Origin: Sphaerochaeta sp.
GTDB lineage: Bacteria > Spirochaetota > Spirochaetia > Sphaerochaetales > Sphaerochaetaceae
NCBI GenBank assembly: GCA_016342655.1
Contig: JAEINL010000031.1
Coordinates: 1-42,648, forward strand
Direction: 5' to 3'
Length of the DNA: 42,648 bases
In this document: positions 1 through 42,648 of the stretch, piece after piece
How the letters are laid out: every line of letters begins with the position of its first letter
Numbering within the stretch: position 1 is the first letter of the stretch
Notes under the pieces: model-generated
The model's input: the letters and a program-made list of their open reading frames with translations, nothing else
Database searches by the model: none
What the model was told of the DNA's origin: nothing
Program-made: the position numbers and the translations under genes

Positions 1-58
1 TCAAACTCACAAGTCCCCCGATTATCGAAACAGAAGAGAAGAGTTCCTGTGGTAAGAA

Positions 59-205
59 TTAATCCCGGGAATTATAGCTGAGTGTGGAATTGGTAATTGG
101 CACTTCTGGCAGATTACGGAATTTGCTTTGTGATAGTCCTGATTGCCTGTACCTGCTGATGATCTCATCCTTGGCTTCTTGCAGATAGGGTCTTACTGAT
201 TTCAT
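59..205 (-). pseudogene. Truncated IS66-type TnpA-like accessory ORF (relic)
   Basis: This minus-strand ORF of 48 codons starts at an ATG preceded by a good ribosome binding site (GGAGG, 8 nt before). It reads like the helix-turn-helix N-terminus of the small accessory protein of IS66-type elements: a segment around residues 15-46 has the pattern IISRYRQSGLSQ...LPEVPITNSTLSY. A stop codon follows at about residue 49 where such proteins normally continue; a downstream frame beginning FLPQEL could be the shifted remainder. The call is tentative. It could also be an unrelated short HTH protein. The window edge hides the rest. Confidence 0.35.
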
Positions 206-260
206 GTCTTATCCTCCGTAGCCTATGCTAGAGGATAGCTCCCCCATTGGGTAGGAACGT

Positions 261-1181
261 CTAGTTTTTCCTTCCATGCAGATCCCTGAAGGTCAGCTTG
301 GGCTCTTGGATGATCGCCATAGTGTGTGCAGGAACATCTTCCTTGATCCAGACATTCGATCCGATGACAGCGTTCTTGCCTATGGTAATATCACCCAATA
401 TGGTTGCATTGGAGTAGATGGTGACATTGTCCTCAATGGTGGGATGACGCCTTGCTCCCCTGATGAGTTCCCCGCAGGCGTCCTTGGGGAAGCTAAGGGC
501 CCCGAGAGTGACTCCCTGATAGATCTTCACATTGTCTCCGATGATTGAGGTTTCCCCGATTACCACACCAGTGCCATGGTCGATGAAGAAGGAAGCTCCG
601 ATCACAGCTCCGGGGTGGATGTCGATTCCAGTTTCCTTATGCGCATACTCGTTGAACATGCGGGGGATGAGCGGAACTTGCATTTTGAACAGCTCATGTG
701 CAATGCGATGGATGACCAGCGTCTTCATGAAGGGGTAGGAGAGGATTACCTCGCGCACATTTCTCGCTGCAGGATCGCCTTCGAATCCAGCTTTTGCATC
801 AAGCTTCAGCTTGAGGCGTATCTCTGGAAGCATGGCGCATAGGCTTTTGATTTTGTGTTCGCTTTTCTCTTTGAGTACCGCTTCTTCCTCTTGGGGATGT
901 GAATATTTCAGGGCGATCAGGACTTGGTTCATCAGGCGTGTTGAGACCATGTTCAGCTGGTCTTGCAGTATCTCCTGCAAGCTGAGACCGACTCGATCAC
1001 GTCCGCAGCGGCCGGGAAACATTAGCTCGATATATTCATTTGCGATTTCCCCAATTTCAAGCATCTGGGGAAGTTGCTTCATGCCATAAAAATTGGCATT
1101 GCCTTTAACCCTTTCAAAGGTTCCCAGGAAGTTGGGAAGAAAGGCTGTGGCATCAAAACTCTGGTCTTTACAATCTTTCAT
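261..1181 (-). CDS. cysE: Serine O-acetyltransferase
   Basis: The 306-residue protein should transfer acetyl from acetyl-CoA to L-serine, giving O-acetylserine for cysteine synthesis in the cytoplasm. An alpha-helical N-terminal half (about 1-170) precedes a left-handed beta-helix of hexapeptide repeats (about 183-285). The catalytic pair is visible as Asp187 in GIDIHP and His202 in DHGTG; the cofactor loop GARRHP lies at 242-247. This is the longer form of the enzyme, with an N-terminal extension compared with the short EpsC type. The start ATG has no Shine-Dalgarno sequence; instead a promoter-like TATGGT ends 6 nt before it, so the mRNA may be leaderless. The nitrilase gene upstream on the same strand ends 74 nt before. 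Confidence 0.93.
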   Translation of the reverse strand: MKDCKDQSFDATAFLPNFLGTFERVKGNANFYGMKQLPQMLEIGEIANEYIELMFPGRCGRDRVGLSLQEILQDQLNMVSTRLMNQVLIALKYSHPQEEEAVLKEKSEHKIKSLCAMLPEIRLKLKLDAKAGFEGDPAARNVREVILSYPFMKTLVIHRIAHELFKMQVPLIPRMFNEYAHKETGIDIHPGAVIGASFFIDHGTGVVIGETSIIGDNVKIYQGVTLGALSFPKDACGELIRGARRHPTIEDNVTIYSNATILGDITIGKNAVIGSNVWIKEDVPAHTMAIIQEPKLTFRDLHGRKN

Positions 1182-1187
1182 GCCAAC

Positions 1188-1217
1188 ACCATACGGCTAT
1201 TTTGGTGTTCTGTTCAA
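1188..1217 (-). promoter_or_regulatory. Candidate cysE promoter with no room for a 5' leader
   Basis: On the minus strand TTGAAC and TATGGT are separated by 18 nt, and only 6 nt separate TATGGT from the cysE ATG. A sigma-70-type start would fall on or next to the ATG. No Shine-Dalgarno sequence is present. Predicted by eye only. Confidence 0.4.
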
Positions 1218-1255
1218 GAGATACGAAGCTTAGGCATAGCAATGATGCTGTGTTT

Positions 1256-2230
1256 CTATGTGTCCTCACCTTGCAGGTAGGGGAATCTCACTGTCCTGAT
1301 ATCCTGTTCCTTTCCCGTTCTCTGGGTGATTGGACCATACAATTCAGGTCTGCGGCTCTTCATCCACCTCTGACCACTAGAGAGGGGCAGAAGGGAAGCA
1401 TCAAGTGAGGCGACTACCATATCATCAGAGGCCTTTCCTGTCTCAGATAAGATCTCCCCATAGGGATCGAAGATCATGGCACCCCCGGTTCGCACCTCAT
1501 CATCATCCCGTCCTACCCCGTTGCTAAAGATCAGGAACATGCCGTTGTCATGGGCACGGGAGGGTAGCCAGCGCATGAGCCATCCTCGTCCCTTGGGGCC
1601 CCTGAACTCCTCTTCAAGCTCAGCCAAACGAGTATCACGCTCTTCCCACCACTGCGTATCAATACGGCTCATCGCTTTAGGACTTGCAGACTTGCACCCT
1701 CCTGTCTGGTGGGGGGAAAGCAGGACCTCGGCTCCCATCAGGGAGGTTATCCTTGCATTTTCGATGATGTTGTTGTCATAACAGGTCAGAACTCCCATCC
1801 GAACCCCTTGGGGGGTGTCAAAGACCGTGTAGGAGTCCCCACTTTGCATGTGCTCTGAGATAAAACAGTGGAGTTTGCGATGCTTGGCATAGGTACCGTC
1901 CTGCATTGTCACGACATAGGTGTTGTAGAGATTACCCTCTTCAGAGAGTTCAATCAGGCCGGCGCCGATCGTCATCTGATGCTTTACAGCAAGAGCGATG
2001 AGGACTTGGGTGGAGGGGCCTTCTGGAACTGGTTCAGCCAACGCTCTCACTTCAGGCTCAGAGAGGTTACGCACATGCCAGTACCCGGTGATGCACATCT
2101 CTGGGAATACGATAAGATTGACTTGTTCAAGAGATGCCCTTTCTACAAACGATTTGATTACTGAAAGGTTATAGGCCTTGTCATCTCGCCTGTGGTTGAA
2201 TTGCACTGAGGCTGCTTTGATGGATTGCAC
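1256..2230 (-). CDS. Nitrilase-superfamily carbon-nitrogen hydrolase
   Basis: The protein hydrolyses a C-N bond in a small amide or nitrile; the substrate cannot be read from the sequence. The Glu-Lys-Cys triad of the family is present: Glu44 in VFPEMCITGYW, Lys119 in KHRKLH and Cys150 in LTCYDNNI. The length (324 aa) is normal. The start is a GTG at 2230 because AGGAGG sits exactly 6 nt upstream and the protein then begins with the typical beta-strand IKAASVQF; a longer in-frame ORF reaching ATG 2299 has no ribosome binding site and adds nothing family-like. cysE lies downstream on the same strand, so co-transcription is possible. Confidence 0.85.
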   Translation of the reverse strand: MQSIKAASVQFNHRRDDKAYNLSVIKSFVERASLEQVNLIVFPEMCITGYWHVRNLSEPEVRALAEPVPEGPSTQVLIALAVKHQMTIGAGLIELSEEGNLYNTYVVTMQDGTYAKHRKLHCFISEHMQSGDSYTVFDTPQGVRMGVLTCYDNNIIENARITSLMGAEVLLSPHQTGGCKSASPKAMSRIDTQWWEERDTRLAELEEEFRGPKGRGWLMRWLPSRAHDNGMFLIFSNGVGRDDDEVRTGGAMIFDPYGEILSETGKASDDMVVASLDASLLPLSSGQRWMKSRRPELYGPITQRTGKEQDIRTVRFPYLQGEDT

Positions 2231-2339
2231 TCTTGTCCTCCTAACGGTATAGGCTATGGTCTTTCCTGTACTATAGGGTATTGCTCTCTGTACGTTCAAG
2301 CGTTGTTGGAGCCAGGGCGTCTAAGGCAGAAATAGGAAA

Positions 2340-2372
2340 GTTGAAAAGCAGAGGTCTTTTCTGCTTTTCAAC
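2340..2372. terminator. 13-bp perfect hairpin upstream of the nitrilase gene
   Basis: GTTGAAAAGCAGA (2340-2352) and its exact complement (2360-2372) enclose a 7-nt loop. The flanks are only moderately T-rich on either strand, so it is either a weak terminator or a structured leader of the nitrilase transcript. Confidence 0.45.
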
Positions 2373-2741
2373 ATTGGCATTAAATTCTTGAGTATACAGG
2401 CCTATTGGAAAAGAAGCCTGTAAGCAAAGCGCTTGAACACACTTCTGAGGCAGTACCAGATAAATTACTCTAGACCAAATCCAACCTGAACAAGCCACGC
2501 TCTGGCCATGTTCAGCGGCACATACACGGTAGATTACTCTTATCCATCAGCATGCAAGGCCTTGAACTCATACTTGCATGGATACTGTTCCTGCAGTTCA
2601 GCATTGTCAGGGGAAGGACCTACAATACCAATCTTGGGAACATCAGCTTGATGGCATAGGGAAATCCATCTCAATAGACTCTGCAACGTGATACTGATCT
2701 ACAGCTTTAAAGGTTGTTTCCTACTGTGAAAATTTTCATAT
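2373..2741 (-). other. Gene-free stretch with decayed coding fragments
   Basis: No intact gene is visible in this 370-bp stretch. On the minus strand, broken frames give short protein-like runs, for example DVPKIGIVGPSPDNAELQ followed by stops near 2550, and VDQYHVAESIEMDF in another frame nearer 2690. This looks like an old frameshifted gene, but I cannot name the family. A minus-strand ORF at 2271-2498 overlaps the nitrilase promoter and is probably spurious. Confidence 0.3.
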
Positions 2742-4121
2742 TCAGTGCCTGGAAGGTTCTTCAAAAAGACAGAAAAACATGTAGGATGGAATTTTATAGC
2801 CCTCTTCTACAATCTGAAAGGTTTTGGGATGCACAACATATGAGGCACCTATTCTCTTGCCAAATTTTGCTTTAAAAGCATCATACGATAGAGTTGTATA
2901 GTTTTTTGAAGACTTCACTTCTATAGGGTACAGCTTTATACTTGTTTTGCTTTCGTTTGTAACAAGGAAATCGATCTCAATGTCATTTCTGTGTTTTTCT
3001 ACAGAATAATGGGTATAAAAATAGAGTTTCTTTCCCTTGGCTGCGAGCGTTTGGGCAATGGCATTTTCATGTATCATCCCTTCATTCAAAGACAACTTGC
3101 CATTCATAATCTGTTTATATAGATTCATCGATGAAATTTGGTTTTCTGAAAACGCCAAGCTGACCAACAGGCCAGTATCCCCCATGTAGCATTTAACCGA
3201 TGACGTATCCTTAGACAACGACATCCCTATGTTTGGGTCAGTGCATTTATAACACAGATTGCAAATCATAGAGTCACCAAGCCAGAAAAGTGGATCATCA
3301 TACTGATCGAAGGTTTTCTTCTCATCGATTTTACTTAATACCACTTTTTTCTCATGTGTTGAAAGATATCCAGGTATGTTCTCAAATAAACCAGATACCT
3401 TTGATTTGTATTTCCTTGCCGCTTTCTTTATATCATCCCGATAGAGGGATAATATTTGGCGTTTTGCCTCATCAGCTTTATAGAAATCCTTATTGTTTCC
3501 TAAATAAGCCACAACACTCTGTGGCATACCACCAACTAGCAAATATTCACGAAACAGCATTGCTGCCTTATGATGGAATGTTACGTCGAGAGAGGTTTTC
3601 TTTTGGTAACACTCCTTGATGTACCTTAACAGTATATCTTCCTTTGCTGCCATCATAAATTCTTCGAAGTCCAATGGATACATTTTCAACTTTTCTTCTT
3701 CAGAAGGAATAAGAATATCGTCTACATGTTCCTTGATTGAAATCAAGGATCCTGTTTCCAAATAGTCATATCTTCCATCTGCCACCAAATATTTTATTGC
3801 TTCCCGAGCCTTTGGGAATTTTTGTATTTCATCGAAGATAATCAAGGTTTTTCTGGTAAAGAGCTGAACATTATACTCGAGAGAGATAATCTGAAAAAAT
3901 GTATCAAGATTGTTCAGATTTTCCTTGAAATTATCTGTAATCTTTTTGGATGCAATTGCAAAATCTATTAGAACAAATGATTCATATTGCTCTTTCCCAA
4001 ATTTACTTGCAATTGTAGATTTCCCGGTTCTACGAGCACCTTCAATCAATAGCGCAGTCTTCCCATTCGAATTACGTTTCCACTCAAGCAAATTATCATA
4101 TAGCTTTCTCTGGAGTTCCAT
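2742..4121 (-). CDS. ATP-binding protein, AAA_14/DUF4143 family
   Basis: A 459-residue member of the common AAA-plus-DUF4143 proteins of anaerobes, whose cellular role is not known. The P-loop GARRTGKST is at 28-36, Walker B LIIFDE at 93-98. The C-terminal half carries the DUF4143 part with a nuclease-like D-x-D/E-V-K pattern (EIDFLV, then IEVKSS about 25 residues later). The start ATG follows AGGA by about 9 nt. The gene is more AT-rich by eye than its neighbours, sits alone between a decayed stretch and a repeat region, and may be horizontally acquired; such genes are often present in many copies per genome. Function remains open. Confidence 0.82.
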   Translation of the reverse strand: MELQRKLYDNLLEWKRNSNGKTALLIEGARRTGKSTIASKFGKEQYESFVLIDFAIASKKITDNFKENLNNLDTFFQIISLEYNVQLFTRKTLIIFDEIQKFPKAREAIKYLVADGRYDYLETGSLISIKEHVDDILIPSEEEKLKMYPLDFEEFMMAAKEDILLRYIKECYQKKTSLDVTFHHKAAMLFREYLLVGGMPQSVVAYLGNNKDFYKADEAKRQILSLYRDDIKKAARKYKSKVSGLFENIPGYLSTHEKKVVLSKIDEKKTFDQYDDPLFWLGDSMICNLCYKCTDPNIGMSLSKDTSSVKCYMGDTGLLVSLAFSENQISSMNLYKQIMNGKLSLNEGMIHENAIAQTLAAKGKKLYFYTHYSVEKHRNDIEIDFLVTNESKTSIKLYPIEVKSSKNYTTLSYDAFKAKFGKRIGASYVVHPKTFQIVEEGYKIPSYMFFCLFEEPSRH

Positions 4122-4156
4122 TACATGGTCCTTTACATGTACTATAGCAGAATCTT

Positions 4157-4239
4157 GACAATACGCAAAGTAAATTTTGCGGTATTATAAGATAGTACGC
4201 AAAGTATTTATCAGAAATTACAAGGCAATACGCACAGTA
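4157..4239. repeat. Three degenerate tandem repeats with an ACGCAAAGTA core
   Basis: The core ACGCAAAGTA occurs at 4163-4172 and 4197-4206, and as ACGCACAGTA at 4230-4239, giving a 33-34 bp period. The first unit also contains an inverted version (TTTTGCGGTA) a few bases downstream. The array lies 40-120 bp upstream of the AAA_14/DUF4143 ATPase start, so it could be a regulator-binding array for that gene. Confidence 0.5.
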
Positions 4240-4334
4240 GTAGAAACGCTTCATGCTGTTTCTCATCTGCTACTGGAGCTTGTAAGACTGCTTTCTGTAC
4301 ATTTTCCTTCAATACTGGATTTAGGCCTACTTTC

Positions 4335-4445
4335 ATTACCGAGCGAGTGCCGGGAAAGCAAGGTGAGATACGTGAGCCCCTTGGCTCGGAAAAGGAGGCA
4401 ATGCCTCCTCTTTCCAGGGCTTGCCCTGGGGTATTGCTACCTTTT
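4335..4445 (-). repeat. Dispersed hairpin-array element, copy 1
   Basis: One of four copies in the window. Reading the plus strand it starts ATTACCGAGCGAG and ends near GCTACCTTT. It contains GAGCC-CCTT-GGCTC, then GGAGGC-AAT-GCCTCC inside a longer stem, then CCAGGGC-TT-GCCCTGG and GGTA-TTGC-TACC. It starts 33 bp past the bioY stop codon, so it would be transcribed at the 3' end of bioY mRNA. Confidence 0.85.
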
Positions 4446-4477
4446 ATTGCAGTTCTTTGGTTGCCTTGCAGCCAAAT

Positions 4478-5083
4478 TCATGACGTGCTTGACCCGTTTA
4501 GAAACTCCTTGATCCTAGGGGCAAACATCTGGGCAAGCTGTACGGATACGATGAGCTTGATCGTGTCTCCAATGAGGAAGGGAAGCATGCCTGCCTGGAT
4601 TGCAACTTTCCAGGAGAGTGAACGGTTGTATTTGAGGAAGGGCACACCGACTGCGTAGATTGCAAGGGTAGCTAGGGTCCCGAAGAGGATACACAGATAG
4701 AGATAGGTCCTTTTCTTTCTTTTGCTTTCTGCTGGGTTATCTGCTTGCTTGTCATTTTGGTTGATTTTCTCTTTTTTGGCATAGTTACCTGCAATACCGG
4801 CAAGCAAGGCCGCGGGAAGCAGGCCGAAAAGGAAGCCTCCTGTTGGTCCTAGGAGGATACCCAAACCCCCTCCAGCGGTGAAGACCGGCAGGCCTACAGC
4901 ACCAAGCAGGAGATAAATGGCTACGCTGCCAACTCCTATAGCTGTTCCTCCAAGTAGGGCGGCACTGATCACAAAGAGTGTCTGCAGTGTGATGGGTACG
5001 GGGGGAAGGGGAAAGCGGATGTATGCCCCTACGATTATCAGCGAGGCGAATAGGGCTGTCAGGACGGTTTTTCTTGTATTCAT
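4478..5083 (-). CDS. bioY: Biotin transporter BioY (ECF S component)
   Basis: A 201-residue integral membrane protein with about six hydrophobic segments that binds and imports biotin. The BioY hallmarks are at the N-terminus: FPLPPVPITLQTLFV (about 25-39) and the glycine-rich GLPVFTAGGGLGILLGPTGGF region (65-85). No ATPase or EcfT partner lies nearby, so it must work alone or with a shared ECF module elsewhere. A charged loop around residues 100-125 (KKEKINQNDKQ) is longer than usual. It is divergent from birA with a BirA-like palindrome between them, which predicts repression by biotin-loaded BirA. Confidence 0.93.
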   Translation of the reverse strand: MNTRKTVLTALFASLIIVGAYIRFPLPPVPITLQTLFVISAALLGGTAIGVGSVAIYLLLGAVGLPVFTAGGGLGILLGPTGGFLFGLLPAALLAGIAGNYAKKEKINQNDKQADNPAESKRKKRTYLYLCILFGTLATLAIYAVGVPFLKYNRSLSWKVAIQAGMLPFLIGDTIKLIVSVQLAQMFAPRIKEFLNGSSTS

Positions 5084-5112
5084 AGGGGGAGCCTACCATA
5101 TTGGTTTTTATA

Positions 5113-5149
5113 TTGTAAACTTGAATTTGGTTGACAATTGATCTATAAT
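5113..5149. promoter_or_regulatory. BirA-like operator and birA promoter between bioY and birA
   Basis: TTGTAAAC (5113-5120) and GTTGACAA (5130-5137) are inverted copies with 7 of 8 positions matching, like the half-sites of known bio operators but with a 9-nt spacer, shorter than the roughly 14-16 nt in enterobacteria. The candidate birA promoter TTGAAT (5121-5126), 17 nt, TATAAT (5144-5149) sits across the right half-site, so binding would block birA itself. The -10 ends 6 nt before the birA ATG. Confidence 0.55.
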
Positions 5150-5155
5150 CCCTGC

Positions 5156-6130
5156 ATGAATACCTCCCTATCCGTGCTCTCCTATCTGAGCCGCCATCAA
5201 GATACGTATGTTTCGGGGCAGCAGCTTGCCTCCGAGTTCGGGGTCAGCCGTAGTGCCATCTGGAAAGCCATTGAAAGCCTTCGTGACGAGGGCCATCTCA
5301 TCGATGCCGTTACCAACCGTGGTTATTCGCTTGTACAGCAAGAATCACTGTTGGATAAGGCGAAACTTGAGAAGATGTTGCCTCAAGTTCCCATACACCT
5401 CTTCGATACCATAGACTCGACCAATCGGTATGCAAAACAACTGGTAAGTGAGGGGTGCACTTCCCCAACACTGGTTCTTGCACACAGCCAAAGCGGGGGG
5501 AGGGGGCGCCTTGGGCGGGAATTCTCCAGCCCCAAGGGCGGCATCTACTTCAGCTTGATCTTGGCTCCCCCCTCTTCAGTTTCATTGGCCTCCCTCATTA
5601 CGTGCGCAGCAGCAGTTGCCACTGCTAGGGCCATCGAAGAGGTCTGTTCGATATCTTGTGGTATCAAATGGGTGAATGACCTTTTCCTTGACGGCCGCAA
5701 GGTAGGGGGCATCCTTACAGAAGGGGTCCTGAATGTGGAAAGTGGGACGCTTTCATCCGTGGTGGTGGGAATTGGCATCAACTTTTCCACACCCCAACAA
5801 GCCTATCCCCCTTCTCTTCGCCCGATAGTGACCTCTCTCTATGCAAAAAGTTCCCTGGTTCCCGAGGATGTCGATGCATCTTCTTTAGTGGCCAAACTTG
5901 TTACTACCCTTATAGGGTATTCCAACACCTTGTCTGAGCGCGCTTTCCTTCCTGAATACCGCTCACGTTCCATCGTCTTGGGCAAGAATATACTCATCAG
6001 TTCTCAGAAGAATCAACGCAAAGCCTTGGCAATTGCTATAGATGAGGAAGCCCATCTGGTGGTGGAGACAGAGGATGGGAAGAGGGAAATCCTATCCAGC
6101 GGGGAAGTCAGCATCGGCCTTGATGCATGA
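5156..6130 (+). CDS. birA: Bifunctional biotin-[acetyl-CoA-carboxylase] ligase / biotin operon repressor
   Basis: The 324-aa protein activates biotin with ATP and attaches it to carrier proteins; it also has the repressor arm. An N-terminal winged helix-turn-helix spans about 5-60 (QQLASEFGVSRSAIWKAIESL), followed by the ligase domain with GGRGRLGR at 114-121 and KWVND at 171-175, and a small C-terminal domain from about 280. I start at ATG 5156 rather than the in-frame TTG 5138, which falls inside the promoter. No Shine-Dalgarno sequence is visible; TATAAT ends 6 nt upstream, so the mRNA may be leaderless. The next gene, argS, starts 49 nt downstream. Confidence 0.93.
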   Translation: MNTSLSVLSYLSRHQDTYVSGQQLASEFGVSRSAIWKAIESLRDEGHLIDAVTNRGYSLVQQESLLDKAKLEKMLPQVPIHLFDTIDSTNRYAKQLVSEGCTSPTLVLAHSQSGGRGRLGREFSSPKGGIYFSLILAPPSSVSLASLITCAAAVATARAIEEVCSISCGIKWVNDLFLDGRKVGGILTEGVLNVESGTLSSVVVGIGINFSTPQQAYPPSLRPIVTSLYAKSSLVPEDVDASSLVAKLVTTLIGYSNTLSERAFLPEYRSRSIVLGKNILISSQKNQRKALAIAIDEEAHLVVETEDGKREILSSGEVSIGLDA

Positions 6131-6179
6131 GTTTGGTTTGTAGTATAGTTTCATCTACTTGTACGAAAAGGAAAACATA

Positions 6180-7943
6180 ATGCTTGATACGATACGTCAG
6201 TCTTGGAAAGCCCTTGTAGAGAAAGAGCTTGCCTCATATGCCCTTACAATTCTTGGAAAAGAGGTCAAGTTGCCTGAATTGGCTGTTCAGACCCCTCCCA
6301 AGCCCGAGTTGGGAGACCTAGCTTTTCCCTTGTTTGCCTATGCGAAAATCCTTAGGACAGCACCCCCTATGCTCGCTGCCTCCCTTAAGGAACGCATAGA
6401 GAAGATCTCTGATCGTCCCCTAGGCGATCTGCTTATTGCAGGTCCCTATCTGAATATCCGCATTGATATGGCAGCATTAGCTACTACGCTTTCTGCCGCT
6501 ATTGTGGCAAAAGGCTCTCTTTATGGAGAGAACAAGAGCCTTGCTGATAAGCGCATCACCATTGAGTTCAGCTGCCCCAACACCAACAAACCCCTACACT
6601 TGGGGCACATGCGTAATGACAGCATCGGGGAGAGCCTCAGTGCCATCATGAAGGCCAATGGCGCAACAGTGCGCAAAGTCAACCTGATCAATAACCGTGG
6701 TGTGCACATCTGTAAGTCCATGCTTGCCTATCAGAAATTTGGCAAGGGGGAGACCCCAGAATCAACAGGCATGAAAGGTGACCACTTTGTGGGCAAATAC
6801 TATGTGAAGTTTGCCGCTTGGGCAAAGGAAGAGCCCAGTGCCGAACAGCAGGCCCAGGAGATGCTGCAGAGGTGGGAAGAAGATGACCCTGTAGTGATGG
6901 ATCTCTGGCACAAGATGAACAAGTGGACCCTCGACGGCCTCGCCGAGAGCTATGAGAAGATGGGAATCAGCTTTGATCACTATTACTATGAGTCTGAAAC
7001 CTACAAGTATGGCAAGGACGAGATCCTCAAAGGCTTGGACAAAGGAGTCTTCTACCGCGAGGAGGATGGCTCTGTATGGGTCGACCTGGAGGATATCAAG
7101 CTGGACAAGAAAGTGCTGCTCCGTAAGGATGGTACAAGCCTATACATGACCCAGGATGTGGGAACCGCCATCATGCGGCACAAGGACTGGCCGTTTGACT
7201 CCCTTATCTATGTGGTGGCGAGTGAGCAGCAGTACCATTTTAAGGTGCTCTTTCATGTCCTTGCCCTTCTTGGCTACACCTGGGCAGAGGATCTTCACCA
7301 TCTTTCCTATGGCATGGTCAACCTGCCTGATGGAAAGATGAAGAGCCGTGAAGGTACTGTCGTTGATGCTGATGAGCTTGTCCAGCAGCTGACGGACTTG
7401 GCTGCCGGTGAGATTCGCTCAAAACAGCGTGAGGAACAGGTAGGTGATGTCACCAAGACCTCCTCTTCGATTGCCTTGGGTGCTCTGAACTACTATCTGT
7501 TGCAGGTCAATCCCCTGAAGGATATGATTTTCAACCCGACGGAGTCCATCTCATTCAATGGGAATACCGGACCCTACCTGCAGTATATGGGGGCTAGAAT
7601 TTCCAGCATGCTGGGCAGGTATGAGAGTGAGGGTGGCGATAGGGCCAAACTCTCCTTTGACAGTAGCCTACTCACCCTCAGTGATGAACGTGAGCTCATC
7701 AAGCAGATCGGCCTCTACCCAGAGGTGGTGGCTCGGGCGGGAGCGGAGTTGGATCCTTCACTGCTGTGCTCCTTCCTCTATGAGCTTTCCCGTCTGTTCT
7801 CCCGCTGGTACCATGACAACCCGGTTCTTAAGGCAGGAAGCGAAGAGCTTGTCCGTGCAAGGATTGAGCTTTCAGCTATGGTAATGCAGGTCCTTAAGAA
7901 TGCTTTTGCCTTGGTTGGGATTCCCTTCTTACACTCGATGTGA
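6180..7943 (+). CDS. argS: Arginyl-tRNA synthetase
   Basis: A class I synthetase of 587 aa that charges tRNA-Arg. The N-terminal Add-1 domain (about 1-105) is followed by the HIGH-type motif HLGH at 140-143, and a KMKSR loop begins at residue 386 in the place of KMSKS. The C-terminal anticodon-binding domain ends with the family-typical LVGIPFLHSM. ATG 6180 is chosen because AAGGAA lies 6 nt before it; the in-frame TTG at 6159 does not have one. The gene ends only 2 nt from the end of the convergent tetR gene, so no terminator fits between them. Confidence 0.96.
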   Translation: MLDTIRQSWKALVEKELASYALTILGKEVKLPELAVQTPPKPELGDLAFPLFAYAKILRTAPPMLAASLKERIEKISDRPLGDLLIAGPYLNIRIDMAALATTLSAAIVAKGSLYGENKSLADKRITIEFSCPNTNKPLHLGHMRNDSIGESLSAIMKANGATVRKVNLINNRGVHICKSMLAYQKFGKGETPESTGMKGDHFVGKYYVKFAAWAKEEPSAEQQAQEMLQRWEEDDPVVMDLWHKMNKWTLDGLAESYEKMGISFDHYYYESETYKYGKDEILKGLDKGVFYREEDGSVWVDLEDIKLDKKVLLRKDGTSLYMTQDVGTAIMRHKDWPFDSLIYVVASEQQYHFKVLFHVLALLGYTWAEDLHHLSYGMVNLPDGKMKSREGTVVDADELVQQLTDLAAGEIRSKQREEQVGDVTKTSSSIALGALNYYLLQVNPLKDMIFNPTESISFNGNTGPYLQYMGARISSMLGRYESEGGDRAKLSFDSSLLTLSDERELIKQIGLYPEVVARAGAELDPSLLCSFLYELSRLFSRWYHDNPVLKAGSEELVRARIELSAMVMQVLKNAFALVGIPFLHSM

Positions 7944-7945
7944 TC

Positions 7946-8521
7946 TTATTGCCCCTTATAGAGGGCACAAAAGCTGTTGATGAACCTCTCCTCTCTCCAA
8001 GGCAAATCGGTCTCTATGCCGATGAGAATCTTGGAGAGGAGGTTCTGGACAGTTGCGCTGAACATCTCAATCGCCAGATCCAAATCCTCCACCTCCAGTC
8101 TTCCAGTCTCAGAAAGCTCCTCGATAAGGACCCTGCTCTGTGCGTCAAACATTTCAGAAAGGGTTCTAGCAATGGAAGATGCTTCAGCGTGGATAAGTTT
8201 CTCTGCCTCAATGATGCTGTAGAACCACGACAGGGGCTCTGTTGTGTAGACATCATGATAGTGGTCCATTGCCCTGAAGAGGACATCACTTGCACTTCCT
8301 GTGAAAGCGATGGTTATCTGTTGGGCATAGGCAAGCTTCCTGCAGTAGGCAAACAGTGATGCGACCATCTCCTCCCGATTGGCAAAATGGTGAAAGACTG
8401 AAGCTTTGGAGATGCTGTTTGACTGTGCAAGCATTGCGATGGAGACGTTGTCTATTCCTTTTTTTGAACCCAGCTCCAAGAGGGAGAGTATGAGATTTTG
8501 TTTGGTTGATGTCGTATTCAT
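7946..8521 (-). CDS. TetR/AcrR-family transcriptional regulator
   Basis: A 191-aa repressor with an N-terminal helix-turn-helix: NVSIAMLAQSNSISKASVFHHFANREEMVASLF, about residues 21-53. The C-terminal ligand domain is not informative. I take ATG 8521 as the start; the frame is open to a TTG at 8578, but the extra 19 codons would cover the promoter and an 18-bp palindrome. No Shine-Dalgarno sequence precedes ATG 8521. It probably represses itself through that palindrome. The nearest divergent gene is rplU, an unlikely target, so the regulon is probably elsewhere. Confidence 0.88.
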   Translation of the reverse strand: MNTTSTKQNLILSLLELGSKKGIDNVSIAMLAQSNSISKASVFHHFANREEMVASLFAYCRKLAYAQQITIAFTGSASDVLFRAMDHYHDVYTTEPLSWFYSIIEAEKLIHAEASSIARTLSEMFDAQSRVLIEELSETGRLEVEDLDLAIEMFSATVQNLLSKILIGIETDLPWREERFINSFCALYKGQ

Positions 8522-8526
8522 ACCCA

Positions 8527-8556
8527 ATACTAACCTATCGGTCGGTAGGTTTTCAA
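8527..8556 (-). promoter_or_regulatory. tetR promoter with autoregulatory operator in the spacer
   Basis: On the minus strand TTGAAA (8556-8551) and TAGTAT (8532-8527) are separated by exactly 18 bp. That spacer, 8533-8550, is itself a palindrome, ACCTATCGGTCGGTAGGT on the plus strand, matching its complement at 14 of 18 positions, with the CGGTCGG core typical of TetR-family sites. The -10 ends 5 nt before the ATG. A repressor here would block RNA polymerase directly. Confidence 0.7.
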
Positions 8557-8598
8557 CTCCTTTTTCTTTGTTTTTCAATCATTTATTGAGAAAAAGCC

Positions 8599-8628
8599 TT
8601 GAAGTTCCTTTCACATGCATGCTATAAG
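8599..8628 (+). promoter_or_regulatory. Promoter of the rplU operon
   Basis: TTGAAG (8599-8604), 18 nt, then TATAAG (8623-8628) with a TGC extended -10. The predicted start leaves a leader of about 30 nt before rplU, too short for an elaborate autoregulatory structure. Confidence 0.55.
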
Positions 8629-8665
8629 AATAGGGCACAAACTAAACGTAAGGATGCAAATCGAC

Positions 8666-8980
8666 ATGTATGCACTTGTAGAAATTCTCGGAAAACAGTA
8701 CAAAGCAGTCGAAGGCCAGACCGTTCGGGTTGATTATATCAGCCAGAAAGAGGAAGGCTCTTCACTCGAGTACGAAACAGTTCTCGCCATCGTGGATGAG
8801 GACAATGCAAAGTTTGGCACCCCCTATGTAGCAGATGCTATGGTCAAGGCAACCCTCAATGGAAGCCTTAAGGGTGACAAGATTAGGGTGTACAAAAAGA
8901 AACGCCGCAAGGGATACACTAGGACCCAGGGTCATAGACAGAAGTATTCACTGATCACCATCGATCAGATTATCGCGTAA
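8666..8980 (+). CDS. rplU: 50S ribosomal protein L21
   Basis: A 104-aa L21 protein that binds 23S rRNA near L20. It starts with the family-typical MYALVEILGKQYKAVEG and has the basic C-terminal part KKKRRKGYTRTQGHRQKYSLITI. The frame is open upstream to 8615, and ATG 8654 (MQID-) is in frame, but the homologous start and the normal length favour 8666. AAGG lies 12 nt before it, a long spacing. It is the first gene of an operon running through rpmA, obg, nadD, yqeK, a lipoprotein and rsfS. Confidence 0.95.
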   Translation: MYALVEILGKQYKAVEGQTVRVDYISQKEEGSSLEYETVLAIVDEDNAKFGTPYVADAMVKATLNGSLKGDKIRVYKKKRRKGYTRTQGHRQKYSLITIDQIIA

Positions 8981-8992
8981 GGGGGTAGGGAT

Positions 8993-9244
8993 ATGGCACA
9001 TAAGAAAGGTGGCGGTAGCACCCGCAATGGTCGTGATTCCAACTCACAGCGCCTTGGCGTCAAACGTTTCGGTGGACAGCTGGTGAAAGCCGGTGAGATC
9101 ATCGTGCGTCAGCATGGGACCAAATTCCATCCTGGTGAAAATGTAGGATTGGGTTCTGACTATACCATTTTTGCAAAGGCTGCAGGTACTGTATTGTTCC
9201 ACGTAAGGAAGAATCGTAAGTACATCAGCATCGTAACTGAGTAG
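8993..9244 (+). CDS. rpmA: 50S ribosomal protein L27
   Basis: An 83-aa L27 beginning [20 protein letters not shown], whose N-terminal tail reaches the peptidyl-transferase centre. There is no N-terminal extension for Prp cleavage, unlike in Firmicutes, and correspondingly no Prp protease gene between rplU and rpmA. It follows rplU by 12 nt with a GGGGGTAGGG-type ribosome binding site and precedes obg by 44 nt. Confidence 0.97.
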
Positions 9245-9276
9245 TTTTACCTACCGATGTTGGCCATATGGCCTAA

Positions 9277-10371
<1,095 letters not shown>

Positions 10372-10380
10372 GGGGAATAG

Positions 10381-11019
10381 GTGGTCAAGCCAGTCGCTAC
10401 TGCTATGGTGGGTGGAAGTTTCAATCCGGTTCATCTTGGCCATCTGCATTTGATCCATACTGTGGTTACCTCCACAAGGTATCGTAGATTCATATTTGTT
10501 CCCGTTGCACAGAACAACTTCAAGCGTGATGCGTCTCTTGCAGATGCGCATCACCGCCTAGCTATGCTTCATCTGAGTTTCGCTTCCTATAGGGATCTGT
10601 ATCCAGATGACCCCCCGCTTGAACTGATCAGTGATGCTTGTGAGATTGAGCGTGGAGGAGTTTCCTATACCTACGACACAGTCAAGCACCTCTATCTCCA
10701 ATACAGCATCAGAGGGAGGTTGGGCTTGGTCATGGGTGATGACCTTCTCCCTACCTTGGATAAGTGGCACGAGTATGATGAGCTGAAGGAGCTGGTCTCC
10801 TTTGTGGTCATACGCCGTGACAAGGAGGCAATTCCTTTTTACGACCATGCTGTGGACCTTGAGTACATTGACAATGTACCTGTAGAGGATTCCTCAACCA
10901 CCATCCGTCAAGCTTGTGCCCTTTTGAAGGGTGAAGAGGAACTTCCCACAGATATTCGCTCTTTGATGCAAACGGAGGTGGCTGCCTATGTTCAGCAGAA
11001 CAGGCTCTATCGCTCTTGA
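10381..11019 (+). CDS. nadD: Nicotinate-nucleotide adenylyltransferase
   Basis: A 212-aa enzyme that joins nicotinate mononucleotide and ATP to deaminated NAD. Motifs: GGSFNPVHLGHL near residues 11-22 (nucleotidyltransferase HxGH) and SSTTIR near the C-terminus. The start is a GTG behind GGGGGAATAG. Its last 32 nt overlap yqeK, indicating coupled translation. The obg-nadD-yqeK-rsfS order is widely conserved. Confidence 0.94.
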   Translation: MVKPVATAMVGGSFNPVHLGHLHLIHTVVTSTRYRRFIFVPVAQNNFKRDASLADAHHRLAMLHLSFASYRDLYPDDPPLELISDACEIERGGVSYTYDTVKHLYLQYSIRGRLGLVMGDDLLPTLDKWHEYDELKELVSFVVIRRDKEAIPFYDHAVDLEYIDNVPVEDSSTTIRQACALLKGEEELPTDIRSLMQTEVAAYVQQNRLYRS

Positions 11020-11572
11020 GCAGGAGCTCTCCTCCTTGATGAGCGAAGATCGGCTTCTGCACAGCAAGGCTACAGGTGATACTGCCTTGAGTCTTGTCCG
11101 TCAGTTTGGGGAACAGCTCGAGGGTGAGCTCTGTACTAAAACTGCCCTTTTGCATGACATTGCAAGGGAGTGGAAAGCTGATGATCTGATTTCGTATGCC
11201 CAGGAGCATCATCTTGCCTTGGAACAAGAAGAGGTGGGAGATCCTGTCTTGCTTCATGCTCCAGTTGGAGCAGCTCTCTTGGCAGAGAAAGGCTATGAGA
11301 GCTCTCTCTGTCGTGCTGTGAGGTATCATACGCTGGGGAGCGTACGTATGGGGCGTCTTGGTCTGGTGTTGTTCATCGCTGACTACATTGAACAGGGAAG
11401 GACCCATCTCACTGATGAGACACGAAAAGAACTGAGAACACTCCCTTCGCTGGAAATGATGTGTTTGGAAATCCTCAGGATGCAGGGGCCCTACCTGAAA
11501 ATGAAGGGAATAAGACCTGCCAGATGTTCAGAAGAGTTGAAGCGCTTCCTGCTTGCAGGAAAACGCTTATGA
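10988..11572 (+). CDS. yqeK: YqeK-type HD-domain diadenosine tetraphosphatase
   Basis: A 194-aa HD phosphohydrolase of the YqeK family, which cleaves Ap4A symmetrically to two ADP. The metal ligands are visible: LLHDIAREW (HD), HAPVGAALLAEKG, HTLG and FIADYIEQGR. The ATG at 10988 overlaps the end of nadD but has GGAGG 9 nt upstream, which supports it over ATG 11039. The stop overlaps the next start (ATGA). Confidence 0.9.
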   Translation: MFSRTGSIALEQELSSLMSEDRLLHSKATGDTALSLVRQFGEQLEGELCTKTALLHDIAREWKADDLISYAQEHHLALEQEEVGDPVLLHAPVGAALLAEKGYESSLCRAVRYHTLGSVRMGRLGLVLFIADYIEQGRTHLTDETRKELRTLPSLEMMCLEILRMQGPYLKMKGIRPARCSEELKRFLLAGKRL

Positions 11573-12141
11573 AAAAAGCCATCTTGGCATCGGTTCTGCT
11601 CACTCTTATACTCACTACAGGGTGTTCAGCGCAGAAGAGGGAGGCTTACTATGGCTTCTTTGGTTCAGAGAGTGTGGTCCTGGTTGTAGAGGGCAGGCAC
11701 CTGGTTGTGATGCATATGGATTCCTCGTTAGTCGAGGGGTATGCCAAGGCTCAGGAGCTTGGGGTAAAGGAAGCGTTACCTGACTTGTTGGGTATCAGAG
11801 CCAAAGCTTACTTTGGCACTGACGAGGCCTCGCTTGCAGAGGTCCGTTCTCTGGTGACCACCCTTGCCAGTGAGGCGCTTGGGATTCCAAGGGCAGATTT
11901 GACAGATGAACTCTCTCTCTCTGTCCTGCAAACAAGAGCTGGCGACTTGAGGAAAACCCCATTCGTCAGTACACTGGAAATGTTGACAGGCCTCCCTGAT
12001 GCCTTGGCCTTGCTACAGAAGATGAAAGCCTGCCATACCTATGATGTGGCTCAGTTCGTAACGATAGATAAAGACACTGATTGGAAGTTTTTGAAGGACT
12101 ACCTGAGCCAATGGCTCAGTTTTGCCTTGCTTCTCGAGTGA
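11569..12141 (+). CDS. Putative lipoprotein of unknown function
   Basis: A 190-aa protein with a signal peptide ending in the lipobox LTTGC (Cys19), so it is probably anchored to a membrane. After the Cys it shows no domain I recognise; the body mixes short strands (SVVLVVEGRHLVVMHM) with helices (DEASLAEVRSLVTTLASEALG). The start ATG overlaps the yqeK stop, so it is translated with it. It occupies the slot where many bacteria have a LytR/CpsA/Psr gene. A longer in-frame ORF from 11461 runs inside yqeK and is rejected. Confidence 0.75.
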   Translation: MKKAILASVLLTLILTTGCSAQKREAYYGFFGSESVVLVVEGRHLVVMHMDSSLVEGYAKAQELGVKEALPDLLGIRAKAYFGTDEASLAEVRSLVTTLASEALGIPRADLTDELSLSVLQTRAGDLRKTPFVSTLEMLTGLPDALALLQKMKACHTYDVAQFVTIDKDTDWKFLKDYLSQWLSFALLLE

Positions 12142-12155
12142 AGGAGAATGAGTAG

Positions 12156-12566
12156 ATGAATACAACGGTAATGGCTAACGCAGAAAGGCTTGGCCAGTTT
12201 TTAGAAGACCACAAGTGCACGGATGTAAATATCCTAGATATTACAGGTCAGTGTTCCTGGGCAGATTGCTTCATCATTGCAACGGTAAACAGCGTAGGTC
12301 ACCTCAAGGGCGTTGCCCATGAGTTATGGAGCGAGATTAATGATCTTGGACTGACGGTAGCCAACCGCCACAAGTCACCTCAGGGCGATGGCTGGGAGCT
12401 GATCGATTGTGGTGATGTTGTCATCCACCTGATGAGTGAGGAGTTGAGGGATTTCTACTCACTGGAGAAGCTCTGGCAGAGTCGGTCAGTGGTTGGTGCA
12501 GATACTGAGAAAGAAGAGTCACAAGAAGAAGACGACGAAGACGAAGAAGACAACGAAGAAGTATAA
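12156..12566 (+). CDS. rsfS: Ribosome silencing factor RsfS
   Basis: A 136-aa RsfS/DUF143 protein that binds L14 and stops subunit joining when nutrients are short. The conserved core is at 20-105: VNILDI, WADCFIIATVNSVGHLKGVAHEL, GWELIDCGDVVIHLM and REFYSLEKLW-like DFYSLEKLW. A strongly acidic tail of about 25 residues (EEDDEDEEDNEEV) follows and is longer than in most relatives. It closes the rplU operon and is followed by a terminator. Confidence 0.94.
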   Translation: MNTTVMANAERLGQFLEDHKCTDVNILDITGQCSWADCFIIATVNSVGHLKGVAHELWSEINDLGLTVANRHKSPQGDGWELIDCGDVVIHLMSEELRDFYSLEKLWQSRSVVGADTEKEESQEEDDEDEEDNEEV

Positions 12567-12582
12567 CCTACTTTCTCCAAGC

Positions 12583-12618
12583 AAAAAAGGTGTTCTGTTT
12601 GTTCAGATCACCTTTTTT
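12583..12618. terminator. Bidirectional terminator between rsfS and the MATE gene
   Basis: AAAAAAGGTG (12583-12592) pairs with CACCTTTTTT (12609-12618), with an inner TCTG/CAGA stem after a T-T mismatch. It has a T-tract in both directions and therefore serves the two convergent genes. The right arm includes the last codons of the MATE gene, whose stop is at 12603. Confidence 0.85.
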
Positions 12619-13964
12619 GTTTTCCATTTGCCCCGTGCGAAACGCGTGGCGAACAGTGTCCCCCGGAAAATCCAATCAATATACATGCCGAACCAAACAC
12701 CATAGACTCCCAAGCCAAAGTGGAATGCGAGCACGTAACTGCAACCGACTCGGAACACCCACATGGTGAACATTGAGACGAGCATCGTGTACTTCACATC
12801 CCCTGCAGCCCTCAGGAAGTTGGGGACGGTAAAGGATATGGGCCAGATGAGAGAAGTTGCGATCATGGCAGTGCGAATTATGTTGGATGCAAGAACAGAA
12901 GCCTCTGAGGAAAGATTGAAGACCTGGACTATCTGGGGTGCGAAGATGAAGATGGGGATGGCTATCATGCCCATCGATAGGTAGGTTAGCAAGAGTAGCC
13001 ACTTGCCATAGTGAAGGGCTTGCTCAGGCTTCCTTGCTCCCAGACTCTGGCCAATGATGGTGATTGACGCCATGTTGATAGCACCCCCTGGGATGTTGGC
13101 CATGGATGCGACAGATCCTGCAATGGCATTTGCTGCAAGGGCGACAGTCCCGAAGGATGCGATAAAACCCTGTACCATCAGACGCCCGATGTGGAACATG
13201 CTCCCTTCAATCCCTGTAGGGATTCCAATTTGCAGGATCTTCTTCACTTTTTCCCAGTGCCATTCGAACTTCCAAATCTTGTGGATGAAGAGGATATTCT
13301 TCTTGTCGCTTATGAGGATGACCATGATGATGGCAGCCACCATCCTGCTGAACAGAGTAGCAAGGCCTGCCCCTGTGACCCCTAAGTGAAGACCAAAGAT
13401 GAAATAGGCATTACCTGCTATGTTGGTGATGTTCATCATTGTGCTGACCACGAGTGATACCCTGCTGTTGCCCATGGAACGGAACAGCGCTGCACAGGCG
13501 TTGTAGGAAGCTAAAAAGGGTAGTGACAAGAGGATGTAGAGAAAGTAGGTGGTGCTGTTGGCAAGCACATCCGACTCTAGTGATCCGAAAATCAGGATGA
13601 TGATGTTTCTGCGTACAGGTAGGCAGAGTATGAGTAGCACTGTGGAGACAATCATGGAAAGAAGGAACAGCTGTTTTGCCGCATCGTTGGCAGATGCAGT
13701 ATCCTTTCTGCCCAGATACTGGCTGGCTACGACAGCGCCTCCTGTGGCAAAGGCCGCAAAGAGTTGGATGATGAGAAAGGATATTCCATCAACAATGCTT
13801 ACAGCACTCACTGCGGCTTCCCCGACAGTTGCAACCATCATGGTATCGGCCATACCGATGGTGACGGCAAGGAATTGCTCTGCTATCAGAGGGACTATAA
13901 GCCTAAAAAGGAACTGACGGGAGAACATCAGTTCTCCCAACGATTTGGGTGCTTCTTTTTTCAC
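12603..13964 (-). CDS. MATE-family multidrug/cation exporter
   Basis: A membrane protein of about 453 aa with some twelve hydrophobic segments, of the MatE/NorM type that exports drugs or organic cations against Na+ or H+. Typical text is VPLIAEQFLAVTIGMADTMMV near the N-terminus and the repeated RSMGNSRVSLV and RAAGDVKYTML. Two starts are possible: GTG 13964 (MKKEAPKSLGEL) and ATG 13928, which has a better Shine-Dalgarno (GGGAG). I prefer 13964 because relatives carry a short polar N-terminus, but it is uncertain. The longer frame to 14189 runs into the upstream ABC gene and is rejected. Confidence 0.85.
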   Translation of the reverse strand: MKKEAPKSLGELMFSRQFLFRLIVPLIAEQFLAVTIGMADTMMVATVGEAAVSAVSIVDGISFLIIQLFAAFATGGAVVASQYLGRKDTASANDAAKQLFLLSMIVSTVLLILCLPVRRNIIILIFGSLESDVLANSTTYFLYILLSLPFLASYNACAALFRSMGNSRVSLVVSTMMNITNIAGNAYFIFGLHLGVTGAGLATLFSRMVAAIIMVILISDKKNILFIHKIWKFEWHWEKVKKILQIGIPTGIEGSMFHIGRLMVQGFIASFGTVALAANAIAGSVASMANIPGGAINMASITIIGQSLGARKPEQALHYGKWLLLLTYLSMGMIAIPIFIFAPQIVQVFNLSSEASVLASNIIRTAMIATSLIWPISFTVPNFLRAAGDVKYTMLVSMFTMWVFRVGCSYVLAFHFGLGVYGVWFGMYIDWIFRGTLFATRFARGKWKTKKVI

Positions 13965-14055
13965 TAACAGGAACCTCGGCCCTATCATCGGGGCGAAACA
14001 ACATAAAGACAAGAGATCTAAGGTAGGGTATCTCCCCGGTCCACAACGTACTTTC

Positions 14056-14847
14056 CTAGTCTTTTGTAAGCAGGTCCTGATCACTGTCGTAGGTCTTGTT
14101 CCTGAGGTCCTTGAAGAGCTGGACAAGCTTGGCGACAGTAAGCTTGGACTTCTCTTGCCCCGCAACATCCAGGATGATGTTTCCCTCATCCATCATCACA
14201 AGGCGGTTTCCGAAGTCTATGGCAAACTGCATGTTATGCGTAACCATAAGGGCTGTCAGCTTGTATTCCTTGATGTAACGCTCAGTGAGGTTCATAACTA
14301 TCTGGGCATTACGTGGATCAAGAGATGCTGTATGTTCATCGAGCAAGACCATCTTGGGTTTGCTCATTACTGTCATCAGAAGGGTGAGGGCCTGTCTCTG
14401 GCCCCCTGAGAGCAGACCCACGTTGTCCTTGAGCCTGTCCTGCAACCCGATGGGTTCCAAGAGGTTCCTGAACATCTCGCGTTTTTCATTGTTGAGGCTG
14501 ATCCGAAGGCCTTTCATCCCCTTTGTTGCGGCTGTAATCATATTGTCCTCGATGGACATGGTTGCAGCGGTGCCCTTGGTGGGATCCTGGAAGATTCTTC
14601 CGATGGTCATCGCCCGCTTGTACTCAGCACTGTTGGTCACATCTGTGCCATCGAAGATAATCTTGCCGCTGGTAAGTGGATAGGTTCCGCTGATGAGGTT
14701 GAAGAGGGTGGATTTCCCCGATCCGTTGGATCCGACCACACAAATGACATCTTCCTTGTTTACATGTAGGCTCACATCATCGAGAGCCATTTTTTCATTG
14801 ACAGTCCCCGGGTAGAAGACCTTGGTCATATTGGTTATGTCTAACAT
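14056..14847 (-). CDS. ABC transporter ATP-binding protein (TrpZ-like)
   Basis: A 263-aa ABC ATPase that powers the importer formed with the adjacent permease. Motifs: Walker A VGSNGSGKST at 38-47, signature LSGGQRQ at 146-152, Walker B MVLLDE at 166-171, and the H-switch His204. The gene's start overlaps the permease stop (TGATG), so translation is coupled. The operon has the set found for TrpXYZ-like importers: substrate-binding protein, permease, ATPase. Substrate not proven. Confidence 0.92.
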   Translation of the reverse strand: MLDITNMTKVFYPGTVNEKMALDDVSLHVNKEDVICVVGSNGSGKSTLFNLISGTYPLTSGKIIFDGTDVTNSAEYKRAMTIGRIFQDPTKGTAATMSIEDNMITAATKGMKGLRISLNNEKREMFRNLLEPIGLQDRLKDNVGLLSGGQRQALTLLMTVMSKPKMVLLDEHTASLDPRNAQIVMNLTERYIKEYKLTALMVTHNMQFAIDFGNRLVMMDEGNIILDVAGQEKSKLTVAKLVQLFKDLRNKTYDSDQDLLTKD

Positions 14848-15794
14848 CAGTTTTCCTCCTTCAGGGTAGCTTCATGTTTGGCTAGCGAACGTGCAATGGC
14901 TTTTCTTTTTGCACCCTTTGAGGAGGCGACGCTTCTTGTCTGGGCAATGAAAAGAGAGACTATTACCAGGATACCGGTAAGCATCTTGAAGTCATTGGGG
15001 GTAATATGGATCAGGTAGCCGTACTTCCGGCCAAAGAACATGAGGGCCTTGTACATGATGGCACCTAAGATTGCCCGTAAGGTAAGGAGGGATATCCTGT
15101 TGGTGGAGAAGAGGAACTCCCCAAGCATGATGGCAGCAAGGCCTTGGATGATCATACCCTGGCCAAGGTTTGCATCGGCAAAGCCCTGGTACTGGGCAAG
15201 CATACCACCTGAGAGAGCGATAAGGCCGTTGGAGAGGCCGATACCCATAAGTTTGAGCACCTCTGGATTGATGCCCTGACTTATGACCATCTGCTCGTTG
15301 CCACCCATGGCTCCCATAGCGACGCCAAGGTCGGTACGGAAGAAGATGTCGATAAGGACCTTTACAAACAGGACCACCAAAAGGGTTCCAACAAGTGATG
15401 CCCATTCTGGGGATAATGCTGTAAAGAACCTGGGAAGCTTCGAATAAAGAGTTTCAACACGTAACAGAGGGATGTTCGCCTTATTGCCAAGGATACGAAG
15501 GTTTATTGAATAGAGCATCGTCATGGTGAGAATACCCGCAAGGAGGCCGGGAATTTTTAGTTTGTTGTGGATGGCCGCTGTCACCATACCTGCCAGTACT
15601 CCTGAGATAAAGGAGAGCAGGAGGGCAAGCGAGATTGGCAGGCCGTTCACGATGGCCATGGTTGCCACTGCCGCCCCTGTTGCAACTGAACCGTCGCACG
15701 TAAGGTCTGCAAAGTCCAGAATCCTATAGGAAATGAGGATGCCTATGACCATAAGCGAAAAAACTAGGCCATCTACGAAAATTCCTTCTAACAT
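14847..15794 (-). CDS. ABC transporter permease (TrpY-like)
   Basis: A 315-aa membrane protein with eight to nine hydrophobic segments, related to the branched-chain amino-acid permease fold and to the permeases that go with the PF04392 binding proteins. It begins MLEGIFVDGLVFSLMVIGILISYRILDFADLTCDGS, the DLTxDGS pattern being typical of this group. A basic C-terminal tail (SKGAKRKAIARSLAKHEATLKEEN) is cytoplasmic. It lies downstream of a hairpin that should lower its expression relative to the binding protein. Confidence 0.9.
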   Translation of the reverse strand: MLEGIFVDGLVFSLMVIGILISYRILDFADLTCDGSVATGAAVATMAIVNGLPISLALLLSFISGVLAGMVTAAIHNKLKIPGLLAGILTMTMLYSINLRILGNKANIPLLRVETLYSKLPRFFTALSPEWASLVGTLLVVLFVKVLIDIFFRTDLGVAMGAMGGNEQMVISQGINPEVLKLMGIGLSNGLIALSGGMLAQYQGFADANLGQGMIIQGLAAIMLGEFLFSTNRISLLTLRAILGAIMYKALMFFGRKYGYLIHITPNDFKMLTGILVIVSLFIAQTRSVASSKGAKRKAIARSLAKHEATLKEEN

Positions 15795-15810
15795 GTGAAA
15801 CCCCTTAACA

Positions 15811-15846
15811 AGAAAAAACCGCCGCTCTCAAACAAGAGTGGCGGTT
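15811..15846 (-). terminator. Internal terminator/attenuator after the binding-protein gene
   Basis: On the minus strand AACCGCC-A-CTCT and AGAG-C-GGCGGTT form a 12-bp stem (one G-U pair possible) with a 6-nt loop, followed directly by TTTTTT. It sits between the substrate-binding protein and the permease, a common arrangement that gives excess binding protein by partial termination. Confidence 0.8.
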
Positions 15847-15861
15847 CTGCTTAGACCCAGA

Positions 15862-16872
15862 CTATTTCTGCCTGATGGTCTTTCCGTCCTTGATGAGCAC
15901 AGCTGCACTGTCTTGCAGTGACTGAGGGATAGTATATCCAAGCTTCTTAGCAGTATCAAGGTTAAACCAAAGTTCAAATTTGGTAGGATCGGTGATATAG
16001 ACGGTTCCGATGGTTCCTGCCTTCTCTCCCTTGATTACCCTTCCCACAACTTTACCAGTTTCATAGCCGATGCTGTAGTAGTCAAAACCCCATGCTATCA
16101 TGACGTTCAGACCGTCAACACCGGAGGGGTCGGCACTCATCAGTGGTTTGCCTGCTTTGGTAGTGACATCATCAACTGAAGCGAGAGCGCTGATGACAGC
16201 GTTGTCGGTTGCAATGTAGATGGCGTCAACACGGCCAATGATGGCCTGGGTAGCCATCTTCACCTCACTGGAGTTGCTGATAGCGGCGGCGACAAAGTCA
16301 ATGCCAAGTTTCTCACAGGCAGCCTTGGCCATTTCCATCAGGATTACTCCGTTGGCCTCTCCTGAAGCATAGATGTTTCCGACTGACTTGGCTCCTGTAA
16401 GGTCTACCAAAAGCTTGATCTGCTCTTCGACAGGGTTCTTGTCCGAAACTCCGGCGATGGTATCAGATACGAGGCCAGCTTCTGAGGAATCGGTTACTGC
16501 ACTGAATACCACTGGGGTTGAGGAGTTTGAGAACACCTGTGCAAGGGCCTGTGCTGTGGGGGTGGCGATACCGACAGCCACATCTACCTTGTCGCTCTTG
16601 AACTTTTGGGCGATGGAGGATGAGGTTGAGATGTCACCATTGGCATTCTGCAGGTCGAAGGTTACCTTCAGGTCAGTGGTCGCAAGGTAATCCATGATAC
16701 CCTTTTCTGCAGCATCCAAGGCTGGGTGTGCAACAATCTTAGATATCCCAATTTTGTATGTCTTTGGCCCTGATTCTGCGGGTGTTTCAGAAACACCTGC
16801 TGCGAAGGCAAAAGAGACGGTAGTAAGGATCAGAACTAGCATAAGTACTGTAGTGCGAAGTGTGAATTTCAT
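15862..16872 (-). CDS. ABC transporter substrate-binding protein 1 (PF04392 type, TrpX-like)
   Basis: A 336-aa exported binding protein; a signal peptide (1-24, ending SFAFAAG) is followed by two Rossmann-like lobes. The family text KIVAHPALDAAEKGIMDYL, FDLQNANGD and IAQKFKSDKVDVAVGIATPTAQAL is at about 45-115. Relatives bind tryptophan or other small aromatic/amino ligands, but the ligand cannot be read here. It is the promoter-proximal gene of the importer operon, with a strong promoter and a nested palindrome upstream and an attenuator downstream. A paralogue lies 0.9 kb upstream of its start. Confidence 0.92.
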   Translation of the reverse strand: MKFTLRTTVLMLVLILTTVSFAFAAGVSETPAESGPKTYKIGISKIVAHPALDAAEKGIMDYLATTDLKVTFDLQNANGDISTSSSIAQKFKSDKVDVAVGIATPTAQALAQVFSNSSTPVVFSAVTDSSEAGLVSDTIAGVSDKNPVEEQIKLLVDLTGAKSVGNIYASGEANGVILMEMAKAACEKLGIDFVAAAISNSSEVKMATQAIIGRVDAIYIATDNAVISALASVDDVTTKAGKPLMSADPSGVDGLNVMIAWGFDYYSIGYETGKVVGRVIKGEKAGTIGTVYITDPTKFELWFNLDTAKKLGYTIPQSLQDSAAVLIKDGKTIRQK

Positions 16873-16910
16873 GTAAGTATCCTCCAGATAATGAGAAGTG
16901 CGTTTGCGAA

Positions 16911-16984
16911 ACTATAGCCTTATTTTTGTCTTTTGTAAATCGTATTATGCATATAAATGAATATTAATTCATAAGATATGCATA
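16911..16984 (-). promoter_or_regulatory. Importer promoter and nested inverted repeats upstream
   Basis: On the minus strand TTTACA (16939-16934), 17 nt, TATAGT (16916-16911) make a good promoter. Seven bp upstream of the -35 lies a symmetrical array: TATGCATA (16946-16953), ATGAAT-ATTA-ATTCAT (16957-16972), TATGCATA (16977-16984). Each TATGCATA is itself a palindrome and the inner pair is a second one. The position, just upstream of -35, suits an activator site or a curved UP-type element. Confidence 0.6.
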
Positions 16985-17064
16985 TGATTTGAAAAATATG
17001 AGTAATTGCTTGCGAACCAGTCACAACCTGGAAGGTTACAGTGAAAAAAGGGAATAGAATGAGG

Positions 17065-17097
17065 AAAGTTGAGAGACTGGCAAAAGAGCTCAACTTT
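17065..17097. other. 9-bp inverted repeat
   Basis: AAAGTTGAG (17065-17073) and CTCAACTTT (17089-17097) with a 15-nt loop, between the importer promoter region and repeat copy 2. No T-tract. The rest of 16985-17137 shows nothing else I can support. Confidence 0.3.
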
Positions 17098-17137
17098 CAA
17101 AATGTATGACCAATACCATGCTATCGCATAGTTATTC

Positions 17138-17285
17138 CCCAACGAAGCGAGAGTAGCGGAAGCATGCTTCCATTACCGAGCGAGTGGCGGGAAAGCAAGG
17201 TGAGATACCCCGCCCCTTGGGGCGGAAAAGGAGGCAACGCCTCCTCTTTCCAGGGCTTGCCCTGGGGTATTGATACCTTTCATTT
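17138..17285 (-). repeat. Dispersed hairpin-array element, copy 2 (long form)
   Basis: This copy has the longer left part beginning CCAACGAAGCGAGAGTAGCG, then a GGAAGC-AT-GCTTCC palindrome, then the common core from 17172. The first core hairpin is CCGCCCC-TT-GGGGCGG, differing from copies 1 and 4 in both arms yet still paired. The right end (TCATTTG) supplies the TGA stop codon of the small membrane-protein gene. Confidence 0.87.
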
Positions 17286-17597
17286 GTAGTCTCGTCTTTT
17301 TTCTTTTCTTCTTGCCAGCGAAAGGCCGCCAAAGCCACTTATGATGGCAATGTAAAAGCCAAAGTCATAGAGCCAACCAGAGTTGTTCTGCTCGTAAATG
17401 CGGACAAATGGGTCGAATATCCCAACTATGAGAGATATGGGCGCAATCCATCCATGCCAGATACCCATGAAGAAACCAGCTGGCTTGTCCTCGGTTGCAA
17501 GGAGTGTCCCTGGCAGACAAGCGGTCATCAAAAGTGTTAGTGCGAGCACTAGGGTAACGATCATCAAGATTTTCTTAATATGTTTTGGGTAGTCCAT
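17280..17597 (-). CDS. Small membrane protein or lipoprotein, conserved hypothetical
   Basis: A 105-aa protein with an N-terminal hydrophobic segment (10-26) ending MTAC (Cys27, a loose lipobox), and two further hydrophobic stretches around GIWHGWIAPISLIVGIF and DFGFYIAIISGFGGL. The pattern GFFMGIWHGWIAP...RIYEQNNSGWLYDFGF is one I recognise from short hypothetical proteins in many bacteria; no function is assigned. AGGAG precedes the ATG. Its last codons and stop abut repeat copy 2. It lies downstream of the second binding-protein gene by 143 nt. Confidence 0.72.
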   Translation of the reverse strand: MDYPKHIKKILMIVTLVLALTLLMTACLPGTLLATEDKPAGFFMGIWHGWIAPISLIVGIFDPFVRIYEQNNSGWLYDFGFYIAIISGFGGLSLARRKEKRRDYK

Positions 17598-17740
17598 ATG
17601 AGTCTCCTATACGGTACACTAAGGATACGGGATAGGAGATCTTCTTACAAGGTTGAGGAACATCCCCTTGCTTACAGGTTCTCTGTATCCCAAGGGATTT
17701 ATGGTGTAGTGATACGTCGTGTCACCTATTGGTGCATATA

Positions 17741-18736
17741 TCAAGGGCGAAGCATCTTCTTCCCATCCTTGAAAATTTCTGCTGCTGAGTTTAACAGCCT
17801 CTCATCGATGGTGATGCCTAGCTTCTTTGCCACATCAAGGTTGAACCAGAGTTCGAACTGGGTGGGGTCATCAAAGAAGACAGCCCCGATGTCCTTGGGA
17901 TCTTCACCGTTGAGAATCCTTTCCACTACCTTGCCCGTCTCAACACCCACTGTGTAGTAGTTGAAGCCCCAACTCATCAGGAAGTCGATGTTCTCACTGC
18001 TGGTGGTGTCGGTATTGAAGAGTGGGATACCAGCCTTGCTGCATACATCACTGACTCCTGCTATGGCGCTGACGACAGTATTGTCGATGGCGATGTACAT
18101 GGCGTCGATACGGCCTACGATTGACTGAGCCGCCATCTTCACCTCACTGGAGTTGCTCACCGCTGCTGCTATAAACTCGATACCACGCTCTTTGCAGATG
18201 TCTCTGGCCAGTTCCATCATGGCGACACCATTGGCTTCGCTGCTGGTGTAGATCATTCCAAGTTTTTTGGCCTTGGTTATAGTGAAGAAGGTATCCAACT
18301 GTAACTCTACAGGATTGAGGTCTGAGATGCCTGCAATATTGGTTGCTTCTGTCCTGTCGTAGTTCGCTACCAAGCCTGCTGCCAGGGGGTCGGTTATGGC
18401 ACCGAAGACTACCGGGATATCGGTAATTACCTGGGCTAGGGCTTGGGCTGGCGGGGTCGCAATGCCTATGACCAGGTCTTTCTTATCGCTTTTGAATTTC
18501 TGGGCTATAGCGATTGCAGTTCCAATTTCTGCATTGCAGTTCTGCAGGTCAAAGATTGCCTTGATGTCAGTGCTGTTGAGGTAGTCCTGGATACCCTGCT
18601 CGATGGCATCGAGGGCGGGGTGGGCTACCATCTTGGAGATGCCGATGGCGACACTGTCTTGTTGTACCTCAGATGCCGGCTGGGCAAACAAGAAAGTAGG
18701 AATAAGCAAGAGGGCTAGGATTATACATTTTTTCAT
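17741..18736 (-). CDS. ABC transporter substrate-binding protein 2 (PF04392 type)
   Basis: A 331-aa exported binding protein, clearly a paralogue of the one at 15862-16872 (same blocks KMVAHPALDAIEQGIQDYL, FDLQN, IAQKFKSDK, IATPPAQALAQV). The signal peptide is 1-20 (ALLLIPTFLFAQ). The start is ATG 18736, with GGAG 8 nt upstream; the longer frame to 18847 has no ribosome binding site. There is no second permease or ATPase, so it probably delivers a different ligand to, or competes for, the same importer. A weak promoter TTGCGT-17-TATAGT can be read upstream. Confidence 0.9.
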   Translation of the reverse strand: MKKCIILALLLIPTFLFAQPASEVQQDSVAIGISKMVAHPALDAIEQGIQDYLNSTDIKAIFDLQNCNAEIGTAIAIAQKFKSDKKDLVIGIATPPAQALAQVITDIPVVFGAITDPLAAGLVANYDRTEATNIAGISDLNPVELQLDTFFTITKAKKLGMIYTSSEANGVAMMELARDICKERGIEFIAAAVSNSSEVKMAAQSIVGRIDAMYIAIDNTVVSAIAGVSDVCSKAGIPLFNTDTTSSENIDFLMSWGFNYYTVGVETGKVVERILNGEDPKDIGAVFFDDPTQFELWFNLDVAKKLGITIDERLLNSAAEIFKDGKKMLRP

Positions 18737-18917
18737 GGACTCTCTCCTTGTGATGGTGTTACTATATATAGAAACTAACCGGAACGCAAGTATCTTTGCA
18801 TAGAAACATGAAAAAAACTTTCTCTTTTTCTTCAAAATCCTCTTCAACCTTGTCTAATTTTGCTTCTTGTATCCCTCTGTTGAAACCTTTCACAATCCTA
18901 AGGATTGCCCGACTCTG

Positions 18918-19030
18918 ATTACCGAGCGAGTGCCGGGAAAGCAAGGTGAGATACGTGAGCCCCTTGGGGCGGAAAAGGAGGCAACGCCTCCTCTTTCCAG
19001 GGCTTGCCCTGGGGTATTGATACCTTTCAT
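18918..19030 (-). repeat. Dispersed hairpin-array element, copy 3
   Basis: Core only, from ATTACCGAG to ACCTTTCATT. Its first hairpin combines the left arm of copies 1 and 4 with the right arm of copy 2, and still folds as GCCCC-TT-GGGGC. It is about 127 bp past the stop of the acidic-protein gene and in the same orientation as the other copies. Copies 2 and 3 thus bracket the second binding-protein gene and the small membrane-protein gene as direct repeats. Confidence 0.87.
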
Positions 19031-19042
19031 TATCTGAAACGG

Positions 19043-19062
19043 CTTTTTTGTGGGCAAAAAAG
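19043..19062. terminator. T-rich hairpin
   Basis: CTTTTTTG-TGGG-CAAAAAAG forms an 8-bp stem just beyond repeat copy 3. It is A/T-rich and would make a weak terminator on its own; together with the following 22-bp stem it may end the acidic-protein transcript. Confidence 0.35.
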
Positions 19063-19075
19063 ACCCTTCCTGTAC

Positions 19076-19123
19076 GAACCAACCCCCTCCTACTGGAGTA
19101 ATCCAGTAGGAGGGGGTTGGTTC
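19076..19123. terminator. Perfect 22-bp stem with GTAA loop
   Basis: Positions 19076-19097 and 19102-19123 are exact complements over 22 bp around a 4-nt loop. It lies 33 bp past the stop of the acidic-protein gene. No T-tract follows on either strand, so it is not a standard intrinsic terminator; it could be a 3'-end stabiliser or an RNase III-type target. Confidence 0.6.
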
Positions 19124-19156
19124 AGTAGGAATGCGTCTTCGAAAGGGATTTACGTT

Positions 19157-19447
19157 CTAGAAATCATCTTCATCATCAAGTTCATCAAGAGCAAAATCCT
19201 CTTCCTCGTTCTCGTCAAACGCCACGTCCTCGAAGGATTCATCTCCGTCGATCATGAATGCGTCGTCAATGAGTTCGTCCTCATCTTCCCCCTCATCGAG
19301 GATTTCGTCGTCGTCATCGCCGAATTCAATCACTTCAGGGGCATCGTACAAGTCAGCCAAATAAGCATCTTCCTCGTCTTCCAGTGTGCTGAAATAACGA
19401 TCTTCTTCATCATCGAGGTCATCTTCTTCCTCACGGTATTTAGCCAT
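19157..19447 (-). CDS. Small, extremely acidic protein
   Basis: A 96-aa protein in which 51 residues are Asp or Glu and only three are Lys or Arg (K3, R5, R17, all near the start). It has no signal peptide, Cys or recognisable domain; short hydrophobic spots (RYFSTLED, AYLADLYDAPEVIEF, AFMID, FALDEL) break the acidic runs. ATG 19447 is chosen since AAGGAG is 7 nt upstream, rather than ATG 19453. It may be a nucleic-acid-mimic, chaperone-like or basic-protein-binding partner such as for ribosomal proteins; that is inference. It is followed by strong hairpins. Confidence 0.75.
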   Translation of the reverse strand: MAKYREEEDDLDDEEDRYFSTLEDEEDAYLADLYDAPEVIEFGDDDDEILDEGEDEDELIDDAFMIDGDESFEDVAFDENEEEDFALDELDDEDDF

Positions 19448-19553
19448 ATTCATACTCCTTGCAAAACATCTCTACCCTTACAAGACAAGAGTAAAAGAAG
19501 CTCATTCACTTGTCAATTGGTTCTCAGTCATTCCACTATATATGCAGTTGCTC

Positions 19554-19582
19554 TGGACAGCTCTGTTTTACACTGCTATGAT
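19554..19582 (+). promoter_or_regulatory. Candidate pdxA-operon promoter
   Basis: TGGACA (19554-19559), 17 nt, TATGAT (19577-19582) with a TGC extended -10. Eight nt separate it from the ATG, and no Shine-Dalgarno sequence fits, so the transcript may start at or next to the ATG. Confidence 0.45.
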
Positions 19583-19590
19583 TGGGCAAT

Positions 19591-20613
19591 ATGAGAAATA
19601 GTGATACATATCTGGCCATTCCCATGGGTGATCCTGCAGGAATAGGCCCTGAAATAATCCTGAAGACACTAGTCGGTGCATCTGAGGTTCTACCCTTGGT
19701 AGTGGTAGGGTCAGAGCGGTTGTTCACACGTACAGCTAGGGACCTTCATCTTGAAGGTGCTTTTGAGGTAGTGGTGAATACCCTCCCATCCTTACAGGCT
19801 GCCCAGGCAAAGGGCCTCGGGTGCATCTTGTATGATATTGGGGGGATCGACCTTGACCAGTTTGTTTACGGAGAGGTCAGCGCAATGTGCGGCAAGGCTG
19901 CCTACGAGTCGGTCAAGGTTTGTGTTTCGCTGGTAAGCGAAGGATACTGCAAGGCTATCGTAACCCCACCGTTACATAAGGAAGCATTGCAGGCAGCCCA
20001 TGTCCCCCATATCGGCTATACGGAAATTCTTGCTGACCTCACCGGATCTAAGAATGCGGTCACCATGTTCGATACATTGGGAATGAAGATTTTCTTCCAT
20101 ACTAGGCACCTTTCCCTTTCTGAAGCCTGCAAGGCTGTCACCAAGGAGAGTCTGCTTAACACCATTCTCCAGTGTGAGGCCATATGTTCTGGCAATGGTG
20201 TTTTCAATATGGATCTGCCCCTGGCTGTTGCCGGCTTAAATCCCCACTGTGGGGAGCATGGTCTGTTTGGTGATGAGGAAGGTGTTGCTATCGTGCCTGC
20301 AATAGAAGAGGCGAGGGCTAGGGGTATCAATGTGGTTGGACCTATTGGGGCTGACTCGGTATTCCACCAGACTAAAATTGGAAAATATAGGGCCGCGATC
20401 TCACTCTACCATGACCAGGGACATATTGCGGCAAAGACCTTGGATTTTAATCAGACCATTTCCCTTACCTGGGGATTGCCGTTCTTGCGTACCAGCGTGG
20501 ATCATGGTACGGCCTTTGACATTGCCGGAAAGGGCATTGCTGATAACCAAGGTATGGCCCGAGCCATACGCATAGCTTCTGAGTATCTGGCTTCCGAGGA
20601 GGGTCTCTCATGA
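19591..20613 (+). CDS. pdxA: PdxA-family 4-phosphate dehydrogenase (PdxA or PdxA2)
   Basis: A 340-aa NAD-dependent oxidative decarboxylase family protein. PdxA oxidises 4-phosphohydroxy-L-threonine in vitamin B6 synthesis; PdxA2 paralogues act on 4-phospho-D-erythronate or threonate. Metal-ligand regions are present: HIGYTEIL, NPHCGEHGLFGDEE and YHDQGH. The C-terminal text YHDQGHIAAKTLDF and RTSVDHGTAFDIAGKG reads closer to PdxA2 than to classical PdxA (YHDQGLPVLK). No pdxJ or sugar-acid kinase is near. ATG 19591 is preferred to the TTG at 19582. Its stop overlaps the next gene's start (ATGA). Confidence 0.88.
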   Translation: MRNSDTYLAIPMGDPAGIGPEIILKTLVGASEVLPLVVVGSERLFTRTARDLHLEGAFEVVVNTLPSLQAAQAKGLGCILYDIGGIDLDQFVYGEVSAMCGKAAYESVKVCVSLVSEGYCKAIVTPPLHKEALQAAHVPHIGYTEILADLTGSKNAVTMFDTLGMKIFFHTRHLSLSEACKAVTKESLLNTILQCEAICSGNGVFNMDLPLAVAGLNPHCGEHGLFGDEEGVAIVPAIEEARARGINVVGPIGADSVFHQTKIGKYRAAISLYHDQGHIAAKTLDFNQTISLTWGLPFLRTSVDHGTAFDIAGKGIADNQGMARAIRIASEYLASEEGLS

Positions 20614-21809
20614 GAAAGCGGGCATTATTAGGAATCTTGGGCATATTTGCGATGCTCGTATGTACCTCCTGTGCAACATCCATCAAGGTTCGTCACCTCA
20701 TCCCAAGTGAAGTTAATGTCAGCAATCATCGTAATATTGCCATTGCCTCCACTGAGATGTATGTCTTTCCGCGTGGCGGGATTCTCCCTCCTTGGATTAA
20801 GGGTTCTAGCGATACTTCCTTTACCCTAAGCAGTGGCTTCGATTCGGACGTCAATGCCAAGATAGCCGAAGCAAGTACAATCTATCTTAGTGATGCCCTG
20901 GTCAATACTGACTACTTTACCATCCTCCCCCCTGAGACTACGGATGCCTACCTCACTTTGGGCAAGGGTGGTGGGGCAGGCGCATACTCCATGTTGATAG
21001 AACAGGGAGTGCAGGCACTTCTGAAAAGCTCCATTACCTACATGGGCTGCGAAGAGCAGGTCATAGGCAGGGATATAAAGGAGTGGGTCACTGAAAATCC
21101 AAATCCTGACCCTCTTGACACTCCCGCTCAAGCAGCAGCTAAAGTCATCTCCTATGAGAAGGTCACGGGAAGGTCCTTTTATCTTGAGCAGAAGGCTACG
21201 CTCACCTTTACCTATACCCTTATTGACCTCAAGGCCAACAGGATACTTGCAACAGACAGCTTTACCTCTCAGAAGACCAAAGAGACGTGTTTGGGGAAAA
21301 CGATCTTTGGGACAGGCGAAACTAGTCGTGACACAGATGAACGTTGCTATTCCAGTGGTTTTTCCCCTTCTTTCTTTCCCCTCTTTGATGGGATGATCAG
21401 AGAAATCCCTTCCCAAGTTGCCAAGCAGCTCGCCCCTTCCTGGGACGAGTATCGCGTCTCTTTGATGTCCAACAAGCCAAAGGCCGATGTTGCCTATGCC
21501 TACAAGTTGGCTGAGCAGGGCAACCTAAGAGAATCTTACGAGGTGTTTTTCCAGGCATGGGAACAGAGCGCACACCTGCCAAGTGGATATAATGCAGCCT
21601 TGTTGCTGGAAGGTTTTGGCCAGTATTCAGAAGCCCTTGCCTTGATGAACCAGGTGTATAACAGTACTGGGAACTCAAAGAGTCACGACCAATTGATACG
21701 TCTGAAAGAGGTTGCAAGCCAACAGGACGAAGCTATGAAGCAGATTGATGGGACCACAGGTATTCTTGATGGGCATGTGTTCAAAACACAGATACTGACA
21801 ATGGAGTGA
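20610..21809 (+). CDS. Lipoprotein with TPR-like C-terminus
   Basis: A 399-aa protein with a signal peptide ending VCTSC (Cys21), followed by SIKVRHLIPSEVNVSNHRNIAI, the opening typical of a group of uncharacterised spirochaete/bacteroidete lipoproteins (I believe DUF6340-like). The C-terminal third (about 295-370) has helix pairs of TPR character: ADVAYAYKLAEQGNLRESYEVF, SGYNAALLLEGFGQYSEALALM. Likely surface or periplasmic. It is translationally coupled at both ends (ATGA with pdxA, GTGA with cobO). No function is known. Confidence 0.78.
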   Translation: MRKRALLGILGIFAMLVCTSCATSIKVRHLIPSEVNVSNHRNIAIASTEMYVFPRGGILPPWIKGSSDTSFTLSSGFDSDVNAKIAEASTIYLSDALVNTDYFTILPPETTDAYLTLGKGGGAGAYSMLIEQGVQALLKSSITYMGCEEQVIGRDIKEWVTENPNPDPLDTPAQAAAKVISYEKVTGRSFYLEQKATLTFTYTLIDLKANRILATDSFTSQKTKETCLGKTIFGTGETSRDTDERCYSSGFSPSFFPLFDGMIREIPSQVAKQLAPSWDEYRVSLMSNKPKADVAYAYKLAEQGNLRESYEVFFQAWEQSAHLPSGYNAALLLEGFGQYSEALALMNQVYNSTGNSKSHDQLIRLKEVASQQDEAMKQIDGTTGILDGHVFKTQILTME

Positions 21810-22357
21810 GCATGGAAGTTGTAGGGAAGCCAAGAATATTGGTCTATACCGGGGAAGGGAAGGGAAAGACCACAGCCTCGATGGGGCAGGTGATGAGAGC
21901 CTTGGGTCATGGTGGCAAATGCGCCGTGGCTCAGTTCATCAAGGGTGATCCCCAAAGCCTCGATTGCGGCGAATACCGCACAGCTATGCAACTTGGTGTT
22001 GTGTGGAAGAGCTTTGGCAGTGGGTTTACCTGGGTCGGTGATAATGCAAAGACTAATGCTGAACTCGCCATCAAAGGATGGGAACAGGTCAAGCGGTGGA
22101 TTTCCACCTCAAGCTTTGACCTTATTGTCCTTGATGAGTTTACGTATGCCCTTAGCTTGGGCTACCTCGATACCGAGGATGTCTGCCTCTGGCTTGCGGA
22201 CCACAAACAGAAAAAAGGCTTTCCACATCTTGTCATCACCGGTCGCGATGCACCGCCTTCCCTTGTTTCTATAGCCGATATGGTAAGTGAAGTGCATATG
22301 GTCAAGCACCATATGCTTTCTAAGGATGCTCAAGCGGCTCCTATGGTTGAGTTTTGA
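21806..22357 (+). CDS. cobO: Cob(I)yrinic acid a,c-diamide adenosyltransferase
   Basis: A 183-aa BtuR/CobO/CobA-type enzyme that transfers the adenosyl group of ATP to the cobalt of corrinoids. The P-loop VYTGEGKGKTTAS is at about 13-25; VLDEFTYALSLGYL (about 109-122) and VITGRDAPPSL (about 144-154) are the other family blocks. The GTG start overlaps the lipoprotein stop; an ATG two codons later is an alternative. No other cobalamin genes are near, so it probably serves corrinoid salvage. Confidence 0.93.
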   Translation: MSMEVVGKPRILVYTGEGKGKTTASMGQVMRALGHGGKCAVAQFIKGDPQSLDCGEYRTAMQLGVVWKSFGSGFTWVGDNAKTNAELAIKGWEQVKRWISTSSFDLIVLDEFTYALSLGYLDTEDVCLWLADHKQKKGFPHLVITGRDAPPSLVSIADMVSEVHMVKHHMLSKDAQAAPMVEF

Positions 22358-22397
22358 CCCTTTGATAGCCTGTCTTGCAACTCTCTACTCTTTATCC

Positions 22398-22426
22398 TTT
22401 CACAAACGCCCATTTCTGGGTATAAT
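22398..22426 (+). promoter_or_regulatory. Promoter upstream of the CpsB-like gene
   Basis: TTTCAC (22398-22403), 17 nt, TATAAT (22421-22426), then AGGAGG 10 nt on and the ATG at 22445. This suggests the cpsB-AAA-RloB-LuxR-hydrolase run can be transcribed independently of pdxA-cobO. Confidence 0.5.
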
Positions 22427-22444
22427 CACAGGCAGGAGGTTCAA

Positions 22445-23080
22445 ATGGGTCTTTGTGATTTTCATTGTCATATATTGCCTCAGATCGATGACGGGTATGT
22501 CTCTGTAGAGAGTTTCTCTAGGATGTTGAGCCTCTATAAAGAGAGCGGGATATCATCCATTGCCTTTACACCGCACATTTACAATCCGTATGTGAAGGCC
22601 AATGTCGGATCGTTACGCGAAACGTTCAAATGGGCATCAGAGATGGCTTCGGACATGGGAATGATGACCTATCTGGGAAGTGAGCTGTTTGTCGGAGACC
22701 AACCGGAGCTGAAATGTATTCCCATTGCGGATACGTATTGTCTGGTTGAGTTTGGCCTCGCCCTCCCTCCTGCAAACCTGATTCCCCGTCTGGAGAAGTT
22801 ACATGACGAGGGTCTTACGATAATTCTCGCTCATGTTGAACGGTATCGTTGGCTGAGCCCTACAAGTTCTATGCTCGAACGCCTTCGCTCGCTAGGGGCC
22901 TTGGTTCAGGTGAATGTCGAAGCTGTTGAGGATGGTTCTGCCCTTCCCTACCTAGAGAGTGGGCTGGTGGACCTGGTGGCAACAGATAATCATGGTGATG
23001 AGACACTTCCTTCACGTATGCTTGCGGTTCTGAATGAATGGCCAAAGGTTTACGAAAAGATGGAAGGTATGATTTTGTGA
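22445..23080 (+). CDS. CpsB/CapC-type tyrosine-protein phosphatase (PHP fold)
   Basis: A 211-aa PHP-superfamily metallo-phosphatase related to CpsB/YwqE, which dephosphorylates tyrosine kinases that control capsule or exopolysaccharide export. Motifs: DFHCHILPQIDDG at 5-17, TPHIY near 40-44, LAHVERY near 120-126 and ATDNHGD near 179-185. AGGAGG is 6 nt before the ATG. No CpsC/CpsD-type kinase or polysaccharide gene is next to it, so its partner must be elsewhere. The AAA gene starts 33 nt downstream. Confidence 0.88.
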   Translation: MGLCDFHCHILPQIDDGYVSVESFSRMLSLYKESGISSIAFTPHIYNPYVKANVGSLRETFKWASEMASDMGMMTYLGSELFVGDQPELKCIPIADTYCLVEFGLALPPANLIPRLEKLHDEGLTIILAHVERYRWLSPTSSMLERLRSLGALVQVNVEAVEDGSALPYLESGLVDLVATDNHGDETLPSRMLAVLNEWPKVYEKMEGMIL

Positions 23081-23113
23081 TATACACCCAATGGGTGAGT
23101 AAGGAGGTGGCGA

Positions 23114-24361
23114 ATGCTGCTTGATATGACTATTGCGAACTTCAAGTCCGTACGGTCGGCCCAGACAATTTCCTTTGAAGCTGTCAGGGACAATAGGTTT
23201 CCGGAGTCAAAAGTGGTTGCTGTCAATGATAAGCTCAAGCTTATCAAGACTGCGGCCATCATAGGGCCTAACGGGGCAGGGAAAAGCTCCTTTGTTCGGG
23301 CACTTGAAGCTCTGAAAGGTATTGTGACCGCACCTGAAGAGACGGCAAATCCCCTACAGATTCTCAGTGGGACGTCTTTTGCCTACTCTGATGAGAAGGG
23401 ACAACCTGCTACTATCATCATCCGAGTGGTATTGGAACAGGGTGATGAGACATTGGATTCCACCATAGGAATCTATACTTTGGTTGCTGACCGAGAGAAG
23501 ATTTTCGAAGAGTCCATGTTTACCATGGTCGGGCGTTCGAAGAGACTGATGTTTGAGCGAAAGCTCAGTGAAGCCTCTCTCTTGCTTGATGACGCGGACC
23601 TTGCCTACAAGTACCGCTTTGGAAAGAATTATCGCGGAGAGAAAAAACGACTGGTCGCGAAGGTGGATGAGAAGCACTCCTTCCTCAACGCTTCAATGGC
23701 AAAGGGTAGTGAAACCACACTCCCTCTGTATAGATGGATCGACGAATGCCTGCACATGGTGCCCATGGGTGTATCAAGTCTCAGTGAGAAGTATCTCATC
23801 TCTCAGCTTACCGAACACCCCGCTTGGGTAAAGCAGCTGACCAACTTCCTGTGGAGTGTAGATATCACCGATATCCGTGACATCAAGATCAAGGATGGCC
23901 GTCTTATCTTTGTCCACACCAATGTCACCCAACATTACGCCTCATACTTTTCCTTGGAGAGCTTGAGTCTGAGAAGGCTCTGCCTAGTCGGTGTCGCTTT
24001 CTTTGAAAGCTTCATCAAGCCAAGGACTCTTATCATCGATGACTTTGGCATGTTGCTTCATCCTTATGTCCTTGCGCACATTGTTGAGATATTCGAGAAG
24101 AGCAATACAGGCTATGGTTCACAGATGCTTGCTGTCGATTGTAACCCTTCGTTGTTGCAACCAGGGCTCATGAGACGTGATGGCATCTATTTTGCTGAGA
24201 AGAACAGCGAGAGTGCCACGGTCTATTTCAGCCTTGCAGACTTCAAGTATTCCAAGAATAGGGATAAGACCCAAGCCCAGTACATGAACGGGGCATTTGG
24301 CTCGTTACCTATTCTTTCTGAATTTTGCTTTGTTGACAAAAATACGGACAAGGAGGTCTGA
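23114..24361 (+). CDS. AAA_15/RloA-like ATPase with altered catalytic motifs
   Basis: A 415-aa ABC/SMC-type ATPase of the group paired with RloB or DUF4435 proteins in anti-phage modules (AbiL, PARIS). It opens MLLDMTIANFKSVRSAQTISF and has an intact Walker A, GPNGAGKSS, at 51-59. Three other sites differ from the usual pattern: the signature is ESLSLRRL (from 282) rather than ESxGTxR; Walker B is LIIDDFG with Asp310 where a catalytic Glu is expected; and the H-switch (usually TTHD) is VDCNP at 341-345. AAGGAGG precedes the ATG, and the RloB-like gene starts 2 nt after the stop. ATP binding is likely; normal hydrolysis is doubtful. Confidence 0.82.
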   Translation: MLLDMTIANFKSVRSAQTISFEAVRDNRFPESKVVAVNDKLKLIKTAAIIGPNGAGKSSFVRALEALKGIVTAPEETANPLQILSGTSFAYSDEKGQPATIIIRVVLEQGDETLDSTIGIYTLVADREKIFEESMFTMVGRSKRLMFERKLSEASLLLDDADLAYKYRFGKNYRGEKKRLVAKVDEKHSFLNASMAKGSETTLPLYRWIDECLHMVPMGVSSLSEKYLISQLTEHPAWVKQLTNFLWSVDITDIRDIKIKDGRLIFVHTNVTQHYASYFSLESLSLRRLCLVGVAFFESFIKPRTLIIDDFGMLLHPYVLAHIVEIFEKSNTGYGSQMLAVDCNPSLLQPGLMRRDGIYFAEKNSESATVYFSLADFKYSKNRDKTQAQYMNGAFGSLPILSEFCFVDKNTDKEV

Positions 24362-24363
24362 CC

Positions 24364-25005
24364 ATGGCACGAAAAAAAATATCCAATAAGCCGCGCAGGA
24401 CTATCCTGATACTTACAGCCTCAGAAGCTGAGGCTCTCTATTTTTCCCAGATGCGCAAGGATTGCCGTTATTCCAACCTAACGGTCTTGTGGGAGGAGGA
24501 GTTCAAGAATCTTGAGCATCTGATCACCCTTGCCTCGCGTTATCGCAATACCGGAAACTATTCGGTTGTATGGGTATTGTTCGGTCTTGCTGACCTGACT
24601 ATCTCTCCTGCTGAAGTGAAGAAACAGATTCCTTATGCCAAGAAGAAGAAAGTTGGTCTGGCTTGGACCAATCCAGCCATGCCTATTTGGTATCTGCTGC
24701 ACCTGCAGACCCCAAGGGGATTTGTTGGGGAGCCCAGCATGATAAGCAGTGCCTTGGGAAAGAGCCTTCCCGGTTTTTCCACTGATGCTTCCTATCTGTT
24801 GACTGAGGGGATGTATCTTCACCTGAAGCTGTATCCTGCCAAGGCAAAGGCTTCTTTCAATGCCAATGCCTATAACAGTCTGGTTGAAAAGGAACTTGGC
24901 CTTCCTGCCATATCATTGGTACCGTTATTGAATGAAATAACTGATATCTGTGGGCTTGCAGACCTCACGCATAATCAGAACCAGTTAGGTATGAATAAGG
25001 GGTAG
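24364..25005 (+). CDS. Divergent RloB-like protein
   Basis: A 213-aa protein whose layout follows RloB-family proteins (TOPRIM-like effector of AbiL-type systems): a strand and Glu-rich turn before YF (ILTASEAEALYF, 16-27), a hydrophobic strand before the expected acidic cluster (VVWVLFGLAD, 68-77), and NPxxxxWYLLHL (103-114). The residues expected to coordinate metal are missing: EG is TA, D-x-D is G-x-A, and FE in NPxFElW is MP. So it is either an inactive or repurposed RloB, or a distant family. It is coupled to the ATPase gene, with AAGGAGG overlapping its stop. Confidence 0.65.
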   Translation: MARKKISNKPRRTILILTASEAEALYFSQMRKDCRYSNLTVLWEEEFKNLEHLITLASRYRNTGNYSVVWVLFGLADLTISPAEVKKQIPYAKKKKVGLAWTNPAMPIWYLLHLQTPRGFVGEPSMISSALGKSLPGFSTDASYLLTEGMYLHLKLYPAKAKASFNANAYNSLVEKELGLPAISLVPLLNEITDICGLADLTHNQNQLGMNKG

Positions 25006-25010
25006 TCCTG

Positions 25011-25898
25011 GTGAATGGTTTGACTTTATTGGTCTATATGATCTCATTTGCTCTTGGCTGCATGACGCTAGCTTTGGCAATCGTCTATAGCATGCACTCT
25101 TCGCACCAATGGACCAAATTCTTTATTATTTGCCATGCATCCCTTTTGGGATGTATGATGCTTTTAGCCCTGCAGTTTATCTCAGACCTTTTTCTTGTTG
25201 GAACGGCATCTGTAGTGGTGAGATATATCATTGGCTCTGTTTTTATTGCAAATGTGACATTCCTGACGGTGTTTCTGCCATACTTCACCACATGGGTTAT
25301 CGCACACCCTTGGAGAAACCCCTACAAGACATTTTTCTATATCCTCGCCGGTATCTATCTGAGCCTTGGAGTCTTCCATGCCATTACTGGTAACAAGACC
25401 TTTGATGCCCTTATGATCCTTTTGTTTGTCTTTGTGGTGGGGTTCTGTCTCATCATCATGCTCAAGAACCTCTCGTCCATCGAGAACAAGACGGCAAGGG
25501 CAACGTGCATCACCATCATCATTGTCAGTGCTGCGATGTTGCCCTCCATTGTCCTTTCTCTGGTTTTTCCCTCTATCAAGCCTCTTATGTACGGTGTATA
25601 TTTTCTTGCCTTCTCCATCAGCGTCATGACATTCCTGTTCATGGAGTTTGTTAGGCTGGCTAGGGAAGGGGCACTGGGTAAGAAAGACCTTGCCTTGGAA
25701 GACCTGGTACCCTATCATATTACTGAGCGTGAGTTTGTTGTAATCCAGTTGGTTAGCAACGGGCTGACGAACAAGGAGATAGCGGCAGACCTTGGTATCA
25801 GCTCTAATACGGTTAATAACCATGTGGCAAATATTTTCTCCAAGACAAAGGTCCGTAGCCGAATTGACTTGCTGAACCTGCTCAAACAAACATGGTAA
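25011..25898 (+). CDS. Membrane-anchored LuxR-type transcriptional regulator
   Basis: A 295-aa protein with about seven transmembrane segments (from 5 to 215) followed by a GerE/LuxR helix-turn-helix at about 230-290 (ITEREFVVIQLVSNGLTNKEIAADLGISSNTVNNHV). Such one-component membrane regulators are common in Clostridia and spirochaetes; the signal is unknown. The start is a GTG, 5 nt after the RloB-like stop. The C-terminus overlaps an alternative start of the hydrolase gene, and the two may be co-translated. Confidence 0.85.
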   Translation: MNGLTLLVYMISFALGCMTLALAIVYSMHSSHQWTKFFIICHASLLGCMMLLALQFISDLFLVGTASVVVRYIIGSVFIANVTFLTVFLPYFTTWVIAHPWRNPYKTFFYILAGIYLSLGVFHAITGNKTFDALMILLFVFVVGFCLIIMLKNLSSIENKTARATCITIIIVSAAMLPSIVLSLVFPSIKPLMYGVYFLAFSISVMTFLFMEFVRLAREGALGKKDLALEDLVPYHITEREFVVIQLVSNGLTNKEIAADLGISSNTVNNHVANIFSKTKVRSRIDLLNLLKQTW

Positions 25899-25909
25899 GG
25901 AGACCTGAA

Positions 25910-26743
25910 ATGCATATTTCCTATGATGTATTTGCTTGGAATACCAATCACTACCAGGACAAGGCTCCTGTGCGCAAGTGTGCCAGGGCATGGCAGATGG
26001 TGCATGAAGAGCGTTCTCCAAAAGCAGTCCTGCTTGTCCATGGCTTCAGCGGGTATCCCGGAGAGGTCATCAGGCCGGGGCTAGACCTCTATGATGCAGG
26101 TTTTGACTGCTTTGCCCCCCGTCTCCCCGGGCATGGAACAAGCGGTGATGATTTTCTCGCTTCGAAGGCTGAGGACTGGATAGGTACCATCTATGATGCC
26201 TATGCACATCTTTCCAAGTCGTATGCGAGTGTCTATCTGGTTGGTCACTCAATGGGTGGGGCCATTGCCACTATCATTGCCGATGCCTTTGCTGCCCAGC
26301 GTCTTGCCCTGCTCGCACCAGCTCTTCTGATCCCTTCCATACCGGTTTGGAAGATCAGGATTGTCCGCCACTTTGTCAAACGACTGAAAGTTGCCTGGAA
26401 GAGTGATCCTGAGTATCATTTCTACTATGAGGGCGATAAGGATGATGATGAGTTCCTTGGCTCTGAATACTGGTCTTATACCTTCCCTTCGGCTGTTTGG
26501 GAATTGGAAAAGGTTCGACGACAAGCTGTAGCCTGTCTCGATCATCTGGGTGCCGATACACTGGTCATAAGCGGGGGGTTGGACAAGACAGTCCCCCAAG
26601 CTGCCAGCCGTCTTGTCCTTGAGAAGGCAAAGGGAAAGAACAAGCACCTGCATATTCCTGCAGCCTCCCACCTCATGCCCTATGATAAGGATCTTCCTGC
26701 ACAGAACAAGGCCATGGAGAGTGTGGTATCCTGGTTGGTGTGA
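25910..26743 (+). CDS. Alpha/beta hydrolase (esterase or monoacylglycerol-lipase type)
   Basis: A 277-aa serine hydrolase. Nucleophile elbow GHSMGG with Ser114; oxyanion loop HGFSGYPGE near 44-52; catalytic Asp in SGGLDKTVP and His in AASHLMPYD near the C-terminus. No signal peptide. ATG 25910 is chosen: AAGGAG lies 7 nt upstream, although an in-frame ATG at 25892 overlaps the LuxR gene. It is the last gene of the run and is followed by a terminator. Substrate unknown. Confidence 0.88.
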   Translation: MHISYDVFAWNTNHYQDKAPVRKCARAWQMVHEERSPKAVLLVHGFSGYPGEVIRPGLDLYDAGFDCFAPRLPGHGTSGDDFLASKAEDWIGTIYDAYAHLSKSYASVYLVGHSMGGAIATIIADAFAAQRLALLAPALLIPSIPVWKIRIVRHFVKRLKVAWKSDPEYHFYYEGDKDDDEFLGSEYWSYTFPSAVWELEKVRRQAVACLDHLGADTLVISGGLDKTVPQAASRLVLEKAKGKNKHLHIPAASHLMPYDKDLPAQNKAMESVVSWLV

Positions 26744-26783
26744 TTTTTGTGTTCAGTCGGTACTTCGAGTAGTACGGAATGTG

Positions 26784-26809
26784 GCGTAAGGTTACTCCTT
26801 ACGCTCTAA
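26784..26809. terminator. Terminator between the hydrolase and the HD gene
   Basis: GCGTAAGG (26784-26791) pairs with CCTTACGC (26797-26804) round a 5-nt loop; TCTAATTTTT follows on the plus strand. The right arm contains the stop codon of the convergent HD-domain gene. Confidence 0.75.
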
Positions 26810-27524
26810 TTTTTCTCAAACGCATAGAGTGACTCTTCAGCAGTACGTAGTACTCGAAGACTGCAGAAAACTTGTCACTCAAGGAGACTACAAAGCTCTC
26901 CTTGTACCTGGGTATCTGACGAGTCTTGGGAAACATGTGTTTGACGATGATATCAGCTTCAAGATCACTTACATCGAATTGTCCTCTGGCATTAGCAAGG
27001 GCAATGTGTGGGTGCTCTCGCCCATGAAGGGATTTGTTTGAGTCATTGGTCTTGCGCTCTCTCCAATCATAGAGGAAGAAGTCATGCAAAAGACCCCCAC
27101 GGGCTGCCGAACGGTAGTCAAGACGAAGAGCCTTGGCTATCACGTAGGATATGTAGGAGACTCGGATGACATGGTCATAAATGTGGTTGGTGTGATGGAA
27201 AAACCCTTTGAGCTTGATAAACTCCTGATTGTGGAGAATGTCGTCAACAAGGAGAATGAACTCCTTACGTTGGGGGCGGGCCAGGAGAAAGGGGATTCGT
27301 CCAACACGGGCCATGGAGCTGTATAGATGATACGCTGACAAGAGGCTTATCTGGGCGATGGCAAAAAAGAACAGCATGGAATTGCTCGGTAATAGAACAT
27401 ATAGTGGTGAGAGATTTTCTGTAAGGAAGAGTAGGGCAAGTAGGATAGCTGCAATAGTGAAAAGTCTTCGCAGCTCGCTATGGTTGCCTAGTCCGAATGC
27501 AGTGGTTGTGGGAATTGCGTACAG
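26799..27524 (-). CDS. Membrane-anchored HD-domain hydrolase, probable CTG start
   Basis: An HD phosphohydrolase: His in YDHVIRVS, the HD pair in GGLLHDFFLYDW, later HGREHPHIALANA, KHMFP and SLSDKFSAVFEYY. The first ATG (27377) lacks a ribosome binding site and would cut off part of the N-terminus. The frame stays open upstream and yields a hydrophobic helix (LFTIAAILLALLFLTENLSPLYVLL) and a start-like CTG at 27524, 6 nt behind TTGGAGG. From there the protein has 241 aa with two transmembrane segments and a cytoplasmic HD domain. The CTG start is inferred from the Shine-Dalgarno sequence and the coding character. Substrate unknown. Confidence 0.72.
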   Translation of the reverse strand: MYAIPTTTAFGLGNHSELRRLFTIAAILLALLFLTENLSPLYVLLPSNSMLFFFAIAQISLLSAYHLYSSMARVGRIPFLLARPQRKEFILLVDDILHNQEFIKLKGFFHHTNHIYDHVIRVSYISYVIAKALRLDYRSAARGGLLHDFFLYDWRERKTNDSNKSLHGREHPHIALANARGQFDVSDLEADIIVKHMFPKTRQIPRYKESFVVSLSDKFSAVFEYYVLLKSHSMRLRKIRA

Positions 27525-27603
27525 TGTAGTCCTCCAAGATATAATTCCTTGAACTCTATATGAAATTAGGAGTTAGGGTCAATGCAATGACCTTCTCAAA
27601 TGC

Positions 27604-27695
27604 CAAAACCTTGGTAAAATCATGGTTTTGTAGAAGACAGTTTTGTGGATATATACCAAAGGTGATATTCTGTTCGTATGCAACACCCTTGGTAT
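27604..27695 (+). other. Two inverted repeats in the gltX leader region
   Basis: CAAAACC (27604-27610) with GGTTTTG (27624-27630), and ATACCAA-A-GGTG (27653-27664) with CACC-C-TTGGTAT (27684-27695, one mismatch, 19-nt loop). There is no T-box sequence. A 73-codon plus-strand ORF (27560-27781) across this region has no family likeness and I do not call it. It may be a structured leader or nothing. Confidence 0.35.
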
Positions 27696-27800
27696 CCCTT
27701 GAGGATATGCTTGCGATGTTTGGAACACTGAATTCGGAGGATTGTTGCCATTATCTCATATTTACGGTACAACAGTACTAATGAGAAGGAGTATATCCTG

Positions 27801-29282
27801 ATGGAAGTTAGAGTACGTTACGCCCCCTCCCCAACCGGCTTGCAACATATCGGTGGAGTGCGGACAGCATTGTTCAATTATTTTTTTGCCCGTGCGAACG
27901 GGGGGAAATTCATTCTTCGTGTAGAAGACACTGACCAAGAGAGGTACAGCGACGAATCCTTGGAGGATTTGTACAATACCCTCAACTGGTTAGGCCTCAC
28001 CTGTGATGAAGGTCCGCTTGTCGGTGGTCCTTACGGACCGTATGTCCAGAGCGAACGCTTTGAGCTCTACAAAAAATATGCCGAACAGCTGGTTTCTGAT
28101 GGCAAGGCCTACCGGTGCTACTGCACCTCTGAGCGTCTCGAAGCGCTTAGGGCTGAACAGCAGGCTGCAAAAAGCGAGATGCAAGGCTATGACCGTCATT
28201 GCTCCAACCTTAGTGACGAAGAGCGTTCTGAACTTGAAAGCCAAGGCTTGACGAGTGTCATCCGTCTCAAGGTTCCTACAGAGGGAAAGACTACCATCCA
28301 CGATGTGCTCATGGGTGACATAACCCGTCGCAACCGAGACGTCAGTCCTGATCCGATTCTCCTGAAAAGTGACGGGTTCCCTACCTATCATCTGGCAAAC
28401 GTCATCGACGACCATATGATGCATATCACGCATATCATGCGTGCCCAGGAGTGGATTCCCTCGGGGCCTCTCCATATTCTGTTGTATGAGGCTTTTGGCT
28501 GGGAAGCTCCCCTGTACTGCCACCTTCCCATGGTCATGGGCAAGGATGGCCAGAAACTTTCCAAACGCCATGGTTCCACCTCTGTACGGGATTTTAAGGA
28601 GAAGGGATACCTGCCTGAAGCTTTGATGAACTATGTGAGTATGGTCGGCTGGTCGTATGACGGACAGAGGGAGTTCTTCACTAAAGAGGAGCTTGAGAAG
28701 GTATTTTCCTTGGAGAAGATCAACAAGGCTCCGGGGGTGTTTGACTATAAGAAGCTTGACTGGTTCAATGGCCAGTATATCCGTCTGAAGAGTGATGAGG
28801 AGCTTGCTCAGTTGCTGCTTCCCTACATGCTTGAGGCCGGCTTTGTGTCAGAGCCTCTTTCTGAGGATGTCCAAGCGAAGTTCGTTGCCCTGGTCCCTGT
28901 GGTCAAGGAGCGCCTGAAGGTGCTCAGTGATGTGGTGCCTCTCTCACGCTTCCTCTTTGAGGAGCCGCAGTATAGCGACCCTTCGTTGTTCCTTGCAAAG
29001 AATGTGGAGCTTTCTGTCGCTCTCACCGCTTTGGAAGGGGCTTATGAAATCCTGAAGAAGGGCTTTGCTGGCAATGTGTCCAACGAGGATATGGAGCAGT
29101 CGATAGCTGCCTTGGCAACCGAGTTGGATGTCAAGGTAAACGGAGTGTTCATGCCCCTGAGGGTGGCTCTTACCGGCAGTTCGGTGAGCCTTCCCCTGTT
29201 TGATTCAATTTTCCTGCTTGGGCAGGAGAAAACATTTGCAAGGATAGAGACAGCATTGTCAGTGCTGAGAAGTGAGGGTTGA
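27801..29282 (+). CDS. gltX: Glutamyl-tRNA synthetase
   Basis: A 493-aa class I synthetase charging tRNA-Glu. RYAPSPTGLQHIGGVRTAL at the N-terminus has the HIGH motif as HIGG (16-19), and KLSKRHG begins at 252. With the Rossmann domain of 30-200 and the helical anticodon domain from about 330, the length is normal. GAAGGAG stands 10 nt before the ATG. It heads a run of three synthetase genes and ends 4 nt before glyQS. A tRNA-Gln is present in the window but no glnS, so this enzyme might be non-discriminating if GatCAB exists; not decidable here. Confidence 0.96.
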   Translation: MEVRVRYAPSPTGLQHIGGVRTALFNYFFARANGGKFILRVEDTDQERYSDESLEDLYNTLNWLGLTCDEGPLVGGPYGPYVQSERFELYKKYAEQLVSDGKAYRCYCTSERLEALRAEQQAAKSEMQGYDRHCSNLSDEERSELESQGLTSVIRLKVPTEGKTTIHDVLMGDITRRNRDVSPDPILLKSDGFPTYHLANVIDDHMMHITHIMRAQEWIPSGPLHILLYEAFGWEAPLYCHLPMVMGKDGQKLSKRHGSTSVRDFKEKGYLPEALMNYVSMVGWSYDGQREFFTKEELEKVFSLEKINKAPGVFDYKKLDWFNGQYIRLKSDEELAQLLLPYMLEAGFVSEPLSEDVQAKFVALVPVVKERLKVLSDVVPLSRFLFEEPQYSDPSLFLAKNVELSVALTALEGAYEILKKGFAGNVSNEDMEQSIAALATELDVKVNGVFMPLRVALTGSSVSLPLFDSIFLLGQEKTFARIETALSVLRSEG

Positions 29283-29286
29283 GAAT

Positions 29287-30618
29287 ATGGCTGAAGTAAC
29301 AATGGACAAGATTGTCTCGCTGTGTAAGCGTCGTGGATTTATTTTCCAGTCGAGTGAAATCTATGGTGGTTTGAATGGGGCGTATGACTACGGTCCAATG
29401 GGAGTGCAGCTGAAAAATAATATCCGTGACTTCTGGTGGAAAGAGATGACACAGATCCATGACGGTATCGTCGGACTCGACGCATCCATCTTGATGCATC
29501 CCCGTGTTTGGGAAGCCAGTGGCCACGTATCGAACTTCACCGACCCTATGGTCGACTGCAAGCAGTGCAAATCACGTTTCCGAGCCGATCAGATCGATCT
29601 CAACGGTGCATGTCCTACCTGTGGCACCAAGGAAAGCTTCACAGAGCCAAGGAACTTCAATCTGATGTTCTCAACCCATATCGGTGCTGATGCTGATTCG
29701 GGTTCGACCATCTATCTCAGGCCTGAGACCGCTCAAGGCATTTATGTGGACTTCAAGAACATTGTGCAGTCGAGTAGGGTAAAGATTCCCTTTGGCATTG
29801 CCCAGGTAGGCAAGTCCTTCCGTAACGAGATTACCACCAAGAACTTCATCTTCCGCTCCTGTGAGTTTGAGCAGATGGAGATGCAGTGGTTCTGCAAGCC
29901 CGGCAGTGACGAAGAGTGGTTCTCCTACTGGAGAGAGCAGAGAATGGCTTTCTATGAGAAACTTGGCATCAAGGGGTCTAGCTTGCGCTGGCACCAGCAT
30001 GGACCTGACGAACTTGCCTTCTATGCAAAGGATGCCTATGATATCCAGTTCCTCTTCCCCATGGGTTGGCAGGAGCTCGAAGGTGTGCATAACCGTACAG
30101 ACTATGACCTCACCCAACACCAGACTTTCAGTGGTAAGGAGATGAACTACCTCGACCCTGAGTCTAACGAGCGCTATATCCCCTATGTGGTCGAGACCTC
30201 TGCAGGGCTGACACGTAACGTCCTGATGGCCCTCAGCGATGCCTACGAGGAAGAGACTCTTGACGGTGGGGATGTTCGCACTGTGATGCACTTCCACCCC
30301 AAGATTGCTCCAGTGACCGTAGCAGTGCTCCCTCTGGTAAAGAAGGATGGTATTGCAGACTATGCTTCCAAGGTTGAAAAGGATCTCCGGGAGGATTTTG
30401 TCACCTTCTTTGATATCAGTGGTGCCATCGGTCGTCGCTACCGCCGCATGGATGAGATAGGGACCCCGTACTGTGTGACAGTCGACTATGATACACTGCA
30501 AGACAATACGGTGACACTGCGCTTCCGTGACAGCATGGAACAGGTGAGAGTCCCCATTACAGACTTGGTTGCCACCATCAACAAGGCGACCAAAGAGTAC
30601 AAGAGAGTAGAGGCCTAA
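29287..30618 (+). CDS. glyQS: Glycyl-tRNA synthetase, homodimeric type
   Basis: A 443-aa class II synthetase of the alpha2 form (not the alpha-beta form of enterobacteria). It begins MAEVTMDKIVSLCKRRGFIFQSSEIYGG and has a Cys4 zinc-type cluster, CKQCKSRFRAD...CPTCGTKE. Class II motifs follow: RPETAQGIYVDFKN, then QVGKSFRNEITTKNFIFRSCEFEQMEMQWF, and the C-terminal anticodon domain from about 340. ATG 29287 is preferred to the GTG at 29272, which overlaps gltX; GAGG is 9 nt upstream. tyrS starts 2 nt after its stop. Confidence 0.96.
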   Translation: MAEVTMDKIVSLCKRRGFIFQSSEIYGGLNGAYDYGPMGVQLKNNIRDFWWKEMTQIHDGIVGLDASILMHPRVWEASGHVSNFTDPMVDCKQCKSRFRADQIDLNGACPTCGTKESFTEPRNFNLMFSTHIGADADSGSTIYLRPETAQGIYVDFKNIVQSSRVKIPFGIAQVGKSFRNEITTKNFIFRSCEFEQMEMQWFCKPGSDEEWFSYWREQRMAFYEKLGIKGSSLRWHQHGPDELAFYAKDAYDIQFLFPMGWQELEGVHNRTDYDLTQHQTFSGKEMNYLDPESNERYIPYVVETSAGLTRNVLMALSDAYEEETLDGGDVRTVMHFHPKIAPVTVAVLPLVKKDGIADYASKVEKDLREDFVTFFDISGAIGRRYRRMDEIGTPYCVTVDYDTLQDNTVTLRFRDSMEQVRVPITDLVATINKATKEYKRVEA

Positions 30619-30620
30619 GC

Positions 30621-31877
30621 ATGAATCAAGCACTTCAAACCTTGGTGGACCGTGGGTTCGTCAAGGCATGTACAGATACGGATGCACTGAGTGCATTGAT
30701 GGACAAGGAGAGCGTGAGCTTCTACGTTGGGGCTGATCCCACAGGAAAGAGTCTGCACATCGGGCATATGGTTCCTTTCTTTGCCATGCACCACCTGCAG
30801 CTTGCAGGACACAATCCCATCGCCCTTGTCGGTGGTGGCACTGCCATGATCGGTGACCCTTCGGGGAAGACCGAGCTGCGCAAGATGCTCACTCCTGAAG
30901 AGGTGGCCTCAAACTGCGCTTCCATCAAGGAGCAGTTGAGCACCGTAGTTGACTTCTCCGAGAAGCCTTCAAGTGGTATGGGTAAGGCTGTGATGCTCAA
31001 CAATGCAGACTGGCTTACCAACTTGAACTACATCGATTTCCTTCGGGAGATCGGTCGTCACTTCTCGGTAAACAGGATGCTTACCTTTGAATCTTACAAG
31101 GCAAGGCTGGAACGTGGACTCTCGTTCATTGAGTTCAACTACCAGCTGTTGCAGTCCTATGACTTTCTCACCCTCTATCGCGACCATGGGTGTCGGCTCC
31201 AGATTGGAGGCGATGACCAGTGGGGCAATATTGTTGCAGGCATCGATCTTATCAGGAAGACCGAATCAGCTGAGTGCTACGGGCTGACCTTCAACCTTAT
31301 CGCACGCGCTGATGGGCAGAAGATGGGCAAGAGCGAGAAGGGTGCAGTCTTTCTAGACCCCACACTCTTTTCACCCTATGATTTCTACCAGTACTGGCGT
31401 AATGTAAACGATGAGGATGTCATCAAGTTCCTCAAGCTCTTTACCTTTCTCCCCCTTGAGGAGATTGCGCAGTATGAGAAGGAAGGGGTCAACGTAAACG
31501 AGGCCAAGGTACGTCTGGCCTATGAGCAGACCAAGATTATTCATGGCGTTGAGGAGGCTGAGAAAGCCCAGACTGCCGCCAAGGCTATGTTTGGTTCTGC
31601 CAATCTTGGTTCTGAAGGCCGTGAAGGGATGAACTTCATTGAAGTGGAGAAGCGTGAGCTTGAAAAGGGAATCCCTGTTCTGGTTCTGTTTGCCCGCACT
31701 GACCTTGCTGCAACCAACAGTGATGCACGCCGTCTTGTCGATGGTGGGGGAGCCTGGGTCGGAGAGAGTAAGATTACTGATGCCAAAGCCATGATCGATC
31801 TCACCTACCTTGATGAGGTTGGCGAAATTCTGCTCAGGGCAGGGAAGAAACGGTACTTTAGGGTAGTGATTACGTAG
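30621..31877 (+). CDS. tyrS: Tyrosyl-tRNA synthetase
   Basis: A 418-aa class I synthetase. GADPTGKSLHIGHM has the HIGH motif at 46-49; YDFLTLYRDHGCRLQIGGDDQWGNI is the tyrosine pocket, and KMGKS begins at 234 in the place of KMSKS. A C-terminal S4-like domain follows from about 350 (DARRLVDGGGAWVGESKI). It is the last gene of the gltX-glyQS-tyrS operon. The last residues after the S4 part (RAGKKRYFRVVIT) are typical. Confidence 0.96.
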   Translation: MNQALQTLVDRGFVKACTDTDALSALMDKESVSFYVGADPTGKSLHIGHMVPFFAMHHLQLAGHNPIALVGGGTAMIGDPSGKTELRKMLTPEEVASNCASIKEQLSTVVDFSEKPSSGMGKAVMLNNADWLTNLNYIDFLREIGRHFSVNRMLTFESYKARLERGLSFIEFNYQLLQSYDFLTLYRDHGCRLQIGGDDQWGNIVAGIDLIRKTESAECYGLTFNLIARADGQKMGKSEKGAVFLDPTLFSPYDFYQYWRNVNDEDVIKFLKLFTFLPLEEIAQYEKEGVNVNEAKVRLAYEQTKIIHGVEEAEKAQTAAKAMFGSANLGSEGREGMNFIEVEKRELEKGIPVLVLFARTDLAATNSDARRLVDGGGAWVGESKITDAKAMIDLTYLDEVGEILLRAGKKRYFRVVIT

Positions 31878-32040
31878 GAAGTCCAAGGGTATACGGTTTG
31901 CCAGTGGTATTTGTTTTCTCAGTGTTCTTACAGTGTGGACTGAAGATTTTAGTACGGCTCTCTTGTGTGCCCGGAATCCCTAGGGAGCTTTCTTACTATA
32001 AGAGCAGGAGACAACAACCGTTGTTGTTGCGACACATAAA
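31878..32040. other. Intergenic stretch after tyrS
   Basis: No gene is visible. It holds two short palindromes, TCCCTAGGGA near 31978 and ACAACAA-CCG-TTGTTGT at about 32011-32027. The second may end tyrS transcripts, although no T-tract follows it. Confidence 0.3.
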
Positions 32041-32063
32041 AATTCCCCGCTATGCGAGGAATT
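32041..32063 (-). terminator. Terminator of the desulfoferrodoxin gene
   Basis: On the minus strand AATTCCTCGC-ATA-GCGGGGAATT forms a 10-bp stem (one G-U) followed by TTTTA. It lies 57 bp past the dfx stop. Confidence 0.75.
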
Positions 32064-32071
32064 GTACGAAT

Positions 32072-32101
32072 CCAGTTCTACTCTCTTGTGGGTAGAACTG
32101 G
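32072..32101. other. 10-bp hairpin downstream of dfx
   Basis: CCAGTTCTAC (32072-32081) pairs exactly with GTAGAACTGG (32092-32101), 10-nt loop, no T-tract. It stands between the dfx stop and its terminator. Confidence 0.45.
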
Positions 32102-32119
32102 CTTATGCCTTGGGAGTTC

Positions 32120-32500
32120 CTACAGGTCAATCTTCCAAAGTCCGTGCAGATTACAGTAGGCAAAAACTGCGCGAGCCTTGTCATCATCAATACAGAAGGT
32201 TGCATGAGGCTTGCCGTCTACGCTAAGGTTCTTCCTCTGTCCACCTTTCTCTGTCTCCAGATAGATCCAGCTGATGTGATGCTCTTTTGTCATGGGGTGA
32301 TCTACTGATCCGACGTTTACGGTAACAATATTGTTCTCCACTGTTGCAACAGGAACGTGTTTTTCCTTGGCTGCATCAACGGTGTTTGCCTTCAAGGGTG
32401 TCATCTCCTCTCCGCAACAGGAGAGATTAGGTCCTCTATCGACAACTTTAGCAGCAATATTCCCACAAATCTTACAAATATAAAATTCTTGATCTTTCAT
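32120..32500 (-). CDS. dfx: Desulfoferrodoxin (superoxide reductase)
   Basis: A 126-aa cytoplasmic iron protein that reduces superoxide to hydrogen peroxide without making oxygen. It has both centres: a desulforedoxin-type Cys4 site (C9, C12, C28, C29) and the catalytic Fe site ligands H48, H68, H74, C116 and H119 (CNLHG). This is the two-iron class. It has its own ribosome binding site (AAGGAG) and terminator. The gene points to an anaerobe that meets occasional oxygen. Confidence 0.95.
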   Translation of the reverse strand: MKDQEFYICKICGNIAAKVVDRGPNLSCCGEEMTPLKANTVDAAKEKHVPVATVENNIVTVNVGSVDHPMTKEHHISWIYLETEKGGQRKNLSVDGKPHATFCIDDDKARAVFAYCNLHGLWKIDL

Positions 32501-32591
32501 GTGTAATCTCCTTATCCCCTAGTATACTAAGAATAAAGCTATCCGTACAGAGGAATCCTTTGCTAATAGAAGAGTATCGTATTATTGGATT

Positions 32592-32782
32592 GATCAGATG
32601 CCATACATTGCATCTGATCCTCTGTCTGATGAATTCTTCATCAGGTATGTCTACCCAGCTGGATATCAGAGAAGAGGTCTTCATGGTGTCAGGAAGATTT
32701 GCCAGTGATCACTATAACCCTAGCCTGTCTTATAAAGTAAGAAAGCATCTTCCTTCCTTATTGGTCGGTAGATGCTTTCTTT
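32592..32782. other. Three successive hairpins between gdhA and dfx
   Basis: A: GATCAGATGC (32592-32601) with GCATCTGATC (32610-32619). B: CTGATGAA-TTC-TTCATCAG (32626-32644). C: AAGAAAGCATCT (32739-32750) with AGATGCTTTCTT (32770-32781). C lies 65 bp past the gdhA stop and may be its terminator. A and B lie upstream of dfx and could be operators or leader structures. Small ORFs crossing the region on either strand have no family likeness. Confidence 0.5.
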
Positions 32783-32845
32783 GGAATGTTGGCTTATAAC
32801 GAATGTCTCTGGTATTTCCTTCCTCTGTAAGAGGGAGTTGAAATC

Positions 32846-34207
32846 CTACACATACCCCTGGGCTATCATGGCATCGGATACCTTCAGGAATCCGGCAATG
32901 TTGGCACCATCGACAAAGTTATTCTTCGTGCTGTACTTGTCGGCAGCCTGGCTGATGTTGCTGTAGATGTTCTTCATGATGGTTAACAGTTGTGCATCGA
33001 CCTGTTCAGGTGACCACTGCATTCGTTGGCTGTTCTGGGCCATCTCAAGACCGGAGACAGCAACGCCTCCGGCATTGGAAGCTTTGCCAGGGGCCAGAAG
33101 GACTCCCCCTTCCATCAGGATCTCTTCTGCCTGTAGGGTTGTAGGCATGTTAGCCCCTTCACCTACCAGCTGTATCTTGTTTGCGACAAGGTTCTTCGCA
33201 TCCTCAGCGTTGATCTCATTCTGAGTTGCACAAGGGAATGCATAGTCAGCCTTCACCTCCCAGATAGGATTCGTGGAGGCCGAGCCATTGTGAGGGATGT
33301 AGGTAGCCCCCTTGTACTTCTGGGCATACTCTGCAATTCGTCCCCGTCTGACATTTTTCAGTGTTTTAATGTAGGCCAGTTTATCCGCATCGATACCGCT
33401 GGGGTCAATGAGGACTCCGCTTGAGTCACTCATGGTCAGTACCTTGGAACCCATTTTCAATAGCTTTTCTGCAGTGTATTGGGCTACGTTTCCGCTTCCA
33501 CTTATCAGACAGCTTTTGCCATCAAGGCTCTTGCCTTCAGCTCCCAACATGGCAGCAGAGAGGTAGACCAAGCCGTAGCCTGTAGCCTCTGGGCGGATAT
33601 AAGATCCTCCGAAGGAGGGGCCCTTGCCAGTGAGGATTCCTACACTCTTGTTATGGATGCGTTTGTACTGACCGTACATGTACCCGATCTCTCGTCCACC
33701 TACACCGATGTCCCCCGCTGGTACGTCGGTGTCTTCACCAATATGTCTGCCCAATTCAAGCATGAGACTCTGACAGAAGCGCATGACCTCGCCATCACTC
33801 TTGCCCTTGGGGTTGAAATCGCTTCCTCCCTTGCCACCACCAAGAGAGAGGCCGGTGAGACTGTTCTTGAAAGTCTGCTCAAAGGCAAGGAACTTCAGAA
33901 TTGAGAGATTGACCGAGGGGTGTAAACGCATTCCCCCCTTATAGGGACCTAAGGCACTGTTCATCTGTATCCTGAAGCCGCGGTTTAGTTGCAGTAGGCC
34001 ATCATCATCAAACCAGGGGATGCGGAACATGATGACACGTTCTGGTTCCACCATACGGTCAAGTACTTTGTGGTAGAGTATCTGTGGGATGTCTTCGACA
34101 AGCTTGTCAACAGATCCTAGGAATGAAGTGACAGCTTGGATAAATTCTGGTTGGTTCGGGTCGAGTTGGATCACACGGTCCATCACTCGTTGGGTTGCAT
34201 CATGCAT
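32846..34207 (-). CDS. gdhA: NADP-type glutamate dehydrogenase
   Basis: A 453-aa hexameric GDH that makes glutamate from 2-oxoglutarate and ammonia. Typical blocks: GGMRLHPSVNLSILKFLAFEQTFKNSLT (about 92-119, with the catalytic Lys in LGGGKGGSDF at 121-130), VPAGDIGVGGREIGYM (about 162-177) and the Rossmann start ISGSGNVAQYTAEKL (about 235-249). Length and order fit the small bacterial GdhA. AAGGAG lies 10 nt before the ATG. It stands alone with its own flanking non-coding DNA. Confidence 0.96.
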   Translation of the reverse strand: MHDATQRVMDRVIQLDPNQPEFIQAVTSFLGSVDKLVEDIPQILYHKVLDRMVEPERVIMFRIPWFDDDGLLQLNRGFRIQMNSALGPYKGGMRLHPSVNLSILKFLAFEQTFKNSLTGLSLGGGKGGSDFNPKGKSDGEVMRFCQSLMLELGRHIGEDTDVPAGDIGVGGREIGYMYGQYKRIHNKSVGILTGKGPSFGGSYIRPEATGYGLVYLSAAMLGAEGKSLDGKSCLISGSGNVAQYTAEKLLKMGSKVLTMSDSSGVLIDPSGIDADKLAYIKTLKNVRRGRIAEYAQKYKGATYIPHNGSASTNPIWEVKADYAFPCATQNEINAEDAKNLVANKIQLVGEGANMPTTLQAEEILMEGGVLLAPGKASNAGGVAVSGLEMAQNSQRMQWSPEQVDAQLLTIMKNIYSNISQAADKYSTKNNFVDGANIAGFLKVSDAMIAQGYV

Positions 34208-34410
34208 GTAGGTAACTCCTTAGCTTCTATGTATAATTATGCAATAAACTGTATATAAGAATATAGAAACCTTTGTATTTGGTAAAGCGCTTAGGGAAAG
34301 ATGAAAATCCAGAATGATAATTGCGGTATGCGTAGAAACTAACTGATATGAATCCATATTGAGCAGGTACGCAAAGCCGAGGGTTGTGGTTGCTTCATGC
34401 ATAAAGAAAT
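34208..34410. other. Intergenic stretch upstream of gdhA
   Basis: AT-rich DNA with no gene-like ORF. It must carry the gdhA promoter (minus strand). I see no clear palindrome or riboswitch. Confidence 0.4.
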
Positions 34411-34456
34411 AAAAAAACAGGAATGGGAGAAAAAAATACTTTTTTTTCTCCCATTC
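34411..34456 (-). terminator. Strong terminator of the acs-mtaD-mtnA operon
   Basis: A 16-bp perfect stem (34421-34436 with 34441-34456, GAATGGGAG plus seven A/T pairs) with a TACT loop, followed on the minus strand by CTGTTTTTTT. It is 124 bp past the mtnA stop. Confidence 0.85.
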
Positions 34457-34579
34457 TTCACTCCTAGCCCTTCCCTGATGTCCTGAAAGCCTAGCAAAGA
34501 GGAAATGCTGTCAAGCAATTTTTCAATATGGGCTCTTTTTTAGGGAAATCTCTTGGGTTTCTCAACCTAAGACTTTCTC

Positions 34580-35629
34580 TTATAGCGTCTCACCCTTTTT
34601 CAGGCGTTCAATATTCTCCTTGTAGGGAGGGCGGATAATGCCCTTTTCTGTGATGATGCCGGTGATGTTCTGGTGAGGTGTCACATCGAAGGCAGGATTG
34701 AATACCTGCATATCCAGGGGGGCGACCTGGGTATCACCTACAAAGATTACCTCTTTCTTGTCCCTCTCCTCAATGGGGATGAGCGATCCATCAGCGAGGT
34801 CGAAGTCGATGGTGGACAGGGGAACCACTGAGTAGAAGGGTACCCCATACTCTTTGCAGATGACCGAAAGGGCGAAGGTGCCAAGTTTGTTGGCAACATC
34901 ACCATTGGCGGCTACCCGGTCTCCTCCGAGGATTACCAGATCTATCTTGCCATCACGGATCAGGGTAGCCGCAGCACTATCAGGAATCAGGGCAGAGGGA
35001 ATCTTTGCCTCCGTCAGTTCCCAGGCTGTCAGGCGGGCCCCTTGGAAGCGTGGTCGGGTCTCATCAGCATAGACGAAGATGTCCTTGCCAGCATAGAACG
35101 CTTCCTTGATGACACCCAAAGCTGTTCCCCATCCTGCCGTGGCAAGGGCTCCTGTATTACAGTGGGTAAGGATGGTGGCCCCCTGTGGAACGACCTGGTT
35201 ACCAATTTTGCCCATCTGCTTGTTGGTTCGGATATCTTCAGCCCTTATTTCATCAGCTTCGGCTTTGAGGGTGGAAAGAATCATATCTGTAGGCTCTTTC
35301 TCTACCTTCAGGAAGGTCTTCCACATGCGACTGATCGCCCATGCAAGGTTTACTGCAGTGGGGCGGCTCTTGGAGAGTAAATCACACGCCTTCTTGAGCT
35401 CTGTGCTGAAATCCTCCTGCTTTGCATACTGAACAGCTGCCAGGTAGACGCCATAGGCAGCTGTTGCCCCGATTGCCGGGGCTCCACGGACAACCATGTC
35501 CCTGATGGCAAACTCCACATCTTCATAGGTCTTGCAGGTATAGTACGTATAGGTGGCGGGCAAGACCCGCTGGTCTATCAAGTAGAGAGCGTTCTCTCTA
35601 AATTCAAGGGTAACGAACGATTCATCCAT
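34580..35629 (-). CDS. mtnA: S-methyl-5-thioribose-1-phosphate isomerase
   Basis: A 349-aa MtnA/eIF2B-like isomerase turning methylthioribose-1-phosphate into the ribulose form in methionine salvage. Typical text: RDMVVRGAPAIGATAAYGVYLA (about 43-64), THCNTGALATAGWGTALGVI (about 154-173, active-site Cys), ADETRPRFQGARLTAWEL and the catalytic Asp in ILGGDRVAANGDVANKLGT. It lies directly downstream of the MTA/SAH deaminase gene, a pairing found in MTA and 5'-deoxyadenosine salvage shunts. AAAGGAG is 9 nt upstream. Other mtn genes are not in the window. Confidence 0.95.
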   Translation of the reverse strand: MDESFVTLEFRENALYLIDQRVLPATYTYYTCKTYEDVEFAIRDMVVRGAPAIGATAAYGVYLAAVQYAKQEDFSTELKKACDLLSKSRPTAVNLAWAISRMWKTFLKVEKEPTDMILSTLKAEADEIRAEDIRTNKQMGKIGNQVVPQGATILTHCNTGALATAGWGTALGVIKEAFYAGKDIFVYADETRPRFQGARLTAWELTEAKIPSALIPDSAAATLIRDGKIDLVILGGDRVAANGDVANKLGTFALSVICKEYGVPFYSVVPLSTIDFDLADGSLIPIEERDKKEVIFVGDTQVAPLDMQVFNPAFDVTPHQNITGIITEKGIIRPPYKENIERLKKGETL

Positions 35630-35674
35630 GGTAAGCTTCTCCTTTTACTGTCTAGGTGCAAATGTTAGTGTATT

Positions 35675-36964
35675 CTATCTGTTTCGTATTGCTTCCCAGC
35701 TGGAGTTGACCTCCCTCTGGATCTCCTGTTGGTCCAGGCCAAGGACTTTACGCTTTTCCATGACCATTTTTCCCTGACAAAAGAGCGTATCAACATCGGA
35801 AGCCTGGGCAGCATAGACCAAGGCGCTGAATGGGTCGTTAAGTGGGGTCAGATGAGCCTTGTTGAGGTCCAGAAGGAGTATGTCCGCTTCCTTTCCTTCT
35901 TCTAGGGTTCCAATTTTCTTATCCAGTCCCAAAGCCTTGGCTCCATTGATTGTCGCCATCTTGAGGGCCTCAAAGGGCCGGAGGGTACTCATGTGTCCGG
36001 TGAAAACCGTACTAAGAAGCGAAGCAATATGTATTTCCTCAAAGAGATTCTGGTTGTTGTTGCTACTTGAGCCGTCACAGCCTATGGCCACATTGATACC
36101 ATTCTTTAGATATGCTCCGATGGGGGCGACCCCGCTGGCAAGCTTGCAGTTGCTGCTGGGGTTGTGTACTACCGAGGCATCCATACCTTTCAGAAGCTCA
36201 ATTTCACTGGGGGTGAGGTGGACACAATGGGCAAGTATGGAAGGGACGTCTTTCAGGGCCCCAATGGAATCAAGATAGTGCAAAGGGGGCATCTGGTGCT
36301 CAGCGATACAATCATCAACCTCTTTTCTGGTCTCACTGAGGTGGGTGTGCATATTCCTATGGTTTGCTTTGGCCCAGTCATGCCCATACTGGTAGGTCTC
36401 TTTGGTGCAGGTGTAGATGGCATGGGGAGCAATGCCGAGGGTCAGGCGGGAATTGGATGCCTCTATCGCCGAATCTATCTGATGCTCCCTTTCCTTGATC
36501 CTTATCTTGGTGGATGCCAGATCCCCAAAAAGGGATAGGCCCAGGTTGGCTCGGATACCCACTTCATTGACCGCTCGGGCTGTAGCCTCTGCAAAGAAGT
36601 ACATGTCATTGAATAGGGTAATGCCGCTTTGGATCAGTTCAATGACACCTAAACGGGAAGAGGCGAGCACATCAGAAGAGGTTAGCTTGTCCTCGATGGG
36701 GAATATCTCTGCAAGCCAGGCTTGCAGATTGGGTTCCTTGTCCTTGTAGTTGCGCATGAACTGCATGCCCAGATGTGTGTGGGCATTTACCAAGGCCGGC
36801 ATAGCAAGCATGCCTGTTGCATCGATGGTCTTGTCTGGGATGAAGCTTGCAGGTTTTTTCCCGACAAACGAGATACTCGTTCCTTCAATGCCTATATCGC
36901 CAAAGAAGAACACCCCTTCTTGCTTCATCGGGATGATCATGGCGTTGGAAATCAGTGTTTTCAT
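35675..36964 (-). CDS. mtaD: 5-methylthioadenosine/S-adenosylhomocysteine deaminase
   Basis: A 429-aa metal-dependent amidohydrolase that deaminates MTA/SAH (and often 5'-deoxyadenosine) to the inosine form. Zinc ligands: H62 and H64 in NAHTHLGMQ, His in HTHLSETRKE and the Asp in AIGCDGSSSNNN. The pairing with mtnA supports the MTA/SAH substrate over other amino-hydrolase substrates. No Shine-Dalgarno sequence precedes the ATG; TAGTAT ends 6 nt before it, with GTGACG 17 nt further up. The acyl-CoA synthetase gene ends 23 nt upstream, so these three genes form an operon. Confidence 0.92.
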   Translation of the reverse strand: MKTLISNAMIIPMKQEGVFFFGDIGIEGTSISFVGKKPASFIPDKTIDATGMLAMPALVNAHTHLGMQFMRNYKDKEPNLQAWLAEIFPIEDKLTSSDVLASSRLGVIELIQSGITLFNDMYFFAEATARAVNEVGIRANLGLSLFGDLASTKIRIKEREHQIDSAIEASNSRLTLGIAPHAIYTCTKETYQYGHDWAKANHRNMHTHLSETRKEVDDCIAEHQMPPLHYLDSIGALKDVPSILAHCVHLTPSEIELLKGMDASVVHNPSSNCKLASGVAPIGAYLKNGINVAIGCDGSSSNNNQNLFEEIHIASLLSTVFTGHMSTLRPFEALKMATINGAKALGLDKKIGTLEEGKEADILLLDLNKAHLTPLNDPFSALVYAAQASDVDTLFCQGKMVMEKRKVLGLDQQEIQREVNSSWEAIRNR

Positions 36965-36987
36965 AGGGCTATACTATCATAACCCTC

Positions 36988-38697
36988 TTAGGCCGTCACC
37001 CTGTTACGTTTGATCTTTTTTGTGCTTGTCGTTTCCATGGGCTGGAGAAGAATGGTCAGCTTTTCAATTTTCTTATACCCTAGGAGCGTCTGGTTGACCT
37101 CCTTGATAATCCTTTCGAGGTCTTCTTTAGGATCTACTTGCTGATTTGCATAATACTCCATGTTTGGATAGATGACAGCTTCAATCAGTTCAGCGTGGCT
37201 GTTCTTGTGTTTTTTGTATCCTCGGATGAGCACCTGATCAACCTGGGCATAGAGTTGGAACATGTCCTCGATCTCTTCGGGGTACACATTCTTGCCCCCT
37301 TCAGTGATGATGAGGTTCTTTGCCCTTCCCTTAAGGTAGAGGTAGTTCTCCTTGTCCAGATACCCCAAGTCTCCAGTTTTCAGATAGCCATCCTCGTCAA
37401 ACAGCTCTCTGGTATGCTCTTCGTCATTCCAGTAACCGCTGGTGATGTTCGGTCCCTTGACCAGAATCTCTCCTATGCCATTGGAATCGGTGTTGCCGAT
37501 TTTCATCTCCACCAAGGGGAATACCATCCCCACAGATTCAATCTTGAAATGACTTATTGGATTGAGCGTTAGGATCGGGCTCGTTTCGGTAAGCCCGTAG
37601 CCTTGGATGAAGTCCAGACCGAGCTGCTGGTAGTGTTTGAATACCTGAGGTGAAAGCGGGCCTGCCCCGCAGATAAGGATCCTGTTCTGGTCCAAACCTA
37701 CTTTACTTAACAGCAGTTTGTTGAAAGTGCTTCTGAAAATGTTTGCCTTGAGGTGCTTCTTCGTGAATCCATTGATGGTCATCATGAGCCTCACCAGAGC
37801 GTAGGTGATAAGGCCCTTCTTTCGGACCTGTTTCATCATGCCAGCAAGGATTTTGTTGTAGAGCAGGGGGATACCCATGAAGATGGTGACCTGTCCTTGG
37901 CTCAGGTCTGCTATCATGCGCGATACCGCTATCTCCTGGCCAAAGACACACTCAGCACCGAATTTGAGTGTCTCCAGCAGAACTGCCGTACAACAGTAGG
38001 AGTGGTGCAGGGGAAGCAGGGCATACAGCACATCCGTCTCATCCAGGCTGAGGAAGATTCCATCACAGGCTTGGTAGACATCACTGACAATGTTGGTATG
38101 GGTGAGCTTTACACCTTTTTCATTTCCTGTTGTCCCACTGGTAAAGAGGATAGCAGCAACATCTTCACAGTTGCTCCTATACATCGGGTATTCTTTGGCA
38201 GCCTCTATGCTCTCTATAGAGGGACAGGTAGAACTCTTTCCGAGAAGGGTGGCCATCCCCTTCAATGTCTTGAACCAAGGGTTTCCTTGGTCAAGAGCCT
38301 CCACCACATTCTTGTCTCCAAATACGAAGGAGGCTCCACAGAATGTGCTGAGATCCTCTACGCGGCTTGTGGGCATCTGGTTGTCCAAGGGGACGACAAT
38401 AGCCCCTGCATGCAACACAGCAAGGTAGGCTATAGCCCAGTTGGGACTGTTCTTACCGTTGATGATGACACGATCTCCCGGAGCAACCCCCTGTTCCTGG
38501 AGGTAGGAGCTGACACGGACCATCGCTTTTTGTACTTCTTCGTAGGTAAGACTCTTTCTCTCAGGCTTGAAAGAGGTGAAGCAAGGGCGGTGGGGAAATT
38601 TTTCTATGGTGATGGAAAACATTTCTATGATTGTAGGCCACTGTCCTGTAAACAGTGTTCCCCGTACTTGATCAAGTTCTTCCCAAGAGTGGTTCAT
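36988..38697 (-). CDS. Long-chain acyl-CoA synthetase (AMP-forming)
   Basis: A 569-aa ANL-superfamily enzyme that activates fatty acids through an acyl-AMP. The AMP-binding motif ILFTSGTTGNEKGVKLTH, the A5 motif GYGLTETSPI, and the A7/A8 motifs YLKTGDLG and KNLIITEGGKNVYPEEIE are intact; the C-terminal Lys is in STKKIKRN. The ATG at 38697 (MNHSWEELDQ) has GGGGAG 8 nt upstream; the in-frame ATG 9 codons earlier does not. It heads the operon with mtaD and mtnA, an unusual mix. The exact chain length is not readable. Confidence 0.9.
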   Translation of the reverse strand: MNHSWEELDQVRGTLFTGQWPTIIEMFSITIEKFPHRPCFTSFKPERKSLTYEEVQKAMVRVSSYLQEQGVAPGDRVIINGKNSPNWAIAYLAVLHAGAIVVPLDNQMPTSRVEDLSTFCGASFVFGDKNVVEALDQGNPWFKTLKGMATLLGKSSTCPSIESIEAAKEYPMYRSNCEDVAAILFTSGTTGNEKGVKLTHTNIVSDVYQACDGIFLSLDETDVLYALLPLHHSYCCTAVLLETLKFGAECVFGQEIAVSRMIADLSQGQVTIFMGIPLLYNKILAGMMKQVRKKGLITYALVRLMMTINGFTKKHLKANIFRSTFNKLLLSKVGLDQNRILICGAGPLSPQVFKHYQQLGLDFIQGYGLTETSPILTLNPISHFKIESVGMVFPLVEMKIGNTDSNGIGEILVKGPNITSGYWNDEEHTRELFDEDGYLKTGDLGYLDKENYLYLKGRAKNLIITEGGKNVYPEEIEDMFQLYAQVDQVLIRGYKKHKNSHAELIEAVIYPNMEYYANQQVDPKEDLERIIKEVNQTLLGYKKIEKLTILLQPMETTSTKKIKRNRVTA

Positions 38698-38905
38698 GGT
38701 TGGTTCTCCCCATTGAAATCGCATGATAAGAACATACTATATGTCCTACCATAGGATAGTAAAGGAGATTTTTACAGAAAGAGCAAAAATTGTCAATCTT
38801 TAAATAATATCTTGTCTTAATAGGGTTTAAACTCTTAGTAGATTTCTACTATTGAGGATGAACCAAGAAACAATGGGGAGAAACACTTTTTTGAGGTGAA
38901 GAGTT

Positions 38906-39432
38906 TTGGATTTGGATGATATGCTGGAAAAAATTGCAAATTTGAGGGAATATTTGAAAACCAACCAAGGTGAAACCGACCTTACGGAAATGCTTGCTAA
39001 CCTGCAACCTATTCTTTCAGAGGAGAGGTATGTCTACTGTTTCCGTGACTATCAGCATCTTATGGATTTTCCTGTCTGGGCCTCCATTCACCAACGAAGC
39101 GAGAGTAGCGGAAGCATTACCATGGTTCCGTTACCGAGCAAGTGCCGGGAAAGCAAGGTGAGATACGTGAGCCCCTTGGCTCGGGAAAGGAGGCAACGCC
39201 TCCTCTTTCCAGGGCTTGCCCTGGGGTATTGATACCTTTCATTTGTGAGTAAGAGGGGAGGTCCCTGATTATGACTCAACAAGAAGCAGACCGACAAGGT
39301 TTTTCCTATGAGGGGATTTGGAGCCGAATTACCTTGTCAGTGCATTCGTTCCTACAGGCCGTTGGGCTGACAGCACACGTTTTCACTCTTCTGGCTGATG
39401 CAGCAATACGTCCTAACATGGTCGCAGGCTAG
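38906..39432 (+). pseudogene. ACT_3-type domain gene interrupted by a hairpin-array element
   Basis: The first part (38906-39090, TTG start behind GAGGTG) encodes an N-terminus ending RYVYCFRDYQHLMDFPVWASIH. Repeat copy 4 then intervenes. After it, in another frame from about 39253, the protein continues: EGRSLIMTQQEADRQG, then SRITLSVHSFLQAVGLTAHVF and ADAAIRPNMVAG, matching the rest of an ACT_3/DUF2241-type domain. A TAG at 39430-39432 stands where Tyr is expected (VAG-Y-YHD), followed by YHDLFLY. So the gene has an insertion, a frame change and a nonsense codon. The apparent 108-codon ORF 38906-39232 is half repeat sequence. Confidence 0.82.
39091..39245 (-). repeat. Dispersed hairpin-array element, copy 4 (long form, inside a gene)
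   Basis: Starts CCAACGAAGCGAGAGTAGCG like copy 2, then GGAAGCATTACCATGGTTCC in the place of the GGAAGC-AT-GCTTCC palindrome, then the common core from 39131 ending ACCTTTCATTTG. The first core hairpin is GAGCC-CCTT-GGCTC. The surrounding coding sequence joins up almost without loss when this segment is removed, giving an element length near 155 bp. Confidence 0.87.
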
Positions 39433-39495
39433 TATCATGACCTTTTTTTGTACAGGCTGAATTGGGAACAATGGCCTGTGATCTGTTGCAAGAAC

Positions 39496-40263
39496 TTAGG
39501 TAGAGGGGAAAAGCCTCGCATCATCTGAAAGATAGGAGACGTCCTTATAGACAACATCGGCAAAGCGTCTGAGGAGTTTCCTGTCATTGCTTCCGCTCAG
39601 CACAGCAACGGTGTATCCTGCCTTGGCCTTCTTGGCCATTTTCATATCAGTTTCCGTATCCCCGACCATAGCTACTTCACTAGCACAGAGAGAGAATCTC
39701 GAGCAGAAGGCCTCAAATGCCTGGGGGTGGGGTTTCTTATGATACTTGCTGTCGCGGGTGCTTAGGAAGTCCACCATGTGGTCGAGACCCATTAGGGAAA
39801 GGAATACCTGTGAGGAGGATTCGGTATCGTTGGTTATGATTCCGATACGGTACCCGTTCTCCTTGAGTTTTGTGAACAGCTGTTGCTGCATGGTGAAGTC
39901 GAGTTCCTTCAATCTTTCGCTGACGAGCATCTCACTGTTCTTGATGTTCTGGTGATAGACACGAAAGGTCTTGATCACCGGTATGCGATAGCGAATGCAA
40001 TAGAGCAGATAGCGTTTGAAAATGATCCGTTTCTTGTGGGTGAATACAAGGCCCTTTGCAAGGGTATTGCCCCCATCATCGATTCCCATCAGCCTGAGCA
40101 TAGCCTGTTGGGCCCTTTTGTGTTTTCCCTTGTTTTTGCCCATCTCTGCAAACGCAGTGGTAACGGCCTCACTGAGCACCTCCGCCCATACTTGGGCGTA
40201 GTCAAACAGTGTCCCGTCCTTATCAAAAACAATTCCCTTGAGGTTATACTCGTTTTGTGTCAT
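39496..40263 (-). CDS. HAD-superfamily phosphatase (phosphoglycolate phosphatase-like)
   Basis: A 255-aa haloacid-dehalogenase-type hydrolase. Motif I FDKDGTLFD (nucleophile Asp at about residue 14), motif II ITNDT, motif III Lys in HKKPHPQAF, and motif IV GDTETDM are all intact. A helical cap lies between motifs I and II. The substrate may be a sugar phosphate or phosphoglycolate. The ATG has no Shine-Dalgarno sequence. It is divergent from the uracil-DNA glycosylase gene with 50 bp between. Confidence 0.88.
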   Translation of the reverse strand: MTQNEYNLKGIVFDKDGTLFDYAQVWAEVLSEAVTTAFAEMGKNKGKHKRAQQAMLRLMGIDDGGNTLAKGLVFTHKKRIIFKRYLLYCIRYRIPVIKTFRVYHQNIKNSEMLVSERLKELDFTMQQQLFTKLKENGYRIGIITNDTESSSQVFLSLMGLDHMVDFLSTRDSKYHKKPHPQAFEAFCSRFSLCASEVAMVGDTETDMKMAKKAKAGYTVAVLSGSNDRKLLRRFADVVYKDVSYLSDDARLFPST

Positions 40264-40313
40264 GTTTGGGTATCTTACGGGATTTTTATACGATTTGACT
40301 AGGGGATTACAGG

Positions 40314-41045
40314 ATGAATGATATAGGTAACAAAGTGGTTGAACGAACGCTCCAATTCAGGTCCCAAGTTGAGTCCTTACGCTTTTCTACAGACTTTGTA
40401 GTCTATAACCCCCTTATCTATGCATGGGACCTTCACAAACAGTATCTCTTGCAGTATGTGAATAGACAGGTGGATACTATCTTTCTCGGCATGAACCCAG
40501 GCCCCTTCGGGATGGCTCAGAACGGAGTCCCCTTTGGTGAGATCAATGCTGTAAAAAATTTTTTACAATTGGACGGCCACGTGGGCAAGCCTCCCTTTGA
40601 ACACCCCGCCCGTCCTATTTTGGGTATGGACGTCAAACGCAGTGAAGTCAGTGGGAAGAGGCTCTGGGCCCTGTTCAGTGATCGCTTTGGCAATGCACAG
40701 TTCTGTTTTGCTTCCCTTGCTGTGATCAATTATTGCCCGCTTGTATTTATGGATCGTGGCCCTACAGGAAAAAACATCACCCCCGACAAACTGCCCAAGA
40801 CGGAGCGCATTGCCCTTGAGACCATCTGTGATAGCTATCTGGTAGATGTTGTATCCCTGATTCAGCCCACCAACTTCATTGGAGTGGGCAAATATGCCGA
40901 GAAAAAATTAGGAAAGCTCTTTCCTCCTCAAAAGGGTCGGATAGTGGATTCTATTCTCCATCCGAGTCCGGGAAACCCGCAGGCTAACAAGGGCTGGAAT
41001 GAAAAGGTCACCGATAAGCTGGTCTCCTTGGGGGTATGGCACTAA
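40314..41045 (+). CDS. SMUG1-like uracil-DNA glycosylase
   Basis: A 243-aa DNA repair enzyme that removes uracil (and probably hydroxymethyluracil) from DNA. The catalytic motif GMNPGPFGMAQNGVPFGE (59-76) and the DNA-intercalating motif HPSPGNPQAN from His216 are those of SMUG1-type family 3 glycosylases, otherwise best known in animals and found in scattered bacteria. Asn replaces Asp in the first motif as is normal for the family. AGGGG lies 8 nt before the ATG. Neighbours are unrelated. Confidence 0.9.
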   Translation: MNDIGNKVVERTLQFRSQVESLRFSTDFVVYNPLIYAWDLHKQYLLQYVNRQVDTIFLGMNPGPFGMAQNGVPFGEINAVKNFLQLDGHVGKPPFEHPARPILGMDVKRSEVSGKRLWALFSDRFGNAQFCFASLAVINYCPLVFMDRGPTGKNITPDKLPKTERIALETICDSYLVDVVSLIQPTNFIGVGKYAEKKLGKLFPPQKGRIVDSILHPSPGNPQANKGWNEKVTDKLVSLGVWH

Positions 41046-41178
41046 GGGGTCACGGTGTTCTCAATAAAAATAATTGATACTATGTAGTAACAATGGGTGC
41101 TATCTGAAAAATATACTCTTTAAGCAAAGTTTTATGAGAATATTTATAGCTTATGGTATAGAAATTGTGTAATCAAGG
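41046..41178. other. AT-rich intergenic stretch
   Basis: No gene, palindrome or RNA motif is visible between the glycosylase stop and the ispE promoter. Confidence 0.4.
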
Positions 41179-41207
41179 TAGACAACAGACTATGCCTTTG
41201 ATATTGT
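41179..41207 (+). promoter_or_regulatory. Candidate ispE promoter
   Basis: TAGACA (41179-41184), 17 nt, TATTGT (41202-41207), and 6 nt to the ATG of ispE. No Shine-Dalgarno sequence fits, so the mRNA may be leaderless. Confidence 0.4.
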
Positions 41208-41213
41208 TGTGTC

Positions 41214-42092
41214 ATGGGTATTCTGCTTTCTCGTCATGCCTACGCAAAAGTGAATGTACATCTAGCTGTTGGTGCCCCTTTTGCAGACGGGTATCACCCC
41301 ATTGAGTCCATTTTTGCCCTTGTTGATTTGGCTGACCATATAAAGATGACCTACAGAGAGAGCGAGGCTTTCTCTGTTTCAGTCACTGGTTTGGAAACTT
41401 ACTGTGACAAGGGAAGCGATACCCTGACCAAGGCTGCCCTTCTCTGGTATGAGAGGGCCCTTCTTCCCCTATCAGTACACGTTCATTGTGAGAAGCACAT
41501 CCCTGTCAAAGCTGGATTGGGTGGTGGCTCCAGTGATGCAGCCTCTTTGCTGTTGCTCTTGCAACAGGCAGCACGGGAGAGAGCACTGCCTTCTAAAGAG
41601 CTTGAGGACGTAGCTTTGCACGTTGGCAGTGATGTCCCTTTTTTCCTTTCTGGCTTTTCTTGTGCTTTGGTAGAGGGCAGGGGTGAGAAGATTACAGGCC
41701 TCAAGCTCGAACCTAAACATATTGTGCTAGCCCAGCCTCGTGGGTATGCAGTCTCAACCAAAGAAGCGTACGCACGTATTGATGCCCTGCTTCAGAGAAA
41801 TGAGCTTGGTGAAAGGGTTTCTCTGCAAACGGTTCTTTCCACGTTGGAAAAGAAGACTCCTTCCTGGAAAGATGTTTTTTTCAATGATTTTGAGAAATGT
41901 ACTGAGTATCCTGAGTTCTATGAGACGGTACATCTTGTTGGTGAACAATATGGTGGTTTTGGAAGTTTATCTGGAAGTGGTTCTTGCTGGTTTTTTATAA
42001 GCGAAAATGACAAAAGTGTGCTAAAATTGTATGAGAATTTTCACAATAGGTTTATGGATAGTGTGCAACTTTGGTGCACTAAACTGATATAA
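41214..42092 (+). CDS. ispE: 4-diphosphocytidyl-2-C-methyl-D-erythritol kinase
   Basis: A 292-aa GHMP kinase of the non-mevalonate isoprenoid pathway, phosphorylating the 2-hydroxyl of CDP-methylerythritol. It starts with HAYAKVNVHLAV, where Lys12 belongs to the active site; the ATP loop PVKAGLGGGSSDAAS is at 97-111; SDVPFFLSG (about 134-142, containing the catalytic Asp) and GSLSGSGSCWF near the end are typical. The position upstream of spoVG is conserved in Firmicutes and spirochaetes. The 36-nt gap to spoVG suggests an operon. Confidence 0.94.
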   Translation: MGILLSRHAYAKVNVHLAVGAPFADGYHPIESIFALVDLADHIKMTYRESEAFSVSVTGLETYCDKGSDTLTKAALLWYERALLPLSVHVHCEKHIPVKAGLGGGSSDAASLLLLLQQAARERALPSKELEDVALHVGSDVPFFLSGFSCALVEGRGEKITGLKLEPKHIVLAQPRGYAVSTKEAYARIDALLQRNELGERVSLQTVLSTLEKKTPSWKDVFFNDFEKCTEYPEFYETVHLVGEQYGGFGSLSGSGSCWFFISENDKSVLKLYENFHNRFMDSVQLWCTKLI

Positions 42093-42128
42093 CGGTTTTG
42101 ATTCAAAAGGCATTACTTGGAGGTGTTT

Positions 42129-42413
42129 GTGGACATATCAGAGGTGCGGATACGGAAGGTCCATCAAGCGGGTAAGCTTAAGGCGTATGTGACAGTGACG
42201 TTCGATAACCAGTTTGTGGTGCATAATATTAAGGTTATTGAAGGCCGTGAGGGGGATTTTATAGCCATGCCCAGCCGCCAACTTGCCAATGGGGAGTTCA
42301 AGGATGTTGCCCATCCTATCTGTAGTGAGTTCCGTGAGTACCTCCAAAAGATAGTTATGGATGCGTATGTTTCCGATGTGGGGGATGACACAAAACTAAC
42401 CTCTGAAGAATAA
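42129..42413 (+). CDS. spoVG: SpoVG-family RNA/DNA-binding regulator
   Basis: A 94-aa SpoVG protein. In spirochaetes such as Borrelia SpoVG binds DNA and RNA and regulates genes after transcription. The core MDISEVRIRKVHQAGKLKAY, FVVHNIKVIEG, FIAMPSRQLANGEFKDVAHPI is intact. The start is a GTG at 42129 because GGAGG lies 5 nt upstream and the protein then begins as its relatives do; the TTG at 42117 includes the Shine-Dalgarno sequence and is rejected. tRNA-Gln follows 46 nt downstream and is possibly co-transcribed. Confidence 0.94.
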   Translation: MDISEVRIRKVHQAGKLKAYVTVTFDNQFVVHNIKVIEGREGDFIAMPSRQLANGEFKDVAHPICSEFREYLQKIVMDAYVSDVGDDTKLTSEE

Positions 42414-42458
42414 CCGCTGGACAAAGGATTCTATTTCGGGTATTGTCATATCCGTCCT

Positions 42459-42530
42459 TGGGAAGTCGCCAAGCGGTTAAGGCTCTGGTTTTTGGTGCCG
42501 GCATCGGGGGTTCGAATCCCTCCTTCCCAG
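42459..42530 (+). tRNA. tRNA-Gln (anticodon TTG)
   Basis: A 72-nt cloverleaf without encoded CCA: acceptor TGGGAAG (42459-42465) pairs with CTTCCCA (42523-42529), discriminator G. The anticodon loop is TTTTGGT with TTG as anticodon, stem CTGGT/GCCGG containing G-U pairs, and the T-arm is GGGGGTTCGAATCCCTC. The U1-A72 pair with G73 is the usual tRNA-Gln identity feature. Confidence 0.96.
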
Positions 42531-42537
42531 TTGCATT

Positions 42538-42567
42538 AAGCAACCCCTTGTATTGGGGTTGCTTTTT
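42538..42567 (+). terminator. Terminator after tRNA-Gln
   Basis: AGCAACCCC and GGGGTTGCT-type arms (42539-42547 with 42555-42563) enclose TTGTATT, then TTTTT. It ends the tRNA transcript and is the apparent target of the group II intron that starts 5 bp later. Confidence 0.9.
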
Positions 42568-42571
42568 GGTG

Positions 42572-42648
42572 GTGCGCTCGGTATGAGCATTCTCTAAAGG
42601 GTGAAAGTCCCTAGTACAGGTGATAGCGCCAAGTACATAGCCAAGAGC
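42572..42648 (+). mobile_element. 5' end of a group II intron, probably class C (cut by window end)
   Basis: GTGCG at 42572 is the standard intron 5' end, followed by the bacterial domain I text GCTCGGTATGAGCAT and AGGGTGAAAGTCCCT (the GGTGxAAGTCCC pattern). The site, just past a terminator stem and T-run, is what class C introns choose. The reverse transcriptase ORF and 3' end must lie beyond the window. Confidence 0.82.

Follow-up and report, generated by a model that had tools for sequence, protein, structure and literature searches.

A REP/PATE-like family of probable non-autonomous single-strand transposons in spirochaetes

Four dispersed copies in the window (the whole stretch of 42,648 nt of Sphaerochaeta sp. 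DNA that was analysed) are members of one repeat family, which is best read as a new, REP/PATE-like family of non-autonomous single-strand transposons. We give a probability of roughly two in three to the reading that these elements are moved by an enzyme acting in trans and are inserted into the lagging-strand template. At the level of sequence, this reading is backed by precise ends, a one-sided target, unoccupied sites, a lack of terminal inverted repeats, strand bias and conserved folding. The preliminary description of this DNA reported a dispersed structured element with paired changes, which is borne out here and extended class-wide; it did not recognise the structure as mobile, with exact ends and a target.

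Copies and distribution

The copies in the window are as follows:

4335 to 4448, + strand: copy 1, short form, with TTTC directly before it
17134 to 17284, + strand: copy 2, complete long form of 151 nt, with AGTT directly before it
18918 to 19031, + strand: copy 3, short form, with CTCTG directly before it
39086 to 39243, + strand: copy 4, complete long form of 158 nt, with CTCC directly before it

The four dispersed copies recognised in the preliminary description are confirmed, and their recurrence is far beyond chance and not confined to the window: a 20-nt core, with up to two mismatches, has 135 matches across the whole Sphaerochaeta genome, versus none for a reversed control pattern. 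The sequence of copy 2 is found, identical over 147 positions, at C136 and C65 of the same genome, and nine identical copies occur among 57 full copies compared. Carriers make up 26 of the 297 genomes sampled from the class, and are spread over eight families. The element measures about 86 to 213 nt, contains no gene, and is of mixed orientation relative to neighbouring genes. Plasmids and phages searched with copy 2, and viral contigs searched with the exact right end, gave no match, although records close to the window could have been excluded from these searches. No paper combining Sphaerochaeta with 'repetitive extragenic palindromic' was found, papers on Sphaerochaeta and 'interspersed' did not concern such repeats to judge by their titles, and none of four spirochaete names looked for is present in the text of PMC2817692.

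Ends, target and strand bias

Full copies adjoin a TT(C/T/G)ATT-like target on their left side. Among 111 copies, mostly from Sphaerochaetaceae and drawn from full-length model matches, which favour an intact ATT, the target has T at -3 in 85 and at -2 in 105, then C (60), T (25), G (23) or A (3) at -1, followed by ATT in all; the right flanks of these copies carry no sequence signal. When the end cores alone were required, the left triplet was ATT in 102 of 102 copies and the right triplet in 99 of 102. From 152 joined-flank queries, unoccupied sites in register at the junction were recovered for seven insertions (six with ATT, one with GTT), five of which align without gaps over 121 to 143 nt. 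As ATT stands at both ends, a 3-bp duplication is indistinguishable from none, and beyond this ambiguous ATT no target duplication was seen at the seven sites. Terminal inverted repeats are likewise lacking, with 10 of 30 positions matching in an inverted-repeat test.

Positive GC skew marks the leading strand, and the lagging-strand-template orientation was judged by this skew. In a 792-kb scan, the G-rich strand carries 30 of 36 copies, compared with 783 of 1452 candidate TTBATT sites (p 5e-4). A bias in the same direction is seen in 100 of 145 copies across a wider collection, and in 12 of 16 copies from four other Sphaerochaeta genomes. Together, the strand bias, the one-sided target and the lack of terminal inverted repeats constitute a signature of single-strand (IS200/IS605-like) transposition.

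Fold and proposed mechanism

Folding prediction and covariation describe an element of two folded domains placed back to back, laid out here for copy 2:

17135 to 17193, + strand: left hairpin, with closing helix TTCCC/GGGAA and a variable apical stem
17192 to 17196, + strand: linker AAAGC, read from the sequence, with a putative guide role
17197 to 17279, + strand: right domain, with closing helix AAGGT-ATACC/GGTAT-ACCTT
17210 to 17225, + strand: arm 1 (CCGCCCC/GGGGCGG)
17229 to 17245, + strand: arm 2 (AGGAGGC/GCCTCCT)
17250 to 17265, + strand: arm 3 (CCAGGGC/GCCCTGG)

The left hairpin, closed by the TTCCC/GGGAA helix, has a conserved internal loop (AACGAAGCGAGAG / CCGAGCGAGTG in copy 2), while the closing helix of the right domain (AAGGT…ATACC/GGTAT…ACCTT) encloses up to three arms; minimal forms of the element comprise two hairpins without the arms. 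The chain of stems first proposed is real in its stems, with the exception of GGTAT-TG-ATACC as a separate last hairpin: this pairing is an alternative to the long-range closing helix of the right domain, and its arms are better explained as belonging to that helix. The idea that the left part was built by duplication is not supported: the left part looks like the start of the core because the two similar stretches face each other as the two strands of a single symmetric internal loop in the left hairpin. The short copies seem to be elements in which an internal left end was used (the ATT before CCGAGCGAG); the left end of copy 1 is the internal ATT preceding ACCGAGCGAG. Of the four short forms in the sample, one has ACC before it in place of the target.

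From these features we infer the class of the enzyme, a single-stranded substrate, and a linker that guides both cuts. The displayed strand would fold as single-stranded DNA into the left hairpin and the right hairpin domain; a trans-acting enzyme, most likely a HUH/Y1-type transposase, would cut at ATT at both ends; and the element would be rejoined 3' of TT(C/T/G)ATT where the lagging-strand template is exposed as single-stranded DNA. Both cleavage sites may be guided by the 5-nt linker that separates the domains, with AAAGC in copy 2 as a common guide opposite the left target and the TCATT of the right end. Pairing between the linker and the right end is possible in clades f1, f11 and f26. 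The left target fits the linker partly in f1 and fits in f11 (T in 15 of 15, one of 16 rows, without ATT, being left out), but not in f26, where the G found at -1 in 11 of 15 copies (one row without ATT again left out) is not complementary to the proposed guide G.

Known systems and the candidate enzyme

Like PATEs and members of IS200/IS605 (IS608, ISDra2), the element lacks terminal inverted repeats, is inserted 3' of a short fixed sequence, has hairpins at both ends, and shows the strand bias expected of lagging-strand insertion. Unlike them, it forms a class-wide spirochaete family with covariation, and no parent IS with its ends was found. The target lies immediately next to its left hairpin, and its two hairpins are separated by one linker, whereas in IS608 each hairpin has a guide on its 5' side (PMC6006769). 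A non-exhaustive search for an autonomous copy, with both ends and a Y1 transposase, found none. Three IS200 copies (L088, L095, L097) were rejected as parents, as their ends differ from those of the element. By eye, TTCATT forms the end of two of the three, and one has a 17-nt stretch in common with the element.

With REP, BIME and REPIN sequences and their RAYTs, the element shares high copy number, palindromic structure, a location mostly outside long open reading frames, a Y1 protein in part of its range, and its role as an IS110 target. We consider it unlikely that the family is genuinely of REP/BIME type, with mobilisation by a RAYT (TnpA-REP) of its own, which would make it an ordinary but large REPtron product. 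Within the genus, a RAYT-like protein is encoded by 9 of 10 carrier genomes versus 3 of 16 non-carriers (p 0.0008, kinship uncorrected), and an IS110 insertion lies within the element, as IS621 does in REP. However, the element is longer than 20 to 40 nt, neither a GTAG nor a CGTC tag is conserved at the hairpin foot (GTAG in 15 of 33 and 3 of 27 rows; CGTC in 8 of 33 and 4 of 27), its copies border no RAYT gene among the tested loci, and the RAYT profile finds nothing in 16 of 26 carriers. It further differs in having two dissimilar hairpins and up to a four-way junction, conserved across families; REPs are described as species-specific in sequence (PMC6006769), so that covariation is poorly suited to testing their structure. 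REPs of 20 to 40 bp with a conserved CGTC tag, a feature not shared by the present element, are reported in Spirochaetes without a dedicated transposase (PMC3733652).

The RAYT-like protein of Sphaerochaeta scores 61 bits against NF047646, under the cut-off of 80, with the HUH His pair and candidate catalytic Tyr invariant in seven aligned sequences; tentatively, it is the best candidate enzyme in this genus. A RAYT-type Y1 protein is associated with the element in two families, and RAYT-profile hits across the class sample fall in 10 of 26 carriers versus 45 of 271 other genomes (at 150 bits or more, in 10 of 297 genomes, seven of them carriers). As a necessary enzyme, RAYT was rejected, given the 16 carriers without a profile hit and 13 of 19 further carriers in which PF01797 (Y1) went undetected, including G105, G153 and G128, the last 99% complete with at least 10 copies. 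Two genomes (G005, G016) hold apparently intact RAYT genes and no element copy that we could find. Among 74 Y1-containing loci, some overlapping, copies occur only in L097 and L117/L119, next to IS200, and in L262, where a RAYT-profile hit lies about 1.1 kb away; L101, L109, L111, L198 and L199 are RAYT-like. A class-wide lineage in which one central linker guides both cuts, a new HUH or other single-strand DNA recombinase not recognisable as a Y1 transposase acts only in trans, and the conserved folded arms do more than serve transposition, is a rather speculative extension.

Covariation and its possible causes

Covariation is strong across the class. In a structure-free alignment, two-sided change is seen in 21 of 53 pairs, compared with 7.8 in shuffles and 6 to 10 in slid versions; in a model-fitted alignment, from which 13 of 40 model matches were removed as reverse-strand twins, the figure is 39 of 53 versus 7 to 13. 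Thus the arms stay paired when many copies are aligned, and the selection on structure claimed in the preliminary description gains support. Compensatory changes are convincing between species, but the arm differences described within this genome resemble an exchange of two arm versions; by eye, copy 3, said to mix both versions and still pair, retains only a reduced stem in a shifted register.

Template switching in hairpins (quasi-palindrome correction) could also copy changes from one arm to the other, and would explain the pairing without selection. The arms are near-perfect palindromes, and the block exchange of arm versions within this genome is of the kind expected. Yet the long-range TTCCC/GGGAA helix also changes pairwise (TTCTC/GAGAA, TTGCC/GGCAA), while internal loops are conserved, and we regard template switching as an improbable source of the covariation.

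Equally doubtful is a dispersed structured RNA, regulatory or trans-acting, whose function after or instead of transposition would generate the covariation. The arms covary despite the existence of minimal forms without them, and the displayed strand has more G-T than A-C mispairs (49 versus 20, in cells that count sequences rather than events; 31 to 15 once one column is dropped). Nevertheless, target-specific ends and strand bias require transposition, the orientation relative to neighbouring genes is mixed, and the window matches no Rfam family at the gathering threshold and, at a permissive threshold applied to the window only, yields only sub-threshold matches (best E 0.09). HEARO and IscB omega-RNA elements, which are structured, RNA-like and mobile and leave solo copies, bear a likeness to the spirochaete element. 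They were rejected, given the Rfam result for the window and the lack of IscB in 14 genomes; RRXRR matches in 4 of the 14 all lie within open frames of 1403 to 1404 aa, whose length points to Cas9.

Truncated copies

In genome G003, 7 of 78 right ends belong to copies with an imprecise left truncation and no target, while a right truncation is seen for one of 69 left ends (p 0.07 for the asymmetry). Five of six apparent left-end-only copies are actually complete, and 15 apparent right-end-only copies resolve into one complete copy, six precise short forms, the seven imprecise truncations and one copy at a contig start. The asymmetry is what a SINE-like RNA, retrotransposed by a reverse transcriptase and leaving 5'-truncated copies, would produce. 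This origin is very unlikely, as target specificity resides at the left (5') end, the left ends of the six short forms lie precisely at (T/C)TBATT, and the strand bias tracks GC skew. A classical MITE of a DDE transposase, which would likewise be short, numerous and devoid of genes, is already disfavoured to the point of being negligible by the one-sided target, the strand bias, and the lack of terminal inverted repeats and of any duplication beyond the ambiguous ATT.

Implications

As a probable single-strand transposon family, the element poses the question of which enzyme moves it in genomes without a detected Y1 protein. One fold is kept across eight spirochaete families despite sequence change, and end recognition, guide-target matching and replication-coupled insertion thereby become testable by comparison.

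Copies, fold and variants of the element

The preliminary description had claimed four repeats, and all four are confirmed in the window:

4335-4448, + strand, copy 1
17134-17284, + strand, copy 2, a complete long form
18918-19031, + strand, copy 3
39086-39243, + strand, copy 4

Across the genome to which the window belongs, 3.9 Mb in 161 contigs, the 20-nt core occurs at 135 places with at most two mismatches, a threshold at which the reversed control pattern returned none, and right ends number 153 (at most one mismatch). Copies 2 and 3 lie on the two sides of the second gene of a tandem pair (15862-18847) encoding TrpX-like tryptophan ABC transporter binding proteins (NF041285, score under the cut-off).

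Folding and alignment divide the element into two domains. The left hairpin has a closing helix, TTCCC/GGGAA, then a symmetric conserved internal loop in which AACGAAGCGAGAG faces CCGAGCGAGTG, and a variable apical stem on top; the right domain holds three arms inside a closing helix of AAGGT/ACCTT and ATACC/GGTAT. In a MAFFT alignment of 33 copies picked for diversity, 92.5% of cells are paired and 21 of 53 pairs show two-sided change, against a mean of 7.8 for shuffles and 6 to 10 for slid structures. Twenty-seven matches, most from more distant genomes, whose alignment is fitted to the model and leans towards it, gave 95.3% pairing and two-sided change in 39/53 pairs (slid, 7 to 13). The left closing helix itself varies pairwise among clades (TTCCC/GGGAA, TTCTC/GAGAA, TTGCC/GGCAA). 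On the displayed strand G-T mispairs exceed A-C mispairs in these 27 matches (49 vs 20, or 31 vs 15 minus one column), and the paired changes of the arms could in part be a product of template switching.

Minimal forms comprise two hairpins only (L234, L235, L236), and some other copies have arms missing or additional. At loci L154 and L187 a plain hairpin replaces the right domain and its three arms are absent, so the arms are dispensable in some copies. The JAGYPA records L151, L177, L183 and L189 carry additional nested hairpins at junction positions, reaching at most 213 nt in length, and retain both closing helices. An IS110-family gene (PF01548, PF02371; L157:5391-6566 and flanks) lies between the halves of one element, split within the apical loop of arm 1, and a similar IS end occupies the same position at the end of L182, a parallel to IS621 in REP elements (PMC11208160). 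One and the same group II intron end (GTTTGCCCAGC...) abuts the arm-2 hairpin on its 3' side at three places, on either strand (L159:115-1650, minus strand; L030; and G000:C68:137, locus L286), of which L159 has an adjoining reverse transcriptase/maturase gene.

Insertion sites and mobility

Every one of 111 full-length copies has ATT at its left flank, preceded by T (85), T (105) and C, T or G (108; C 60, T 25, G 23), giving the candidate target TTBATT; their right flank is without sequence signal. The right end is CTTTCATT. Where end cores were the sole requirement, ATT is present on the left in 102/102 copies and on the right in 99/102. Using 152 joined-flank queries, we found seven insertions with a matching unoccupied site and the junction in register (junction triplet ATT in six, GTT in one); gapless alignment extends over 121-143 nt in five of them and over 81 nt in a sixth, and the seventh has a single gap off the junction. 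Two further alignments (L151, L034) contain one or two gaps. As these sites match in register, insertion appears to add the element and nothing else visible, save an ambiguous ATT. At L117 a copy lies beside or within an IS200 copy, and the matching unoccupied site is found at the IS200 loci L106 and L096. Nine identical copies at separate places, among 57 full copies, point to recent activity.

A 792-kb sample comprised ten contigs, the window and nine others, whole or in large part, picked from earlier match lists and then scanned whatever their content, such that copy density may be biased and orientation should not be. Its 36 copies are 28 complete, four short forms, three otherwise left-truncated, one of which directly adjoins a group II intron end, and one right-truncated. 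Open frames of 200 codons or more contain 12/36 insertions, compared with 421/600 TTBATT sites and 506/600 random positions (p = 1.2e-5 versus TTBATT sites). In short forms the left end is an internal ATT ahead of CCGAGCGAG; six in genome G003 retain (T/C)TB before it, as do three of the four in the sample (two of the four being in the window), with TTC, CTG and CTC, and the remaining one has ACC, which does not match the target. Movement by copying of RNA by a reverse transcriptase would predict the excess of imprecise left truncations in G003 (7/78 right ends, against 1/69 left ends truncated on the right; p = 0.07), and we consider such a mechanism very improbable.

Positive GC skew is taken to mark the leading strand. 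The positive-skew strand carries 30 of the 36 sampled copies, as against 783/1452 TTBATT sites (p = 5e-4). It also carries 100/145 usable copies in a wider set, whose partly overlapping loci make the p-value obtained there optimistic, and 12/16 copies in four other Sphaerochaeta genomes (G001, G012, G017, G019), the first of which resolves roughly into two arms on a coarse skew map. In the sample, gene orientation correlates with skew (r = 0.48), and the orientation of copies relative to their nearest genes is mixed. This bias would be expected if the element inserts into the template of the lagging strand, as described for IS608 and ISDra2 (PMC6006769); one IS605 survey found no such bias (10/22; PMC7290912).

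The 5-nt linker between the two domains, AAAGC, can pair with the right end, TCATT, at three of five positions, and the left target can pair with it at those positions too. In clade f11 linker and right end both differ, and T precedes ATT in 15/15 copies (one row without ATT dropped), versus 25 in the 111-copy set (p = 4e-9); in clade f26, G precedes ATT in 11/15 (one row dropped), a misfit to simple pairing. A role for the linker as guide for both right end and left target is plausible only.

Distribution and candidate enzyme

The element is patchily distributed. A covariance model with strict filters, which weak matches may escape, was run on 297 genomes sampled from the class and detected the element in 26 (13/112 genera, eight families). 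Within the genus, counting the window's own genome, copy 2 has matches in 10/26 genomes and the right-end sequence in 8/26; in a named-genome scan, all 67 right-end matches listed were in Spirochaete-named genomes (Sphaerochaeta, Spirochaetales and similar).

The candidate enzyme is a RAYT-like Y1 (HUH) protein. In the window's genome it has 270 aa, and its gene comes immediately after a DprA-like one (TIGR00732, 167 bits, short of the cut-off of 191). The RAYT-like protein scores 61 bits against NF047646, under the cut-off of 80, and E = 0.009 against the TnpA-REP structure 4er8. The protein is present in 9/10 carriers of the genus, the exception being 82% complete (G021), and in 3/16 non-carriers (G005, G016 and, partially, G024). 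At 150 bits or more the RAYT profile matches 10/297 genomes, seven of them carriers (p = 1.8e-6, kinship ignored), one with internal stops (G238). The profile has no match in 16/26 carriers, and the Y1 domain profile PF01797 was undetected in 13/19 further carriers, including one that is 99% complete with at least 10 copies (G128). Among the loci tested no copy borders a RAYT gene, the nearest to a profile match lying ~1.1 kb away (G085). Given these absences and the lack of a bordering copy, the enzyme may have been lost in many hosts, or be of another kind.

Relation to known elements

IS200/IS605 elements are defined by end hairpins with a guide at the hairpin base, by having neither inverted repeats nor duplication, and by insertion 3' of a tetra- or pentanucleotide (PMC7290912, PMC6006769). 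Features defining REPs are set out in PMC3733652 and PMC8266576; those tagged with CGTC are reported from Spirochaetes, seemingly without a dedicated transposase (PMC3733652). This tag is not conserved in the present element. Among the papers searched, none mentions both Sphaerochaeta and repetitive extragenic palindromic sequences. The element works like a non-autonomous single-strand transposon, and we do not regard its membership of either IS200/IS605 or the REPs as proven.
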